Assembly: GCF_020510445.1 (NCBI RefSeq)
Contig: NZ_JAHBAG010000001.1
Location: 1,092,501 to 1,156,500 of the forward strand
Length of the DNA: 64,000 bases
Direction: 5' to 3'
DNA from: Hydrogenophaga taeniospiralis
Lineage (GTDB): Bacteria > Pseudomonadota > Gammaproteobacteria > Burkholderiales > Burkholderiaceae_C
Shown here: positions 1 to 64,000 of the stretch, piece by piece
How positions within the stretch are numbered: position 1 is the first letter of the stretch
Layout of the letters: every line of letters begins with the position of its first letter
The notes under the pieces: model-generated
The model's database searches: none
The model's input: only the letters and a program-made list of their open reading frames with translations
What the model was told of the DNA's origin: nothing
Position numbers and translations under genes: made by a program

Positions 1-111
1 AACGTGCTCGTCGTTGAGCCGCGTTACGCCGATCCGGTGTCGCTGGTGCACTACAAGAAGGTGATCGTCACCAAGGGTGCCATCGACCAGCTCAAGGAGA
101 TGTTCGCATGA
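1..111 (+). CDS. rplD: 50S ribosomal protein L4, C-terminal end (partial)
   Basis: Only the last 36 codons are inside the window; the gene enters from the left edge in frame 1. The residues (ending in [16 protein letters not shown]..) match the conserved C-terminus of L4, a 23S rRNA-binding protein that also autoregulates the S10 operon in some bacteria. The TGA stop overlaps the rplW start in an ATGA arrangement, which is the expected S10 gene order L3-L4-L23-L2. Confidence 0.9.
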
Positions 112-422
112 GCGTCACGAAATACGACGAAGGCCGTCTGATGCAGGTCCTCGTGGCACCCATCGTGTCCGAGAAAGCCACGCAAGTCGCCGAGCAGACC
201 AACGCCGTGATGTTCAAGGTGTTGCGCGATGCTTCCAAGCCCGAGATCAAGGCCGCTGTTGAACTGATGTTCAAGGTGCAGGTCAAGGGTGTTTCCGTGC
301 TCAACCAGAAGGGCAAGTCCAAGCGTTTCGGCAAGACCATCGGTCGCCGCGACCACGTGCGCAAGGCCTATGTGACCTTGATGCCGGGCCAAGAGCTCAA
401 CTTTGGCGGGGAGGCTGTTTAA
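108..422 (+). CDS. rplW: 50S ribosomal protein L23
   Basis: A 104-residue protein of normal L23 length. It binds domain III of 23S rRNA near the peptide exit tunnel and is the docking site for trigger factor and SRP. The family hallmarks are present: an N-terminal APIVSEKAT segment, a central [15 protein letters not shown] segment, and a basic loop ([20 protein letters not shown]) before the final strand. The start overlaps the L4 stop by four bases, so translation is probably coupled. The rplB start lies two bases beyond its stop, consistent with one polycistronic S10 transcript. Confidence 0.98.
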
Positions 423-424
423 TC

Positions 425-1249
425 ATGGCAGTTATCAAGATGAAACCGACTTCACCAGGCCGTCGCGGCATGGTGAAGGTCACGCGTGACCACCTCCACA
501 AGGGTGAAGGTTTTGCGCCGCTGCTGGAGCCTCAGTTCCAGAAGGCCGGCCGCAACAACAACGGTCACATCACCACCCGCCACAAAGGCGGTGGTCACAA
601 GCACCACTACCGTGTGGTGGATTTCCGTCGCAACAAGGACGGTATTCCGGCCAAGGTCGAACGCATCGAATACGACCCGAACCGCACCGCCCACATCGCG
701 CTGCTGTGCTACGCCGACGGCGAGCGCCGCTACATCATCGCCCCGCGCGGTGTTGAAGTCGGTGCCACGCTGTTGTCGGGTTCGGAGTCGCCGATTCGTG
801 TCGGCAACACCCTGCCGATCCGCAACATCCCGGTCGGTTCGACCATCCACTGCATCGAGCTGCAGGTTGGCAAGGGCGCGCAAATCGCCCGTTCCGCCGG
901 CGCCTCGGCCGTGCTGCTGGCACGCGAAGGCATCTACGCCCAGGTGCGCATGCGCTCGGGTGAAGTGCGCAAGGTCCACGTGGACTGCCGCGCCACCATC
1001 GGTGAAGTGTCCAACCAGGAACACAGCCTGCGTCAGCTGGGCAAGGCCGGTGTGAAGCGTCACATGGGCATTCGCCCGACCGTTCGCGGTACTGCGATGA
1101 ACCCGATCGACCACCCGCACGGTGGTGGTGAAGGCAAGACCGGCGAAGGCCGCGCTCCGGTGGATCCGTGGGGCAACCTGACCAAGGGCTATCGCACCCG
1201 CAACAACCGCCGCACGCAGTCGATGATCGTGTCGCGTCGCAAGAAGTAA
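425..1249 (+). CDS. rplB: 50S ribosomal protein L2
   Basis: 274 residues, the usual L2 length. L2 contacts the peptidyl-transferase region of 23S rRNA and is needed for subunit association. The N-terminal [10 protein letters not shown] and [22 protein letters not shown] segments, the OB-fold core, and the C-terminal signature [19 protein letters not shown], which carries the conserved histidine near the catalytic centre, are all visible. It sits between rplW and rpsS in the standard S10 order with only 12 bases before rpsS. Confidence 0.99.
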
Positions 1250-1261
1250 AGGGTTGACAAC

Positions 1262-1537
1262 ATGACACGCTCACTCAAAAAAGGCCCCTTCGTTGACCAT
1301 CACCTGATGGCCAAAGTGGAAAAGGCCGTGTCCACCAAGGACAAAAAACCCGTCAAGACCTGGTCGCGTCGCTCCATGATCCTGCCCGATTTCATCGGGT
1401 TGACCATCGCCGTTCACAACGGCAAGCAGCACGTGCCCGTGTACATCACCGATCAGATGGTTGGACACAAGCTCGGCGAGTTCTCGCTGACGCGCACGTT
1501 CAAAGGCCATCCGGCCGATAAAAAAGCGAAGAAGTAA
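1262..1537 (+). CDS. rpsS: 30S ribosomal protein S19
   Basis: 91 residues, typical of S19, which binds the 3' major domain of 16S rRNA in the subunit head together with S13. It opens with the classic [14 protein letters not shown] block and contains [14 protein letters not shown] and the [16 protein letters not shown] signature near its C-terminus. It is flanked by rplB and rplV, as expected in the S10 operon. Confidence 0.99.
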
Positions 1538-1546
1538 GGACCAACC

Positions 1547-1882
1547 ATGAGTACAGAAACCCGCTCTGTCGTTCGCGGCGTGCGCCTGTCGGTGGACAAA
1601 GGCCGACTGGTTGCCGACCTGATTCGCGGCAAAAAGGTCGACCAGGCCCTGAACATCCTGGCGTTCACGCAGAAGAAGGCCGCTGGCATCGTCAAGAAGG
1701 CCCTGGAGTCCGCCATCGCCAACGCTGAACACAACGACGGCGCCGACATCGACGAACTGAAGGTCACCACGATCTACGTCGAACAAGGTGCAACGCTCAA
1801 GCGCTTCTCGGCCCGCGCCAAAGGCCGCGGCAACCGCATCAGCAAACCCACGTGTCACATCTACGTGACGGTTGGCAACTGA
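1547..1882 (+). CDS. rplV: 50S ribosomal protein L22
   Basis: 111 residues, normal L22 length. L22 lines the nascent peptide exit tunnel; its extended loop is where macrolide-resistance changes arise in other bacteria. Visible family features are the [22 protein letters not shown]-terminal region, the [28 protein letters not shown] helix, and the tunnel loop [25 protein letters not shown]. No unusual insertion is seen in the loop. It sits ten bases after rpsS and sixteen before rpsC. Confidence 0.98.
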
Positions 1883-1897
1883 AGAGGTCACAGGAAT

Positions 1898-2773
1898 ATG
1901 GGACAGAAAATCAACCCGACCGGGTTCCGCCTCGCAGTTTCCCGCAACTGGGCCAGCCGTTGGTACGCCAGCAACCGCGATTTCGCGGGCATGCTGGCCG
2001 AAGACATCAAGGTGCGTGAGTACCTCAAGGCCAAGCTGAAGAATGCCGCCGTCTCGCGCGTCGTGATCGAGCGTCCTGCCAAGAACGCACGCATCACCAT
2101 CTACTCGGCACGTCCGGGTGTGGTGATCGGCAAGAAGGGCGAAGACATCGAGAAGCTGAAGAAAGAACTGGCCGCCAAGCTGGGCGTGCCGGTCGCGGTC
2201 AACATCGAGGAAGTGCGCAAGCCCGAAATCGATGCCAAGCTGATCGCCGACAGCATCACGCAGCAGCTCGAAAAGCGCATCATGTTCCGCCGCGCCATGA
2301 AGCGCGCGATGCAGAACGCCATGCGTCTGGGTGCCCTGGGCATCAAGATCATGTCGTCCGGTCGTCTCAACGGTATCGAAATCGCTCGCTGCGAGTGGTA
2401 CCGCGAAGGCCGCGTGCCGCTTCACACCCTGCGCGCCGACATCGACTACGGCACGTCCGAAGCCAAGACCACCTATGGCGTCATCGGCGTCAAGGTCTGG
2501 GTCTACAAGGGCGACACCCTGGGTCGCAACGATGCGCCCGTGGTCGCGGAAGCGCCGCGTTCCGAAGAAGAGCGCCGTCCGCGCGGTCCGCGCCGCGAGC
2601 GTCCGGCAGGTCCTCCTGCCCGCGCAGCGGTTCGCCGCCCTGGCGCCAATGCCGCCCCGGCCGATGGCAGCGACAAGCCTGCCGAAGCCACGGGTGGTGA
2701 CACCAAACCCGCCGTTAAGCGCGTTCGTAAAGACGCACCCGCATCTGCAGCTGCGGACGGCAAAGGAGAATAA
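1898..2773 (+). CDS. rpsC: 30S ribosomal protein S3 with long basic/Pro-Ala tail
   Basis: 291 residues, about 58 longer than E. coli S3 (233). S3 is a head protein at the mRNA entry channel with helicase-like activity. The KH domain ([17 protein letters not shown], about residues 75-91) and the C-terminal S3 domain ([23 protein letters not shown]) are intact. From about residue 215 onward the chain becomes a low-complexity extension rich in Arg, Pro and Ala, ending acidic. I know of long S3 tails in Burkholderiales, so this is probably lineage-typical and not a frameshift; the ORF is open and the rplP start follows two bases after the stop. Confidence 0.98.
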
Positions 2774-2775
2774 AC

Positions 2776-3192
2776 ATGTTGCAACCCGCTCGTCGCAAGT
2801 ACCGTAAAGAGCAAAAAGGACGCAACACGGGCGTCGCCACCAGTGGCGCCACCGTGGCGTTCGGCGACTTCGGTCTGAAGTCCACCGACCGCGGCCGTCT
2901 GACGGCCCGCCAGATCGAAGCCGCACGCCGTGCCATTTCCCGTCACGTCAAGCGTGGCGGCCGCATCTGGATCCGCGTGTTCCCGGACAAGCCGATCTCC
3001 CAGAAGCCCGCCGAGGTCCGTATGGGCAACGGCAAGGGTTCGGTGGAGTACTACGTGGCTGAGATCCAGCCCGGCAAGGTGCTCTACGAGATCGTGGGTG
3101 TGCCCGAGCAGCTGGCGCGCGAAGCGTTCACGCTGGCCGCCGCCAAGCTTCCACTGCGCACCACGTTCGTGACGCGCCTGTTGGGTCAGTGA
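2776..3192 (+). CDS. rplP: 50S ribosomal protein L16
   Basis: 138 residues, the standard L16 length. L16 organises the A-site tRNA corridor and elbow contacts on the large subunit. The N-terminal [17 protein letters not shown] segment, [14 protein letters not shown], the [13 protein letters not shown] loop and the C-terminal [12 protein letters not shown] segment are the family signature. It follows rpsC by two bases and precedes rpmC, the conserved L16-L29-S17 gene order. Confidence 0.99.
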
Positions 3193-3208
3193 TTCAGGAG
3201 AACACAAG

Positions 3209-3415
3209 ATGAAAACTGCTGAACTGCGCCAAAAGGATGTGGCCGGCCTCGAAGCCGAAGTGAAATCGCTGCAAAAGGCCCACTTCGGTCTGCGCATGCA
3301 AAAAGCCACGCAACAACTCAACAACAACGCCACGCTGGGCGACACCCGTCGCGCGATTGCCCGAGCCAAGACCATCCTGGCCGAGAAGCAGCGTGCTGCG
3401 GCCACGGCCAAATAA
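3209..3415 (+). CDS. rpmC: 50S ribosomal protein L29
   Basis: 68 residues, typical of L29, a two-helix hairpin protein bound near the exit tunnel next to L23. The sequence shows the expected N-terminal [14 protein letters not shown] helix and the [30 protein letters not shown] helix with the conserved R.IAR.KT motif. It has a clear purine-rich ribosome-binding site (caggag) upstream and ends just before the rpsQ ribosome-binding site. Confidence 0.98.
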
Positions 3416-3424
3416 GGAGTGACC

Positions 3425-3694
3425 ATGACGGAAGCTAAAACATCCCTCAAGCGCACCTTGGTTGGCAAGGTGGTCAGCGACAAGCGTGCCAAGACCGTGA
3501 CGGTTCTGGTCGAGCGCCGTGTGAAGCACGAGCTCTACGACAAGATCGTTGCCAAGTCGAGCAAGTACCACGCACACGACGAAAACGGCGAATACAAGAC
3601 GGGCGACGTGATCGAGATCACCGAAAGCCGTCCGCTGTCCAAGACGAAGAACTGGGTGGCCACGCGTCTGGTGCAGAAAGCCGCACTGGTGTAA
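3425..3694 (+). CDS. rpsQ: 30S ribosomal protein S17
   Basis: 89 residues from the ATG at 3425. An in-frame GTG at 3419 exists, but AAGGAG at 3413-3418 places the ribosome-binding site correctly for 3425. S17 is an OB-fold protein that binds 16S rRNA helices 7 and 11 early in 30S assembly. The features [38 protein letters not shown] and [18 protein letters not shown] are diagnostic. It is the last gene of this transcript: a strong terminator follows, and rplN, the usual next gene, is absent from the window. Confidence 0.97.
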
Positions 3695-3725
3695 GCCTCT
3701 TTGTGCTGCGTGCAGCACGGATCTG

Positions 3726-3754
3726 AAAAGCGACCGACAATCCGGTCGCTTTTT
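3726..3754 (+). terminator. Intrinsic terminator after rpsQ
   Basis: An 11-bp perfect stem (AAAAGCGACCG with CGGTCGCTTTT) closes a six-base loop and runs into a T-rich tract that continues to about 3760. It lies 31 bases after the rpsQ stop and ends the S10 ribosomal transcript before the peroxiredoxin gene. Confidence 0.9.
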
Positions 3755-3824
3755 CTTTTTCCGGCCCCCCAGTTTTGCGGGGCCACCACTGGCCTGAGGG
3801 CCTTATCTGTACGAGGAGCGACAC

Positions 3825-4337
3825 ATGATCCAGGTGGGAGACAAGATTCCGGCGGCCACGCTGATGGAGTACGTCGAGGTGGAAGGCAATGGCTGCAGCA
3901 TCGGTCCGAATCCGGTCGATACGCAGAAGGCCAGTGCGGGCAAGACCATCGCCGTGTTTGGTTTGCCCGGTGCGTTCACGCCCACCTGCTCGGCCAAGCA
4001 TGTGCCCGGTTATGTGGAGCAGTTCGACGCGTTCAAAGCGGCGGGCGTGGACGAAATCTGGTGCCTGAGCGTGAACGATGCGTTCGTCATGGGGGCCTGG
4101 GCCCGCGACCAGAAGACCGGCGACAAGGTTCGCATGCTCGGTGACGGCGATGCCGCTTTCGCCAAGGCCACCGGCCTGACGCTGGACCTGACGGGCAAAG
4201 GCCTGGGTCTGCGCAGCAACCGCTATTCCATGCTGGTCAAGGATGGCGTGGTGCAGACGCTGAACATCGAGGGGCCTGGCAAGTTCGAAGTGAGCGACGC
4301 AGCTACCTTGCTGGCACAGGCACGCGCGGCCGGCTGA
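3825..4337 (+). CDS. Peroxiredoxin, Prx5/AhpE-like thioredoxin-fold peroxidase
   Basis: 170 residues with no signal peptide, so cytosolic. The motif GAFTPTCSAKHVPGY is characteristic of the Prx5 (atypical 2-Cys or 1-Cys) family; Cys55 is the expected peroxidatic cysteine, with the conserved Pro and Thr before it. Cys80 lies in DEIWCLSVND and Cys24 in the N-terminal region; whether either resolves the disulfide cannot be read from sequence. These enzymes reduce hydrogen peroxide and organic hydroperoxides at the expense of glutathione/glutaredoxin or thioredoxin. It is monocistronic, between two terminators. Confidence 0.93.
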   Translation: MIQVGDKIPAATLMEYVEVEGNGCSIGPNPVDTQKASAGKTIAVFGLPGAFTPTCSAKHVPGYVEQFDAFKAAGVDEIWCLSVNDAFVMGAWARDQKTGDKVRMLGDGDAAFAKATGLTLDLTGKGLGLRSNRYSMLVKDGVVQTLNIEGPGKFEVSDAATLLAQARAAG

Positions 4338-4354
4338 GTTTTCTGAAGAACCCG

Positions 4355-4395
4355 AAAGAGGGGGCAGATCGCCATCGGCGGTCTGCCCCCTCTTT
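4355..4395. terminator. Bidirectional intrinsic terminator
   Basis: A 14-bp perfect stem (AAAGAGGGGGCAGA paired with TCTGCCCCCTCTTT) with T-runs on the plus side and A-runs on the other lies between the convergent peroxiredoxin and GNAT genes, so it can serve both. Confidence 0.88.
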
Positions 4396-4415
4396 TTCAT
4401 GATCGTGCCCGTGGG

Positions 4416-4913
4416 TCACAAAGCGACTTTGAGGTAGTGCGCACCGGGCAAGGGGTTGTGGTAGTAGGGCGGAACCTCGATGAAGCCGGCTTCCTGGTAA
4501 AGCGCGCGTGCGGCTTCCATGTCGCTCAGGGTGTCGAGCAGCATGGTGGTGTAGCCGGCCAACTGCGCGCGCGACATGATCTGCTCGACCAGTTGCCGGC
4601 CCAGTCCGAAACCGCGAAACGCGCGACGCACGAACAGGCGTTTCATTTCACAGGCGTTGAGGTGGTCGCTGTTGGCCAGCGGGCGAAACGCGCAGCAACC
4701 CGCGGGCGCGCCGTCCACCCGTGCCAGCATCAAGCCACCCGCCGGTTCAGCGTATTCGCCGGGCAAATGGTCGAGTTCGGTCGCGAAACCCTGGAAACAC
4801 AGATCAATGCCCAAATCGGCCTGGTAGTCGAGGAAAAGCGCTCGCGCGGCTTCGATATCTTCCGGGGTTTGGGCCAGGTGCAGGGTGATCTCGGCGGAAG
4901 CGGGCTCGGTCAT
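4416..4913 (-). CDS. GNAT-family N-acetyltransferase
   Basis: 165 residues from the ATG at 4913 (MTEPASAEI..); an upstream in-frame start at 5018 would add a basic, poorly structured leader and is less likely. The acetyl-CoA pyrophosphate loop appears as R.FRGFGLGRQLVEQIM after the beta-4 strand EMKRLFV, and the later strand TTMLLDTLSDMEAARALYQEAGFIEV is the typical GNAT C-terminal half. The substrate cannot be named from sequence. It is convergent with the peroxiredoxin gene across a shared terminator and lies just downstream of the cytochrome b561 gene on the same strand. Confidence 0.88.
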   Translation of the reverse strand: MTEPASAEITLHLAQTPEDIEAARALFLDYQADLGIDLCFQGFATELDHLPGEYAEPAGGLMLARVDGAPAGCCAFRPLANSDHLNACEMKRLFVRRAFRGFGLGRQLVEQIMSRAQLAGYTTMLLDTLSDMEAARALYQEAGFIEVPPYYHNPLPGAHYLKVAL

Positions 4914-4995
4914 GGACACGACAGGATGCGACGGGGCATCGGTGGAAGTCAGTCGGCCTGAGACTATACGACAAGGCGTGCGGGGCCGGCGCAGG

Positions 4996-5673
4996 TCAAA
5001 AGGCCGTGGCCACCCCAAGCCCGACCAGCCTGTTCACCGCCACCGCACACAGCGTCAACACGGCCAACGCGAGCAGGCGGGTGCGCGTCGTGTCCCGCGC
5101 GCTGGGCACGGGAGTCCGCACCTGCTTGTCGCCGTCGATCATGGGCCGGACCAGCCGCTCCTTCTTGACCAGCTTGTAGTAGCCGATGGCCAGCAGATGC
5201 AAGGCAACGAGCACCAACACAAACAGCTTGCCGACGCTCTTGTGGTAACTGGTGGCCAGGCTCACGGTGTCGCCCGAGACCCAGGCCACCAGCGGGCCTG
5301 TGAAGGCGATCTCGTCGTCGCTGAACAGGCCGGTACCGACCTGGGCCAGCAGGATGGCCAGCAAGGCGAACACCGACAGGGCGCCCAGCGGGTTGTGGCC
5401 GACCCGGTGCTCGGGGCTGCGGGACCGACCCCGGAGATACGACCACACCACGCGCGGCGCATAGGCAAAACTGGAAAAACGCGACCAGTGTCCGCCCACA
5501 AACCCCCACACCAGGCGAAACAGCAGCAGGGTCAGGACGGCATAGCCCACGCGCAGATGCCAGTTCATCCAGTTGCCGCCGACATTGGCGGTGATGAGTT
5601 GAGCGACGACACAGACCGCCAGCACCCAATGAAACAGGCGGGTGGGCAGGTCCCAGACGCGAACGGTGTGCAT
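4996..5673 (-). CDS. Cytochrome b561-type membrane protein (Ni/Fe-hydrogenase cytochrome b-like)
   Basis: 225 residues from ATG 5673 (MHTVRVWDLPTRLFHW..). The opening RVWDLPTRLFHWVLA is the signature of the di-heme b-type cytochromes that anchor hydrogenases and formate dehydrogenases or pair with soluble c-type cytochromes. Four hydrophobic segments are visible, with histidines in the first (LFHW), second (WHLRVGYA) and third/fourth (SYHKSVGK, ALHLLAIG) positions suitable for two hemes; a fifth short hydrophobic stretch ends the protein. It is divergently arranged with the cytochrome c' gene, an association common in beta- and gammaproteobacteria that suggests the two exchange electrons. Confidence 0.9.
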   Translation of the reverse strand: MHTVRVWDLPTRLFHWVLAVCVVAQLITANVGGNWMNWHLRVGYAVLTLLLFRLVWGFVGGHWSRFSSFAYAPRVVWSYLRGRSRSPEHRVGHNPLGALSVFALLAILLAQVGTGLFSDDEIAFTGPLVAWVSGDTVSLATSYHKSVGKLFVLVLVALHLLAIGYYKLVKKERLVRPMIDGDKQVRTPVPSARDTTRTRLLALAVLTLCAVAVNRLVGLGVATAF

Positions 5674-5821
5674 GGCAACGCTCCCGGAAATCGGCGGACA
5701 CCGATTATGGAGAAGTTCGGGCGAACCGGGCCCGCTCGGAACCAAAGCGCCTGACTTGCACTCAGGGCGTTGTGGCGCCCCACGCCCCCATCCTGGTCAC
5801 ATCTGCCGCAAAGGAGTTCAC

Positions 5822-6274
5822 ATGAAGGCTCTCGCATCGCTTGCATTGGTCATTCCCCTGGTCGGACTGTCTGCGCCCGCCATGGCGCAGTTCCAGAAAG
5901 CCGAGGACGCCGTCAAATACCGGAAATCGGTCATGACGGTCTTGGGCCATCACTTTGGTCGAATCGGCGCCATGGCCAACGGACGGGTGCCGTTCGATGC
6001 CAAGGTGGCGGCCGACAACGCCGCACTCGTGGAGACGCTGAGCAAGTTGCCATTCGTGGCCTTCGCTGAAGGCACCGACAAGGGTGAAACCCGGGCCAAA
6101 CCCGAGATCTGGACCGACCAGACCAAGTTCAAACAGGCGGCCGAGAAGATGCAGACCGAGGTGGCCAGACTGTCGGCCGCGGCGAAGACCGGCAGCCTGG
6201 ACAGCGTGAAAGCGGCCTTTGGTGCCGCGGGAGAAAGCTGCAAGGCTTGCCACGACGCGTTCCGCAAGGAGTGA
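5822..6274 (+). CDS. Cytochrome c' (periplasmic)
   Basis: 150 residues from ATG 5822, preceded by AAGGAG. A signal peptide with cleavage after APAMA is clear, so the protein is periplasmic. A single heme-binding motif CKACH lies at the extreme C-terminus, as in cytochromes c', and the sequence predicts a four-helix bundle (FQKAEDAVKYRKSVM.., helices with FKQAAEKMQTEVARL). Members of the family bind NO or CO at a five-coordinate heme and can protect against nitrosative stress. The neighbouring divergent b561 gene is the probable membrane partner. The upstream in-frame extension to 5642 is non-conserved in appearance. Confidence 0.95.
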   Translation: MKALASLALVIPLVGLSAPAMAQFQKAEDAVKYRKSVMTVLGHHFGRIGAMANGRVPFDAKVAADNAALVETLSKLPFVAFAEGTDKGETRAKPEIWTDQTKFKQAAEKMQTEVARLSAAAKTGSLDSVKAAFGAAGESCKACHDAFRKE

Positions 6275-6311
6275 GAGACCGGGCGCCGAGCCCGATGGAT
6301 GCCGGAAAATC

Positions 6312-6352
6312 AAAGAGGGGCTGACGTCGTGCAACGTCAGCCCCTCTTTTTT
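6312..6352. terminator. Bidirectional intrinsic terminator
   Basis: A 16-bp perfect stem (AAAGAGGGGCTGACGT with its complement) around a six-base loop, followed by a T-run, separates the convergent cytochrome c' and TlpA-like genes. Confidence 0.9.
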
Positions 6353-6371
6353 GGGTGGTATGTCCTTGGAG

Positions 6372-6896
6372 TCAGCTCTGGGCCAGCAGTTCTTCGATCA
6401 GGCTGTGCAGGGCGGTGAAATCGGGTTCGCCCACGAAGCGCTTCACGATGCGGCCCTGTTTGTCCACCAGGTAGGTGGTGGGCGTGAGCCGGACGTCGCC
6501 CCAGCTCTTGGCCAGCTCACCCGTGTTGTCAAACGCCACCTTGAAAGGCAACTGCCGGGTCTGGGCGAAATTGAGCACCCAGGCCGGCGGGTCGTAGCTC
6601 ATGGCCACCGCGACGGTTTCGAAACCCTGGTTTTTGTACTTGTTGTGGGTGTTGACCAGCGAGGGCATTTCCTTCACACAGGTCACGCAGGTGGTGGCCC
6701 AGAAGTTCACCAGGGTCACCTTGCCCTTGAGGTCGGCGGTGGTGACGGTCGCGCCATCGAGCAGCACGAAGGTGGATGCCGGAGCCTCTTCCCGCGCCGC
6801 GCAACCGGTCAGGACCAGCACCACGGAGGCGCTCAGCGCCAGCAGCATGGACAAAAACGGGCGCCGTGAAGCCTGGGGGCGGAATGCGTGGGTCAT
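6372..6896 (-). CDS. TlpA-like thiol-disulfide oxidoreductase lipoprotein
   Basis: 174 residues. A lipoprotein-type signal ends at VLVLTGCAA, so the protein is probably lipid-anchored and faces the periplasm. The thioredoxin fold is of the TlpA/ResA class: the active site is WATTCVTC, followed by K.MPSL, and the conserved cis-proline region is LTPTTYLVDKQGRI. Such proteins keep apo-cytochrome cysteines reduced for heme attachment or take part in copper/cytochrome oxidase assembly. It lies next to cytochrome genes, but no cytochrome c maturation genes are in the window. Confidence 0.9.
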   Translation of the reverse strand: MTHAFRPQASRRPFLSMLLALSASVVLVLTGCAAREEAPASTFVLLDGATVTTADLKGKVTLVNFWATTCVTCVKEMPSLVNTHNKYKNQGFETVAVAMSYDPPAWVLNFAQTRQLPFKVAFDNTGELAKSWGDVRLTPTTYLVDKQGRIVKRFVGEPDFTALHSLIEELLAQS

Positions 6897-7138
6897 GGTC
6901 GGGGTTCGGCGGGAAGGACGGTGTTTGGCGATGCCCGGCAGATCGATCGGGGGCGCGAAACGTATCGCTTTGAGATCGTCTTGCTCGCAGGGAGTTCAAT
7001 CCCCATCCACGCCTGGGTTGGCAGTTTAACGAATCGGGCATCGCCCGTGTCTGCGTCAGGTCAAGCACCCGGCACGGGAGTGGCGCCGGAAACGGGGTGT
7101 GTGTCCGGTGCCAATCGATGGATCATCGCAGTGTATGC

Positions 7139-7591
7139 TCACTTCAACGCTTTGCGGGCCGTGGCCAGGCGCGCGTCCAGGTACTCGCCGTAGAAGTCGG
7201 GCACGGCCACGCCGACCAGCCGTTCGGCCAGTTCGCGCCCGTCCAGCCCCAGGAACAAGACCGTGGGTGCAAAACGCGCCTTCCACCGCCGTGCCTGCTC
7301 AGCCGGGGTGGTGTTTTCGCCGTCGAAGCCCTGCAGGTTGCTGGTGCGGTCCCGGATGTCGATCTGCACCGCGTGCACCAGGCCCTCGCGCCGCAGGGGC
7401 AGCAGGTGGTGATTGCGCACCAGGTCGCAGTATGGGCAGCCCGACAGCGTGGTCATGACCACCAGCGGTTCGCCGCGTGCGGCGGCGGCCTGGCCGGCCG
7501 CGCGCAGGGACGCCGGGCTGGGCAGCGCGGTCGAAACGAGCGGCGCCGATCCGGAGGTGGGCGTCTTGGAGAATGTGGCGGATGGGCTCAT
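7139..7591 (-). CDS. Thioredoxin-fold protein (SoxW/DsbC-like)
   Basis: 150 residues from ATG 7591; an alternative TTG start at 7642 would overlap the stop of the upstream CoA-transferase gene and give 167 residues. Neither version has an obvious signal peptide, although the Ala/Pro-rich N-terminus is unstructured. The redox motif is SGCPYC in a context like SoxW or DsbC/G (VVMTTLSGCPYC..VRNHHL), and the C-terminal half has the cis-Pro segment FAPTVLFLG.DGRELAERLVG. It probably reduces or exchanges disulfides; the substrate is unknown. It is co-directional with the CoA-transferase. Confidence 0.8.
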   Translation of the reverse strand: MSPSATFSKTPTSGSAPLVSTALPSPASLRAAGQAAAARGEPLVVMTTLSGCPYCDLVRNHHLLPLRREGLVHAVQIDIRDRTSNLQGFDGENTTPAEQARRWKARFAPTVLFLGLDGRELAERLVGVAVPDFYGEYLDARLATARKALK

Positions 7592-7634
7592 GGGCGGGGC
7601 GGCTTGAGGTGGTGGGGCGGTCGCGGCGTCCGCT

Positions 7635-8900
7635 TCAGACAACGCCCCGCCGTTGAAGTTCAGACCAGCGTTGTGGCGAATCGCCCAGCCAGTCGTTCAG
7701 CACCTCGGCCGTGTGCTGGCCCAGCAGCGGTGGCGGCAGGTCGTTGCGCACCGGGGTGGCGCTGAGTTTGAGCGGGCTCGCCACCAGGTCCAGCGTGTCG
7801 GCCAGCGGGTGGGTCCAGCTGTGGACCATGCCGCGCGAGCGCACGTGTTCGTCGGCAAACACCTCGGCCAGGTTGTTGATCGGGCCGCAAGGCACCTTGG
7901 CCGCTTCGAGCGCGCCGAGCCAGTCGGCCTTGCCGCGGGTCTTCATCAGCGCCGCCAGTTCGGGCACCAGGGTGTCGCGGTGGCGCACGCGGTCCTGGTT
8001 GCGGGCGAAACGCGCGTCCACGGCCAGTTCGGGCCGGCCGGCCACTTCGCAGAACTTGGCGAACTGGCCGTCGTTGCCCACCGCAAGAATGATGTGTTGT
8101 GGCACGCCCTGCGCGTCGGGTGCCACCTCGAACACCTGGTAGGGCACGATGTTGGCGTGCGCGTTGCCGGCGCGCCCCGGCACCTTGCCGTCTTCGCGGC
8201 CCCGCACCAGGTAGTTGGCGCCCAGGTTGGCCAGCATCGCCACCTGGGTGTCGAGCAGCGCCATGTCGATGTGCTGGCCAACGCCGGTGCGCTCGGCGTG
8301 GCGCAGCGCGGCCTGGATCGCCACGGTGGCGTACAGGCCGGTGAACAGGTCAGCGACGGCCACGCCCACCTTTTGCGGCCCACCGCCGGGCAGGTCGTCG
8401 CGCTCGCCGGTCACGCTCATCAGGCCGCCCATGGCCTGGATCGCGAAGTCGTAGCCGGCGCGGTCCTTGTAGGGCCCGGTCTGGCCAAAACCGGTGATCG
8501 AGCAGTAGACCAGCCTGGGGTTGATCGCCCGCAGCCGTTCGTAGTCCAGCCCGTAGCGCGCCATGTCGCCAACCTTGTAGTTCTCGACGAACACGTCGGC
8601 CTGGGCCGCGAGCTCACGGATCAACGCCTGGCCCTCGGGCTGGGCGATGTCGCAGGTGATGGAGCGCTTGTTGCGGTTGGCGCCGAGGTAATAGGCGGCC
8701 TCGGCGGTGTCGGCGCCGTCGCGACCCCTGAGGAAAGGAGGACCCCAGCCGCGCGTGTCGTCGCCGCCGGGGTGGTTGGGGCCGGGCGGGCGTTCCACCT
8801 TCACCACGTCGGCGCCCAGATCGGCCAGCGTCTGGGTGCACCAGGGGCCGGCGAGCACGCGCGACAAATCGAGTATGCGGATACCATCCAGAGCGTTCAT
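7635..8900 (-). CDS. Family III CoA-transferase (CaiB/BaiF/formyl-CoA transferase type)
   Basis: 421 residues from ATG 8900. The N-terminus (MNALDGIRILDLSRVLAGP) and ADLGADVVKVE are the invariant opening of the family, and GYDFAIQAMGG and the catalytic aspartate region GQHIDMALLDTQVA are present. These interlocked dimers transfer CoA between carboxylic acids through an aspartyl-CoA intermediate. The acid cannot be assigned: no adjacent dehydrogenase or oxalate gene gives context. The open frame continues upstream without a stop to 9704, but that extension overlaps a real plus-strand gene and is not coding. Confidence 0.92.
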   Translation of the reverse strand: MNALDGIRILDLSRVLAGPWCTQTLADLGADVVKVERPPGPNHPGGDDTRGWGPPFLRGRDGADTAEAAYYLGANRNKRSITCDIAQPEGQALIRELAAQADVFVENYKVGDMARYGLDYERLRAINPRLVYCSITGFGQTGPYKDRAGYDFAIQAMGGLMSVTGERDDLPGGGPQKVGVAVADLFTGLYATVAIQAALRHAERTGVGQHIDMALLDTQVAMLANLGANYLVRGREDGKVPGRAGNAHANIVPYQVFEVAPDAQGVPQHIILAVGNDGQFAKFCEVAGRPELAVDARFARNQDRVRHRDTLVPELAALMKTRGKADWLGALEAAKVPCGPINNLAEVFADEHVRSRGMVHSWTHPLADTLDLVASPLKLSATPVRNDLPPPLLGQHTAEVLNDWLGDSPQRWSELQRRGVV

Positions 8901-8969
8901 CTCGCCATTGTGCGCGACCCGGCATGCGCCGACTGTCGCTGATGCAAGGCCGACTTCTGCTGGAATCCC

Positions 8970-9533
8970 ATGCTGCTCCCTGTCCTGGCCGGTGTGCGAC
9001 GCGCGTGCCGTTCGCTGCCCCGTGTCGCCGGCCCGGCCGTGCTGGCCTTGTGTGCCTGCAGCCCCACCTTCAACTGGCGCGAGTTGCGCCCCGAGGGCAC
9101 GCCCTTGCTGGCCCTCATGCCCTGCAAGCCCGAAAGCGCGGTGCGCCCCGTGCCGCTGGGCGGCGCGCCGACCGAGCTGCACATGCACAGCTGCGACACC
9201 GGCGGCCTGACCTTTGCCGTGGCCTGGGCCGACGTGGGGGAGCAGGCCCGGGTGCCCGAAGCGCTGGCGCGGTGGCGCGTGGCCACGCTGGCTTCGATGC
9301 GGGTGGACCCGGCGCTCGCGGGCGCGCCGCAGACGCAGTGGAGCGCCCCGGTGCCGGGGGCCGAGCGGGCGCAGGGGCTGGTGGCGGGTGGCACTGGCCA
9401 CGATGGTCGGGCGGTGCAGGCCAGGGCGCTGTATTTCGCGCGCGGCGCGCAGGTGTACCAGGCGGCGGTGTACGGCCCTGCCCTGCCGGACGCTGTGGTC
9501 AGCATCTTTTTCGACGGGCTGCGCCTGCCGTGA
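8970..9533 (+). CDS. Probable lipoprotein of unknown function
   Basis: 187 residues. The N-terminus is basic (RRACRSLPR) then hydrophobic and ends in VLALCACSP, a reasonable lipobox, so outer- or inner-membrane lipoprotein is likely. The rest (FNWRELRPEG opening; HMHSCDTGGLTFAVAWADV; a C-terminal YFARGAQVYQAAVYG segment) looks like a conserved small periplasmic domain, but I do not recognise the family. Its stop overlaps a GTG start of the following MFS transporter gene, so the two are probably co-translated. It is divergent from the CoA-transferase gene. Confidence 0.8.
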   Translation: MLLPVLAGVRRACRSLPRVAGPAVLALCACSPTFNWRELRPEGTPLLALMPCKPESAVRPVPLGGAPTELHMHSCDTGGLTFAVAWADVGEQARVPEALARWRVATLASMRVDPALAGAPQTQWSAPVPGAERAQGLVAGGTGHDGRAVQARALYFARGAQVYQAAVYGPALPDAVVSIFFDGLRLP

Positions 9534-10891
9534 AGCCTCCCATCGAATCGGGTGCCCAAACCCCGTCGCACCGCGAGCCGGGCCCGGTGCGCCACGTGCC
9601 CACGGCGCCCGGTGCACGGCCGCTGGCCGCGCCGGACCTGCTGGGGGCGCGGGCGGCGGTGCTCGTGTTTCTCGCGTTCGCATTGGCCTACTTTCTGTCC
9701 GCACTGGTGCGTGCGGTCACGGCCACGCTGTCGCCCGCGCTGAGCGTCGAGCTTGCCCTGCAGGCCAGCGACCTGGGTTTGCTGGCGGGCGGCTACTTCT
9801 TCGGCTTCGCGCTGACCCAGCTGCCGCTGGGCAACTGGCTGGACCGCCACGGGCCGCGGCGGGTGATTCTGGGCTTTCTGGGGGTGGCGGTGCTGGGCTG
9901 CGTGGAGTTCGCGCTGGCCACCGGCTTTTCGGGCCTGCTGGCCGCGCGCGTGCTCACGGGCATGGGCGTGAGCGCCTGCCTGATGGCGCCGCTCACCGGC
10001 TACCGCCGCTGGCTCACGCCCGCCACGCAGATGCGCGCCAACTCCTGGATGCTCATGACCGGCTCGCTGGGCATGGTGGCGGCCACGCTGCCGGTGCAGT
10101 GGCTGCTGCCGCTGACTGGCTGGCGAGGTCTGTTCTGGGCGCTGGCGGCGCTGTTCGTGCTGGCCATGGTCGGCATTGCGTTCACCGTGCCGCCCTGGCG
10201 CAAGGCCGTCGCACCGCCGACCTCGGCCGGGCCGAGTGAGCTCGGTGCGCCGGCGGGCTATGGCCTGATCTGGCGCCATCCCTACTTCCGGCAGATGGTG
10301 CCCATCGGCTTCGTCAACTACGGCGGCATGGTGGCGGTGCAGACGCTCTGGGCCGGCCCCTGGATGGTGAAGGTCGCGGGGTATTCGCCCCAGCAGTCGG
10401 CGGCCGGCCTGTTTGGCATCAACCTGTCTATGCTCTGCACGTTCTGGCTCTGGGGTGTGATCAACCCCGGCCTGGCGCGGCGCGGCCTGCCCGCCGAACG
10501 GTTGATCGCCTGGGGGCTGCCGCTGAGCCTGTGCGTGTTGCTGAGCATCGTCTGGCTGGGGGCCGACGCGGGCTGGCCGCTGTGGGCGCTGTTTTGTGTC
10601 AGCAGCACCTTCGTGGCGCTGTCGCAGCCGGCGGTGGCGCTGGCGCTGCCGGCCGAAGCGGCCGGGCGGGCCCTCTCGGCCTACAACCTGGTCATCTTCG
10701 CCGGGGTGTTCACCGTGCAATGGAGCGTTGGCCTGGTGATCGATGCGCTGGCCGTGTTCGGCTGGAGCGAACCCGACCGCTACCGGGGCGCGGTGGGCGC
10801 GTTCCTGGGCTGTTGCGTGCTGGCCTACCTGGCCTTTCTGCGCATGCAGCTTCGTGCCCGGGCGCGTGGCACGCCGCCCCAACACCGCTAA
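9530..10891 (+). CDS. MFS transporter
   Basis: 453 residues from the GTG at 9530, which overlaps the lipoprotein stop (GTGA). The hydrophobic core starts near residue 45 and shows about twelve membrane segments. The MFS motif A-like loop between segments 2 and 3 is visible (GNWLDRHGPRRVIL), and segment 4 contains R.LTGMGVSACLMAPLTGYRRW. The substrate is unknown; the shape resembles nitrate/nitrite or sugar-phosphate antiporters, but no specific signature is seen. An in-frame extension upstream of 9530 overlaps the lipoprotein gene and is non-coding. Confidence 0.85.
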   Translation: MKPPIESGAQTPSHREPGPVRHVPTAPGARPLAAPDLLGARAAVLVFLAFALAYFLSALVRAVTATLSPALSVELALQASDLGLLAGGYFFGFALTQLPLGNWLDRHGPRRVILGFLGVAVLGCVEFALATGFSGLLAARVLTGMGVSACLMAPLTGYRRWLTPATQMRANSWMLMTGSLGMVAATLPVQWLLPLTGWRGLFWALAALFVLAMVGIAFTVPPWRKAVAPPTSAGPSELGAPAGYGLIWRHPYFRQMVPIGFVNYGGMVAVQTLWAGPWMVKVAGYSPQQSAAGLFGINLSMLCTFWLWGVINPGLARRGLPAERLIAWGLPLSLCVLLSIVWLGADAGWPLWALFCVSSTFVALSQPAVALALPAEAAGRALSAYNLVIFAGVFTVQWSVGLVIDALAVFGWSEPDRYRGAVGAFLGCCVLAYLAFLRMQLRARARGTPPQHR

Positions 10892-10902
10892 ACTGCTCTG
10901 CT

Positions 10903-11349
10903 ATGAACGGCATCCTCATCATTGCACACGCCCCGCTGGCTTCGGCCTTGCGCCAATGCGTGCTGCACGTGTTTCCCGACAGCGCAAACGCGGTGTCGGC
11001 CCTGGATGTCCAACCCAATGTACCGCCCGAAGAGTCGTTGGCCCAGTCGCGCGCGCTGATGCGCCAGCTCGGCCTGCCCAACACCCTGGTCGTGACCGAC
11101 GTGTTCGGCGCGACGCCCTGCAACGTGGCGCAGAAGCTGGTCGACGGCGTGAGCTCCAAGCTCATCACCGGCGTCAACCTGCCCATGCTGCTGCGCACCG
11201 TGTCTTACCGCCACGAGTCGCTTGACGCGCTCGTTTCGCGCGCCATGATCGGCGCCACGCAGGGGGTCATTCAAGTGGCGGTGACCGCTCCCCAGAACCA
11301 GGCCCGAAGAGCCACCCATGATCAAGACCACCGTGACCATCAGCAATAA
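10903..11349 (+). CDS. PTS system IIA component, mannose/fructose-family (EIIA-Man type)
   Basis: 148 residues with the EIIA-Man fold. His9 in ILIIAHAPLA is the expected phosphorylated histidine, and VTDVFGATPCNVAQKL is the family's T-D-x-F-G-x-T-P motif. The C-terminal tail is charged (HDQDHRDHQQ) and overlaps the start of the HPr gene by 32 bases. No IIB, IIC or IID gene is nearby, so this looks like the phosphate acceptor of a regulatory phosphorelay of the type known in beta- and alphaproteobacteria, not a sugar uptake system. Confidence 0.9.
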   Translation: MNGILIIAHAPLASALRQCVLHVFPDSANAVSALDVQPNVPPEESLAQSRALMRQLGLPNTLVVTDVFGATPCNVAQKLVDGVSSKLITGVNLPMLLRTVSYRHESLDALVSRAMIGATQGVIQVAVTAPQNQARRATHDQDHRDHQQ

Positions 11350-11587
11350 GCTCGGGCTGCACGCACGCGCCTCGGCCAAACTCACCAAACTCGCGGCCAG
11401 CTTTGCCAGCGAGGTGTGGATGTCGCGCGGCGAGCGCCGTGTCAACGCCAAGAGCATCATGGGGGTCATGATGCTGGCCGCCGGCCTGGGCAGCACGGTC
11501 GAGATCGAGACCATCGGCAGCGACGAGCAGGTGGCGATGGACGCGCTGGTGGCGCTGGTGAACGACAGGTTCGGCGAAGGAGAGTGA
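11318..11587 (+). CDS. ptsH: Phosphocarrier protein HPr
   Basis: 89 residues. The phosphoryl acceptor is His15 in KLGLHARAS, and the regulatory serine site is Ser46 in NAKSIMGVM. The latter is the target of HPr kinase/phosphorylase where that enzyme exists; its gene is not in this window. HPr receives phosphate from Enzyme I (next gene) and passes it to IIA (previous gene). The start lies inside the IIA gene and the EI start is only four bases after its stop, so the three are one translational unit. Confidence 0.96.
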   Translation: MIKTTVTISNKLGLHARASAKLTKLAASFASEVWMSRGERRVNAKSIMGVMMLAAGLGSTVEIETIGSDEQVAMDALVALVNDRFGEGE

Positions 11588-11591
11588 GCGC

Positions 11592-13358
11592 ATGAGCTTC
11601 ACGGTCCACGGACAGGCGGTTTCCCGGGGCATTGCCATCGGGCGGGCCGTCATCGTCGCTTCCAGCCGCGTGGACGTGGCGCACTACTTCGTCACGGCCG
11701 ATCAGGCCACGGCCGAGATCGAGCGGCTGCGCCATGCGCGCAACGCGGTGATGGAGGAGATCGTGCGCGTGCAGCAGGGCCTGGGCGAGCTTGGCTCCAA
11801 CGACGCCCATCCCGAGCTCAGTGCCTTGCTCGACGTGCACCTGATGCTGCTGCAGGACGAGCAGCTCATCAATGGCGTCAAACACTGGATCGTGGACCGG
11901 CACTACAACGCCGAGTGGGCGCTGACGACCCAGCTGGAGGTGATCGCGCGCCAGTTCGACGAGATGGAAGATCCCTATTTGCGGGAGCGCAAGGCCGACC
12001 TGGAGCAGGTGGTCGAGCGCATGCTGCGTTTCATGCGCGGCGTGGCCTCGCCCATCATGGCGCCGGTCCCGACCGAGACCCGGCGCGATGCCGCGCACGA
12101 CAGCCTGGTCGACGCGCCGCTGGTGCTGATCGCGCACGACCTCTCGCCCGCCGACATGCTGCAGTTCAAGCAAAGTGTGTTCGCCGGTTTCGTGACCGAC
12201 GTCGGCGGCAAGACCAGCCACACCGCCATCGTCGCGCGCAGCATGGACATCCCGGCGGTGGTCGGCGCGCGCTCGGCCAGCCACCTGGTCGAACAGGACG
12301 ACTGGGTCATCATCGACGGCGACGCCGGCGTGGTGCTGGTCGATCCTTCGCCCGTTCTGCTGGCCGAGTACGGTTTCAAGCAGCGCCAGGGCGAGGTCGA
12401 GCGTGAGCGCCTCTCGCGGCTGAAGAACACCCCGGCCGTCACGCTCGACGGCCAGCGGATCGAACTGCAGGCCAACATCGAACAGCCCGATGACGCGGTG
12501 GCCGCCCTCAAGGCCGGCGCCGTGGGCGTGGGCCTGTTCCGCACCGAATTCCTGTTCATGGGCCGCAACGGCAAACTGCCCGACGAGGAAGAGCAGTACC
12601 GGGCCTACCGCCGCGCGGTCGAAGGCATGCAGGGCCTGCCCGTGACCATCCGCACGGTGGACGTGGGGGCCGACAAGCCGCTGGACCGCACGCCGGTGCG
12701 CGGGGGCGAAGACCACCTCAACCCCGCGCTGGGTCTGCGCGCCATCCGCTGGAGCCTGGCCGACCCGGCCATGTTCCTCGCGCAGCTGCGCGCCATCCTG
12801 CGCGCGGCCGCGCACGGCTCGGTCAACCTGCTCATTCCCATGCTGGCCCACGCCAGCGAAATCCGCCAGACCCTGGCGCTGGTGGACCGGGCGCGCGAGC
12901 AGCTCAACACGCGCGGCCAGGTCCACGGCCCGGTGCGGCTGGGCGCGATGATCGAAATTCCCGCCGCGGCGCTGACCATTCCGCTGTTCCTGAGGCACTT
13001 CGACTTCCTGTCGATCGGCACCAACGACCTGATCCAGTACACCCTGGCGATCGACCGGGCCGACGAGGCCGTCGCTCACCTCTACGACCCGGTCCACCCG
13101 GCCGTGCTGCAACTGCTCGCGAGCACGATTGCGCAGTGTCGGGCGCAGGGCAAGGGGGTGAGCGTGTGTGGCGAGATGGCCGGCGACGTGACCATGACGC
13201 GCCTGCTGCTCGGGCTGGGCCTGCGCACATTTTCCATGCACCCGTCCCAGATCCTGGCGGTCAAGCAGCAGATTCTGCGCAGCGACACCGCGCGCCTGCA
13301 GACCTGGGCGCAAAGCGTGCTGGTCGCCGAGGACCCGGCGGCGCTGATGGCCGACTGA
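11592..13358 (+). CDS. ptsI: PTS Enzyme I (phosphoenolpyruvate-protein phosphotransferase)
   Basis: 588 residues, full length for EI. The active-site histidine is His210 in GGKTSHTAIVAR; the PEP-binding barrel shows GLFRTEFLFMGR, MIEIPAAAL and the C-terminal signature DFLSIGTNDLIQYTLA. EI takes phosphate from PEP and hands it to HPr. There is no N-terminal GAF domain, so this is PtsI and not the nitrogen-PTS enzyme PtsP. It completes a IIA-HPr-EI cluster without permease genes. Confidence 0.96.
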   Translation: MSFTVHGQAVSRGIAIGRAVIVASSRVDVAHYFVTADQATAEIERLRHARNAVMEEIVRVQQGLGELGSNDAHPELSALLDVHLMLLQDEQLINGVKHWIVDRHYNAEWALTTQLEVIARQFDEMEDPYLRERKADLEQVVERMLRFMRGVASPIMAPVPTETRRDAAHDSLVDAPLVLIAHDLSPADMLQFKQSVFAGFVTDVGGKTSHTAIVARSMDIPAVVGARSASHLVEQDDWVIIDGDAGVVLVDPSPVLLAEYGFKQRQGEVERERLSRLKNTPAVTLDGQRIELQANIEQPDDAVAALKAGAVGVGLFRTEFLFMGRNGKLPDEEEQYRAYRRAVEGMQGLPVTIRTVDVGADKPLDRTPVRGGEDHLNPALGLRAIRWSLADPAMFLAQLRAILRAAAHGSVNLLIPMLAHASEIRQTLALVDRAREQLNTRGQVHGPVRLGAMIEIPAAALTIPLFLRHFDFLSIGTNDLIQYTLAIDRADEAVAHLYDPVHPAVLQLLASTIAQCRAQGKGVSVCGEMAGDVTMTRLLLGLGLRTFSMHPSQILAVKQQILRSDTARLQTWAQSVLVAEDPAALMAD

Positions 13359-13387
13359 GCGGCCGAGAAGCTGAAGGTATCCGCACC

Positions 13388-13810
13388 ATGCTGCTGCGCA
13401 TCCACCACGCGGCGATCATCTGCGCCGACTACGAACGGTCCCGGCGCTTCTACACCGAGGTGCTGGGTCTGCGCGTGCTCGCCGAGCACCACCGCGAGCC
13501 GCGCCAGAGCTGGAAGCTCGACCTGGCCTTGCCCGACGGCTCGCAGATCGAGCTGTTTTCGTTCCCGAACCCGCCGCCAAGACCGTCCTTCCCCGAGGCT
13601 CAGGGCCTGCGGCATCTGGCGTTTGAGGTGGACGATGTGGCGCAGTGCAAGCGCGGGCTGGAAGCGATGGGCGTGGCGGTGGAGCCGGTGCGGGTGGACG
13701 AATACACCGGCCGGCGCTTCGTGTTCTTCAGCGATCCCGACGGCCTGCCCTTGGAGCTGTACGAGGCCGCCCAGGACGAAGGGGCGGCGGGTGGGCCCGC
13801 GACGGGTTAA
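13388..13810 (+). CDS. VOC-superfamily protein (glyoxalase/bleomycin-resistance fold)
   Basis: 140 residues consisting of one vicinal-oxygen-chelate module with two beta-alpha-beta-beta-beta repeats. Features are the opening IHHAAIICADYERSRRFYTEVLGL, the central GLRHLAFEVDDV, and the ending FFSDPDGLPLELYE. Metal ligands would be the His near the start, the His in LRHLAF and a Glu in the last strand. The pattern resembles the GloA2/YaeR subgroup, whose reaction is unsettled. It lies 29 bases after ptsI and may be read through from it. Confidence 0.85.
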   Translation: MLLRIHHAAIICADYERSRRFYTEVLGLRVLAEHHREPRQSWKLDLALPDGSQIELFSFPNPPPRPSFPEAQGLRHLAFEVDDVAQCKRGLEAMGVAVEPVRVDEYTGRRFVFFSDPDGLPLELYEAAQDEGAAGGPATG

Positions 13811-13834
13811 AGCGCCGTGGAACCCGATGGTCGA

Positions 13835-13863
13835 GGCATCTGGCACCACCGGTGCGCGATGCC
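13835..13863. terminator. Possible hairpin terminator between convergent genes
   Basis: Nested arms GGCATC/GATGCC and GCACC/GGTGC form an imperfect hairpin between the VOC gene and the convergent sulfotransferase gene. There is no T-run, so the termination role is only a guess from position. Confidence 0.3.
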
Positions 13864-13873
13864 TTCGGCCGGA

Positions 13874-14770
13874 TCAGTTGTGGTGCTGCAATTCATACCC
13901 CAGCTCGACAAGCAGGCCACCCGCCACGCGTTCGAAGCGCCGGACTTCGTCCTCGCTCAGTTCTTCGCGCCAGGAACCGATGCGCCCGGTGCCCGGTCGT
14001 TCCATGGTTCTGCGCTGTTGGCGCAGGCGCTGCGCGTGGCTCGCGATGACGGTGCCATCCAGCGAGAGACGCGTCCGGTGTTCTTCCAGCCTTCGGGGGG
14101 CGCGCTCCTGGTGGTTCAGCAACTGGTCCGACCAGTGCAGATCCAGGAAATCGCACAGGTGCCGCAACACGGGCTCTGGCCGCGCCACCAGGTCTTCGTA
14201 GAAGACCTCGACGTAGTGGGTGCGGCCCAGGCCCGTGCCGCGGGCGGCCCGCACCCGGTCGGTCCAGGCACGCGCCAGGACTTCGGGCTCATGGCCCGGC
14301 GAGAACCATTGCTGGCGCCAAGACGCCGCCACATCGCGGCCGTCGCGAATGAGATGGACGAACCGGGCCTCTGGCAACAGCGCGGCAATCGCGCCGATGT
14401 GAAGCGAATAGTCCGGCGTCTTTTCGCCCCAACGTGGTTTGCCCAAGCGTTGCGCGTAGAGCCGATAGAAGGCCCGCAGTCCGTCCGCCACGGTGAAAGG
14501 TTCAAGGGCTTGTACGGCCTCGGCCAGTGTCTCGCGCGCGAGACCGAAGTCCTCCCAGTTGGGGGCCTGGGGCGGAAAGGCGGTGACTGTGTCGAGAAAA
14601 CGAGCGCGCAGATCGCTCGTCGACGCGTCCAACGCCGAGGCGGCAACGACGAAGCCCGTCTCGGGCGGGATCGCGAGGTCGGGATGGGCGTCGAGCATCA
14701 GCCGCAGCAGCGTCGTGCCCGAGCGAGGTGCGCCCACGATGACCGGCATCGGGAGCGGAGGATGGCTCAT
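13874..14770 (-). CDS. Sulfotransferase family protein
   Basis: 298 residues. The N-terminal 5'-phosphosulfate loop is VIVGAPRSGTTLLRLML (P-loop-like GAPRSGTT), and the 3'-phosphate-binding segment is VHLIRDGRDVAASW followed by VEVFYEDLVARPE. This is the Sulfotransfer_3 pattern, enzymes that transfer sulfate from PAPS to hydroxyls of lipids, sugars or proteins; the acceptor is unknown. Its start overlaps the stop of the upstream APS kinase gene by four bases (ATGA), so a PAPS-making enzyme is co-translated with a PAPS-using one. Confidence 0.9.
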   Translation of the reverse strand: MSHPPLPMPVIVGAPRSGTTLLRLMLDAHPDLAIPPETGFVVAASALDASTSDLRARFLDTVTAFPPQAPNWEDFGLARETLAEAVQALEPFTVADGLRAFYRLYAQRLGKPRWGEKTPDYSLHIGAIAALLPEARFVHLIRDGRDVAASWRQQWFSPGHEPEVLARAWTDRVRAARGTGLGRTHYVEVFYEDLVARPEPVLRHLCDFLDLHWSDQLLNHQERAPRRLEEHRTRLSLDGTVIASHAQRLRQQRRTMERPGTGRIGSWREELSEDEVRRFERVAGGLLVELGYELQHHN

Positions 14771-15360
14771 GGCGTTGCTTCCCCGATCAGCGCGAGCAGT
14801 TCATTCACGGCGGGCCGCAGCCCCGTCCGCATGGGGTTGATCGCCAGCCGGGGCGCCTCCGGCGCTTCATAGGGAGCGCTGACACCGGTGAACAGGGCGA
14901 GTTCGCCTCGCCGGGCTTGGCGATAGAGGCCCTTGACGTCGGCGGCTTCGCACACTTCCAGCGGCGTGCTGACGTGGATTTCCAGGAAGCGATGCGCCCC
15001 GATGATGGAGCTGGCGTGTGCCCGGTCGGTCCGCAAGGGCGAGATCAACGCCGCAACGACGATCAGGCCGGCGTCGTTCATCAACCGGGCGACCTCGGCG
15101 GCACGGCGGATGTTCTCGCTGCGCTCGTGCGCGCGGAAACCCAGGTCCCGGTTCAGCCCGCGGCGCAAGGTGTCGCCGTCGAGCACCACACATCGGCGGC
15201 CGCGCTCATTCAATGCCCGGGACAGTGTCTGGGCCAAGGTGGTTTTGCCCGCTCCGCTCAAGCCGGTGAGCCACAGGGTGAGAGGCGCATCGGGGGACGT
15301 GTCAGGCGCTGGTGCGGACATGGGATCGGGCGCCCGGCTGCCCATCGTTTGTCGATCCAT
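14767..15360 (-). CDS. cysC: Adenylylsulfate (APS) kinase
   Basis: 197 residues from ATG 15360; internal Mets could shorten the disordered N-terminus by 6-13 residues. The Walker A is WLTGLSGAGKTTLA, followed by LDGDTLRRGLNRDLGF with the conserved D-G-D and the R-x-ENIRR motif (SENIRRAAEVARL). The enzyme phosphorylates APS to PAPS. No ATP sulfurylase (cysD/cysN) gene accompanies it, so APS must come from elsewhere in the genome. The four-base overlap with the sulfotransferase gene points to a dedicated PAPS supply. Confidence 0.92.
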   Translation of the reverse strand: MDRQTMGSRAPDPMSAPAPDTSPDAPLTLWLTGLSGAGKTTLAQTLSRALNERGRRCVVLDGDTLRRGLNRDLGFRAHERSENIRRAAEVARLMNDAGLIVVAALISPLRTDRAHASSIIGAHRFLEIHVSTPLEVCEAADVKGLYRQARRGELALFTGVSAPYEAPEAPRLAINPMRTGLRPAVNELLALIGEATP

Positions 15361-15592
15361 CGAACTTCATGAGCAAGGTCGTCTGATGCATGGGTTCGAT
15401 TTCTGAAGTGGGCGCCCATTATTGTCGAAGCGAATGCGGCCGCATAGACCGCCTCCGCCGCGCCGACCATCAACCAGGCCGTTTCCCCAAAGCCCATACC
15501 GGCCGCGGGCCCGGGCCATCGAGGCCGTGCGGGTGTTTGACAGACGCAACCTGAACGGTTGAATGCTTTGAAAGGGATCCATGGGGGCGCCC

Positions 15593-16432
15593 TCAACGGC
15601 TCCGGGTGGCCATCACCGCTGCGCCGATGATCATCAACGCCGCCAGTGCCACGGAAGCGCTCGGCGTCTCGCCGCGCACCCACAGCAAGGTGAGGGTCGA
15701 CAGCAGCGGTGTCAGGAAACTCAGCACCCCGATCTGGCGCGCGTCGCCCCGCTTGAGCGCGGCATCCCAGAGGAAAAACGCGCCGCCCAGCGGGCCCAGA
15801 CCCAGCACCACGATCAGACCCCAGTCACGGGCCGACAACGTGGTGCTGGGCTCCAGCCAGAAATGGCACAACACCGAGAGCAGGCCCGAGGCCAGCGCAA
15901 AGCTGCCGATGGCCGCGGTGGGGAAGGCCCGCACACGTTGGGTCAGCAGCGAGTAGCTGGCCCAGATGAAGGCCGAGCCCAGCGCGGGCACGTAACCCCA
16001 GGCCCAGACCGCTTCGACGCCGGCGCCGCGCCCACCCAGGATGGCCAGCGCCGCGCCGGCAAAACCGATCAGTGCGGCCAGCACATGGCGCGTGGTGAGC
16101 GACACCCCGGGCAGGAACAGCGGCGCCAAGACCACGATGCCCAGCGGCCAGAGGTAGTTCACCAGATTGGCCTGCACCGGCGGGGCGTGGCGCAGCGCGA
16201 TGAACAGCAGGAAGTGGAACCCGAACAGGCCGTAGACACCGAGCGCGAGCGTGGCGCCGGGCACCCGCCATCGGCGGACATCAAAACGCGACAGTGGCAG
16301 GGCGATCACGCTGCCCACCAGCAGGGCCAGCCCGGTGAGCAGGAACGGGGGCACGTGGGACAGCGACACGCCGAGCGCGGCCAGGGAGGCCCACAACGCC
16401 ATGGCGCCCAGCGCCAGCAGGTTGGCCGTCAT
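15593..16432 (-). CDS. DMT-superfamily transporter with two EamA repeats (YddG-like)
   Basis: 279 residues with about ten hydrophobic segments. Two EamA repeats are visible: the first contains NLVNYLWPLGIVVLAPLFL, which is typical of the YddG/aromatic amino-acid exporter subgroup, and the second contains SAFIWASYSLLTQRV. It is probably an inner-membrane metabolite exporter; the substrate is inferred only from subgroup resemblance. It stands alone on the minus strand, with a 232-base gene-free stretch upstream of cysC (15361-15592) in which I see no gene or clear signal. Confidence 0.86.
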   Translation of the reverse strand: MTANLLALGAMALWASLAALGVSLSHVPPFLLTGLALLVGSVIALPLSRFDVRRWRVPGATLALGVYGLFGFHFLLFIALRHAPPVQANLVNYLWPLGIVVLAPLFLPGVSLTTRHVLAALIGFAGAALAILGGRGAGVEAVWAWGYVPALGSAFIWASYSLLTQRVRAFPTAAIGSFALASGLLSVLCHFWLEPSTTLSARDWGLIVVLGLGPLGGAFFLWDAALKRGDARQIGVLSFLTPLLSTLTLLWVRGETPSASVALAALMIIGAAVMATRSR

Positions 16433-16537
16433 GCGCTTCCCCCGGCCGGCGCGGCCGGACTTTGATCAATGACAAGGTGGGGTGAGCGGTTCATGCTTGA
16501 TACTCCACTGGGTATTAAATTCTGCAAAGGACACTTC

Positions 16538-16888
16538 TTGAGCACCTTCAACCACAACGAGCTGATGCGCGACATCAACGAGAGCCTGGCGCCGTTCCGC
16601 AAGGCCCAGCCCACCGCCATGGCGGGTTTCGGCCAACTGGCCAGGGCCGCCATCACCGATGGCGAGCTCAGCGCCAAACACAAGGAGCTGATCGCTCTGT
16701 CGATCGCGGTCACGCAGCGCTGCTCGGGTTGCATCGGCTTTCACGTCAAGGCCCTGGTCCAGCTGGGCTGCACGCGCGCCGAACTCGAAGAGATGCTGGC
16801 TGTGTGCGTGTACATGGGCGGGGGGCCGGCGCTGATGTACGCCGCCGAGGTGATCGCGGCCTGGGAAAAAATGAGCGCCACGGGCTGA
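16538..16888 (+). CDS. Carboxymuconolactone decarboxylase / AhpD-like protein
   Basis: 116 residues from a TTG start at 16538, chosen because AAAGGA at 16526-16531 is correctly spaced (6 bases) and family similarity begins at STFNHNELM; upstream ATGs at 16469 and 16493 are in frame. The AhpD-type motif QRCSGCIGFHVKALV contains the redox CxxC and the following His, and the helical pattern KHKELIALSIAV is typical. Members reduce peroxiredoxin-type partners or act as peroxidases. No clear partner lies adjacent. The plus-strand gene is divergent from the DMT transporter. Confidence 0.87.
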   Translation: MSTFNHNELMRDINESLAPFRKAQPTAMAGFGQLARAAITDGELSAKHKELIALSIAVTQRCSGCIGFHVKALVQLGCTRAELEEMLAVCVYMGGGPALMYAAEVIAAWEKMSATG

Positions 16889-17017
16889 GGGCCCGCAGGC
16901 CTGGGGTGCCACAGAGGTGGAGACTGATCGCCGTGAGCCAGGACACATGCGGCCAGCATAGGGGGCCGCACTGTTGGCGGACGCGGGTGGATCGTCGCGA
17001 TCCGCGGGTCTTGCGCT

Positions 17018-17701
17018 TCAGTGGCCCGCTTGCTTGCGCAGGGCAGCGGTGAGCGCCGACGGCGAGCGGTAGCCCGTGCGCCGCGCCACCTCGGCCACGG
17101 GCAGGCCCTGGCTTCTGAACCGGCGTGCCTCGGCCAGCCGCAGCTCGCGCAGCCACGCCATGGGGCTTTGTCCCAGGTCCTCGCGGCAACGGGCGGTGAA
17201 CTGCGCGGCGCTCAGGTGCACGCGCGACGCCAGGTCGCCCACCTGCAGGGCCGCATGACCGTGGGCCTGTGCCCAGGCGGTCAGCGCGGCCCAGTCGATG
17301 GCGCGCCGTGCCCGCCGCACCGCGGCGGGCGGTGTCCAGGCTTCCAGGAGCAGGGCCGGGCCCAGCAGCCGGGCGCGGGGCAGGGCGCCGTCGCAGGCCG
17401 CGGCAAGGTAGATGGCCAGGGGTGCCAGTGCCCGAGGCTCGGGGTTGTGGTGGGCGTGTTGCCAGCGGGCATCGCGGGAGTCCAGCACCAGGCAGCGTGC
17501 CGACCCGCTGGCTTCGAAGTCGTGGCGGTCCCCGGGGACGATCACGACGCCGTCACCGGCGGCGATGCGCCGGCCGCGGCCATCCACTTCCAGCTCCAGC
17601 ACGCCGTCCAATCCGAGCAGGATCTGGAAGTGGTCGTGCGCGTGGCTGCCGTGCGAGGCGCCATAGCACCGGACCGACAGGGTATCGGCCGGGCGGTTCA
17701 T
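17018..17701 (-). CDS. AraC-family transcriptional regulator
   Basis: 227 residues. The N-terminal half is a cupin-like sensor (HGSHAHDHFQILLGL.GVLELEVDG, then GDGVVIVPGDRHDFEASG). The C-terminal ~100 residues carry the two helix-turn-helix motifs of AraC (DLASRVHLSAAQFTARCRE and PVAEVARRTGYRSPSALTAALRK). The ligand and targets are not evident. It begins two bases after the lipA stop, so it is probably the last gene of the lipoylation operon, although the neighbouring DMT exporter is the more usual kind of target for this subgroup. Confidence 0.9.
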   Translation of the reverse strand: MNRPADTLSVRCYGASHGSHAHDHFQILLGLDGVLELEVDGRGRRIAAGDGVVIVPGDRHDFEASGSARCLVLDSRDARWQHAHHNPEPRALAPLAIYLAAACDGALPRARLLGPALLLEAWTPPAAVRRARRAIDWAALTAWAQAHGHAALQVGDLASRVHLSAAQFTARCREDLGQSPMAWLRELRLAEARRFRSQGLPVAEVARRTGYRSPSALTAALRKQAGH

Positions 17702-17703
17702 GC

Positions 17704-18726
17704 TCAGGCCTTGGGGGCGCCCGCGTGGAGCGCGTTGTGCGCCTGCTGGTCGGCGTGGTAGCTGCTGCGCACCATCGCGCCTACGGCGGCGTGGGTGAAG
17801 CCCATCTCGTAGGCCTTGGCCTCGAACATCTTGAAGGTGTCGGGGTGCACGTAGCGGCGCACCGGCAGGTGGTGGCCGCTGGGGGCCAGGTACTGGCCGA
17901 TGGTCAGCATCTCGATGTTGTGCGCGCGCATGTCGCGCATGACGTCGAGGATTTCCTCGTCGGTCTCACCCAGGCCGACCATCAGGCCGCTCTTGGTGGG
18001 CACGTGCGGGAACAGGGCCTTGAACTTCTTGAGCAGGTTCAAGCTGAACTGGTAGTCAGAACCCGGGCGCGCTTCCTTGTACAGGCGCGGCGCGGTTTCC
18101 AGGTTGTGGTTCATCACGTCGGGCGGCGCGGCCTTCAGGATCTCCAGCGCGCGGTCGTCGCGGCCGCGGAAGTCGGGCACCAGCACCTCGATCTGCGTGC
18201 CCGGCGACAGCTCGCGGGTTTTCTCGATGCAGGCCACGAAATGGCCGGCGCCGCCATCGCGCAGGTCGTCGCGGTCCACACTGGTGATCACCACGTATTT
18301 CAGCTTGAGCGCTGCAATGGTCTTGGCCAGGTTCTCGGGCTCGTTCACGTCCAGCGGGTCGGGGCGGCCGTGGCCCACGTCGCAGAACGGGCAGCGGCGC
18401 GTGCACTTGTCGCCCATGATCATGAAGGTGGCCGTGCCCTTGCCGAAGCATTCACCGATGTTGGGGCAGCTGGCTTCCTCGCACACCGTGACCAGCTTGT
18501 TGGCGCGCAACACGTCCTTGATTTCGTAGAAGCGCGTGGTCGGCGAGCCGGCCTTGACGCGGATCCACTCGGGCTTCTTCAGCACCTCGGCCGGCACGAT
18601 CTTGATCGGGATGCGCGAGGTCTTGGCCTGGCTCTTCTGCTTGGCGCTGGCGTCGTAGCCGGCGGCGGGCTGGGCTTCGCGGACCGTGTGGGTGTCGGCG
18701 GCCGTGGGGGTGTCGGGGCGGGTCAT
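17704..18726 (-). CDS. lipA: Lipoyl synthase
   Basis: 340 residues. The auxiliary cluster motif [12 protein letters not shown] (C-x4-C-x5-C) and the radical-SAM motif CTRRCPFC (C-x3-C-x2-C) are both intact, and the C-terminal RSSYHADQ supplies the conserved Arg-Ser-Ser. The enzyme inserts two sulfurs into octanoyl groups on E2 and GcvH proteins. The N-terminal 35 residues are extra and low-complexity. It follows lipB on the same strand and precedes the AraC gene by two bases. Confidence 0.98.
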
Positions 18727-18764
18727 GGCGTGGGCGCGGGTGGCGCGATGAGAGAACGGGAGGT

Positions 18765-19457
18765 TCAGGGGCTGAGGGTGGCGCCGAGCTTCTGGCTCAG
18801 GACCTGGGCCGCTTCATCCCATGAAACGGCGACCCCGATTGTAGAAAGGTCCACCGTCTGCAGCCCCGCATACCCACACGGATTGATGCGCCAGTAGGGC
18901 TGCAGGTCCATGGCCACGTTGAGCGCCACGCCGTGGTAGGTGCAATGGCGGCTGACCTTGATGCCCAGCGCGGCGATCTTGCCCAGGCCGGTGAAGTCGG
19001 GGTCGGCCGCAGGTTGGCCGTCCACTTTCTTTTGCGGTCGCTGGGGTAGCAGGGCGTGGCTGGTCGGGTCGTCCAGCCGCACGTAGATGCCGGGTGCACC
19101 GGCCACGCGGTGGCCGGTCACGCCGAAGTGGTCCAGCGTGCGGATCACCGCTTCTTCGATGCGGTAGACGTACTCCTTGACGAAGTAGCCGGCGCGTTGC
19201 AGATCGATCAGCGGGTAGGCCACCACCTGGCCCGGGCCGTGGTAGGTCACCTGGCCACCGCGGTTGGTTTTCACCACCGGGATGTCGCCCGGCGCGAGCA
19301 GGTGGTCGTCGCGGCCCGCGATGCCCTGGGTGAACACGGGCGGGTGCTCGCAGACCCAGAGCTCGTCGGGCGTATCGGCGGTGCGCGCCTCGGTGAACGC
19401 CACCATGGTGTCGCAGGTGGGTGCGTAGTCCACCCGGCCGAGGTGGCGAATCTGCAT
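18765..19457 (-). CDS. lipB: Octanoyl-[ACP]:protein octanoyltransferase
   Basis: 230 residues from ATG 19457; a GTG at 19463 overlapping the DUF493 stop would add two residues. The catalytic Cys/Lys pair is in place: [20 protein letters not shown] has the conserved lysine, and NPCGYAG has the cysteine. [14 protein letters not shown] is the substrate-binding block. The protein moves octanoyl groups from ACP to lipoate-dependent enzymes ahead of LipA. The gene order DUF493-lipB-lipA matches the E. coli ybeD-lipB-lipA neighbourhood. Confidence 0.97.
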
Positions 19458-19459
19458 GC

Positions 19460-19744
19460 TCACAGAACGATCTTGACCATCGGGTGCGTGGTCAGCGTGC
19501 GGTACAGCTCGTCGAGCTGCTCGCGGCTGGTCACGTACACCGACAGCGTGAGACCCAGGTAGTTGCCGGCCTTGCTCGGGCGCATCTCGATGGTCGAGGC
19601 GTCGAAGCTGGCATCGAAGGCCTTGGCCACATGGGTCATGGCCGTGACGTAGCCGTCCACGTTGGCGCCCATCACCTTGACGGGGAAGTGGCAGGGGTAT
19701 TCGATGAGCGATTGTTCGGGCGAGATCTCGCGGGGCTGGTCCAT
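19460..19744 (-). CDS. DUF493 (YbeD/UPF0250) family protein
   Basis: 94 residues, the normal size of this ferredoxin-like alpha/beta fold. The segments [15 protein letters not shown] and [34 protein letters not shown] are characteristic. Biochemical function is unsettled; the fold resembles the regulatory domain of phosphoglycerate dehydrogenase, and the gene is conserved beside lipB. Its TGA overlaps the possible lipB GTG start. The ORF extends upstream without a stop, but the ATG at 19744 fits the family length. Confidence 0.95.
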
Positions 19745-19755
19745 GGCGATATTCC

Positions 19756-20667
19756 TCAAATCGATTGCGCGGCCTTGGCGCGCTGGTATCCGGCATAGAG
19801 CCGCTCGTACACCGGGCCGGGGCGACCACGCTGCGCGCCATGCCCCACCGGCTGGCCGTCCAGCGTGGTGATGGGCAACACCTCTTTGGTGGCCGAGGAC
19901 AACATCAGTTCGTCGGCGTCCAGCACCTCGGTGCGGCCGATGCGACGCAACTCGAAGGGGATGTCTTGCTCCCTGCAAATCTCTTCGATCAGATCGAAGC
20001 GGATGCCTTCGAGCACCAGATGGTCCTTGGGCGGCCCCATGACCACACCATTCTTCACCACCCAGACGTTGCTGGCGGCGGCCTCGCTGAGAAAACCATC
20101 ACGGAACATCACGGTCTCGATGGCATCGGCGTCGGCACTGATCTGGCGTGCCAACACGGCGCCCAGCAGGCTGGTGCTCTTGATGTGGGCCTTCTGCCAG
20201 CGGAAGTCGTCGGCGCTGACGCAGGACACGCCGACTTGTCGTTGCTCCGGCGTCGCCGGCTTCATGTCACCCACCATGACAAACACCGTGGGCCGCAGGC
20301 CAGGCGGCATCACGTGGTCGCGCACCGCGACGCCACGCGTGACCTGGATGTAGACCAGCTGGTTGGCCGCGCCGGTGGACGCCATCTGCGCCTGGATCAG
20401 GCGACGCGCGATCGCCAGCCAATCCGCGGCCCTCAGCGGGTTGGCGATGCGCAGTTCACCCAGCGAGCGCTCCAGTCGGGCCGTGTGCTGCTCGAGTCGG
20501 AAAATCTTGCCGCCGTAGGCCGGCAACACCTCGTAGACACCATCACCAAAGATGAAGCCCCGGTCGAGCACACTCACCTTGGCATCGCACAAAGGGCCGT
20601 ACTCGCCGTTCAGATAGCAGAGTGAGTCGGGCAGCACGGACGCACTCGTTTCGCGGGGGGTGTTCAT
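19756..20667 (-). CDS. dat: D-amino-acid aminotransferase (class IV PLP enzyme)
   Basis: 303 residues from ATG 20667; the in-frame start at 20754 overlaps the atp promoter region and is unlikely. The fold type IV features are [29 protein letters not shown] at the start, the PLP lysine Lys163 in [10 protein letters not shown], and the phosphate-binding [15 protein letters not shown] near the C-terminus. The enzyme makes D-Ala/D-Glu from D-amino acids or acts as a branched-chain-like transaminase; subfamily choice is by overall pattern. It heads the DUF493-lipB-lipA transcript and is divergent from the atp operon. Confidence 0.92.
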
Positions 20668-20720
20668 TTTTGAGATTATCGGACGCAGCGCGAGCGCCTG
20701 CCCCAGTTCGGCCGGCAGGC

Positions 20721-20751
20721 TTGACGAGCCCATGGGGTTTCTACGTATAAT
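20721..20751 (+). promoter_or_regulatory. Sigma70-type promoter of the ATP synthase operon
   Basis: TTGACG (20721-20726) and a perfect TATAAT (20746-20751) are separated by 19 bases, slightly longer than ideal. The start of atpI is 50 bases downstream of the -10, in the gap between the divergent dat and atpI genes. Confidence 0.7.
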
Positions 20752-20800
20752 CAACGGCTGTGCTCAATCGCATCCATCTGTAACCCGTCTGTAATTTGCC

Positions 20801-21301
20801 ATGTCGACAATGCCTCCGGTCGGGTCGACGAAGCAAGCCGCAGATGCTTGGGAAGATGGGGCGAACGAAGCCGATTTCAAGCCACTCACGCACGAAGAGG
20901 CGTTGCGGTGGCGGTCCGGTCAGCCGGTGCTGTCGGTCTGGCGCCTGGTTGGCGTGCAGTTGCTGGTCGGTCTGGCGGTCGCTGCACTGACGTGGTTGTT
21001 CACGCAGTCGGTGTCGCTGGCGTCGTCGGTCCTGTATGGCGCTGCTTCGGTGGTGCTCCCAACGGTCTTGATGGCTTGGGGCATGACGTCGAGTGCCTTG
21101 TCCCGCCGGGCGGCGGGGCATGTGATCTCGATGTTCATGGGTTTTGTTTTGTGGGAGGGGGTCAAGATTCTGCTGTCGGTGGCCATGTTGTGGTCCGCGC
21201 CCAGAATCGTCCCTGACCTGAATTGGCTCGCCCTGTTGGCGGGCTTGGTGGTGGTGCTCAAGGTGTACTGGTTTGGATTCTGGATCCAGACCCGGCGTTG
21301 A
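20801..21301 (+). CDS. atpI: ATP synthase subunit I (AtpI-like)
   Basis: 166 residues: a soluble N-terminus of about 45 residues, then four hydrophobic segments (VWRLVGVQLLVGLAVAALTWL; SLASSVLYGAASVVLPTVLMAWG; VISMFMGFVLWEGVKILLSV; LNWLALLAGLVVVLKVYWFGF). This is the AtpI pattern, a small membrane protein that assists c-ring assembly or Mg handling and is dispensable in E. coli. Position as first gene before atpB supports the call more than the poorly conserved sequence does. Confidence 0.88.
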   Translation: MSTMPPVGSTKQAADAWEDGANEADFKPLTHEEALRWRSGQPVLSVWRLVGVQLLVGLAVAALTWLFTQSVSLASSVLYGAASVVLPTVLMAWGMTSSALSRRAAGHVISMFMGFVLWEGVKILLSVAMLWSAPRIVPDLNWLALLAGLVVVLKVYWFGFWIQTRR

Positions 21302-21330
21302 ACTCAAACGGTAGACGGAAACATACAAAC

Positions 21331-22535
<1,205 letters not shown>

Positions 22536-22661
22536 TCGGGTTTGCTGCCCTGCGTGGCGCTTCCGATGTGGTGATGGAGGCCTTGGGCCGAGTCACCGTT
22601 CGCGGCGCTTCGCGGCAGCAAGTGCGTCACCACCTTTGTTAACACACAGAAAGGCGTTGCG

Positions 22662-23132
22662 ATGAATATCAATGCAACCCTCTTTGCGCAGGCCATCGTC
22701 TTTGCGATCCTGGTGTGGTTCACGATGAAATTCGTGTGGCCTCCCATCGCCAAGGCACTGGATGAGCGTGCGTTGAAGATCTCCGAAGGACTGGCTTCCG
22801 CCGAGAAAGCCAAGTCCGAACTGGCCGTGGCCAACAAACGTGTGGAAGAAGAGTTGAGCAAGTCGCGCAACGAATCCGCCACCCGCCTGGCCGATGCCGA
22901 ACGCCGCGCCCAGATCGTGATTGAAGAGGCCAAGGCGCGAGCCACCGAAGAGGCTTCCAAGATCGTGGCCACCGCCCGTCAGGAAGCCGATCAGCAGGTC
23001 ATCAAGGCGCGCGAACTGCTGCGGGAAGAAGTCGCAGCGCTGGCCGTCAAGGGTGCAGAGCAGATCCTCAAGCGCGAAGTCAACGCCGGCATCCATGCCG
23101 AGTTGCTGGGCCGTTTGAAGAGCGAACTCTGA
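22662..23132 (+). CDS. atpF: F0F1 ATP synthase subunit b
   Basis: 156 residues: one N-terminal membrane helix ([23 protein letters not shown]) followed by a long charged, Ala/Glu/Lys-rich helix that dimerises as the peripheral stalk. The expected [30 protein letters not shown] segment near the C-terminus contacts the delta subunit. 126 bases separate it from atpE; I see no terminator there. Confidence 0.97.
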
Positions 23133-23185
23133 TCCGCCCTACGCTGACGCACCCTACGTTAACCGCAGGCATCCCAAGGTAGACC

Positions 23186-23716
23186 ATGGCCGAAATCGCA
23201 ACAATAGCCCGCCCTTACGCGGAAGCGCTGTTCAAAGTGGCGGGCGCGGACGCAGCCGGTGCAGCCGCATGGCTGGACGAACTGGCGGCCGTTGCTTCCA
23301 ACGAGCAACTGCGTCAGTTCGCTGACAGTCCCAAGTCCTCACCCGAACAGGTGTTCGGTGTCATCTCTGGTGTGCTCAAGAGCAGCCTGCCCGCCATGGC
23401 GCAGAACTTCCTGCGCACGGTGATCGACAACGGACGCCTTGCCGCCTTGCCCGAAATTGCCAGTCAGTTTCGCGCATTGAAGAACGCGCAACTGGGCTCC
23501 TTCGACGCCATCGTGTACAGCGCTTTTGACATGGACAACGCCGCCTTGGCCGACCTCTCCGGCGTGCTGGAAAAGCGGTTTGGCCGCAAGCTCAACTTGC
23601 AGGTCACGCTGCAGCCGGAGCTGATCGGTGGTGTTCGCGTGGTGGTGGGTGACGAGGTGCTCGACACCTCGATCAAAGCCCGCCTGGAACAAATGAAAGT
23701 TGCCCTCACGGCCTGA
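23186..23716 (+). CDS. atpH: F0F1 ATP synthase subunit delta
   Basis: 176 residues, normal for the OSCP/delta subunit that joins the b-dimer to the top of the alpha-beta hexamer. The N-terminal helical bundle starts with [13 protein letters not shown], the hallmark of the family, and the C-terminal part has [41 protein letters not shown]. Standard operon position between atpF and atpA. Confidence 0.97.
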
Positions 23717-23778
23717 AGGCCTTTTGGCTGACTGCACGGGCGCGCCCTCATCCCATTTAACGAAAGAAGGAAAGAGTC

Positions 23779-25335
23779 ATGCAACTCAATCCCGCCGAAA
23801 TCTCTGAACTGATCAAGTCCCGTATCGAGGGTCTGGGCGCATCGAGCGATGTGCGCAACCAGGGCACCGTGGTGTCGGTGACCGACGGTATCGTCCGCGT
23901 CCATGGCCTGTCCGATGTGATGCAGGGCGAAATGCTGGAATTCCCGGCCAACAAGGACGGCGTGCCTTCCTTTGGTCTGGCTCTGAACCTGGAGCGCGAC
24001 TCCGTCGGCGCCGTGATTCTGGGTGAGTACGAGCACATCTCCGAAGGCGAGACCGTCAAATGCACGGGCCAGATTCTGTCGGTGCCGGTCGGCCCCGAAC
24101 TGATCGGTCGTGTGGTCAACGCCCTGGGCGCTCCGATCGACGGCAAGGGCCCGGTCAACGCCAAGATGACCGACGTGATCGAAAAAGTCGCCCCGGGCGT
24201 GATCGCCCGCAAATCGGTGGACCAACCGGTGCAGACCGGCCTGAAGTCGATCGACTCGATGGTGCCCGTGGGCCGTGGCCAGCGCGAGCTGATCATCGGT
24301 GACCGCCAGACCGGCAAGACCGCCGTGGCGATCGACGCGATCATCAACCAGAAGGGTCAGAACATGACCTGCGTTTACGTCGCGATTGGCCAGAAGGCCT
24401 CGTCGATCAAGAACGTGGTGCGTGCCCTGGAGCAGGCTGGCGCGATGGAATACACCATCGTCGTGGCGGCTTCGGCCTCTGAATCCGCTGCCATGCAGTA
24501 CCTGTCGGCCTATTCCGGCTGCACGATGGGCGAGTACTTCCGTGACCGCGGCCAGGATGCCCTGATCGTGTACGACGACCTGTCCAAGCAGGCCGTGGCC
24601 TACCGCCAGGTTTCGCTGCTGCTTCGCCGCCCGCCAGGCCGCGAAGCCTACCCCGGCGACGTGTTCTACCTGCACAGCCGTCTGCTCGAGCGCGCCGCGC
24701 GCGTGAACGCCGACTACGTCGAAGCCTTCACCAAGGGTGAAGTCAAGGGCAAGACCGGTTCGCTGACCGCACTGCCCATCATCGAAACGCAGGCCGGCGA
24801 CGTGTCCGCTTTCGTGCCGACCAACGTGATCTCGATCACCGACGGCCAGATCTTCCTGGAAACCAGCCTGTTCAACGCCGGTATCCGCCCCGCCATCAAC
24901 GCCGGTATCTCGGTGTCGCGCGTCGGTGGTGCGGCTCAGACCAAGCTGATCAAGTCGCTGTCCGGTGGTATCCGTACCGACCTGGCCCAGTACCGTGAAC
25001 TGGCCGCGTTCGCGCAGTTCGCTTCCGACCTGGACGAAGCCACCCGCAAGCAGCTCGACCGCGGTGCCCGCGTGACCGAACTGCTCAAGCAGGCCCAGTA
25101 CTCGCCCCAGTCGATCGGTCTGATGGCCTCCACGCTGTTTGCCGTGAACAAGGGCTACCTCGACGACGTCGAAGTGAAGAAGGTGCTGCCGTTTGAAGCG
25201 GGCATGCACGCTTACTTGAAAGACAAGTACGCGGCCCTGCTGGCCAAGATGGAATCCGACAAGGCCATGGACAAGGACGCTGAAGCCCAGCTCGCCGCCG
25301 CCATCGCCGAGTTCAAGAAGACCGGCACGTACTGA
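23779..25335 (+). CDS. atpA: F0F1 ATP synthase subunit alpha
   Basis: 518 residues, full length. The P-loop GDRQTGKTA, the non-catalytic site features, the arginine finger segment and the C-terminal [17 protein letters not shown] are present. The alpha subunits carry the non-catalytic nucleotide sites and contribute the arginine finger to the beta active site. It has GAAAGAAGGAAAGAG-like purine-rich sequence before the start. Confidence 0.99.
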
Positions 25336-25365
25336 TCCGTCCATTGACCCGATAAAGGAGCAGCA

Positions 25366-27683
<2,318 letters not shown>

Positions 27684-27803
27684 AGCGGCGTACTCGGGCG
27701 CCCGGCGTTGTTGGTGTGCGCTATGTGCAGCAGCACATCTCCGCGCACCGCCTAGCCGGACACCCGATTACTTGCTTTCCGACGACTTTTTAAAGGAGAA
27801 CAT

Positions 27804-28220
27804 ATGAGCACCATCCGCGTCGATGTGGTCAGCGCCGAAGAGTCCATCTTTTCGGGCGAGGCCAAGTTCGTGGCGCTGCCGGGTGAAGCCGGTGAGTTGG
27901 GCATTCTGCCCGGTCACATTCCGCTGATCACCCGCATCAAGCCCGGTGCCGTGCGCATCGAAAAAGCCGACGGCGGCGAAGAGTTCGTGTTTGTGGCCGG
28001 TGGCATTCTGGAAGTGCAGCCGAACCACATCACCGTGTTGTCCGATACCGCCATCCGTGGCAAGGATCTGGACGAGGCCAAGGCCACCGACGCGCGCAAG
28101 CAAGCCGAAGAAGCGGTCAAGAACGCCAAAAGCGACATCGATCTGGCCAAGGCCACCTCGGAACTCGCGGTCATGGCGGCCCAGATCGCGGCGCTGCGCA
28201 AGTACCGTCAGAAGAAGTGA
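27804..28220 (+). CDS. atpC: F0F1 ATP synthase subunit epsilon
   Basis: 138 residues. The N-terminal beta-sandwich shows [32 protein letters not shown], the family's most conserved block, followed by a two-helix C-terminal domain ([33 protein letters not shown]) that can extend to inhibit ATP hydrolysis. It has a strong ribosome-binding site (AAAGGAG) and is followed by the operon terminator. Confidence 0.98.
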
Positions 28221-28240
28221 AACGCCCGCAGCGTTTGACG

Positions 28241-28267
28241 AAAGCCGGCTCAGCGCCGGCTTTTTTT
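28241..28267 (+). terminator. Intrinsic terminator of the atp operon
   Basis: A 9-bp perfect stem (AAAGCCGGC / GCCGGCTTT) around a five-base loop ends in seven or more T residues, 21 bases after the atpC stop. Confidence 0.92.
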
Positions 28268-28337
28268 CGCCAGGGGTTTGCCTGGCGAACGCCGCATGGG
28301 AAGATAGCGGACCCCATAACCACAACGAGCGCGCGGG

Positions 28338-28910
28338 ATGTCATCGATCTTTGAGAACCCCGATATGGCCCCCGAAGAGGTGGCGGCCCGGCTGCTGGTG
28401 ACGGCGTCCGCCCTGGACGACCTGACCCTGGCCGACGCCATGAAGGTGGTGGGTTACATGCGGCCCAAGCGCATCAAGGCGGGCACCGTGTTCATCCACG
28501 AGGGGGAGGTGACGCACAACGACTACATGCTGCTGGTGCTCGAAGGCGACATCGCCGTGGCCAACGATCTGCCGGGGCTGCACGAAAGCATCGTGGTCAA
28601 CATCCTGGGCCCGGGGCACCTGATCGGTGAAATGGGCGTGCTCGACGGCGCACCCCGCTCGGCCACCTGCACCGCGACCACCGACATCGCCGCGGCGGTG
28701 CTCTCGCGCACCGCCTTGATGCGGCTGCTGCGGGACGAGCCGCGCGTGGGCGCGCGCTTGCTGCTCGCCATTTCCAAGCGCATGGCAGACCGCCTGCGCG
28801 ACACCACGCGCAAGCTCCGGACGTTCGCGTTGATGAACAAGGCGCTGCAGGAGGAACTGCAGGTGATCATGAACAGCCGCACGCCCTTGCCCAAGAAGAC
28901 CATCCGCTGA
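28338..28910 (+). CDS. Cyclic-nucleotide-binding-domain protein without DNA-binding domain
   Basis: 190 residues. One cNMP-binding beta-roll is clear (GTVFIHEGEVTHNDYMLLVLEGDIAV..., then GPGHLIGEMGVLDGAPRSATCTATTDIAAAVLSR, which holds the phosphate-binding cassette with Glu, Ala, Pro-Arg-Ser). The remaining C-terminal helices (LLAISKRMADRLRDTTRKLRTFALMNKALQEEL) resemble the dimer helix of Crp-like proteins, but no helix-turn-helix follows. It may act as a stand-alone sensor or adaptor; ligand identity is not proven. It follows the atp terminator as a single gene. Confidence 0.85.
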   Translation: MSSIFENPDMAPEEVAARLLVTASALDDLTLADAMKVVGYMRPKRIKAGTVFIHEGEVTHNDYMLLVLEGDIAVANDLPGLHESIVVNILGPGHLIGEMGVLDGAPRSATCTATTDIAAAVLSRTALMRLLRDEPRVGARLLLAISKRMADRLRDTTRKLRTFALMNKALQEELQVIMNSRTPLPKKTIR

Positions 28911-29003
28911 GCCGTTGGCGATGGGTGCCGCAACGCACCCGAGAAGGCCGGCCCTCTGCCCGAACGGCTGAGCCCGGGTCGCGGCGCGCCCCGTGGCGCG
29001 GCA

Positions 29004-29531
29004 CTAGACCCGTACCACGGCGTCGGGCAGTTCGTTGGCGGTTTGCGTGCCGGGTTCGGCCGGGAAGTGCTCCACCAGCAGGGCCGAGACTTCTTCCAGG
29101 GCCTGGGTGAGGCCGTCCTCGAACGCCCCCTCGTGCAGATGGGCGCCCAGGCGGTCGACGATGCCCTGCCACTGGGCCGCACTCACGCGCCGGCTCAGTG
29201 CCCGATCGGCCACGAATTCGATGGCGTGTTCGGCCAGCAGCAGGTAGATCAGCACGCCGTTGTTGGACTCGGTGTCCCACACACGCAGGCGGCCAAACCA
29301 GCTCAGGGCGCGCTGGCGCACCACCGCTTTCAACGGCATGGTGGCTTGGACGCGCCACAGGTAACTGGTGGGCAGGGCGGCTTCCACGCACAGCCGCACC
29401 TCGCCGGTGTGGCGCAGCTCGCTGGCGGCGACGCGCCGGGCAAGGCGGGCGGCCATGTCGTCCGGGACGGCGCGCCGCGTGTCGGCGCGGTCGCGCCAGC
29501 GGTGTTTGAGGATGCGAAGCAGTTTGTTCAT
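29004..29531 (-). CDS. TPM-domain protein (TPM_phosphatase-like)
   Basis: 175 residues from ATG 29531. A basic N-terminus (LLRILKHRWRDRADTRRAV) precedes a TPM-like alpha/beta domain with HTGEVRLCVEAALP and WDTESNNGVLIYLLLAEHAIEFVADRALS, the strand-loop pattern typical of TPM domains. It lacks a signal peptide, so the domain is probably cytosolic or peripheral. It is the third gene of the lemA-TPM-TPM operon, a common bacterial arrangement thought to concern envelope or membrane-protein homeostasis; the biochemical role is uncertain. Confidence 0.85.
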   Translation of the reverse strand: MNKLLRILKHRWRDRADTRRAVPDDMAARLARRVAASELRHTGEVRLCVEAALPTSYLWRVQATMPLKAVVRQRALSWFGRLRVWDTESNNGVLIYLLLAEHAIEFVADRALSRRVSAAQWQGIVDRLGAHLHEGAFEDGLTQALEEVSALLVEHFPAEPGTQTANELPDAVVRV

Positions 29532-29544
29532 GCGCGTGTCCGAA

Positions 29545-30495
29545 TCACCAGTTGCCGGAAGCACCGCCGCCGCCGAAGTTGCCACCGCCCCCGGACCCAA
29601 AACCCCCGCCCCCGGACCCAAAACCCCCGCCCCCGGACCCAAAACCCCCGCCACCGGAGCCGAAACCACCGCCACCCCCGAAGCCGCCGGTGGGGCCGCC
29701 CCAGCCGCCGCGCCCGCCCCGTCCCGAGGTGGGCGTGGTGGGCAGGAACTGCATGAAGAGCGCGGCCAGCATGCCCAGCAGGCCGGCACCGATGGCGATC
29801 CACAGCACCGCCGTGAACAGCCAGGCCAGGCCCCCGACACCCAGGCCGGTGAGCAGGCTGCCAAAGCGGTTGCCGAAGATGCCGCGCAACACGCTCGCGA
29901 TGATGGGCACGGCGAAGACGATGAAGACCAGCAGATCCATCGGTTCGAAACCGTCCTTGGCGGTGGAGGCTTCGGGCAGCGGCAGGTCTTCGCCCGAAAT
30001 GCGGGCCAGGATCTGGTCTACGCCGGCCTGGATGCCGCCGGCGTAATCGCCGGACCGGAAGGCCGGGGTCACGGCCTGGTCCAGGATGCGCCGCGCCATC
30101 AGGTCGGGAATGGCGCCTTCAAGCGTCTTGGCCGTGGCGATGCGCATGCGCCGGTCGTCCTTGGCGATGACGAACAGCACGCCGTCGCCCACCTCCTTGC
30201 GCCCGATCTTCCAGGCGTCCCCCAGGCGCTGGGTGTAGTCGGCGATGTCTTCGGGGGCGGTGGTGGCCACCATCAGCACCACCACCTGCGAGCCGCGCGA
30301 CTGTTCGAAGGCCGCGAGCTTGGCTTCGATGGCGGCCAGGGCGGCGGCGTCCAGCGTGCCGGTCTGGTCCATCACCCGGGCCCGCAGCTCGGGCACCGGT
30401 TGCAGGCCTTGCGCGGCGGCCAGGCCGGCGCAGAGCCAGAGCGCCAGCGTGGCAAGCCAGCGGCCGAGCCCGGTGCGGGATCCGCGCAGTGTCAT
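29545..30495 (-). CDS. TPM-domain membrane protein with Gly-rich tail
   Basis: 316 residues from ATG 30495. A signal peptide (LATLALWLCAGLAAAQ) leads to a periplasmic TPM domain with RVMDQTGTLDAAALAAIEAKLAAFEQ and DGVLFVIAKDDRRMRIATAKTLEG. Two membrane segments follow (LLVFIVFAVPIIASVLRG; GGLAWLFTAVLWIAIGAGLLG), and the last ~55 residues are almost only Gly, Ser and Phe in a 7-residue repeat (GGGFGSG type). This is the YgcG architecture. Its start overlaps the lemA stop by four bases. The open frame extends far upstream through other genes, but that is shadow sequence. Confidence 0.9.
   Translation of the reverse strand: MTLRGSRTGLGRWLATLALWLCAGLAAAQGLQPVPELRARVMDQTGTLDAAALAAIEAKLAAFEQSRGSQVVVLMVATTAPEDIADYTQRLGDAWKIGRKEVGDGVLFVIAKDDRRMRIATAKTLEGAIPDLMARRILDQAVTPAFRSGDYAGGIQAGVDQILARISGEDLPLPEASTAKDGFEPMDLLVFIVFAVPIIASVLRGIFGNRFGSLLTGLGVGGLAWLFTAVLWIAIGAGLLGMLAALFMQFLPTTPTSGRGGRGGWGGPTGGFGGGGGFGSGGGGFGSGGGGFGSGGGGFGSGGGGNFGGGGASGNW
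29588..29676 (-). repeat. 21-bp in-frame tandem repeat coding for the Gly-rich tail
   Basis: Four units of 21 bp (GG-ACCCAAAACCCCCGCC-type on the plus strand, phase marks at 29593, 29614, 29635 and 29656) encode a seven-residue Gly/Ser/Phe unit. The first three are near-identical in DNA, which suggests recent slippage or expansion that stays in frame. Confidence 0.85.
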
Positions 30496-31100
30496 GGTTT
30501 GTTGAAGTCGACCGCCGGCGGCGCCGAAATGGCCGCCTCGTTCTGCACCTGGAAGTTCGCCTTGGGCGCGTAGCCGAAGACCATGGCCGTGAGGTTGGTC
30601 GGGAAGCTGCGCGCGAGCACGTTGTATTCCTGGACCGTCTGGATGTAGCGGTTGCGCGCCACGGTGATGCGGTTCTCCGTGCCTTCGAGCTGCACGCGCA
30701 AATCGCTGAAGCCCTGGTTGGCCTTGAGGTTGGGGTACTGCTCCACCACCACCATCAGGCGGCTGAGCGCGCTGCCCACTTCGCCCTGGGCGGCCTGGAA
30801 TTTCTGCATCGCGGCCGGATCGTTCACCATCTCCGGTGTCATCTGGATCGACGTCGCCTTGGCGCGCGCCTCGATCACCTTGGTGAGCGTCTCCTGCTCG
30901 AAGTTGGCCTCGCCCTTGACCGTGGCGACGATGTTGGGGATCAGGTCGGCGCGGCGCTGGTACTGGTTGAGCACCTCCGACCAGGCCGAGCGGCTCTGCT
31001 CGTCGAGCCGCTGGAAATCGTTGTAGCCACAGCCGGTGAGGCTGGCACCGAGAAGCAGGGCCGTGGCCCAGGTGAGCAGGCGTCGGACAGATGGGGACAT
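30492..31100 (-). CDS. lemA: LemA family lipoprotein
   Basis: 202 residues from ATG 31100, which has a strong GGAGG 6-8 bases upstream; a start at 31145 is also in frame. The lipobox is ASLTGCGYN. The mature part is the LemA helical bundle: YNDFQRLDEQ..AWSEVLNQYQRRADLIPNIVATVKGEA is the conserved first helix pair. Function is unclear across the family, with links to membrane stress. It is first in the lemA-TPM-TPM operon. Confidence 0.95.
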   Translation of the reverse strand: MSPSVRRLLTWATALLLGASLTGCGYNDFQRLDEQSRSAWSEVLNQYQRRADLIPNIVATVKGEANFEQETLTKVIEARAKATSIQMTPEMVNDPAAMQKFQAAQGEVGSALSRLMVVVEQYPNLKANQGFSDLRVQLEGTENRITVARNRYIQTVQEYNVLARSFPTNLTAMVFGYAPKANFQVQNEAAISAPPAVDFNKP

Positions 31101-31224
31101 GAGGAACCTCCACGGGGCCGCAGGGGCCGGATGAACAAGAGACACGGGCGTCGCGCAACGCCCAGGGCACTATACCCCGGTGTCCGGCCGCCACGGGCTC
31201 GGGGCGCGCGGCAAAATAGCCCGC

Positions 31225-31662
31225 ATGCGAAAACCCAAACTGCCACCCAGTTCCGCGGACGATACCGAGGCGGCCTTCTACGACGCCCTGCAGCACGCCG
31301 ACATCGAGCGGCTCATGGCCTGCTGGAGCGACGATGACGAGATCGTCTGTGTGCACCCGGGTGGCCCGAGACTGGTCGGGCACGCCGCGGTGCGCGCGGC
31401 TTTCGAGGCCCTGTTTGCCAACGGCAGGGTCATGGCACAGCCCGAAAAGGTGCGCCGACTCGACACCGGCGCCTGCTGCGTGCACAGTGTGGTCGAGCGG
31501 GTCTCGGTGATGAGCGACGATGGTCTGCAGCACGCCTGGGTGGTGGCCACCAATGTCTACGCCAAGACCGCGCAGGGCTGGCGTTTGGTGGCGCACCACG
31601 CCAGCCCGGGCTCGCGCTCCGAGCCTCAGGATGTGTTGACGGTGCAACCGGTGCTCCATTGA
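31225..31662 (+). CDS. SnoaL/DUF4440-like (NTF2-fold) protein
   Basis: 145 residues from ATG 31225. The sequence DTEAAFYDALQHADIERLMACWSDDDEIVCVHPGG and LVGHAAVRAAFEALF is the NTF2-like cone fold, and the C-terminal WVVATNVYAKTAQGWRLVAHHASP is the usual ending strand pair. No catalytic role can be given. It is 15 bases upstream of the YheT-type hydrolase gene and divergent from lemA. Confidence 0.85.
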   Translation: MRKPKLPPSSADDTEAAFYDALQHADIERLMACWSDDDEIVCVHPGGPRLVGHAAVRAAFEALFANGRVMAQPEKVRRLDTGACCVHSVVERVSVMSDDGLQHAWVVATNVYAKTAQGWRLVAHHASPGSRSEPQDVLTVQPVLH

Positions 31663-31677
31663 GAGAGGGGGTGTGCC

Positions 31678-32712
31678 ATGAAACGCGACGACACGGCCTG
31701 GATGGGCCCCGGCATTCGCGCCGAGGGCTTCGACTACCGCCCCCCCTGGTGGGTGCCGGGGGGCAATGTGCAGACGCTGTGGGCCGCGCTGGCCGCGCGC
31801 CGCCACTTCGGCCCCGCGCCGCGCTGGCAGCGCAGCCGCTGGACCACGCCCGATGGCGACTTCATCGACGTGGACCGGGCCGACCACCCCAGCGCGCCCG
31901 GGGCACCCCTGCTGGTGCTGTTCCATGGCCTGGAAGGTTCGTCGAGCAGCCAGTACGCCGTGGCCTTCGCCGACTTCGCCGCAGCCCGGGGCTTGGCGCT
32001 GGCGGTGCCGCATTTCCGGGGCTGCTCGGGGGAACTCAACCTGGCCCCGCGCGCTTACCACTCGGGCGATTTCCTCGAGGTCGACTGGGTGCTCAAGCGC
32101 TTTGCCCATGAACATCCGGATCGGCCCCTGATCGCGGCTGGGGTGTCGCTGGGTGGCAACGCCCTGCTGCGCTGGGCCGGCGAAATGGGCGCCGAGGCCT
32201 GCGCCGTGGTGCGGGCGGTCGCGGCGGTCTGCTCCCCGCTGGACCTGGCCGCCGGGGGGCACGCCATCGGGCGCGGCTTCAACCGGCTGGTCTACACCCG
32301 CATGTTCCTCTCGACCATGGTGCCCAAGGCCCTGAAGAAGCTGGAACAGTACCCCGGCCTGTTCGACCGCGAGGCCCTGCTGGCCGCGCGCGATCTGTAC
32401 GAGTTCGACAACCTGTTCACCGCGCCCTTGCACGGCTTTCGCAACACCGACGACTACTGGTCGCGGGCCTCGGCCAAACCCTTGCTGTCCGGCATCCGTG
32501 TGCCGGCGCTGGCGCTCAACGCGCGCAACGACCCGTTCGTGCCCCCTGCCTCGCTGCCCACGGCGCGGGAAGCCGGCCCCTGTGTCACGCTGTGGCAACC
32601 TGGCGCGGGTGGGCACGTCGGTTTTCCCGCGCCGTACGGCCACCTGGGCTTGCCCGGCCACGTGCGGGCCATGCCCGAGGCGGTCGGTGGCTGGCTGCTC
32701 CAGCACACCTGA
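31678..32712 (+). CDS. YheT-type alpha/beta hydrolase
   Basis: 344 residues. Family markers are the N-terminal PPWWVPGGNVQTLWAAL, the oxyanion segment LLVLFHGLEGSSSS, HFRGCSGELN, and the nucleophile elbow AAGVSLGGNALLRW (Ser). The acidic and His members appear in NARNDPFVPP and GGHVGFPAP. YheT proteins hydrolyse short carboxylic esters in vitro; their physiological substrate is uncertain. It belongs to a three-gene plus-strand group with the NTF2-fold gene and the next hypothetical gene. Confidence 0.9.
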   Translation: MKRDDTAWMGPGIRAEGFDYRPPWWVPGGNVQTLWAALAARRHFGPAPRWQRSRWTTPDGDFIDVDRADHPSAPGAPLLVLFHGLEGSSSSQYAVAFADFAAARGLALAVPHFRGCSGELNLAPRAYHSGDFLEVDWVLKRFAHEHPDRPLIAAGVSLGGNALLRWAGEMGAEACAVVRAVAAVCSPLDLAAGGHAIGRGFNRLVYTRMFLSTMVPKALKKLEQYPGLFDREALLAARDLYEFDNLFTAPLHGFRNTDDYWSRASAKPLLSGIRVPALALNARNDPFVPPASLPTAREAGPCVTLWQPGAGGHVGFPAPYGHLGLPGHVRAMPEAVGGWLLQHT

Positions 32713-32728
32713 ACCCGGAGACCCCACC

Positions 32729-33304
32729 ATGGACGACATCGTCAAAGCCGCTCTGGCCAAATGGCCCAACGTGCCGCACTGCTACGGCTGGCTCGGGCTG
32801 GACGCGCGGGGCCAGTGGTTCATGCGCGACGACCGCATCCAGGCCGCCGGGCCGTTTGCGGCGGTGCCCGGCGAGAGCGCTGCCGCCAGCAAAGGCTCGC
32901 TGCTCAAACACGACAAGCTGATCGAATTCATCCACCGCAACTACGCTGCCGACGAAGCCGGGCAATGGTTCTTCCAGAACGGGCCGCAGCGTGTCTACGT
33001 GGAACTGGAGCTCACGCCCTACATCTGGCGCCTGCAGCCCGATGGGAGCGTGCTGGCCCACACCGGCCAGCCCGCGGGGGCGGTGCAGCGCTGTCTGCTG
33101 GACGAAGCGGGGCGCCTGTACCTGCAGACCGGGCTGGGCCTGGGGTTGGTGCACACCAGCGACATGGCGCTGGCCGCCGACGCGGTGGACGCGGGGGCCT
33201 GGCGCCCCGAGGCCGTGACCGCGGCCGAGCTGCCCGTGCGGTTCGGCTTTGTGCGCAGTCCCCAGCGCCGCCTGGCATCGGCCAGCACCGCCAGTGGGGG
33301 CTGA
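32729..33304 (+). CDS. Conserved hypothetical protein, DUF-type
   Basis: 191 residues, no signal peptide or membrane segment. The regular pattern WPNVPHCYGWLGLDARGQWFMRD, then KGSLLKHDKLIEFIHRNYAADEAGQWFFQNGPQRVYVELELTPYIWRL suggests a compact alpha/beta domain that I have seen beside YheT-type genes in Burkholderiales, but I cannot name the family with certainty. The C-terminus (LPVRFGFVRSPQR) looks conserved. The start is 16 bases after the hydrolase stop, so the two are co-transcribed. Confidence 0.85.
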   Translation: MDDIVKAALAKWPNVPHCYGWLGLDARGQWFMRDDRIQAAGPFAAVPGESAAASKGSLLKHDKLIEFIHRNYAADEAGQWFFQNGPQRVYVELELTPYIWRLQPDGSVLAHTGQPAGAVQRCLLDEAGRLYLQTGLGLGLVHTSDMALAADAVDAGAWRPEAVTAAELPVRFGFVRSPQRRLASASTASGG

Positions 33305-33322
33305 GCCGGGCGGGGGACGAAA

Positions 33323-33347
33323 AAAAGCCGGTCACTGACCGGCTTTT
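33323..33347. terminator. Bidirectional intrinsic terminator
   Basis: An 11-bp stem (AAAAGCCGGTC / GACCGGCTTTT) with a three-base loop lies between convergent genes. T and A runs on the two sides let it act in both directions. Confidence 0.9.
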
Positions 33348-33365
33348 GTCTGGGCTCGGTGCGGC

Positions 33366-34217
33366 TTACTTCACCGCGGCGAGCATGTATTCCACGGTGG
33401 CCTTGATGTCGGCGTCCGACGCGGTGCTGCCGCCCTTGGGCGGCATGGCATTCTTGCCCTTGATGGCGCTGGCGGTCAGGCCGTCCACGCCCAGCGTCAG
33501 GCGCGGGGCCCAGGCGGCCTTGTCGCCGAACTTGGGCGCGCCGGCCACACCGGCCGCATGGCAGACCGCGCAGGTCTGCTTGTAGATGGCCTCGCCGGCA
33601 CCGGCGGCCACCGTGGTGGATGCCGCAGCAGGGGCGGGTGCGTCCACCGGAGCCGCGGCGGGAGCGGCCGCCACGGGGGCGGCTTCGGTCGCTGGCGCTG
33701 CGGCGGGCGCGGCAGCGGCGCCTGCGGGCGCCTGGGGCACCTCGAACTTGCCGCCAGCGGCGTTGGCCATGTGCACCACGGCACGGCCGATCTCCACATC
33801 GCTGAAGGCGCCGCCACCTTGGGCCGCCATCGCGTTCTTGCCCTTGAGCGCGGAGTTCAGCAGGGCCTCGTAGCCGGTGCCGATGCGGGGGCCCCAGGCG
33901 GCGGCGTCGCCGAACTTGGGCGCGCCCACCACGCCGGCGGCGTGGCAGGCCGAGCACTGGGCCGTGTACACCGCTTCACCCGTCTGCAGCGGGCGGTTGG
34001 CGTCGCGCAGTTCCACCGAGCCCACGCGCTGGATGCGCTGGGCCGTCGCGAGTTCGGTGTCCACGGCGCCCGCGGCGGGCTTGTCACCGGCGGTGACGTA
34101 GTACACCAGGCCAATGATGATGAAGATGGGAGCCACAAAGGCAAAGAACGACGTCCACAGCAGCTGGGCGGGCGTCTTGATCGGGCCGGTGTGAGATTCG
34201 TGCGCGTGGTCGCTCAT
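33366..34217 (-). CDS. Membrane-anchored di-heme c-type cytochrome (c5-like)
   Basis: 283 residues from ATG 34217. One membrane helix near residues 20-42 (LLWTSFFAFVAPIFIIIGLVYYV) anchors the protein. Two cytochrome c domains follow, with heme motifs CSACH and CAVCH and matching AAGVVGAPKFGD.AAWGPR and KGKNAM..QGG blocks, so the domains are tandem duplicates. An Ala/Pro-rich linker of about 50 residues separates them. It probably carries electrons between respiratory complexes in the periplasm. It is monocistronic and immediately upstream lies a tRNA gene on the other strand. Confidence 0.93.
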   Translation of the reverse strand: MSDHAHESHTGPIKTPAQLLWTSFFAFVAPIFIIIGLVYYVTAGDKPAAGAVDTELATAQRIQRVGSVELRDANRPLQTGEAVYTAQCSACHAAGVVGAPKFGDAAAWGPRIGTGYEALLNSALKGKNAMAAQGGGAFSDVEIGRAVVHMANAAGGKFEVPQAPAGAAAAPAAAPATEAAPVAAAPAAAPVDAPAPAAASTTVAAGAGEAIYKQTCAVCHAAGVAGAPKFGDKAAWAPRLTLGVDGLTASAIKGKNAMPPKGGSTASDADIKATVEYMLAAVK

Positions 34218-34357
34218 GTTGTCCTCAAGGGTGCGGAACGGGGCCAGGATTGGGGGGTTGGCGGGCCTGCACCGGGTGGGCAGACAGCCCGCGATTATAG
34301 CCAGCGGCCCCCCTGCGCCCGCCTGACACGGGCCCCGCCTGCTAGAATCGCCCGGTT

Positions 34358-34433
34358 GCGGCTGTAGCTCAGTGGATAGAGTATTGGCCTCCGAAGCCAA
34401 GGGTCGTGGGTTCGATCCCCGCCAGCCGCACCA
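34358..34433 (+). tRNA. tRNA-Arg (anticodon CCG)
   Basis: A 76-base cloverleaf including the encoded CCA end. The acceptor stem is GCGGCTG/CAGCCGC, the D-stem is GCTC/GAGT, the anticodon stem is TTGGC/GCCAA around the loop CTCCGAA (anticodon CCG), and the T-loop has TTCGATC. A TAGAAT -10-like element lies at 34343-34348, ten bases before the tRNA. Confidence 0.97.
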
Positions 34434-34576
34434 CCATCCACGACCAGCATGGGTTTTTCATCGCCCGTCCATGGCTCGCCCCACTTCCCCGATTCCCTGC
34501 CTCTGACCTTGCCGGCCCTCGGTCGCTGGCCCTGCGTGGAAATCCGTTCGTTCAAGTGCTCGGGTAGGCTTCACGG

Positions 34577-35566
34577 ATGCAACAGTTCAGTTTCGAGTTT
34601 GACCCACCCCGTCCGGCGCAGCCGGCGGCCACCCCACCCGCTGCGCCCGTGGCCGAGCCGAGCCTGGAGGCGATGGCGCAACGGCTGGAGCAGCACCCCG
34701 ACTTTCGGGTGTTGCGCCGCCTCGTGCCCATCCTGGACTTCGGGCCCGCCGCGTTGCCCACCACCGCCCGCCAGCGTGTGCTGGTGCTCGACACGGAAAC
34801 CACCGGGCTGTCGCACCCGACCGACCGGATCATCGAGCTGGCCATGCTGCTGGTGGAGGTGGACACGGCCTGCGGCTTGCCGGTGGGCCCGGTGGCCTGC
34901 TTCGAGGGCTTCGAAGACCCCGGCATGCCGATTCCGCCGGTGGCCCGGGAGGTGACGGGCATCACCGATGAGATGGTCAAGGGCCACCGCCTGGACGACC
35001 AGCAGGTGGAGGCGATGGTGTCCCAGGCCGACCTGATCGTGGCGCACAACGCCGGCTTCGACCGCCCCTTCGTGGAAGCCCGTTTTCCCTGCTTTGCCGG
35101 GAAGGCCTGGGCCTGTTCGTTCATGGACATCGACTGGAAGGCGGCCGGCGCGGGCTCGTCCAAGCTCAGTGCCCTGGCCAACGACCAGGGCTGGTTCTAC
35201 GACGCCCACCGGGCCCTGGTGGACTGCCATGCCTTGTTGCACGTGCTGGCCAAACCCGTGGGCAGCGGCGCTACCACAGGCCTGAGCCAGCTGATCGCCG
35301 CGGCCGCCAGGCCCAGCTTCAAGCTGCGTGCCACGGGTTCGCCCTTCGAGTCCAAGGACAAACTCAAGGGCCGGGGCTACCGGTGGGATGCCGACGCCAA
35401 GGTCTGGGCCTGCACGCTGGCCAGCCAGGAACAGCTGGACGCCGAGCTGGCATGGCTCAAGGCCGAGGTCTATGGGCGTCGCCAGGCACGCCTGGAGATC
35501 GAGGTGCTGGACAGTCTGGTGCGCTATTCGGCAAGGCGGGGCGAGGCCGCCGACCGGAGCCTGTAG
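34577..35566 (+). CDS. 3'-5' exonuclease (DnaQ-like, DEDDh)
   Basis: 329 residues. ExoI motif VLVLDTETTGLSHPTDRIIELA gives Asp/Glu; ExoII AHNAGFDRPFVE gives Asp; ExoIII HRALVDCHALL gives His/Asp, so this is the DEDDh class with all catalytic residues. The N-terminal 65 residues are Pro/Ala rich then helical, and the C-terminal ~100 residues (FELRATGSPF-like opening, SKDKLKGRGYRWDADAKVWACTL) form an extra domain seen in similar Burkholderiales proteins. It probably trims DNA ends in repair or editing; it is not polymerase epsilon itself. Confidence 0.9.
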   Translation: MQQFSFEFDPPRPAQPAATPPAAPVAEPSLEAMAQRLEQHPDFRVLRRLVPILDFGPAALPTTARQRVLVLDTETTGLSHPTDRIIELAMLLVEVDTACGLPVGPVACFEGFEDPGMPIPPVAREVTGITDEMVKGHRLDDQQVEAMVSQADLIVAHNAGFDRPFVEARFPCFAGKAWACSFMDIDWKAAGAGSSKLSALANDQGWFYDAHRALVDCHALLHVLAKPVGSGATTGLSQLIAAAARPSFKLRATGSPFESKDKLKGRGYRWDADAKVWACTLASQEQLDAELAWLKAEVYGRRQARLEIEVLDSLVRYSARRGEAADRSL

Positions 35567-35631
35567 GGCCTCGTCGGGCGAGACCCCGACCACCGAGGCA
35601 CCTCAAAGCCCTTGAAGAAGTGCGCGATAGC

Positions 35632-35660
35632 TTGATTCCGGTCGGCATCGGAATTAAGAT
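35632..35660 (+). promoter_or_regulatory. Sigma70-type promoter of nnrS-fdxA
   Basis: TTGATT (35632-35637) and TAAGAT (35655-35660) are separated by the optimal 17 bases. The -10 coincides with the left arm of the inverted repeat described next, so a bound repressor would cover it. Confidence 0.6.
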
Positions 35661-35679
35661 TCATACAAAATGAATCTTA
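35655..35679. promoter_or_regulatory. NsrR-type operator (perfect inverted repeat)
   Basis: TAAGATTCAT and ATGAATCTTA form a perfect 10-bp inverted repeat with a five-base spacer, 47 bases before nnrS. Read as 11-1-11 it follows the AAGATGCAT..ATGCATCTT pattern of NsrR, with T for G in each half. NsrR is an NO-sensing Rrf2-family repressor and nnrS is a classic member of its regulon. The assignment is from pattern and context; no nsrR gene is in the window. Confidence 0.7.
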
Positions 35680-35726
35680 TAAACACCGAGGCGGAAGCCC
35701 GACGCCGCTGAACCCCTCGCATCCCC

Positions 35727-36965
35727 ATGCCCACCCCGACGCTCCCCCCGACCTTGTCTCTCACCCCGGCCGGCTCCCCGGCGGCCCCCGGCACACCGGC
35801 GCTGGAAGGCTGGCCGCTGCTGCGCCTGGGGTTCCGGCCGTTTTACCTGGGTGCCGCGCTGTACGCGCTGCTGGCGGTGCCGCTGTGGACGGCCCTTTTT
35901 CTGGGCCAGGTGACGCTGACTCTGGCGGTGCCGCCGTTGCTGTGGCACGCGCACGAAATGCTGTTCGGGTTTGCGGTCGCCGTCATCGTCGGCTTCCTGC
36001 TGACCGCCGCCAAGGTCTGGACCGGGCTGGCCATGCCGCGCGGCGCCCTGCTGGGGGCCCTGGTGGTGGTCTGGCTCGCTGCCCGCCTCGCGGCCGTGCT
36101 CGCGCCTTACCCGGTGTACGCCGTGCTCGACCTGGCGTTGCTGCCGCTGGTGGCGGCCGTGCTGATCGAGCGGCTGCTGCGTGCGCGCAACCGCCGCAAC
36201 CTGCCCTTGGCCGCTCTCCTGGTGCTGCTCTCGCTGTCCAACCTGGCGTTTCACCTGAGCGTGTCCGGGGCCCTGGCGCTGCCACCCCTGAAGGCCCTGT
36301 ACGCCGGTCTGGCGCTGATCGTGATGATCGAGTGCGTGATCGCGGGGCGGGTGGTCCCGGCGTTCACCATGGGGGCCACACCGGGGCTGAAGCTGGTCGC
36401 GCGGCCGTGGCTGGAGCGCGCCACCCTGTCGTTCACCGCGCTGGCATTGGCGCTCTGGCTCTTCCTGCCGGCGGGGCCCAGCACCGGCCTCGTCAGCGCC
36501 GGGGTGTTCGCGCTGGCCGCTGGGCTGCACCTGCGCCGCCAGTGGCACTGGAAGCCCTGGACGACCCGGGGCCGGCCCATCCTGTGGATCCTGCATGCGG
36601 GCTACGCCTGGATACCGCTGGGCCTTGCGCTGCTGGCGCTGGCCCAGGCCGGCTGGATCGGCACCTCGGCGGGCGTGCACGCGCTGGCGGTCGGCGCCAC
36701 CGGGGGCCTCATCATCGGCATGATCACGCGCACGGCCCGCGGCCACACCGGGCGGCCGCTGCAGGCATCGAAGGCTGAAGTGGCGGCCTACGCCCTGGTG
36801 ATGGCGGCCGCCACGCTGCGCGTGCTGCTGCCGCTGGTGGCGCCGCAATGGCTGCCGCTGGCCCTGGTGGGCGCGGCGCTCACTTGGTGTGCCGCGTTCG
36901 CCATCTATCTCTTCATCTTTGCGCCGTGGCTGGCCCAGACCCGCCACGACGGCAAGGATGGCTGA
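35727..36965 (+). CDS. nnrS: NnrS family heme-copper membrane protein
   Basis: 412 residues with about twelve hydrophobic segments. The signature WHAHEMLFGFAVAVIVGFLLTA (histidines for metal or heme) and the later MIECVIAGRVVPAFT, HALAVGATGGLIIGMITRTARGHTGRPL are the NnrS family markers. NnrS proteins bind heme and copper and relieve nitrosative stress. The upstream NsrR-like operator supports NO control. The fdxA gene follows 18 bases downstream and should be co-transcribed. Confidence 0.93.
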   Translation: MPTPTLPPTLSLTPAGSPAAPGTPALEGWPLLRLGFRPFYLGAALYALLAVPLWTALFLGQVTLTLAVPPLLWHAHEMLFGFAVAVIVGFLLTAAKVWTGLAMPRGALLGALVVVWLAARLAAVLAPYPVYAVLDLALLPLVAAVLIERLLRARNRRNLPLAALLVLLSLSNLAFHLSVSGALALPPLKALYAGLALIVMIECVIAGRVVPAFTMGATPGLKLVARPWLERATLSFTALALALWLFLPAGPSTGLVSAGVFALAAGLHLRRQWHWKPWTTRGRPILWILHAGYAWIPLGLALLALAQAGWIGTSAGVHALAVGATGGLIIGMITRTARGHTGRPLQASKAEVAAYALVMAAATLRVLLPLVAPQWLPLALVGAALTWCAAFAIYLFIFAPWLAQTRHDGKDG

Positions 36966-36983
36966 CCCACAGGAGCCCCCGCC

Positions 36984-37307
36984 ATGACCTTTGTCGTCAC
37001 CGAAGCCTGCATACGCTGCAAATACACCGACTGCGTGGACGTCTGCCCGGTCGATGCCTTCCGGGAAGGGCCGAACTTTCTCGCCATCGATCCCGACGAA
37101 TGCATCGACTGCGCGGTGTGCGTGCCGGAGTGCCCGGTCGCGGCCATCTATGCCGAGGACGATGTGCCCGCGAATCAGCAGGGCTTCATCGCGCTGAACG
37201 CGGAACTCTCCCGCGAGTGGAAACCGATCACCCGCACCAAGCTGGCCCTGCCGGACGCCGACGAGTGGAGCAAGGTCGAGGCCAAGCTGAACGAGCTCAA
37301 GCGCTGA
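36984..37307 (+). CDS. fdxA: Seven-iron ferredoxin FdxA
   Basis: 107 residues. The N-terminal half has the mixed cluster ligands: [18 protein letters not shown] gives a 3Fe-4S/4Fe-4S pair arrangement, and [13 protein letters not shown] supplies the second 4Fe-4S set. The remaining 50 residues form the long C-terminal extension of the FdxA subgroup (..[13 protein letters not shown]). It is an electron carrier; partnership with an NO-protective enzyme is suggested by its position after nnrS. Confidence 0.95.
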
Positions 37308-37375
37308 AGCCCCGGCGCGGCCGACGGGGCCGCCGCCGGCCATCGTGTGGAGCCCCGCCACCCGTTCCCTTGCGC

Positions 37376-37387
37376 CGTTACGTGACG
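37376..37387. promoter_or_regulatory. Palindromic enhancer-type site, near match
   Basis: CGTTACGTGACG differs at one base from the perfect palindrome CGTTACGTAACG found at three other places in this island. Its centre is exactly 145 bp upstream of the -12 GC of the sigma54-like element before the manC-like gene. The stretch 37308-37607 otherwise holds no gene. Confidence 0.5.
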
Positions 37388-37512
37388 CGTCGCCCCGACC
37401 GGGTAACGCCGCGGCCCCGGTGCGCGCCCGAGCGGCCCCGCCTGCGGGTGAGGTCGGAAAAAGTCGTTGTGAATCAAGGCCTGGATGCGGCCCGGCGCGT
37501 GGCCGTGGCCGC

Positions 37513-37528
37513 TGGCGCGAAACCTGCA
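37513..37528 (+). promoter_or_regulatory. Sigma54-like -24/-12 element
   Basis: TGGCGC-N5-CTGCA keeps GG and GC with ten bases between them but departs from the TGGCAC/TTGCA consensus at two positions, so it is the weakest of the four. It ends 79 bases before the manC-like start. Confidence 0.45.
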
Positions 37529-37607
37529 CCCGGCCCATGGCAGAAGCGGCAACCCCGCCTGCGGCACCCAGCCCAGGCGCGTTGCCTCGCCCAACACCGG
37601 ACGACCC

Positions 37608-38912
37608 ATGACCATCATCCCCGTCATCTTGTGCGGGGGGGCCAGCACCCAGCTGTGGCCCCTGAGCCGGAGCAACCGGCCCGCGCAGTTCGTGCCGCTG
37701 ATCGACGGCCGCAGCCTGCTGCAGCTGACCCTGTCGCGCCTGGCCTGGTGCGGAGCGTCGGTGATCTGCGTGGCGGACGAGGACCACCGGTTCCACGTGC
37801 AGGAAGCGTTGCGCAAGGAGCGCCTGCACGGGCAGATCGTGCTCGGGCCGGATGGGGCCATGCCCGCGGTGGCCATGGCGCTGGCGGCGCTGCAGGTGCG
37901 CACCCTCGAGGGTGGAGACCCTCTGCTGCTGTTTTCCCCGGCCAACCACCACGTGCCCGACAGCGTGGCGTTTCGCGAGGCGGTGCTGGAGGGCGTGGGG
38001 GCCGCGATGTCGGGCGCCATCGTCCATCTGCGTGCCCGGCCCGGGCTGCCCGGCCCCGTCTGGCAGCGCGGCGTGGTGCTGGCCCGGGCCAGCACCGTGC
38101 TGGCCGCGCTCTCGGCCCACGCGGAGAGCACCCTGCTCACCTGCGCCAACGCCATGGTGGGCGTGGCCTGCGAAACCCCGGCGGGCGACGCGCGCATCCG
38201 GTTCGTGCGGCCCCACCCGGTGGATCTGCGGTGTTGCCTCCAGGAAGCGGGGGAGCGGGACTTCATGGCGCGATACGCGCGGGTGGTGGAGCGGCCCTTT
38301 GCCGGGCCCTGGACCCAGGTCGACGGCTGGAACGACGTGGCCGCGCTGCTGCCGGCCGACACCGCGGGCAACCACATCACCGGCCCGGCACACACCGTGC
38401 ACGCCCGCCGCAACCTGATCCACGCCCACGGACGCACGGTGGTCGCCCTCGGCACCCAGGACCTGCTGATCGTCGATACCCGCGACGCCCTGCTGGTGGC
38501 TCGCCGCGACCAACTGCAGGCGATGGACGCCGTGCTGGCCCAGCTGCGCTGCCAGCAGGCCTCGCTCACCGCCCGGCCTTCGCAGGCGGTGGCGCAATGG
38601 GGGCAGCTCAGCAGCGTGGACCAGGGGGAGCGCTTCGAGATCAACCACCACCGGGTCAAGCCGGGGGGCTGCCTGGGCCTGCGGCTGCACCACCACCGCT
38701 CGGAACACTGGATCGTGCTCCGGGGCACCGCGGAAATCACCCACGGCGAGCAGAGCCAGCTGCTGTACGAAAACCAGTCCACGCAGATCGCCGTGGGCCA
38801 GGCCTACCAGGTGTGCAACCCCGGGAGCATCGAGCTGGAAATGATCGAAGTGCAGACCGGCAGCTTCATCGGCGACCAGGACGTGATCCACCTGGAAAGC
38901 GTCGCGGGGTAA
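37608..38912 (+). CDS. Degenerate mannose-1-phosphate guanylyltransferase-like protein (ManC-like)
   Basis: 434 residues from ATG 37608. The overall plan is ManC/CpsB: nucleotidyltransferase domain, then a C-terminal cupin isomerase-like domain (FEINHHRVKPGGCLGLRLHHHRSEHWIVLRGTAEI). The catalytic signature, normally G-G-x-G-T-R-L-W-P-L-S-R..P-K-Q-F, reads CGGASTQLWPLSRSNRPAQF, so the Arg after Thr and the Lys before Gln-Phe are missing. The protein is also some 40 residues shorter than usual. It is probably inactive or has a changed job. No gmd, fcl or other sugar genes are near. Confidence 0.75.
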   Translation: MTIIPVILCGGASTQLWPLSRSNRPAQFVPLIDGRSLLQLTLSRLAWCGASVICVADEDHRFHVQEALRKERLHGQIVLGPDGAMPAVAMALAALQVRTLEGGDPLLLFSPANHHVPDSVAFREAVLEGVGAAMSGAIVHLRARPGLPGPVWQRGVVLARASTVLAALSAHAESTLLTCANAMVGVACETPAGDARIRFVRPHPVDLRCCLQEAGERDFMARYARVVERPFAGPWTQVDGWNDVAALLPADTAGNHITGPAHTVHARRNLIHAHGRTVVALGTQDLLIVDTRDALLVARRDQLQAMDAVLAQLRCQQASLTARPSQAVAQWGQLSSVDQGERFEINHHRVKPGGCLGLRLHHHRSEHWIVLRGTAEITHGEQSQLLYENQSTQIAVGQAYQVCNPGSIELEMIEVQTGSFIGDQDVIHLESVAG

Positions 38913-38950
38913 GGCGCTGCGTTTCCTGTTCCCGGTGCCGTGGGCCGTGG

Positions 38951-38962
38951 CGTTACGTAACG
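38951..38962. promoter_or_regulatory. Palindromic enhancer-type site
   Basis: A perfect 12-bp palindrome CGTTACGTAACG, 38 bases after the manC-like stop. Its centre is exactly 145 bp upstream of the -12 GC of the next sigma54 element. Confidence 0.65.
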
Positions 38963-39087
38963 GGGGCGCTCCCAGCCATTGAAAACCGGCCCCGGCCCGC
39001 TGCCTGCGGCCTTCGAACCGTGTGGGCCTGAAAACAAGGCGTTGAATTCAAACGGAATTTGCCCCGTTGGGGATGGCCGGCGATCGG

Positions 39088-39103
39088 TGGCACCCTATTT
39101 GCT
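39088..39103 (+). promoter_or_regulatory. Sigma54 promoter, consensus match
   Basis: TGGCAC-N5-TTGCT matches the -24/-12 consensus completely, with ten bases between GG and GC. It ends 69 bases before the start of the unknown gene at 39173. Confidence 0.8.
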
Positions 39104-39172
39104 TTGTTGTCACAAATTGTGTGCTTTGTGCAGGTCCGTGGCCGCCGACTGGCGTGAATGGAGAAACCGGAA

Positions 39173-39697
39173 ATGAAAGAAAAAGACGTCGCGATGGGTT
39201 ACGTGGTGATTTCCCGCGTATTGGCGCTGTTGACCGATCATCGCGCCCCTGAAGAAAACCGAACCGAGGGCCTTCCGGGTGACATGCGTTGCCTGGAAGA
39301 TGCCCAATTGGTCGAATTGTTTGGTTCTGTCATGGCGCGCGGATTCATCGGCATTCTGGATGTGTTCAGAAAAGCGCAGAGCTTGTCCAATGCGGGGGAA
39401 TTCCCGGTGGCGGGATTGGTGCTGGACGCATCGTTGAGCGCCAATGCCATGGAGCAGATGGAAATATCGGGGGTGCTCAAGGCGCTGCTCTCACGGAAAT
39501 ACGCGGTGGTGCTGCTGGGGGCTGGCGGTGGGCGAATCGATTTGCACGAATTGAGCGAATGTTGCACCAATTACGATTTCGTCCACATGTACATGAGCGA
39601 CATCTTTCCCAGCGCCAAACCCGCCGAGCGGCGCCCCAGCGAGGCGCGCAGCAGCTGGGTCGAGCGGGCCTGGGCGCAGTCGGCCCAGCTCGCCTGA
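39173..39697 (+). CDS. Unknown protein under a sigma54 promoter
   Basis: 174 residues from ATG 39173, placed nine bases after GGAG; an ATG at 39158 is also in frame and adds five residues. I do not recognise the family. It looks soluble, alpha/beta, with GYVVISRVLALLTDH, a hydrophobic strand VAGLVLDASLSANAMEQM, and AVVLLGAGGGRIDLHELSECC. No signal peptide. Base composition by eye is lower in GC than the neighbours, hinting at transfer. The next gene begins 18 bases after the stop, so the two form a unit. Confidence 0.7.
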   Translation: MKEKDVAMGYVVISRVLALLTDHRAPEENRTEGLPGDMRCLEDAQLVELFGSVMARGFIGILDVFRKAQSLSNAGEFPVAGLVLDASLSANAMEQMEISGVLKALLSRKYAVVLLGAGGGRIDLHELSECCTNYDFVHMYMSDIFPSAKPAERRPSEARSSWVERAWAQSAQLA

Positions 39698-39715
39698 GCA
39701 GGCCCGGTTTGAACC

Positions 39716-40393
39716 ATGCGGCAGGACTTGCCCGGGGCGATCGTCTTTTCGGATGAGCTGAAAAACACCTATCCCGCCGAAGACGTCAAGGGCCTCATCC
39801 GCTCGGGAAGCCTGCGAAAACTGGCCCGGGGCGCCTTCACCACAGAGCGCCAAAAACCGCTGGACGTGATCGTGCGGGAGAACTGGTGGCGGCTCGCGGA
39901 GCGATGGTTCCCGGGTGGCCTGGTCGTGCGGCGCTCGGCCGTGCCCGGGGTCATCGAACGCGAAAAGGTGGTGTACCTGACGTTTGGCCGCATGCATGGC
40001 ACCACCCAGATCCACGGATTCCGATTCACCGTTTCACCGGGGCGGCCGGCGGTCAAAGGCGTGAAAAACATGGTTTGTGACCACCGGCTGGGCAAGCTGT
40101 TTGTGTCATCGCGCGTGCGGGCCATGTTGGAAAACCTGGAATTCGACATTGACCAACCCGAAAGCATTCTCGGGTATGGCTGGGTGGAAGACGAATTGCG
40201 CCGGCTGTACCGGCACCAGGGATATGCCGGGCTGGTGGCGCTGTGCATGGATGCGGGTGCATTGGCCAGCCATTTCGGCATGGAGAAACCACGGGATGAA
40301 TTGGCCATCTGCGTGGAAAGGGTATTGGCGCTGTCGGGGAATGGGCGGGGTCCGTTGCCGAATGTTGCGGGGATGCGCGGGGCCGTTACGTAA
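39716..40393 (+). CDS. AbiEi-antitoxin/Fic-N-terminal-like protein of unknown role
   Basis: 225 residues. The N-terminus, VKGLIRSGSLRKLARGAFTT..., followed by VIVRENWWRLAERWFPGGLVVRRSAV, resembles the winged-helix region found in AbiEi-type antitoxins and at the N-terminus of some Fic-family proteins. No Fic motif (HPFxxGNGR) follows, so if related it is that domain alone. The C-terminal half (GYGWVEDELRRLYRHQGYAGLVALCMDAG) is not recognised. It is in one unit with the unknown gene upstream. Its 3' end overlaps the next palindromic site. Confidence 0.6.
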   Translation: MRQDLPGAIVFSDELKNTYPAEDVKGLIRSGSLRKLARGAFTTERQKPLDVIVRENWWRLAERWFPGGLVVRRSAVPGVIEREKVVYLTFGRMHGTTQIHGFRFTVSPGRPAVKGVKNMVCDHRLGKLFVSSRVRAMLENLEFDIDQPESILGYGWVEDELRRLYRHQGYAGLVALCMDAGALASHFGMEKPRDELAICVERVLALSGNGRGPLPNVAGMRGAVT

Positions 40394-40419
40394 CGCGGAG
40401 CCCGTCGCTGACGTAACGT
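40384..40419. promoter_or_regulatory. Palindromic enhancer-type sites, one perfect and one degenerate
   Basis: A perfect CGTTACGTAACG lies at 40384-40395, across the stop of the preceding gene; a second, 9-of-12 match (GCTGACGTAACG) lies at 40408-40419, centre-to-centre 24 bp. The perfect site is centred 177 bp upstream of the -12 GC of the following sigma54 element. The 353-base stretch 40394-40747 holds these signals and no gene. Confidence 0.6.
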
Positions 40420-40552
40420 GGCCAGGGCCTGGGCCCATTGACCCGGGCAGTGGGGTGCCGGGACGTGAGATTTTCCCGGAAATGCCCTGGAAATGCGGCA
40501 TTTTTGCCGATTTTCGGGAGCTGACGGGGCTTTGATGGGGCATTCAAGCCGC

Positions 40553-40568
40553 TGGCATGCAAGTTGCG
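40553..40568 (+). promoter_or_regulatory. Sigma54 promoter before the acidic repeat-protein gene
   Basis: TGGCAT-N5-TTGCG, with GG and GC ten bases apart, is a near-consensus -24/-12 element. The start codon is 180 bases downstream, leaving a long leader. Confidence 0.7.
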
Positions 40569-40747
40569 ATTTACACCCCGTTGAGCGATTGTTTCGGCGT
40601 GTTCGTTCAATGGATCGGGGAAATGCCCCGGCGCTTGAATGGCCCTGCAATGGCTTTCGCATGGCCTGGATTCGATGGAATTCATGACGTGCGATGGCCC
40701 TGGAACGGCAATCGATGGGTGGCGTACTTTTAACTGGAGAGGGTGTT

Positions 40748-43069
40748 ATGGCGACTGAAACTGTATTGAACCAAGGGGTGGCCGGTGCTGCGGCGAACAC
40801 GGCGTCTGCTTCGGCGGCGGAGCTGGGCGTCTTGTCCAACGCATCACCGGGGGTGGTGGTGGTCCGCGAGGGGCAGCGCATGGCCGTGCAGGACAGCGTG
40901 GCCCTGAAGGTGGGCGACCAGGTGCTGGTGCCCCAGGGGGGCCAGGCCGCCGTGACATTCCCGGGATCGGCAGCCAACCAGGCGCCCTTGCAGGGGACGC
41001 TCGTGGGCGGGACGGACGCCACCATTGGCGTCGCGTCGCTGCCCAACGGGACGCAGCAGGCGGTGATCGATCTCGCGGCGGGCGACTTCGTGCCCAGCGG
41101 GCAAGGTGCCGAGGAAGCGGCCGTGCTGATGGTCAAGAAAGCCGCCCCGTCCTTGTTGGGCGGCGGCCTGGCCCTGGGTGAGTTTGCACTGGGCGCTCTC
41201 GGCGTCGGGGCCGTCGCCGCGATGCTCAATGACGATGGCGATGACTCGGATGCCGATGCTGATGCTGATGCCGATGCCGATGCTGACGCTGACGCTGACG
41301 CTGATGCCGATGCTGACGCTGACGCTGACGCTGATGCTGATGCCGATGCCGATGCCGATGCCGATGCCGATGCCGATGCCGATGCCGATGCCGATGCCGA
41401 TGCCGATGCCGATGCCGATGCCGATGCCGACGCCGATGCCGACGCCGACGCCGATGCTGACGCCGATGCTGACGCTGACGCCGATGCTGACGCTGACGCC
41501 GATGCTGACGCTGACGCTGACGCTGACGCTGACGCTGATGCTGACGCTGACGCTGACGCTGATGCTGATGCTGATGCTGATGCTGACGCTGACGCTGATG
41601 CCGACGCTGACGCGGATGCCGACTCCGATTCGGACGCGGATGGCGGCGACAAGCTGTTCGATCCGGGCAGCGACCTGGCCGACGGGACGGTGGATTCGCT
41701 TGACAGGACCCTGGTGCTCGAAGGGGTGCTGGAACCGGTGGCGTCCACGGTGGGCGATCTGACCGACACCGTCAGCGATGCCCTGGCGCCGCTGGTGGGC
41801 GACGAATTCACCGAGGACGATCCGAATGGCCTGGACCCGGCCGACGATTTCGTGGATCAGGTGGCCGACACCGGTGAAAGCCTGCTGGAGCCGGTCGTGG
41901 ACGGCCTGCTGGGCGACGGGACGACCGACATGCTGCTGGGCTCGACGGTGGGGCAGGTGGACTACCTCACGGACGCGGTCGGCAACCTGGTGGACGATGG
42001 CACGCTGGTCGGCGATGCGCTGGACGGTCTCGGCCTGGGCGGCCTCACCGACGGTTTGCTGGACGAAGGTGGTGTGGTCGATGGCCTGCTGGGCGCCACG
42101 GTGGGCGACGAGGGCCTGGTGGGTGGCCTGCTGGCCGACGAAGGTCTGGTGGGTGAGCTGCTGACCGACGACGGTCTGCTCGGGGGCTTGCTGGATGTGC
42201 AGGAGCCCACCACCGGCGACGCGCTGCTCGATCCGTCCGAAGGGCTGCTGGGTGGGGCGGTGGACGACACCGGCGCCCTGGGCCTGGGCGACACGCTGGA
42301 GCCGGTGGTGGACATCGTCGGCAACGTGACCGACACCACCAGCGGCCTGCTGGCCCCGGTGCTGGGCACCGACTTCCAGGCGGACGACCCCAACGCGCTG
42401 GACGGTGTGGACGGCCTGGTCGGCACCGTGACGGACCCGGCGGGCGATCTGCTGGCGCCCGTGGTCGATGGCCTGCTGGGCGACGGCGCGCTGGACGGCA
42501 CGCTGGGCGCCGTGGAAACGCAGGTGGACTACGTGACCGACGGCGTCGTCAACGTGCTGGAGGGCGATCTGCTCGGCGGGGACCTGCTCGGTGGTCTGAC
42601 CGAAGGCGATCTGCTGGGTGGCTTGACCGAAGGCGACCTGCTCGGTGGCGTGGTCGGTGAGGACGGCCTGCTCGGTGGTCTGACCGAAGGTGATCTGCTG
42701 GGTGGCTTGACCGAAGGTGACTTGCTCGGCGGTGTGGTCGGTGAGGACGGCCTGCTCGGTGGTCTGACCGAAGGCGATCTGCTGGGTGGCTTGACCGAAG
42801 GCGACCTGCTCGGTGGCGTGGTCGGTGAAGACGGCCTGCTCGGTGGTCTGACCGAAGGCGATCTGCTGGGTGGCGTGACCGAAGGTGACTTGCTCGGTGG
42901 CGTGGTCGGTGAGGACGGCCTGCTGGGTGGTCTGACCGAGGGCGATCTGCTGGGTGGCTTGACCGAAGGCGACCTGCTCGGCAGCACCCTGGAGCCGGTG
43001 ACCAGCATGGCGCCGCTCGACGGGGCGCTCACGCCGGTGGTGGACCTGACCCAGGGCCTGCCGGTCTGA
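40748..43069 (+). CDS. Large acidic repeat surface protein, putative type I secretion substrate/adhesin
   Basis: 773 residues from ATG 40748, which has GGAGAGGG at ideal spacing; an ATG at 40694 lacks one. Domain order: an N-terminal beta-rich region (about 30-115) with [21 protein letters not shown], like FecR or LapA-type N-termini; a hydrophobic segment (136-160, [21 protein letters not shown]); an uninterrupted run of 62 Asp-Ala pairs (about 168-291); two ~95-residue related blocks (about 320-417 and 512-607, each with LEPV..VG..TDT and [10 protein letters not shown]); then four 28-residue repeats. No RTX nonapeptides and no signal peptide. Export by the adjacent type I system is inferred. 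Confidence 0.8.
41249..41620 (+). repeat. Hexanucleotide repeat encoding (Asp-Ala)62
   Basis: Sixty-two consecutive GAYGCN hexamers, checked line by line, with no interruption. Third-position variants (GATGCC, GACGCT, GATGCT and others) form blocks, so the tract grew by repeated local duplication. Six-base changes stay in frame. Confidence 0.97.
42590..42979 (+). repeat. 84-bp tandem repeats (28-residue units)
   Basis: Four full units encode [28 protein letters not shown] with one Leu-to-Val variant, followed by a partial unit of two GGLTEGDLL blocks. Total 390 bp, exactly 4 x 84 + 54. High DNA identity between units suggests copy-number variation among strains. Confidence 0.93.
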
Positions 43070-43090
43070 TCCGATCCATCTCCACAACGG

Positions 43091-43118
43091 GCCTTCCCGG
43101 CGCGACCGCCGGGAAGGC
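43091..43118 (+). other. 12-bp perfect hairpin between the repeat protein and the OmpA-like gene
   Basis: GCCTTCCCGGCG and CGCCGGGAAGGC close a four-base loop (CGAC), 21 bases after the stop of the large protein. No T-run follows; the ribosome-binding site GGGAGG of the next gene comes directly after. It may attenuate or stabilise the transcript, not terminate it fully. Confidence 0.6.
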
Positions 43119-43130
43119 GGGAGGAAACAC

Positions 43131-43634
43131 ATGAAGACACAGCTTTTTCTATGGACCTGTGTGGCCGCTTTCGCCAGCGGCTGCGCGACCCAGCCCCAGG
43201 AGGGCGCCAAGCAGCAGGTGTATTACCAGGCCTACAAGCGGCAGGACGCCGCTGTGGTCCGGCGGGTGGAGCCCGCGCCGGTGGCGAGCGTGCTGGGGCC
43301 GATGGGCGTGTCCGGCACGGTCTATTTCGGCTTCGACCAGTCGACCCTGCAGCCGCAGTACCTGCGCATCGTGGAACAACACGGTGAGTACCTGCGCCAG
43401 AACACCGGCCGCAAGGTGCAGCTCGACGGCCACACCGACGAGCGCGGGGGCACGGAATACAACATCGGGCTCGGCCAGCGCCGCGCCGAGACGGTCCGGC
43501 AAGCCCTGATGCGCATGGGCGTGGCCGACACCCAGCTGGAGGCGGTGAGCTTCGGCAAGGAAAAGCCGGCCTCCGCGCTGCAGACCGAAGAAGGCCACCA
43601 ACTCAACCGGCGGGTGGAGTTCAGCTACCGATGA
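43131..43634 (+). CDS. OmpA/Pal-like peptidoglycan-binding lipoprotein
   Basis: 167 residues. The lipobox is AFASGCATQ. After a ~40-residue linker comes an OmpA C-terminal domain: GTVYFGFDQSTLQPQYLRIVEQHGEYL and the peptidoglycan-binding signature GHTDERGGTEYNIGLGQRRAETVRQAL, with the Asp and Arg that grip diaminopimelate. It probably sits in the outer membrane and anchors the secretion apparatus or the exported protein to the wall. The stop overlaps the next start (ATGA), showing translational coupling with the operon downstream. Confidence 0.93.
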   Translation: MKTQLFLWTCVAAFASGCATQPQEGAKQQVYYQAYKRQDAAVVRRVEPAPVASVLGPMGVSGTVYFGFDQSTLQPQYLRIVEQHGEYLRQNTGRKVQLDGHTDERGGTEYNIGLGQRRAETVRQALMRMGVADTQLEAVSFGKEKPASALQTEEGHQLNRRVEFSYR

Positions 43635-45409
43635 GCCGGGCCGGTGCGGGCCCGCCCGCACCGCTGCCTTCCCCCTCCAACCCTCACACCCGTACGGCCA
43701 TGACCCTCCAGGACCAGTTGAGCATGTGCCGGCAGCTCCTGCCGGCCGGGAACACGTCGGTGGGCCCCTGGCCCGCGCAGACCCTGTTCTTCTCCGTCAG
43801 CGACCGGGCTTCGCGGGCCCGGGTGTTCCACGTGAGTGCCGCCAGCCTCGACGCGGCCTGGCAGCAGGGTGTGGACTGGGTGCAGGCCTGGAGCGCGGCG
43901 ACCCAGCGCAGCGAGCCCCTGTGGCTGCGGGTGGACGTGGTCACCTCGGTGCGGGCGATGGCCTGGAGCGGGTTCAAGGAACAGCTCCAGCAGGTCAAGC
44001 GCAACTACCTGCGCTACGGGCTCGCGCTCGACGAAGGCTTTCGCCACGCCTTCACCGAGCAGGAGATCAACGCCAACGCCATGATGTACGGCGGGGCCGG
44101 CATCGCGCACGCCGAGGTCAACATGGGCCACCTCAAGCGCTACGGCCGGGCCCGGTTTGGCGAAGACTTCGAGCCGGTCCTGCTGCCCTCGTCGCCGGTC
44201 TACCTGCTGACCACCGCCGGCGTGTTCTGCGACGAACACGGCCGCGCGCACCCCATCAGCGGCCAGGGGCCGGACGCCGGCCGGCGCGACCTGGCCGAGC
44301 TCGATGCGGCCACCGTGCGCGGCCTGGTGCGCTCGGGCGCCGGGTACCTGGCGCGCCAGGTGCAGGAAGACGGGCGTTTCATCTACGGCCGCTTTCCCTG
44401 CTTCGACCGCCGCATCGACACCTACAACGCCCTGCGCCACGCCAGCTCCACCTACGCCATGATCGAGTCGTGGGAGCTGATCGAGGGCGACGAACTGAAG
44501 GCCGCAATCGAGCGCGCCCTGGTGTACCTGGTGGAGCGCCTGATCCGCACCTGCCAGCTGCCCGACGGCCGGCGCGCCGCCTTCCTCGTGGACGAGGTGG
44601 GCCAGGAGATCAAGCTCGGCGGCAACGCGATGGCGATTCTGGCGCTGGTCAAGTACAGCGAGGTCATGGGCACCAGCGCCTGCGCCGACCTGCTGGAGCG
44701 GCTCGGCACCGGCATCGAGCTGATGCAGGACCCCCGCAGCGGCGCCTTCACACACGTGCTCCATGCGCGCAACCTGAAAGTCAAGGAGCCGTTCCGGATC
44801 ATCTATTACGAAGGCGAGGCCGCGTTCGCCCTGTGCCGTCTCCACGGCTTCAGCGGCGACCCGCGCTGGCTGGCCATGGCCGAGAAGGCGTTCGATCATT
44901 TCATCGCGTCGCAGCACTGGCAGCACCACGACCACTGGCTGAGCTACGGTGTCAACGAACTGACCCGCTACCGCCCCGAGGAAAAGTACTTCCGCTTTGG
45001 CCTGCAGAACATCGAAGGCCACATCGGCTTCGTGCGCCACCGCCGGACCACCTTCCCCACCCTGCTGGAGCTGATGATGGCCTCCAGCCAGATGCTGCGC
45101 CGCCTGCAGGACAGCCCCGAGCTGGGCCACCTGCTGGCCGACGTGGACCAGGAAAGCTTCCGCGAGGCGCTGGTGCACCGGGCCCGCCACATGCTCAACG
45201 GGCATTTCTGGCCCGAGATGGCGATGTACTTCAAGCAGCCCGACAGCATCGTGGGCTCGTTCTTCATCCGCCACCACTCGTTCCGCGTCCGCATCGACGA
45301 CGTGGAGCACTACCTGTCGGGCTACGTCGCCTACCACGCCTGGCTGATGCAGCAGCAGACCCAGGCGACGCTGGAGGCCAGCGCCGGCATTCCCGAAAGT
45401 TGCCCATGA
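43631..45409 (+). CDS. Helical-toroid (six-hairpin glycosidase-like) protein in the secretion operon
   Basis: 592 residues from ATG 43631 (ATGA overlap); an ATG at 43700 would give 569. There is no signal peptide. The C-terminal two thirds consist of regularly spaced helices with the motif RRIDTYNALRHASSTYAMIESWE, KLGGNAMAILALVKYSE and YEGEAAFALCRLHGFSGDPRWLAMAEKAFDHFI, the pattern of an (alpha/alpha)6 toroid as in glycosidases, glucuronyl epimerases and lantibiotic cyclase-like folds. The substrate is unknown. It overlaps the ABC transporter start, so it is part of the export system. Confidence 0.75.
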   Translation: MSRAGAGPPAPLPSPSNPHTRTAMTLQDQLSMCRQLLPAGNTSVGPWPAQTLFFSVSDRASRARVFHVSAASLDAAWQQGVDWVQAWSAATQRSEPLWLRVDVVTSVRAMAWSGFKEQLQQVKRNYLRYGLALDEGFRHAFTEQEINANAMMYGGAGIAHAEVNMGHLKRYGRARFGEDFEPVLLPSSPVYLLTTAGVFCDEHGRAHPISGQGPDAGRRDLAELDAATVRGLVRSGAGYLARQVQEDGRFIYGRFPCFDRRIDTYNALRHASSTYAMIESWELIEGDELKAAIERALVYLVERLIRTCQLPDGRRAAFLVDEVGQEIKLGGNAMAILALVKYSEVMGTSACADLLERLGTGIELMQDPRSGAFTHVLHARNLKVKEPFRIIYYEGEAAFALCRLHGFSGDPRWLAMAEKAFDHFIASQHWQHHDHWLSYGVNELTRYRPEEKYFRFGLQNIEGHIGFVRHRRTTFPTLLELMMASSQMLRRLQDSPELGHLLADVDQESFREALVHRARHMLNGHFWPEMAMYFKQPDSIVGSFFIRHHSFRVRIDDVEHYLSGYVAYHAWLMQQQTQATLEASAGIPESCP

Positions 45410-47241
45410 TCAAACTCCTGCTTCCGCGCCAGCTGGTGGCCCGGGTGCCTACCGACGGCACCGAGAGCCCCTTCGCGCACGGCCTCACCCAGGCCTTCGA
45501 CGACGCCTACCCCCTGCTCAAGCGGGCCGCGCTGTGGTCGCTGCCGATCAGCCTGTTTGGCCTGCTGCCCTCGGTGTTCGTGCTCCAGGTCTACGACCGG
45601 GTGATCTCGCGCAGCGGCACGGCCACGCTGGTGGCCCTGGTGGCCGGCATCTTCGTGTTCCTGGGCATCGAGTTCTGGCTGCGCACGCGGCGCTCGCGCG
45701 ACCTGCGCAACGCCGGCGCCACCATCGACCACCACGTCTCCGAGTCGCTGATGGGCTCCATGCTCAAACGGCCCCTGATGGCGCTGGAGGCGCGGCCCGC
45801 GTCGGCCTGGTTCATGCTGTTTCGCGACGTGGGCGCCGTGCGCGGTACGGTCACGGGCGGGCTGCTGGGCGCCATCTTCGATCTGCCCATGGCGCTGTTC
45901 GCCCTGATCGTGATCGGTGTGGTGGCGCTGCCGGTGCTGCCGATCGTGGTGCTGTTCCTGGCGGTCATGGCCTTCCTGGCCTGGTGGTGGGCCGACGAGG
46001 TGCGCGCTGGCCGGGTGGAGGAAACGCAGCGCGCGCGCGACGTGGACCGCGTGGTCTCCGAAATCTGCCGCGCCCGCGAAACCATCAAGACCCTGGGGCA
46101 CGACGCGCCGGTGGTCCAGATGTGGCTGCAGGCCTACCGCAACTGGCTGGCCGAGAGCTTCCGCAAGAACGGCGAGCTGGAGACCGCGCGCGACAGCAGC
46201 ACCGTGCTGCTCACGGTGTTCTCCGTGCTGGTGGTCACGGCCGGGGCCGTGGCCGTCACCCAGCAGCTGATGACGGTGGGCGGGCTGATGGCCGTCAACC
46301 TGCTGGCGATCAAGGCGCTCTCGCCGGTGGCGGGCATGGCCTCGGGCTGGCGCGGGCTGGCGCGCGCGGCCGAAGCGGCGCAGCGGCTGGAGAAGGTGCT
46401 GGCCGAGCCGGTGGAGCGCGCCGCCAGCGGCGTGGAGCTCACCAAGCCGCCTGGCCTGCTGCGCCTCACGGAGGTGAGCTTCCGCTTCCCCGACGCGCCG
46501 CGCCCGGTGTTTGAAAAGCTCAACCTGGAGATGGGCCCGGTGGGCCTGCACGTGATCGTGGGCAAGAACGGCGCCGGCAAATCGACCCTGGTGAAGCTGC
46601 TGGGCGGGCTCTACAGCCCCAGCGAGGGCGCGATCCAGATCGGTGGCTACGACCTGGCCCAGTTCTCGCGCGAGGAGCTGGTGGGCTGGATCAGCTGCCT
46701 GTCGCAAGAGGTGTACTGGTTCGGTGGCGCGCTGATCGAGTCGCTGCGCCGGGCCGCGCCCGGCCAGACCGACGAGCAGATCGTCTCGGCCTGCCGGCTG
46801 TCGGGCGCGCACGAGTTCATCTCGCGCCTGCCCCAGGGCTACCGCACCGAGGTGGGCGAGGGCGGCATGGGCCTGTCGGTGGGCGAGCGGCGCAAGCTCG
46901 CGCTGGCCCAGCTGTTCCTGCGCAAGCCCGCGGTGCTGATCCTGGACGAGCCGAGCAACGACCTGGACTACCAGAGCGAGACCCACCTGATGACCGCGCT
47001 GGGCGCCGTGGCCAAGCGCCGCAACGTGGTGGTCGTGACGCATTCGCTGCGCATGGTCTCCATCGCCACGCAGATCTATTACGTGGGCGGCGACGGCACG
47101 GTGCAGCAGGGCACCCCGGCCGAGATGGTGCCGCGGCTGTTCGGCGTGCAGCGCCCGGTGCCGGTGCCGGCGCCGGCCCGCGAGGCGGTGGCTGGCGGCG
47201 GCTCGGTGGTGCATCTGAAGGGCATGGGGGTGGGCACATGA
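45406..47241 (+). CDS. Type I secretion ABC transporter (ATPase/permease)
   Basis: 611 residues: a short N-terminus, about six membrane segments (roughly 40-330), and an ATP-binding domain. Walker A is VGKNGAGKSTLVKLLGG and Walker B is VLILDEPSNDLD, followed by the H-loop VVVTHS. The signature, usually LSGGQ, reads LSVGERRKLALAQ. No C39 peptidase domain is present, so it does not trim a double-Gly leader. It overlaps the genes on both sides by four bases, and MFP and TolC genes follow, so it powers a tripartite exporter, presumably for the acidic repeat protein. Confidence 0.92.
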   Translation: MIKLLLPRQLVARVPTDGTESPFAHGLTQAFDDAYPLLKRAALWSLPISLFGLLPSVFVLQVYDRVISRSGTATLVALVAGIFVFLGIEFWLRTRRSRDLRNAGATIDHHVSESLMGSMLKRPLMALEARPASAWFMLFRDVGAVRGTVTGGLLGAIFDLPMALFALIVIGVVALPVLPIVVLFLAVMAFLAWWWADEVRAGRVEETQRARDVDRVVSEICRARETIKTLGHDAPVVQMWLQAYRNWLAESFRKNGELETARDSSTVLLTVFSVLVVTAGAVAVTQQLMTVGGLMAVNLLAIKALSPVAGMASGWRGLARAAEAAQRLEKVLAEPVERAASGVELTKPPGLLRLTEVSFRFPDAPRPVFEKLNLEMGPVGLHVIVGKNGAGKSTLVKLLGGLYSPSEGAIQIGGYDLAQFSREELVGWISCLSQEVYWFGGALIESLRRAAPGQTDEQIVSACRLSGAHEFISRLPQGYRTEVGEGGMGLSVGERRKLALAQLFLRKPAVLILDEPSNDLDYQSETHLMTALGAVAKRRNVVVVTHSLRMVSIATQIYYVGGDGTVQQGTPAEMVPRLFGVQRPVPVPAPAREAVAGGGSVVHLKGMGVGT

Positions 47242-48566
47242 AACACACCGACAACTCGCCGGACCTGCCCGATGTGCTGCGGCGCCGCCCGGGCGGCGGG
47301 GTGGCGGGGCAACCCGAGCGGCGCGGGGTCTACTGGGCGCTGTGGAGCGCGGTGGCCGTGCTGGCCGTGGTCGGCCTGGGCTACCCGGTCGAGACCGTGG
47401 TGGTCGCGCCCGGGCGGGTGATCCCGTCGGACCGCGTCAAGTCCGTGCAGCACCTCGAAGGTGGCATCGTCGCCGCCGTGCTGGTGAAGGACGGCGAGCG
47501 CGTGCGCGAGGGCCAGCCCCTGGTCGAGATCGATCTGGGCGGCAACGGGCTGAACCTGGAGGAGCTCTCGGCGCGCTTCGCCTCGAACCAGGCCGCGCGC
47601 ATCCGCCTCAGGGCCGAGAGCCAGGACCAGCCCCTGCGGCGCGAGATGTTCCCCGCCGCGCTGGACGCGGCCGTGGTGCAGGGCGAGATGGGCGCCTTCG
47701 AGGCCCGCATGCAGGAGCAGCGCGGGCTGCTGGTGGGCGCGGGCTCGCAGCTGGAGCAGGCCCGCAGCAAGGAGCTGGAGCAGCAGGCCAAGGTGGTGGG
47801 CCTGCAGCAGCGGGTGCGGCTGTTCCAGAGCGAGGTCGAGATCTCGAACCAGTTGCTGCGGGAAAAGCTGGTGGGGCAGCTGGAGGTGCTGCAGAAACGC
47901 CGCGAGCACGAGGCCGCGCGCAGCGAGTTGCAGGTGGCCCAGCAGTCCCTGGTGTCGGCGCGCGCGGCCATCGCCGAGGCCCAGGCCAAGGTGGCCGAGG
48001 TCACGGGGCGCTTTCGCCGCCGCGCGTCGGAGGAGCTGGCCGAGGTCGAGCGCGACATCGCCAGCCTCAACGAGAACCTGGCCCGGGCCCAGGCGCAGCG
48101 CGAGCGCACGGTGGTGCGCGCGCCCACCGAAGGCATCGTCAAGGGCTCGCGCAACCCGAGCCCGGGCTGGGTCATCAAGCCCGGCGAGCCCATCATGGAG
48201 ATCGTGCCCGACGAGGACGTGATCATGATCGAGGCCAAGCTCAGCCCGAACGACCGCGGCTTCGTCTCGCCGGGCCAGACCGCCCAGGTGAAGGTCACGG
48301 CCTACGACTTCCTGCGCTACGGCACCATCGACGGCACGGTGACCCTGGTCGCGGCCGACGCCGACCGCGATGCCACCGCGCCCAACGCGCCGCCCTACTA
48401 CCGCCTGCTGCTCAGCACCAGCCAGTCCTTCATCGGCTTTCCCCAGAACCGCGTGACCCCGGGCATGGAGGCCGAGATCGACCTCAAGGTCGGGCGCGAT
48501 CCTTTCATCTGGTACCTGCTGCGCCCGGTGCTCAAGCTGCAGCGCGAAGCCTTCCGGGAGCCCTGA
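47238..48566 (+). CDS. HlyD-family membrane fusion protein
   Basis: 442 residues. One N-terminal membrane helix (ALWSAVAVLAVVGLGYPV) is followed by a biotinyl-lipoyl half-motif (VVVAPGRVIPSDRVKSVQHLEGGIVAAVLVKDGERVREGQPL), a long coiled coil (about 120-290), then the second lipoyl half and a beta-barrel (VRAPTEGIVKGSRN..., MEIVPDED, TAQVKVTAYDFLRYGTIDGTV). It bridges the inner-membrane ABC protein and the outer-membrane channel. Four-base overlap with the ABC gene and two bases before the TolC gene. Confidence 0.95.
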   Translation: MKHTDNSPDLPDVLRRRPGGGVAGQPERRGVYWALWSAVAVLAVVGLGYPVETVVVAPGRVIPSDRVKSVQHLEGGIVAAVLVKDGERVREGQPLVEIDLGGNGLNLEELSARFASNQAARIRLRAESQDQPLRREMFPAALDAAVVQGEMGAFEARMQEQRGLLVGAGSQLEQARSKELEQQAKVVGLQQRVRLFQSEVEISNQLLREKLVGQLEVLQKRREHEAARSELQVAQQSLVSARAAIAEAQAKVAEVTGRFRRRASEELAEVERDIASLNENLARAQAQRERTVVRAPTEGIVKGSRNPSPGWVIKPGEPIMEIVPDEDVIMIEAKLSPNDRGFVSPGQTAQVKVTAYDFLRYGTIDGTVTLVAADADRDATAPNAPPYYRLLLSTSQSFIGFPQNRVTPGMEAEIDLKVGRDPFIWYLLRPVLKLQREAFREP

Positions 48567-48568
48567 CC

Positions 48569-50071
48569 ATGACCCTCCACCGTGTCTGGCCCCTGGGCCT
48601 GCTGATGTGCTGCGGCCTGAGCGCCGCCGCCGAACCGGCGCCGCCGCTGGCGCTGCGCTCCGCGCGCCAGGTCAACATGGAGGTGCTGGGCGTGAGCACC
48701 CAGCTCGGCCACCTGCGCAGCGGCCTGCTGCAGGCCATGCAGGCGCACCCCGAGGTGCTCTCGGCCAAGGCCGCGTCGGACAGCCGGTTGATCGAAGTGG
48801 AGGCGGCCCAGTACGCGCGCTACCCGCGCTTCCAGCTCGGCACGGGCGCCGGTTCGTCGAGCTCGCAGGGGGACGGCGGGAGCGAGAGCTACCGCGTGGT
48901 GTCGGCCACGGCGCGCATGACTCTGCTCGACGGCGGCGTGATCAGCGCGCGGATCGACGCCACCCAGGCCAACAGCGTGGCCTTCGAGATGGCCATGAAG
49001 TCCACCTCGCAGAAGGTCGCGCTCGACGCCCTGACGGCCTACCTGCAGGTGCTGCGTTTCGAGAACAAGCGCACCGTGGCGCAAAGCGCCGTCGCGGCGC
49101 TCGACGAGCTCGCGCGCCTGGAGCAGCGCAAGGTGGACCTGGGCGCCGTGGGCGAGAACGACCTGCGCATGACGCGCTCGCGGCGCGCGGCCTTCGCGGC
49201 CAAGCGGCAGGAGTTCGAGGTGCAGCTGGCCGACGCCACGGCGAAGTTCGAGAGCTATTTCGGCTTCGCGCCCCAGCCCTCGCGCCTGCCGGCGCTGGCG
49301 ATACCGGCGCACTGGAAGCCGGTGTCGCAGCAGGACCTGCTGGCGCGGGTGGAGGCGCAGAGCACCGAGCTGGCCGAGGCGCGCAGCCGCATCGAGCACG
49401 CCCAGGCGCTGGTGCGCCAGCAGGAGGCCGCGCGTTTCCCCGCGGTCGAGGTCGTGGTGGCCAAGACCCGCGACCCGCGCGGCGTGGTCTACGCCGACTC
49501 GACGCGCACCGGGCTGGAGTTCAACTGGAATTTCGGCAACGGCTTCGACCTGCAGCTCAAGGTGAAGACCGCGCTGGCCGAGCTGGCGAACCAGCAGGCC
49601 AAGCTGGAGGCTGTGCGGCTCAACCTGGTGCAGCTGAGCAACACCGCCTGGGGCCAGGCGCAGGCGGGTGAGCAGAAGGTGTCGGAGCTGGCCGGGGCGG
49701 TGCGCGAGGCGGCCCTGCTGGTGCAGGGGCGCCGGCGCATGCTGGAGGTCGGCCGCGAGACCCTGCTCCAGGTGCTGGATGCACAGGTCGAACACGATCT
49801 GCAGTTGCTCGACTTCGTGGACGCCGTGGCCGACCTGCGCACCAACGAGCTGCGGCTGGCCCGGGTGAGTGGCCGCCTGGCGCTGGACGCGGCCAGCGAC
49901 GCCGGCTGGGTCGGCCAGCTGTTCGCCCAGGGCGGCGCGTCGGGGCTGCTGTGGCTGGCGCAGGGCCTGTGCCCGGTGACGGCGGGCTGCCCGGTGCCCG
50001 AGGCACCGCAGGGCGGTGTGGCCATGGCGGCGCTGCGGCTGCAGCTGGACCGCGAGCTCGCTGCGCGATGA
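48569..50071 (+). CDS. TolC-family outer membrane channel
   Basis: 500 residues. Signal peptide LGLLMCCGLSAAAEP. Two OEP repeats are visible, each with long amphipathic helices: AMQAHPEVLSAKAASDSRLIEVEAAQYARYPRFQLG is the typical first-repeat opening. The C-terminal part has VGRETLLQVLDAQVEHDLQLLDFVDAVADLRTNELRL, the usual second-repeat helix, and an extra ~65-residue tail. It is the outer-membrane exit of the type I system and the last gene of the operon, followed by a dispersed repeat. Confidence 0.93.
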   Translation: MTLHRVWPLGLLMCCGLSAAAEPAPPLALRSARQVNMEVLGVSTQLGHLRSGLLQAMQAHPEVLSAKAASDSRLIEVEAAQYARYPRFQLGTGAGSSSSQGDGGSESYRVVSATARMTLLDGGVISARIDATQANSVAFEMAMKSTSQKVALDALTAYLQVLRFENKRTVAQSAVAALDELARLEQRKVDLGAVGENDLRMTRSRRAAFAAKRQEFEVQLADATAKFESYFGFAPQPSRLPALAIPAHWKPVSQQDLLARVEAQSTELAEARSRIEHAQALVRQQEAARFPAVEVVVAKTRDPRGVVYADSTRTGLEFNWNFGNGFDLQLKVKTALAELANQQAKLEAVRLNLVQLSNTAWGQAQAGEQKVSELAGAVREAALLVQGRRRMLEVGRETLLQVLDAQVEHDLQLLDFVDAVADLRTNELRLARVSGRLALDAASDAGWVGQLFAQGGASGLLWLAQGLCPVTAGCPVPEAPQGGVAMAALRLQLDRELAAR

Positions 50072-50160
50072 AACACCCCCGCCGCGCTGCGCGCGACCCC
50101 CTCAAGGGGGCGACACTGGCCGTCCGGCAAAGCCGGCCCGGCGGTGTCCCCGGTTGGGCC
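50068..50160 (+). repeat. Dispersed GC-rich repeat, copy 1
   Basis: Starting at the TolC stop, GATGAAACACCCCCGC..GCTGCGCGA then CCCCCTCAAGGGGG (a 14-base hairpin core) and a CCGGC-AAA-GCCGG hairpin. A second copy, inverted relative to this one, lies at 53400-53490. Repeats of this type are dispersed in Comamonadaceae genomes. In the convergent gap it may act as a transcription barrier. Confidence 0.75.
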
Positions 50161-50185
50161 GTTTCGTGTACCGCGGGCAGGGGCG

Positions 50186-51571
50186 CTACGCCATGTCGGG
50201 GATGTCGGGAATGCCGGGCTCGCCGTCGATGATCTGGTACTTGCGCATCTTTTCCCACAGCACCTTGCGGCTGATGCCCAGGTGCTGGGCCGTGTCCTGG
50301 CGCCGCCACTCGTGTTCCTGCAGCGCCTCGATGATGCGGTTGCGCTCGTCGCCGTTCCAGCGGCGCCGGTCGGGTCGGTCGGCGCCGTTGCCCAGCGCCA
50401 CCAGGTCGCGCGAATGGCCCATGGCGCGCTGGATCAGGGCCTGGTCCCAGCGGTGCACCTGGCGCACCACCACGCCCACCCGCTCGGCGAGGTTGCGCAG
50501 CTGGCGCACGTTGCCCGGGTACTCCATGCTGGCCACGGTCTCCACCAGCCAGTAGGGAACCTCGGGGTCCACGTCGTCCACCCCGTCGATCACCGAGAGC
50601 AGGATGCTCTTGAAGATGGCGATCTTGTCGATCTCGCCGCGCTGCTCCAGGTTGGGCACGTGCAGCTCGATCACCGCCAGCCGGTAGAACAGGTCGGAGC
50701 GGAACTCGCCCAGGCGCACCAGCTCGCGCAGGTCGCGGTTGGTGGCCGCGACGAGGCGGAAGTCCAGCTGGATCGACGCGGTCGAGCCGATGCGCGTGAC
50801 CGCGTTGTCCTCCAGCACCCGCAGCAGCTTGACCTGCTGGTAGCGCGGCAGATCGCCGATCTCGTCCAGAAACAGCGTGCCGCCGGTGGCCTGCTCGAAG
50901 TAGCCCTTGTGGGCCGCCACGGCGCCGGTGAACGAGCCCTTGGCGTGGCCGAAGAACAGCGACTCGAACAACCCGTCGGGGATGGCGCCGCAGTTCACCG
51001 CCACGAACGGGCCCTTGGAATAGTCCTGGTGGCCGATGTGCAGCTGCTGCGCGATGCGCTCCTTGCCCACGCCGGTCTCGCCGCGGATGAGCACGTTGTG
51101 GTCGCAGTTGGCGAAGGTCTGGGTTTCCTCCAGCAGGGCGCGCATGCACTCGGAGTTGGCGATCAGGGCCTCGGGCTTGTCGGGCGAAGAGCCGTGCGCC
51201 TGCAGCTGGCGGACCACCTTGGTGACCATGGTGCGCAGCTCGGCGCAGGTGAAGTCGTAGGGCAGCACGTGCAGGTATTCGGCGGGGTAGGTGTGGGTGT
51301 CGCGGTCGCGCGTGGCCGCGCCCACCCACACCACCGGGATGCCGCGCAACACGTCCGAGGCCATGGTCAGCAGGCCACTTTCGATGGCGGTGACGCTGAT
51401 CACGGCCACCGTCAAGCGGCGGCGCAGCCGCTCCTCGGGAATCGGTTGGCCGTCGGCGCGCACGATCTCCACGTCGAAGGTGGACATGCACTGGGCCACG
51501 CGGTCGTGGATGTCGACCTTGCCCTCCCAGACATAGATCTCAAGATCGTCAAGGCTCAAAAGCTCTTTCAT
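50186..51571 (-). CDS. Sigma54-dependent enhancer-binding transcriptional activator (VpsR/FleQ-like architecture)
   Basis: 461 residues. N-terminal ~135 residues: a REC-like alpha/beta domain ([23 protein letters not shown]) without an obvious phospho-acceptor arrangement. AAA+ domain: Walker A GETGVGKE (164-171), sigma54-contact loop GSFTGA (212-217, Ser for the usual Ala), Walker [13 protein letters not shown] (from 231), and R-finger/sensor II region [14 protein letters not shown]-terminal Fis-type helix-turn-helix: [30 protein letters not shown] (about 410-442). It lies 127 bases after tadG on the same strand, so it may be co-transcribed with the Tad operon. Proposed controller of the four sigma54 promoters here. 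Confidence 0.93.
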
Positions 51572-51698
51572 GAGGCGGTTCCTCTCCCACCGGAAAGTCC
51601 CCGCCGCCGGGCTTGGGCGTGGGGGGCTGTGAAAACAGGGGCGCGACAGGCGATGTGTTGCATGGATGGGGGTTTCTTCATGGGCTTCAACAGGGTCT

Positions 51699-53489
51699 TC
51701 AATAGACCAGTCTGGCTTTGCCGCAGCTCACCGAGAGCACTTCGACGTCGGTTTCACCCAGGTTCAGGCCCAGGACGTCGAGCAGGCTCTGCACGATGGC
51801 GTCCAGGATGGGGTCGAGCGTGGCGAGCACGTCGCCGAGGCCTTCGCCCAGCAGGGCGTCGGTGATGCTGGAGACGGTCTGGCTCACGCCCAGGGAGGCC
51901 GCGCTCACCGTGGCCTGGTGGGTGCCATCAAGCGGGTCCGACGGCTCGTTGAGCGGCCCGGTGTTGACGGGCGCCTGCGAGGACAGCAGCGGCAGAGCCA
52001 CGCGGGCCGGGGGGATGATCGGGAGGCCAAAAAGGTCCAGCACCGACAGGATTTGGTGGTCCCGCACGCCGTCGGGGGCATCGGGAACCCCATTGCCGCC
52101 GTCGGCGACGCAGCGGTTGTTCTCGGAGAAGAAATGGTCGTTGTTGCTGTCGCTCACGCTGGTCATGTCCTGGAAGCGGCCGATGCACAGCGCCACCGGC
52201 GCCGAGCTCACGGCGATGGAGGCGTTCTGGCGCTCGGACTGGCAGTCGACAGCGGTCAGCGTGCCCGTGGACTGCACCAGCTCCAGGATCAGCGGCAGGT
52301 CCAGGCCGGTGCCGAGCAGGCCCAGCAGGCCGCCGACCAGCGGGATTTCGTCGGTCTGGGCGCGCAGGTAGAGGCGGATCTGGGCCGTGTGGGCCACCGT
52401 GCCGATCCCCCCGATGCCCACGGCCGGTGGCTCCACGACGCTGGCCCGGGCCGCCACCCCCAGCGTCGGGATGCTCAGGTCGGGCAGGTCCACCAGGTGT
52501 TCGCCGTTGGCCACGGTCAGCGCGGTGCCCACCAGGCTCAGCAGATCCACCTCGGCGTCGAGCGCGGAAGTGCCGCTGCTGTCCAGCCCGAGCAGCACCC
52601 CCGGGGTGTCGCCGTTGCCGAAGAGCGGGATCTGCGTGTTGAGCGCGTCGGCGCTGAGGTGGGCGATCAGGTGCGTGAGCAGCGCCACCTGGGCGTCGGC
52701 CGCGCTGCCCTGGGCCTGCAGCGCGGTGACGCTGGCGTTGAGCAGCGTGCCCAGGCTGAGGTTCTGGATGTCGGCCAGCGCGTTGAGCGTGCCCACGTCC
52801 AGATCGGTGGTCACCGGGATGCCCAGGGCTTCGAGCAGGCCGGCCGGTGTGATTAGGGCGTTGGCCAGCCCCTGGTAGCTCAGGATGTCGGTGTCGTCCA
52901 GATCGACCCCAAGCACCCCCAGGATGGACGGCAGCAGGCTGCCCGCCTCCAGCCGCAGCAGCCGCGAGCCCACGGTGAACGCCGCCACCGGCGGATCGAT
53001 CGTGGTCACCGCTTCCACATAGATGCTGCGGTCCATGTCCAGGGGCAGCAGCGCGGGTGGCGTGGCGTTGAAGCTCACGCGCACGGCGTTGAAGTCCCCT
53101 GCGCTGAACGCCTTCTCGGCGGTGTAGGTCGGGTCCCAGTGCCCGCAGACGACGGTGGGCGTGTAGCCCTCCAGGTTGTGCGTGACGTGTTCCAACGCCA
53201 CGGCCTGGGCGGGCGCACAGTTGCTGGCCTGCACGTGGGGCGCTGCGGCCAGGGCCGCGAGGTCCGCGGTCTTCTGCAGCTCGCGCTTCATGAAAAACAG
53301 ATAGCCCAGATCCAGCCCCACCAGCAGGAAGGCGGCGATGCCCAGCGTCATGGCCGCCTGCACCAGCACGGAGCCAGCCTGGCGACGCGCGAGGTGCTCC
53401 ACCCGGGAACCCGGTGGAACCGGCTTCGCCGGGCCACATCGGGTTGCCCCCTTGAGGGGGTGGCGCGAAGCGCTGCGGGGGTGTGTCAT
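51699..53489 (-). CDS. tadG: TadG-like pilus assembly protein
   Basis: 596 residues from ATG 53489, which overlaps the previous stop (ATGA). The first ~38 residues ([18 protein letters not shown]..) are translated from the dispersed repeat; then come the real family features, a membrane segment [20 protein letters not shown] and the [16 protein letters not shown] motif of TadE/TadG pseudopilin-like proteins. The remaining ~500 residues are Leu/Asp/Gly-rich extracytoplasmic sequence without a recognised vWA motif. It probably stabilises the Flp pilus at the surface. Confidence 0.85.
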
Positions 53490-53490
53490 C
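53400..53490 (-). repeat. Dispersed GC-rich repeat, copy 2 (inside the tadG start)
   Basis: Read on the minus strand it begins GATGACACACCCCCGC..GCGCTTCGCGCCA, with CCCCCTCAAGGGGG and a GGCGAAGCC-type hairpin, matching copy 1 over its first ~50 bases. Like copy 1, it begins exactly at a gene's ATGA. Here it is translated as the N-terminus of TadG. Confidence 0.8.
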
Positions 53491-54037
53491 GCAACTCCAG
53501 CGCCACGGAGGCGCGCCCTTCGAGGGTGTCGGACATCCAGCCGCTGGTGTCGAGCAGAGGCAGGGAGGGCAGCACCCGGTTTTCGCTGTAGGGGTAGCTC
53601 ACCACCACGTCGGCCCGGGAGGACGGCTGCCCCGGTTCGCCGATCAGTTGCAGCTGCACCTCCACCACATCGTCGAGCCAGGCCTGGCGCAGCGCGGGGG
53701 TGCTGCTCTGCGCCGGGGGCGCGATCAGCGACTGCGCCAGCGACTCCAGCACCACGCTGCGGACCCGGGGCAGGCCCACCGGCTCCAGCGGCGAAGGCAT
53801 GCCTGCGGCGCGCGCGCCGTCTTCGGCCGCGCGCGACACCGCCTGCTGCGTGTAGAGCACGGCGCCAAAAGTGGCCAGGCCGTACAGGAAGAGCAAGAGC
53901 AGCAGCGCGATCAGGGCGAATTCGATGGCCGCCACGCCGCGGCACCGCGAGCGCGTCGAATGCATGCGGTTACGCGGGCGCGCCGAATGCAGGCGGCAAC
54001 GCGAGCGCATCGGGCGCGGGTGGGCGGGCTGCGCCAT
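53486..54037 (-). CDS. TadE/TadF-like pseudopilin
   Basis: 183 residues from ATG 54037. A basic N-terminus (RPMRSRCRLHSARPRNRMHSTR) precedes the TadE signature GVAAIEFALIALLLLLFLYGLATFGAVLYTQQAVSRAAEDGARAA, with the conserved G-x3-I/V-E-F processed by a prepilin peptidase. The rest is an extracytoplasmic beta-rich domain. It is a minor pseudopilin needed for Flp pilus assembly. Start and stop overlap the neighbouring genes, indicating tight coupling. Confidence 0.9.
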   Translation of the reverse strand: MAQPAHPRPMRSRCRLHSARPRNRMHSTRSRCRGVAAIEFALIALLLLLFLYGLATFGAVLYTQQAVSRAAEDGARAAGMPSPLEPVGLPRVRSVVLESLAQSLIAPPAQSSTPALRQAWLDDVVEVQLQLIGEPGQPSSRADVVVSYPYSENRVLPSLPLLDTSGWMSDTLEGRASVALELR

Positions 54038-54555
54038 CACAAGGCCCTCCCGTCGAGCAGCATGCTGGCCTGCCCCACCAGCGTCTCGGGCATGAAGATG
54101 CCGAACCCGGGCAGGGCGGGCGCCACCGGGTGGGTGCCGTAGGGGTAGGTCACCGTCACGGTCATCTGGCAGCCGCTGGTGATGTGCACGCCGCAGTCCA
54201 GTGCCGTCAGCCCGTCTTCGGTGCAGGCGCCGCCTTCGAGCCGGCACACGCTGGCACTGACCTGCGGGGCTTCGGGCAGCCAGGTCACGAGGCTGGTGGC
54301 CAGGGCCTTCGCGGCGCTGATGCGGGCCGGCAACTGGCTGCCGCCCGAGGCCTGGTGGCGCAGGCCGGCGCGCGCGCCTTCTTCGGCCGCGTTCTGCAGG
54401 CCCAGGCGCAGGCTGAAGACGATGCCGTAGCTCAGCAGCGCGTAGAGCAGCGCGAAAAACACCGGGAAGACCACGGCGAACTCCACCGCGTACGCGCCGC
54501 CCTGGCGCGGGCGGGAGCCGCGGGGCCGGTGCGGTGGGGGGGCGCCAGCGGCCAT
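54037..54555 (-). CDS. tadE: TadE-like pseudopilin
   Basis: 172 residues from ATG 54555. The TadE signature is QGGAYAVEFAVVFPVFFALLYALLSYGIVFSLRLGLQNAAEEGARAG, with the G-A-x-AVEF cleavage region, then a periplasmic part containing two Cys pairs (VCRLEGGAC, LDCGV..SGCQ) that could form disulfides. It works with the adjacent pseudopilin as the TadE/TadF pair. The stop overlaps the next ATG by one base (TGATG). Confidence 0.9.
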   Translation of the reverse strand: MAAGAPPPHRPRGSRPRQGGAYAVEFAVVFPVFFALLYALLSYGIVFSLRLGLQNAAEEGARAGLRHQASGGSQLPARISAAKALATSLVTWLPEAPQVSASVCRLEGGACTEDGLTALDCGVHITSGCQMTVTVTYPYGTHPVAPALPGFGIFMPETLVGQASMLLDGRAL

Positions 54556-54560
54556 GCGCC

Positions 54561-54896
54561 TTATTCCTTGGCCGAGCCGGTGGCGGCGTCGCCCAGGCGG
54601 GAGCCGAACCACGGCGGCACTTCGGTCTGGAAGCTCTTGAGGTAGCGCTGGTGGCTGAGCTCGGCCACGCTGCCCTCGATGGGGCGTGGCACGGTGGAGG
54701 CGACGCTGCCCTCGCGCTGGCGCTGCAGCAGGCTGCGCGTGGCGTCGCCCACGGCCAACCGGCTGGGCGTCTCGCCCGGGGTGGGCGCGGTCGGGGTCGC
54801 GGCGGTCTGCGCCCACAGGGGCGTGCTGGCGAGCAGCACGGTCAGGAGCAGGGGGCGGTGGGTGTTCATGCGGAGGGCCCTTCGTGGGGTGGTCAT
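54561..54896 (-). CDS. DUF3613-type small secreted protein of the Tad cluster
   Basis: 111 residues from ATG 54896, or 102 from ATG 54869. A signal peptide (LLLTVLLASTPLWAQ) precedes a short, polar mature part with LAVGDATRSLLQRQREGSVAS and LSHQRYLKSFQTEVPPWFGS. I associate this pattern with DUF3613 proteins, which occur in Tad clusters of Burkholderiales; function unknown. It lies between tadD and the TadE genes. Confidence 0.8.
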   Translation of the reverse strand: MTTPRRALRMNTHRPLLLTVLLASTPLWAQTAATPTAPTPGETPSRLAVGDATRSLLQRQREGSVASTVPRPIEGSVAELSHQRYLKSFQTEVPPWFGSRLGDAATGSAKE

Positions 54897-54903
54897 GGGA
54901 CGG

Positions 54904-55686
54904 TCACTGGGGCTGGTTGGCCCGGGCTTCGGCCAGGCTGGCCTGGCTCAGGCGCTGCGCGCTTTTCAGCACCAGGCTGGACGGGGGCGCGGGCTGCGCG
55001 GCGCCGGGGCGCAGCACCAGCGCCAGCTGCTCGATGGCCTGGCGCGTGGCGGGGCTGAGCGCGCGCTGCGCCATCAGCCGCCGCGCGTGCTCCGGTTGGC
55101 CGGTGCTCAGGTGGTACAGGGCCAGGTTGCTCGCCACCCGGGGGTGGTTGGGCAGCAGCTCCGAGGCTTGCATGAGCGGCAGCCGGGCTTCTTCGAAGCG
55201 TTGCGCCAGCAGGTAGGCGTAACCGAGGTCGTTGAGCACCAGGCCGTCGGTGGGCAGGAGCTGGCGCGCTTTTTCCAGCATCAGGATGGCGCGGGGGAAA
55301 TCCTCCTGGCTCCCGGCGATCAGGCCCAGGCCCCGGTAGGCGGCACCGCGCACCGGGGTGTCGAGCAGTTGCTCGTACAGGCGGCGGCTCGCGCTCCACT
55401 GCGCGGTGTGGCGCAGCGCCTCGGCCTTGAGGACCTGCGAGTCGGGCGAGGTGCCCCATTTCTGTTCCAGCGCGTCGATGTGGGCCAGCGAGGCGAACCA
55501 CAGGCCGTTGCCCTGCATCTGCCGCACCAGGCTCAGGTAGGTGGGCCGGTTGTCGAGCGTGGGGCCGGGGCCGGTGGGGGAGGCCGTGGCCGCGCCGTCG
55601 GCGCCCGGGGCTGTGGTGCGTGCGGCGCAGGCGCCCAGCAGCAGGGCCGCGCACAGGGCGAGGGTCAGAGACAGTCGTGGATTCAT
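54904..55686 (-). CDS. tadD: TadD-like TPR lipoprotein
   Basis: 260 residues from ATG 55686. The lipobox is ALLLGACAAR. About four tetratricopeptide-like helices follow (RGLGLIAGSQEDFPRAILMLEKARQLLPTDGLVLNDLGYAYLLAQRFEEARLPLMQASELLPNHP). TadD is the pilotin-like factor that helps the secretin reach the outer membrane. Its start overlaps the tadC stop by four bases. The frame stays open upstream, but that is the shadow of tadC. Confidence 0.92.
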   Translation of the reverse strand: MNPRLSLTLALCAALLLGACAARTTAPGADGAATASPTGPGPTLDNRPTYLSLVRQMQGNGLWFASLAHIDALEQKWGTSPDSQVLKAEALRHTAQWSASRRLYEQLLDTPVRGAAYRGLGLIAGSQEDFPRAILMLEKARQLLPTDGLVLNDLGYAYLLAQRFEEARLPLMQASELLPNHPRVASNLALYHLSTGQPEHARRLMAQRALSPATRQAIEQLALVLRPGAAQPAPPSSLVLKSAQRLSQASLAEARANQPQ

Positions 55687-56630
55687 TTCACCATGCTCCC
55701 GAGAGACCGGATCACCGCGAGGAAGCCCGGCCCGGCCACGATGATCAACAGGGCGGGCAACAGCGTGGTCACCATGACCACGGTCATCTTCACCGTGATG
55801 ACGCCCACCCGGGTCTTCATCTCGGCCTTGCGGTGCACCCGCAGCCGTTCGCTGAACTGGCGGATCGGCTCCTGGATGGCGCCGCCGTGTCGGTCCACCT
55901 GGATCAGCAGCGAGATCAGGTCGGTGAGGTGCTGGTTCTGGTGCAGATCGGCCATGCGCTGGAACGCGTGTTCGCGCGTGCGGCCCTGGTTGTACTGGCG
56001 GTTGGCCGCCGCCACGTCGTTGCCCAGGATGGGGATCACGGCCGTGAAGTCCTTGGCGATGATCTGCAGGCTCTGGTCCAGGCTCAGGCCCACGCTCTGG
56101 AGCAGGCCGAGCAGGTCCACGAACAGCGGCAGCTCGTGCGAGACCCGGATGCGGCGGCGCGCGGCCAGGCGCTGCAGCAGCCATTTGGGCAGCATGAAAC
56201 CCACCACGAAGGCCGTGGCCAGCAGCAGGAACCCCTTGCGCGTGAGGTCGGGCCCGTGCACGAACAGCGCGTCCGTCAGCAGGGGCAGGCCGACCGCCAG
56301 CGCGGCGCGCGTCAACAGCAGGGTGAGCTGGGCCCGCACCGAGGGGAAGCCGCACTGGCTGATCATCCGGCGGTCTTCGTCGGCCACCAGCAGGCGGCCC
56401 AGCCGGGTGTCTAGCCAGTGCGCCGGCAGCTGCTCGTCGCGGTTGGGCGCCGCCAGGCCCGGGTCGTCGCTCTCGCGGGGCAGGCCGGCACCGCTGCGGT
56501 CCAGCGCGTTCTGGATCACCTGGGCGCCGCGCCGCTGCAGCCGCTGGCGGCGCAGCAGCAGCGCGGCCATGAGCACCAGGGCCAGGCTCAGCGAGGCCAG
56601 GGACAGCAGCAAGAGGGTGTGGGCCGTCAT
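55683..56630 (-). CDS. tadC: Tad platform protein TadC
   Basis: 315 residues from ATG 56630. An N-terminal membrane segment and the GspF/type II secretion F domain are visible: LPLFVDLLGLLQSVGLSLDQSLQIIA and HLTDLISLLIQVDRHGGAIQEPIRQFSERLRVHRKAEMKTR, with C-terminal membrane helices. It pairs with TadB to form the inner-membrane platform that the TadA motor turns. Five bases separate it from tadB. Confidence 0.95.
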   Translation of the reverse strand: MTAHTLLLLSLASLSLALVLMAALLLRRQRLQRRGAQVIQNALDRSGAGLPRESDDPGLAAPNRDEQLPAHWLDTRLGRLLVADEDRRMISQCGFPSVRAQLTLLLTRAALAVGLPLLTDALFVHGPDLTRKGFLLLATAFVVGFMLPKWLLQRLAARRRIRVSHELPLFVDLLGLLQSVGLSLDQSLQIIAKDFTAVIPILGNDVAAANRQYNQGRTREHAFQRMADLHQNQHLTDLISLLIQVDRHGGAIQEPIRQFSERLRVHRKAEMKTRVGVITVKMTVVMVTTLLPALLIIVAGPGFLAVIRSLGSMVK

Positions 56631-56635
56631 GGGGG

Positions 56636-57577
56636 TCACTCCAGCCGGGACAGGCGGTAGAGCAGGTAGACGCCCAGCGCCTGCAGGCCGGCCGCGCCCA
56701 GCACCAGCTGGCGCCCGGTGCCGTCGTCCCAGAGGCGGGCGAAATACGCGCCATTGATGGTGATGATGGCCGCGCCCACCACCAGGGGCAGCAGGCCCAG
56801 CACCCAGGCCGACATGCGGGTCTCGGCCGACATGGCCACCAGCTCGTGCTCCATTTCCTCGCGGTCGCGCATGAAGTGCGCGACCCGCTCCAGCAGCACG
56901 TCCGAGCGGCCGCCGTAGCGCACCCCCAGGCCCATGATGGACGCGAGCAGCTGCATCTCTTCGAAGCGCACCTTGTTCGCGACCTGCTGCAGCGCCTGGT
57001 CGATGTCCAGCCCGGCGCGCACCAGGCTCAGGGCGTTGTCCATCTGCTGGCGCAGCGGGTTCTGCACGCCGGGGATCGCCATCTGGAAGGCGGCCTGGGT
57101 CGAGTTGCCGACCACGATCAGGCGGGCAATGATGTCCAGGAAGCCGGGCAGCTGGCGGATCAGTTCGGTGCGGATTTTCTGCACCCGGGTCCAGAGGTAG
57201 AACGCGCCCAGCGCGAGCAGCAGCGCCAGCAGGCCGGCCGCGGCCATCCAGCCGGAGCGCGCGCCCACGACCACCACGGCCGCCACGATCAGCAGCCCGC
57301 CGGTCAGCAGCTGCCGGGAGGAGAGCGCGCCCAGCAGCCACTCGGGCATGGGGAAGAGCTCGCGCTGGCGCGCCACCGGGGTTGGCTCTTCCAGAGGGGG
57401 CGGCGCGCCAAAGCGCAGCTCGGAGGCCAGGGCCGCGCCCTCCAGCGCCATCTTCTTCGCCAGGGTCTGGTTGGCCACCCGGCGCCGCCGCTGGCGCGCC
57501 GCCATGTCCCACAGGAGCAGCAGCGCGCCACCCAGGGCCAGGGTCAGGCTGAACAGCAACACCCAGGGGCCGGACAT
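56636..57577 (-). CDS. tadB: Tad platform protein TadB
   Basis: 313 residues. N-terminal membrane helix (VLLFSLTLALGGALLLLWDM), two central helices (RQLLTGGLLIVAAVVVVGA; GLLALLLALGAFYLW), the F domain (QLPGFLDIIARLIVVGNSTQAAFQ; MDNALSLVRAGLDIDQALQQVA), and a C-terminal hydrophobic region. This is the usual TadB layout. It directly follows the ATPase gene tadA. Confidence 0.95.
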   Translation of the reverse strand: MSGPWVLLFSLTLALGGALLLLWDMAARQRRRRVANQTLAKKMALEGAALASELRFGAPPPLEEPTPVARQRELFPMPEWLLGALSSRQLLTGGLLIVAAVVVVGARSGWMAAAGLLALLLALGAFYLWTRVQKIRTELIRQLPGFLDIIARLIVVGNSTQAAFQMAIPGVQNPLRQQMDNALSLVRAGLDIDQALQQVANKVRFEEMQLLASIMGLGVRYGGRSDVLLERVAHFMRDREEMEHELVAMSAETRMSAWVLGLLPLVVGAAIITINGAYFARLWDDGTGRQLVLGAAGLQALGVYLLYRLSRLE

Positions 57578-57578
57578 G

Positions 57579-58889
57579 TCAGCTCTCTTTGTGTTGCTGG
57601 CGCTGCAGCACCTGCCGCAGGCGGACGATCTTGGGCGAGTGCGGGCTGATGCCCAGCGAGATCCAGCGGTCGCGCTCGTCCCCGTCGGGCAGGGGCTGCG
57701 GCTCGTAGCGGAACAGCTCCTGCATGGCGACCACGTTGTCGTTCAGGCCGGTGATCTCGCTGATCGAGATGATGCGGCGCCCGCCGTTGGGCAGGCGCCC
57801 GATCTGGATGATGAAGTCGATGGCGTTGGCGATCTGGCGCCGCAGGCTGACCTCGCTGCCCTGGTAGCCGGCGAAGCCTGCCAGCATCTCCAGCCGGTAC
57901 AGGCACTCGCGCGGCGAGCTGGCGTGGATGGTGCCCATGGAGCCGTCGTGCCCGGTGTTCATGGCCTGCAGCATCTCGATCACCTCGCCGCCGCGCACCT
58001 CGCCGACGATGATGCGGTCCGGGCGCATGCGCAGGCTGTTGCGCAGCAGGTCGCGGATGGCCACGTGGCCGGCCCCGTCGTAGCTGCCGGGGCGGCTTTC
58101 CATGCGGACCACGTGCGGGTGGTTCAGGGCCAGCTCGGCCGTGTCTTCGATGGTGACCACGCGCTCGTTCTCGGGGACGAAGCTCGCCAGCGCGTTGAGC
58201 AGGGCGGTCTTGCCCGAGCTCGTGCCGCCGCTGATCAGGATGTTGCAGCGCGCGCGCACCGCCATCTCCAGCAGTTGCGCCATGGCCAGGTCGAAGGTGC
58301 CCAGCTTGAGCAGGTCTTCGGGCGTGAGCGGGTCCTTGCGGAACTTGCGGATCGACACCACCGGGCCGTTGATCACCAGCGGCTCGATCACCACGTTGAT
58401 GCGCCCGCCGTCGCTCAGCCGCGCATCGACCATGGGGTTGGACTCGTCCAGGCGCCGGCCGATGGGCGCGAGGATGCGCCGCACGATGCGCATCAGGTGC
58501 GCGTTGTCGGCGAAGTTGAGCACCGCCTTCTGCAGCACCCCGTGTTTGGAGATGTAGATCTGCTTGCTGCCGTTGATCAGGATGTCTTCCACCGCGGGGT
58601 CGTTGAGCATGTCCTCCAGCGGGCCGAAGCCGGCGAACTCCTTGGTCAGGGCCTCGGCCAGGAGCTGGGTCTCCTGGCTGTTGATCGGCACCCGGTGCAG
58701 CCGCACCAGGCTCTCGCATTCCAGCGCGACGAACTGCTGGATCGAGCTGCGCGACCAGCGGCCGAACTCGGCGCCGAGCTCCTCGATCCGGTTGAGCAGG
58801 TGTTCGTGGATGAAGGCCTTGATGGTCTGGAACTCCTGGGAGTTCTGGAAGGTCTGCCTGTCGTCGGAAAACTCAACGTCCAAAGTCAT
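57579..58889 (-). CDS. tadA: Tad pilus assembly ATPase TadA (CpaF)
   Basis: 436 residues. Secretion ATPase of the VirB11/GspE superfamily: Walker [20 protein letters not shown], Asp box DTAELAL, Walker [34 protein letters not shown], and the His box within the last. The N-terminal helical domain ([25 protein letters not shown]) is typical of TadA. It energises Flp pilus extension and retraction. Confidence 0.97.
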
Positions 58890-58901
58890 GGTGGTGCTTC
58901 C

Positions 58902-60182
58902 TTAACTCTTCCACTTGCCGATCAGTTGAGTCATGTACCGCGTCCAGATGCCGGGGCTGGCCGTGGCGGAGGGGGTGTCGCCGGGCCAGGGCCCGAGGCT
59001 GCGGATCATGCCGCCCAGGGCCGTGACGTAGGGGTCGTTGCGGGCCACCCGCGAGATCAACTCGCCCTTGCTCGCGGCGATCAGCAGCGGGGCGCTGCGG
59101 TCGGGGATCACATGCCCCAGCGGGATGCCCAGCCGCGCGGCGATGTCGCTCGCGGGCAGGCCGATGCTGAGGCTGTACTTGTTGAGCACGAGGGCGAAGT
59201 GCTGGGTGTCCAGGCCGCGCTCGCGCAGCTCGCGCAGCAGCGTGGAGGTGGAGACGATGCCGCCGATGCTCTGGTCGCAGACCACCCAGACCTTCTCGGC
59301 GTCGCGCACCGACTGCGCCACGAAATCCACCGTGCTGAAGCCGCCCAGATCGGCGATCAGGAAGTCGTAGAAGTCGGTGAGCCGCCGGATCAGCGAGACC
59401 GACTCCGCGTGCGACACCTCCTTGATCTGCGCCAGGCTGGCCGGCAGCGGCAGCAGCGCCATGCCGCTGGGGTGGTGGGCCAGCGCCGTCTGCAGCAGGG
59501 TCTGGTCCAGCCGCTTGAGGTTGCGCACGCCGTCGACAAAACTGAAGCTGCTCTCCTGCCCCAGGTAGAGCAGGCCGTCGCGCGCGGGCAGCCCCAGGTC
59601 GAGCAGGACCACGCCCAGGCGCTGGGCCAGCCGGTTCGCCGCCTGTGGCTGCGCCTGCGCCGCGTTGCGCATCTCCTGCAGGCTCACCGCGAGGTTGCTC
59701 GCCAGCGTGCTGACCCCCAGGCCGGGGCGCGCGCCCAGCAGCGCGATGGTGCGGCCGCGGGCCTTCTCGCGGTCGCTCAGCCGGCGCACCATGAGCGCCT
59801 GCATGACCGACTGCACCGCCTCGTTCGAGGCGTTGACGAAGACGAAATCGTCGACCCCGCTGCGCAGCGCGAGCAGCGTGCACTGGGTGTCGGCCTCGCG
59901 GCCGGTGCCGATCAGCAGCACCTCGGGCCAGTCCCGGCGCAACAGGTCCACGATGCGGCCGGCGCGCGCGGCGTCGGCGTCGCTGAAGTCCAGGAACACG
60001 CACTGGGGGTGCAGCATCGCGACCCGCTCGCCGACGGTGTTTTCGTCGACCGCGACCGTGGTCACCGAGCCCAGGTCGGCCAGCGCGTGGTTCAGCCAGC
60101 TGATGTGCGGGCCGTGCACCGAGACATACAGGTAGACGCTGTCGGCCACGCTGTTGAGGGGGGTGAAGGGAGCGTTTTTCAT
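58902..60182 (-). CDS. tadZ: TadZ/CpaE-like localisation ATPase
   Basis: 426 residues. A REC-like N-terminus is followed by a MinD/ParA-type ATPase. The Walker A, normally K-G-G-x-G-K-T/S, is GARPGLGVSTLASN, so both lysines are missing; ATP turnover may be lost, as is reported for several TadZ proteins. Later motifs VLLDLGL (switch) and LIADLGGFSTVDFV are visible. TadZ sets the cellular position of the Tad machine. It sits between the secretin and tadA genes. Confidence 0.9.
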   Translation of the reverse strand: MKNAPFTPLNSVADSVYLYVSVHGPHISWLNHALADLGSVTTVAVDENTVGERVAMLHPQCVFLDFSDADAARAGRIVDLLRRDWPEVLLIGTGREADTQCTLLALRSGVDDFVFVNASNEAVQSVMQALMVRRLSDREKARGRTIALLGARPGLGVSTLASNLAVSLQEMRNAAQAQPQAANRLAQRLGVVLLDLGLPARDGLLYLGQESSFSFVDGVRNLKRLDQTLLQTALAHHPSGMALLPLPASLAQIKEVSHAESVSLIRRLTDFYDFLIADLGGFSTVDFVAQSVRDAEKVWVVCDQSIGGIVSTSTLLRELRERGLDTQHFALVLNKYSLSIGLPASDIAARLGIPLGHVIPDRSAPLLIAASKGELISRVARNDPYVTALGGMIRSLGPWPGDTPSATASPGIWTRYMTQLIGKWKS

Positions 60183-60204
60183 CGTGGGCTTGCCGCGGGC
60201 GGCC

Positions 60205-61524
60205 TCATTTGGAAAAACCGGGCAGGGCTTCGTCGGCGCTGGTGCCGATGAAGTGGCCGCGCCAGACCGCGGGGTCGCGGATCTCGCTGGCGCCGGGCAG
60301 CGCGCTCTGCAGGTCGGTGCCGCGCGCCAGCGGCCGCACCAGGGTCGGCGTCACCACGATGACCAGCTCGGTCTCGTTCTGCAGGTAGTTCTGCCGCTTG
60401 AAGAACGCGCCCAGCACCGGGATGTCGCCCAGGCCGGGCACCTTGTCCACGTTGGAGCTGGTGGTGCGGCTGACCAGGCCGCCGATGACGAAGCTCTCGC
60501 CGTCGCCGAGCTCGATGGTGGTGTCGGCCCGCCGGGTGGAGATCGCGGGCACCGACATGCCGCTGAGGGTGACGGCGTTGGTGTAGTCCAGATCGCTGGC
60601 CTCGGGGGCCACCTTGAGCACGATGCGCTCGTTGGACAGCACCGTGGGCGAAACCGTCAGGCCGATGCCGAAGGGCTTGAACTCGATGCTGGTGCTGCCC
60701 AGGCCCTGCGCGACCGGCACCGGGATCTCGCCCCCGGCCAGGAAGTTGGCGCTCTGCCCGGACAGCGCCACCAGCGTGGGTTCGGCCAGCACGCGGGCCA
60801 GCCCGTTGCTTTCGAGCAGGCCGAGATTGAGGCCCAGGTTGGCCTTGCCGAAGTTCATGACCAGACCGAAGGCCTGCGCCAGCGGCGAGATGGACTCGGT
60901 GGCGAGTTCCCCGTTGGGCCCCCAGGTCGCCTGGGTCAGCGAGCTGGGGGAAAAGACGCCGAAGCTGAAACCGTGCCGGTTGGGCGCGGTGCTGAACAGG
61001 TTCAGGCCGGCCTGCTTGAGCACGCGCTTGTTGAACTCCACCACCTTGACGTCCACCTGCACCGTGTGGCTCTTCACGTCCACCGTGGCCTGGTTGTGCA
61101 GCAGGTCGTCCTTGCCGCGCGCGGCCTCGGCCGAGCGGGCGGCCTTCAGGTAGGCCGGGGTGCTGGGGTGGGCCTGGTCCAGCGTCTGTTCGCGGCGCCG
61201 CACCTGGATGGCGTAGCGCCGGGCGTCCTTCTCGCCCTTGACCCACAGCATCAGCGAGGTGCTGCCCGCGGCCTTGGCCGTGATCAGCACGCGCACCGCC
61301 TTGCCGTTCAGGCCGGCGCGCGACAGCGCCATGCTGGCGACCGCTTCGTCGGCGATGGCGATGCGCTCGATGCCCTGGTCGAACAGCAGCTCGTGCATCG
61401 TCCCCTGGGTCAGCGACAGCACTTCCTGCGACGCCGCCGGCTGGGCAGCGAAGGCCGTGCCGGTGGCGAGCAGCGTGGACAGGATGCAGGGCCCCAGGAT
61501 CGGGTGGCTGTGCGAGGGCTTCAT
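60205..61524 (-). CDS. rcpA: Tad secretin RcpA/CpaC
   Basis: 439 residues from ATG 61524, chosen for its signal peptide (LSTLLATGTAFAAQ) and GAAAGAG ribosome-binding site; ATG 61563 overlaps the previous stop and adds 13 residues. A BON-like/pilus N1 region (RAGLNGKAVRVLITAKAAGSTSLMLW) precedes the secretin core: VDVKVVEFNKRVLKQAGLNLF, LAEPTLVALSGQSANFLAGGEIPVPV and the C-terminal DIPVLGAFFKRQNYLQNETELVIVVTP. It forms the outer-membrane pore for the Flp pilus. Confidence 0.95.
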   Translation of the reverse strand: MKPSHSHPILGPCILSTLLATGTAFAAQPAASQEVLSLTQGTMHELLFDQGIERIAIADEAVASMALSRAGLNGKAVRVLITAKAAGSTSLMLWVKGEKDARRYAIQVRRREQTLDQAHPSTPAYLKAARSAEAARGKDDLLHNQATVDVKSHTVQVDVKVVEFNKRVLKQAGLNLFSTAPNRHGFSFGVFSPSSLTQATWGPNGELATESISPLAQAFGLVMNFGKANLGLNLGLLESNGLARVLAEPTLVALSGQSANFLAGGEIPVPVAQGLGSTSIEFKPFGIGLTVSPTVLSNERIVLKVAPEASDLDYTNAVTLSGMSVPAISTRRADTTIELGDGESFVIGGLVSRTTSSNVDKVPGLGDIPVLGAFFKRQNYLQNETELVIVVTPTLVRPLARGTDLQSALPGASEIRDPAVWRGHFIGTSADEALPGFSK

Positions 61525-61559
61525 GGGGGCGCTCTTTCGGGTGGGGCGGTGCGGGCGGT

Positions 61560-62564
61560 TCATGGCAGGCGCACCGTGTCGACCTGGCCACTGCGGATCA
61601 CCTCGACGCTCGGCCCCGAAGGGGGCGGGGCCGCGGCGCCGGCCCGGTGGGCGAGCGGCGCGGCGGGCAGGCGTCGCGCCCCGGCCGCCCCGCGCAGCGC
61701 CTGGGCGCCCTGGGCCAGGCTTTCCATGGCCAGGCCGCCGAGGGCCCGGTCCGCACCCTGCGGTTCGGCGACCGGGGTGGCGGCCGCGTCCTTGGGGCCA
61801 CGGGCGAGCGCGGGTTGGAGCACCGTGGGCCACGAGGGGTACAGGTCGGCGGTGGGCACGGCCGCGTCCGACGGGTTGCGCAGCGTCAGCGACAGCCGGC
61901 CGTGGGCCTCGGCCAGCAGCACCGCGTTGACCTCTTCGACCCGGATCGCCAGCACCGCCGTGCGGGCCTGCTCGGTGCGTGGGGCCGCCGCCGCGGACGA
62001 CGCTGCCTTGCCGTTTGGGGGGGCGGGGCCGTCCAGCGAGCCGGGGCCGTAGGCCAGGACCCGTTTGCGCGACAGCAGCATGCGGGCCTGGCTGCGGTCG
62101 ATCTCGCCGTTGTCGCGCTTGAGCGCGAAGAACACGTCGACGTAGTCGCCCGGGCGCACCCGGTTGCCCACGCTGCTGACTTCGTCCATCTTGACCGCCA
62201 GGGCCCGCTCACCCGGCTCGATCAGCGTGGCGAGCCCGGCCGCCAGGTGCTGGGCCAGCACCGGGGTGTCCACGCCCAGCGGCAGGGTCGGGGTCTGGCC
62301 GACGATGCCCTGCGTGTCCTTGAACGCGCCCACCGGGTTGATGCCCAGCTGGACCGTGCGCAGGTCTTCCGGCTGGATGGGCTGGCCGGCCGCGATCGGC
62401 CTGGCGGCCACCACCACCGTGTGCTGGGGCGGTTGGGGGGCCGAGCGGGTGGCCGCGGCCTGGGCGGCCGGGTCGGGCTTGCGGCTGAGCACCCAGGCGT
62501 ATCCCCCCAGGACCAGCGCGGCCAGCACCAGCAGGGCCGCCAGGATTCTTGTCAGGTTGAACAT
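61560..62564 (-). CDS. cpaB: Flp pilus assembly protein CpaB (RcpC)
   Basis: 334 residues from ATG 62564. Signal/anchor helix ILAALLVLAALVLGGYAW, then an SAF domain (VVVAARPIAAGQPIQPEDLRTVQLG, the CpaB signature), and the RcpC domain (RVRPGDYVDVFFALK, VLAIRVEEVNAVLLAEAHGRLSLTLRNPSD). A long Ala/Pro-rich C-terminal tail is not conserved. It links secretin and pilus in the periplasm. The upstream in-frame start at 62609 is less likely. Confidence 0.94.
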   Translation of the reverse strand: MFNLTRILAALLVLAALVLGGYAWVLSRKPDPAAQAAATRSAPQPPQHTVVVAARPIAAGQPIQPEDLRTVQLGINPVGAFKDTQGIVGQTPTLPLGVDTPVLAQHLAAGLATLIEPGERALAVKMDEVSSVGNRVRPGDYVDVFFALKRDNGEIDRSQARMLLSRKRVLAYGPGSLDGPAPPNGKAASSAAAAPRTEQARTAVLAIRVEEVNAVLLAEAHGRLSLTLRNPSDAAVPTADLYPSWPTVLQPALARGPKDAAATPVAEPQGADRALGGLAMESLAQGAQALRGAAGARRLPAAPLAHRAGAAAPPPSGPSVEVIRSGQVDTVRLP

Positions 62565-62621
62565 AGGGCTCCGATGGAAGGAAAACGGAACGTTCTGACG
62601 GGGCGCCACGGCGCGGCGGGC

Positions 62622-63155
62622 TCACGGCGGCACCGGCAGGTGCCGCCAGAGCGTGAACGCCAGGGCGACGATCGACATGTAGGCCGCCAGCGGGATCTTT
62701 CGTCCCTGGGGTCTGGTGCCCGGTGGGCCGGGTGGGGGCATCGGAGCCCGGCGGCGCAGCGCGTGCAACGAGAGCACCAGCAGCGCATGCAGCAGGGCCA
62801 GCAGGTTGGCCCCCAGCCAGGTGGCCAGCATCAGCTGGGGCCCCAGCCACAGGCCCAGCACCGTGCCCAGCTTGACGTCGCCCGCCGCCATCGACCCCAT
62901 GAGGTAGAAGGGCAGCAGCAGCGCCAGCGCGAGCAGGCCTCCGAGCGCCGCACGGGCCGCCGTGAGCTCCACGGGGTTCAGGTTCAGCGCCAGGGCGGTG
63001 AGGGCGCCCAGAGCGCCGACCACCACCATCGCGTTGGGGGCTTTGCGTCGGGTGGCATCGAAAAAGACGGCCACCAGAAGAAACGCCACAAAGCCTGTGA
63101 GAACCAGGCCCGCGGTCAGGCGGGCGTCAAGCGGCGGGAGCCAGCGCGGTTGCAA
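62622..63155 (-). CDS. tadV: Prepilin peptidase TadV/CpaA
   Basis: 177 residues, from a TTG at 63155 that lies inside the flp gene; a later GTG is possible but would remove the first membrane segment. Membrane segments and the two catalytic aspartates are visible: Asp in FFDATRRKAPN and Asp in MAAGDVKLG (G-x-G-D variant reading A-G-D). TadV cleaves Flp and the TadE-type pseudopilins. The C-terminal ~40 residues are Pro-rich then hydrophobic. The 29-base overlap with flp suggests coupled translation. Confidence 0.88.
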   Translation of the reverse strand: MQPRWLPPLDARLTAGLVLTGFVAFLLVAVFFDATRRKAPNAMVVVGALGALTALALNLNPVELTAARAALGGLLALALLLPFYLMGSMAAGDVKLGTVLGLWLGPQLMLATWLGANLLALLHALLVLSLHALRRRAPMPPPGPPGTRPQGRKIPLAAYMSIVALAFTLWRHLPVPP

Positions 63156-63300
63156 TGGATTGGAATATCAATTTCAGGTTGTCCCCGACGTCACCGACGA
63201 CCACCAGAATGACGACCGAAATCAGGCCCGCAATGAGGCCGTATTCAATGGCGGTGGCGCCCTCTTCGTCTTGCCAAAAAGCCAGAAGGTTATTTTTCAT
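63127..63300 (-). CDS. flp: Flp-family type IVb pilin
   Basis: 57 residues from ATG 63300; ATG 63303 is adjacent and equally possible, with AGGA upstream. The short leader is followed by the processing motif EEGATAIEYGLIAGLISVVILVVVG, with cleavage after Gly and the conserved Glu-Tyr; the hydrophobic helix and short C-terminus make up the whole pilin. It is the main subunit of the Tad pilus and heads the operon, after a sigma54-type promoter. Confidence 0.96.
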   Translation of the reverse strand: MKNNLLAFWQDEEGATAIEYGLIAGLISVVILVVVGDVGDNLKLIFQSIATALAPAA

Positions 63301-63382
63301 CATCAAATCCCTGGAAAAAAGTGAATGCACGTTGAAAAAAAGAACATTCCAAATTGCCTTGCGACAACTTGTAACAATCTAA

Positions 63383-63398
63383 AGCATTTTCAATGCCA
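63383..63398 (-). promoter_or_regulatory. Sigma54 promoter of the Tad operon
   Basis: On the minus strand TGGCAT-N5-ATGCT keeps GG and GC with ten bases between. It lies 83 bases upstream of the flp start, in the right direction. The -12 half differs from TTGCW at one base. Confidence 0.65.
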
Positions 63399-63560
63399 GC
63401 CGAAATCAAGGTGGTTGGGGCAGGGTTTGATAGACCCCATGAACCCGGTTCGCGCGGGCCACGCTGGCAGAAAACGCAGCACGCCGCCCTTGCGGGGCGG
63501 CGTTTCTGGCGATGGCGCTGTGCCTGCGGCGGTGGATCATGGGAGGTGTTCCTGGCCAAT

Positions 63561-63605
63561 GTTACGGGCATGTAACGAAAGATCGATTGGGCATGTTACG
63601 TAACG
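63561..63605. promoter_or_regulatory. Tandem palindromic enhancer-type sites upstream of flp
   Basis: GTTAC-N6-GTAAC (63561-63576) and TGTTACGTAACG (63594-63605; core GTTACGTAAC at 63595-63604) lie with centres 31 bp apart, near three helical turns. They are 184 and 215 bp upstream of the -12 GC of the flp promoter. Confidence 0.6.
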
Positions 63606-64000
63606 ATCAGGCTTTTGTCTCGCCAGAAAATTGGAATTCGTGAATTACTTTACATCCCGAAACAGGCGGATACGCCCAAAGGGTCTTCCGGAAATATTTC
63701 ACGGTTTTTTGCGGAAATAGAAGCACTCTGTAAGTCAATTGACCACAGGATGGTGCCGGTCAATCGTTGGCATGACGGGTTGAAATGAGTTCTTTTCTAT
63801 TAATCAATTCCAGGGCAATCGTTGGTGCTTTTGCGCAACGCCTGGGACGCCCTTGCCCGCCATTCATTGGGATTTTGCAAGCCGGTCCGGTTTGAACCGG
63901 CTCCAGAAAGATGAGGCCGTTGCGCGGCGGCGCATCTGCGCCGCCGCGCAACGGCTCGCGAAGGGGGAGGGGGGCCGCCGCGCGGGCGGCTGGTGCCTTA
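63606..64000. other. Gene-poor, AT-richer end of the window
   Basis: I see no convincing gene here. The short open frame on the minus strand (63760-63951) has no family features or ribosome-binding site. The segment is less GC-rich than its surroundings up to about 63900 and then becomes very GC-rich around a strong hairpin. Confidence 0.6.
63916..63955. other. Very strong 19-bp GC-rich hairpin
   Basis: GCCGTTGCGCGGCGGCGCA is followed after two bases by its perfect reverse complement. No T-run is present on either strand within the window. It could be a terminator for a gene beyond the right edge or a structural repeat. Confidence 0.6.

Follow-up and report, generated by a model that had tools for sequence, protein, structure and literature searches.

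Enhancer-binding proteins of the FleQ and VpsR types control attachment genes, and they join an AAA+ domain to a Fis-type helix-turn-helix, as does the activator analysed here. According to the available part of PMC12838280, GtrR of Burkholderia cenocepacia is BCAL1536, its partner RpfR senses BDSF and c-di-GMP, and cepI is treated along with them. The Flp pilus subunit of this organism is BCAL1525 (PMC10224339, available part). BerB, also of B. cenocepacia, is described in the accessible sections of PMC5552954 as an RpoN-dependent activator of biofilm matrix genes, and is encoded as BCAM1342 beside the bep cluster and not the Tad cluster (PMC5552954, PMC9684580). The former source, in the same sections, places activator sites mostly about 80-150 bp upstream of sigma54 promoters.

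In the literature searched, which left out the original GtrR paper, we found no GtrR operator, Tad target or small RNA. Term searches of the available text of PMC8174753 gave no footprint and no palindrome, and those of the available main text of PMC10987360, PMC5688073 and PMC4603805 gave no relevant passage. Among the literature matches listed, there was no published link between Tad and sigma54 and no paper on PDB 7vbs, and the palindrome as a text string brought up no title resembling a bacterial operator. Here we analysed a 64,000-nucleotide stretch of Hydrogenophaga taeniospiralis DNA (the window), in which a palindrome recurs upstream of sigma54-type promoters in an island that also encodes a GtrR-type protein.

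The activator of the island

The sigma54 activator gene that an earlier note on this DNA had placed in the island was confirmed by family searches: the minus-strand gene at 50186..51571 encodes a sigma54 enhancer-binding protein, a probable GtrR ortholog, with PF00158 (211 bits) and a Fis-type C-terminal DNA-binding domain (PF02954, 47.6 bits). All 12 aligned sequences carry a GAFTGA-type loop, written GSFTGA or GAFTGA, and a 13-residue stretch in their DNA-binding domain does not vary among the 12, down to 52% identity. The protein aligned with PDB 7vbs over residues 5-453, N-terminal domain included, at 61% identity (E=5e-181), whereas the next PDB match, FleQ, was far weaker (about 6e-55) and confined to the AAA+ domain; the c-di-GMP motif of FleQ was not apparent by eye in the window activator. 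PDB 7vbs is 97% identical to the protein of locus L041, to which the window activator is about 61% identical, and the gtrR cloning primers given in the available text of PMC8174753 match the two ends of the L041 ORF, its first and last codons, at all but 2 and 1 of 20 positions, respectively. GtrR and the L041 ORF are both 463 aa long, and the window activator and the GtrR-type Burkholderia gene alike stand at the end of a Flp/Tad cluster. We conclude from these alignments and gene orders that the activator is very probably the ortholog of Burkholderia GtrR. BerB was dropped as its identity because the Burkholderia orthologs of the activator end the Tad cluster.

Pairing of palindrome and promoter element

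The palindromes lie where they had been reported, at 37376 (1 mismatch), 38951, 40384 and 63594 (1 mismatch, which spares the 10-bp core), and they are the only matches in the window at up to 2 mismatches (0.63 expected; 0/100 shuffles reach four). The four -24/-12 elements are likewise present, namely TGGCGCGAAACCTGCA at 37513, TGGCACCCTATTTGCT at 39088 and TGGCATGCAAGTTGCG at 40553 on the plus strand and TGGCATTGAAAATGCT at 63383-63398 on the minus strand; they match 9, 11, 9 and 9 of the 11 consensus letters, and all have the GG-N10-GC arrangement of sigma54-dependent promoters. Palindrome and element are separated by 126, 126, 158 and 196 bp in the four pairs, the last two distances exceeding the usual 80-150 bp range (PMC5552954, accessible sections).

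The window holds 22 elements of score at least 9, and all four of its palindromes at up to 1 mismatch have one at 60-220 bp, whereas 200 dinucleotide shuffles of the window gave on average 0.13 palindromes and 0.005 pairs, with a maximum of 1; the limits for score and distance were picked after the four sites were known, and the controls used identical settings. The pairing in the window is thus far beyond chance, and it is this, not the element by itself, that is rare. Common -24/-12 look-alikes lying near palindromes by accident would fit the lack of enrichment of the element alone (184 matches in the window at up to 3 mismatches vs 230 expected), but the shuffles, the genome-wide and multi-genome controls and the Burkholderia-group loci given below all speak against this explanation, to which we give next to no weight.

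The earlier note had not seen the perfect palindrome outside the island, and this holds for the whole 5.28 Mb genome: exact GTTACGTAAC occurs three times, always within the island. At up to 1 mismatch the genome has 11 sites, as against 71 for the word read backwards, and a scan for paired sites found an element of score at least 9 within 40-300 bp at 4/4 island sites and 0/7 others. Two adjacent non-island sites with 1 mismatch share one score-8 element. A possible fifth site at C1:2905671, with two overlapping 1-mismatch copies and a score-8 element, was not counted, only a convergent gene being called after it.

The four units

Operator 1 is the 1-mismatch copy GTTACGTGAC (37377..37386), with a GTAAC half-site at 37403-37407, and both are kept in the compared H. 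taeniospiralis. This copy is ambiguous in that a further element of score 9 lies near it at 37269, on the minus strand. Its plus-strand element (37513..37528, identical in L013) faces the gene of a ManC-like protein (37608..38912, +) with Pfam MannoseP_isomer and part of NTP_transferase. GMP-PMI (ManC) proteins carry the guanylyltransferase motifs GTRLWP, PKQ and VEKP; aligned to the L163 protein, the window protein has STQLWP and PAQ in place of the first two and no VEKP segment, and its score of 309 bits falls below the NCBIfam cut-off of 373 (TIGR01479). The reported ManC-like gene does stand behind a pair, but by its altered motifs and low score the guanylyltransferase domain of the protein is probably degenerate.

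Operator 2, an exact GTTACGTAAC (38952..38961) with no further half-site within 45 bp, precedes the 11/11 element (39088..39103, +), of which TGGCA and TTTGC are invariant across 4 genomes. Behind it lies unknown gene A (39158..39697, +; 179 aa), which has homologs in three further Hydrogenophaga genomes with the activator, followed after 18 bp by unknown gene B (39716..40393, +; 225 aa; 86% in the compared H. taeniospiralis). Both had been assigned to the candidate regulon; one promoter is common to the two, and B would at most be reached by read-through. Neither matched Pfam or NCBIfam, and the structure model of A was weak (pLDDT 65 from 4 sequences; best fold match E 0.42). An AbiEi-like reading of B was set aside, as Pfam and PDB lent it no support.

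Operator 3, again exact (40385..40394; half-site GTAAC 40413-40417), and its element (40553..40568, +; identical in L013) precede the gene of an acidic (Ala-Asp) repeat protein, a candidate secreted adhesin (40748..43069, +), whose relatives found by tblastn also lie behind palindrome/element pairs in L013, L129, L022 and L139. The repeat protein had no Pfam match and, in NCBIfam, only repeat-like matches far below cut-off; a LapA-like 'retention module', considered for this protein, found no support in NCBIfam or PDB. There follow on the plus strand an OmpA-family protein (43131..43634; PF00691), a 592-aa ORF of no family (43631..45409), an ABC transporter of the type I secretion type (45403..47241; PF00005, PF00664), whose top NCBIfam matches are type I secretion models below their cut-offs, a HlyD-type type I secretion adaptor (47238..48566; TIGR01843, 338 bits, cut-off 209) and a TolC-like outer membrane protein (48563..50071; PF02321).

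Operator 4, exact (63595..63604) and flanked by half-sites GTTAC (63561-63565) and GTAAC (63572-63576), accompanies the element of the Flp/Tad unit (63383..63398, -). This minus-strand unit runs from the Flp pilin (63127..63303; PF04964) and the prepilin peptidase TadV (62622..63155; PF01478) through the Tad genes (51699..62609), which encode RcpC, a secretin, a TadZ-like protein (below cut-off), a TadA-type ATPase, T2SSF and TPR proteins, two TadE and a TadG-like protein. The genome has one rpoN-type gene.

Comparison across genomes

Upstream regions of the same genes in relatives show the pairs as conserved blocks of orthologous Hydrogenophaga promoters, with one exception: the -24/-12 element of the repeat-protein promoter is not conserved in two more distant genomes. 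Across 4, 4 and 3 Hydrogenophaga promoters GTTACGTAAC does not vary. Within the genus (36 genomes sampled), exact palindromes number 3, 3 and 2 in the three activator carriers and 3 in total across the 33 genomes that lack the activator.

That palindromes might be equally frequent away from sigma54 elements, the counter-case raised in the earlier note, is not what was found. Defining as paired an exact palindrome with an element of score at least 9 at 60-220 bp, we counted 38/64 in 29 activator-carrying genomes (32/58 with this genome and H. taeniospiralis left out), 0/18 in 12 activator-free genomes and 77/1547 for 10-bp palindromes of different sequence in these loci; some of the activator-free genomes belong to other families, and counts from related genomes are not independent of one another. 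Of the 64 exact palindromes, 21 are no more than 55 kb from the activator gene (1.1 expected), and an extra half-site stands within 45 bp of 34/38 paired, 6/26 unpaired and 1/18 activator-free copies, a distribution from which the half-sites appear to belong to the operator. The pairing thus recurs in other genera with the activator, and none was seen in the activator-free relatives sampled.

The association has gaps. No strong element accompanies 26/64 exact palindromes in activator-carrying genomes; two of the 29 genomes (G155, G396) have no exact palindrome, and in 14 the contig bearing the activator shows none within 55 kb of it, some assemblies being fragmented. Flp is not a universal target of the pairing, 6/14 Flp upstream regions (L022, L027, L135, L136, L197, L201) having neither palindrome nor half-site cluster. 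G050 has a Flp pilin and five palindromes, no activator, and a strong element at 0/5. In favour of the association, on the other hand, no exact palindrome accompanies the Flp pilins of G001, G003, G011 and G025, where the activator is missing, or this genome's own second Flp locus.

As the tie between palindrome and activator gene is a correlation, the palindrome could be bound by a different transcription factor, one that travels with the activator and works with or against the sigma54 promoter, the GtrR-type protein binding elsewhere. We hold this to be very improbable: sigma54 promoters need an enhancer-binding protein, of which only one was recognised among the island proteins scanned, and in other genera the pairs that lie at a distance from the activator gene were confined, among the genomes sampled, to those carrying the activator. 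A paralogous enhancer-binding protein, for example of the BerB type, might instead use the same operator and share the regulon. Other such proteins exist in these genomes, several distant pairs precede exopolysaccharide genes, and biofilm genes of B. cenocepacia are under the control of BerB and RpoN (PMC5552954, accessible sections); however, palindrome number tracks the GtrR ortholog within the genus, and we consider a shared site unlikely. The berA promoter element as printed had no exact match in the loci compared and no close match in one Burkholderia locus.

Probable targets elsewhere and a predicted Burkholderia RNA

In relatives, the set of paired promoters reaches far beyond the island, to genes for collagen-like lipoproteins, repeat proteins, exopolysaccharide enzymes, ManC, PilZ and GGDEF-EAL proteins. 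In all 43 Burkholderia-group loci examined, the exact palindrome and the element are retained 92-95 bp apart, and behind the pair lies a predicted terminated RNA of about 211 nt. Rfam placed no family on this RNA at gathering threshold, and the literature matches listed held no published counterpart. Two described RNAs were rejected as candidates: NcS25 lies by BCAL3007/3008, its authors seeing no sigma54 motif upstream (PMC10117139, available text), and Bordetella S17 has a sigma-A promoter (PMC11722255, available text).

Proposed mechanism and implications

With a probability of about 0.9, we propose that the YGTTACGTAACR palindrome, with its usual extra half-sites, is the upstream activating sequence through which the GtrR-type protein (50186-51571) switches on four units. 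Sites, pairing, conservation and tracking with the activator gene are observed; we infer binding, looping, start points, co-transcription, physiological role and input signal. The operator would consist of YGTTACGTAACR, usually with one or more GTAAC/GTTAC half-sites nearby, and the GtrR-type protein would bind it as an oligomer. The intervening 126-196 bp of DNA would then loop so that the AAA+ domain meets the sigma54-RNA polymerase stationed at the -24/-12 element, and the activator would open the promoter by hydrolysing ATP. The Flp/Tad pilus, the acidic repeat protein with its type I export, the two unknown genes and the ManC-like protein would come on together, their joint output being a surface-attachment programme. 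Since the Tad cluster ends with the activator gene, positive autoregulation is possible.

In the available part of PMC7970998, B. cenocepacia BCAL1525, 1526 and 1528-1532 (Flp pilus) are induced on contact with host-membrane vesicles, together with the lipoproteins BCAL1520, 1523, 1524 and 1533; such joint induction would follow from a shared GtrR/sigma54 operator.

The kind of regulator is already known, and what is newly recognised is the operator and regulon. A regulator without a binding site in the literature searched gains a candidate operator and a testable list of targets, and this operator would explain how genes for pilus, adhesin and matrix might come on together. We somewhat favour the wider view that one dedicated operator serves the Tad-linked GtrR-type activator across many Burkholderiales genera, governing a sessility regulon and a Burkholderia small RNA. 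If so, the regulon would comprise pili, adhesins, collagen-like lipoproteins, exopolysaccharide enzymes and c-di-GMP proteins. In Burkholderia, where a conserved RNA behind a sigma54-type promoter is indicated, it would also include a structured, sigma54-dependent small RNA of about 211 nt, giving a quorum-sensing/c-di-GMP regulator an RNA output.

Palindrome and −24/−12 element pairs in the source genome

In a letter-by-letter check, the four palindromes and the four GG-N10-GC elements of the island (37376..63605) were each exactly where the earlier note had reported them, ahead of the ManC-like gene (37608-38912), gene A, the acidic repeat protein gene and the Flp/Tad unit. The claim that exact GTTACGTAAC is confined to the island extended to the entire 5,284,038-base genome, in which all three copies lie inside it. 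Scoring an element as strong when it matched at least 9 of the 11 consensus letters, we found one 40-300 bp from 4/4 island palindromes and 0/7 other genomic sites with at most one mismatch; two overlapping one-mismatch palindromes outside the island share one score-8 element. The four pairs also far exceeded shuffled sequence: 200 dinucleotide-shuffled versions of the window gave a mean of 0.005 pairs and a maximum of 1. By itself, the −24/−12 consensus displayed no enrichment in this GC-rich window; the palindrome is rare. Genome-wide, GTTACGTAAC with at most one mismatch occurs at 11 sites, compared with 71 for the reversed word, a scarcity that may reflect composition or selection against the word beyond the regulon. 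Genes for NnrS and a 4Fe-4S ferredoxin (35727-37307) immediately precede the island and share its orientation.

Upstream regions were compared within Hydrogenophaga for gene A and the repeat protein (four genomes each), Flp (three) and the ManC-like gene (two). The anticipated upstream conservation held in large part: GTTACGTAAC was invariant at the gene A, repeat-protein and Flp promoters, and GTTACGTGAC at the ManC-like promoter, but the repeat-protein element could not be aligned in the two more distant genomes. At the gene A and Flp promoters, the second conserved block corresponds to the −24/−12 letters.

The pairing recurs in genomes carrying the activator

The pairs, proposed to be conserved in relatives, did recur. 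We retrieved and scored all 64 exact palindromes from 29 activator-carrying genomes (12 taken by handle and 17 behind named loci), and an element scoring at least 9 lay at 60-220 bp from 38/64, with 23/64 reaching at least 10. Leaving out the source genome and H. taeniospiralis, which had prompted the idea, 32/58 remained paired. By contrast, 0/18 palindromes were paired in 12 activator-free relatives (Fisher test, p = 1.8e-6, although the genomes are related and the counts are therefore not independent events), and other 10-bp palindromes at the same loci were paired in 77/1547 occurrences (5.0%). On contigs that carry the activator gene, 21/64 palindromes lay no more than 55 kb from it, against 1.1 expected, and these came from 15/29 genomes.

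Among 60 sampled genomes including the source genome, 36 of them in its genus, the activator was present in four, three of which belong to that genus. These three carry 3, 3 and 2 exact palindromes, as against three in total for the other 33. Four activator-free genomes of the genus (G001, G003, G011, G025) encode Flp pilins above the family cut-off, and the source genome has a second Flp pilin locus (C1:2415175-2415579); no exact palindrome occurred in those four genomes or at the second locus. G050, from another genus, has a Flp pilin and five palindromes with the activator absent at the threshold used, and none of the five lies near the pilin gene or has a strong element. Collectively, these observations indicate that the palindrome goes with the activator rather than the pilus.

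An additional GTTAC/GTAAC half-site within 45 bp accompanied 34/38 paired, 6/26 unpaired and 1/18 activator-free palindromes, with promoter-side gaps clustering at 2, 6-8, 17-19 and 28-29 bp; the putative operator is better written as YGTTACGTAACR together with half-sites. Of the operators in the window, those of the repeat protein and Flp have a half-site and a GTAAC lies 16 bp beyond the one-mismatch ManC-like operator, while no further half-site was found within 45 bp of the gene A operator.

The activator is very probably a GtrR ortholog

Encoded on the minus strand (50186-51571), the activator contains Sigma54_activat and HTH_8 domains. Its nearest solved structure is 7vbs/7vbw (residues 5-453, E=5e-181), whereas the next match, FleQ (~6e-55), is restricted to the AAA+ domain. 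Identity between the 7vbs protein and the products of two Burkholderia loci is 97% (L041) and 94% (L040), and with that of genome G319 (L021) it is 96%. In L041, genes for RcpC, a secretin, TadZ, a TadA-type ATPase, two T2SSF proteins, a TPR protein and a Tad protein precede the activator gene. The Burkholderia cenocepacia regulator GtrR is BCAL1536 (PMC12838280), and BCAL1525 is an Flp pilus subunit (PMC10224339). Purified GtrR is given as 463 aa, and the cloning primers printed for it (PMC8174753) match the ends of the L041 ORF, likewise of 463 aa, at the first codons with 2 mismatches in 20 positions and at the last codons with 1 in 20. From the structural likeness, gene order, primer fit and BCAL numbering, the window's activator is very probably a GtrR ortholog. 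An Hfq-domain protein gene (12232-12876) is found two genes away from the gtrR ortholog of L041, a DUF2968 gene separating them.

The activator of the nearest named genome, H. taeniospiralis, is 97% identical. A 13-residue stretch of the DNA-binding domain is invariant across 12 aligned sequences, and the activator gene lies downstream of Tad genes wherever both were retrieved together.

Genes behind the pairs

Each target is the first gene that a simple caller placed after the element, and some may be misassigned as a result. Pairs precede repeat-protein relatives (G383, G384, G127); gene A homologs (G383, G002); collagen-like lipoproteins (PF15984 on L024; judged by eye in Cupriavidus L133, L134 and L136, Pandoraea L132, a Polaromonas MAG, L162, and L026); a bacterial sugar transferase (Pfam on L142; by eye L155); a polysaccharide export protein and UDP-glucose dehydrogenase (L156); PilZ and PAS-GGDEF-EAL proteins (L152); a PAS-MCP protein (L164); a cytidylyltransferase (L208; by eye L167); and a LuxR-type protein (L206). 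Two small-protein families recur, one of ~100 aa without a Pfam match (L210 tested; L140, L151, L158 by eye) and the other DUF7696 (L207 tested; L137, L168 by eye). Fourteen Flp upstream regions, with approximate Flp starts, comprised four with the exact palindrome, four sharing a clustered half-site layout (L195, L196, L199, L200) and six with neither.

The ManC-like protein, with STQLWP replacing GTRLWP, PAQ replacing PKQ, the VEKP segment absent and a score under its NCBIfam cut-off, is probably not a working guanylyltransferase and may be a pseudoenzyme. The isomerase-domain HHHRSEHW is retained. A ManC with intact motifs starts 514 bp after an element in Burkholderia BCC1644 (L163). Among 250 evenly drawn family genomes, gene A was found only in the source genome and H. 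taeniospiralis; this search can miss distant homologs, since remote ones (26-32% identity) stand behind palindromes in G383 and G002.

A putative ~211-nt RNA in Burkholderia

In G319, G389 and G390, an exact palindrome ~50 kb from the activator gene is followed not by a convincing gene but by a 211-212-nt stretch ending in a strong terminator. With G319 placed in Burkholderia, as its activator and synteny suggest, we found the stretch, whole or as its 3′ part, in 61/61 sampled genomes of that genus, and the activator in 60/61, the lone miss being an 82%-complete genome. The putative RNA, with the palindrome and −24/−12 element upstream, is at L131:7669-8008, L020:5023-5362, L145:5170-5509 and L221-L260, adjoining a gene that by eye resembles bamC. 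An exact palindrome stood 92-95 bp upstream of a score 9-10 element at 43/43 loci examined (41 of the 61 genomes, weakest matches included, plus L131 and L145, whose genomes are possibly also among the 61). The pair was kept where the 5′ half had diverged, and the promoter where the L250 copy was shortened to 102 nt. With L250 and one duplicate excluded, the consensus fold of the 41 distinct sequences has 38 pairs, 16 varying and 10 changed on both sides, with 25/1555 cells unpaired; these counts use the structure that RNAalifold itself produced and have no shuffled control. Rfam gave no family over the three loci scanned, and the literature passages searched held no description of this RNA.

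Proposed mechanism

The operators and promoters are conserved. The GtrR ortholog would recognise the palindrome operator, as its tracking with the activator suggests, and looping from the operator would activate sigma54 at the −24/−12 element; DNA looping is the established route of sigma54 activation for this class of enhancer-binding protein. In B. cenocepacia, the signal passes via RpfR and c-di-GMP, according to a review (PMC12838280), and RpfR and c-di-GMP may supply the input here. Gene content and order further suggest that the activator would regulate itself through the Tad unit, and that the regulon would constitute a coordinated attachment programme.
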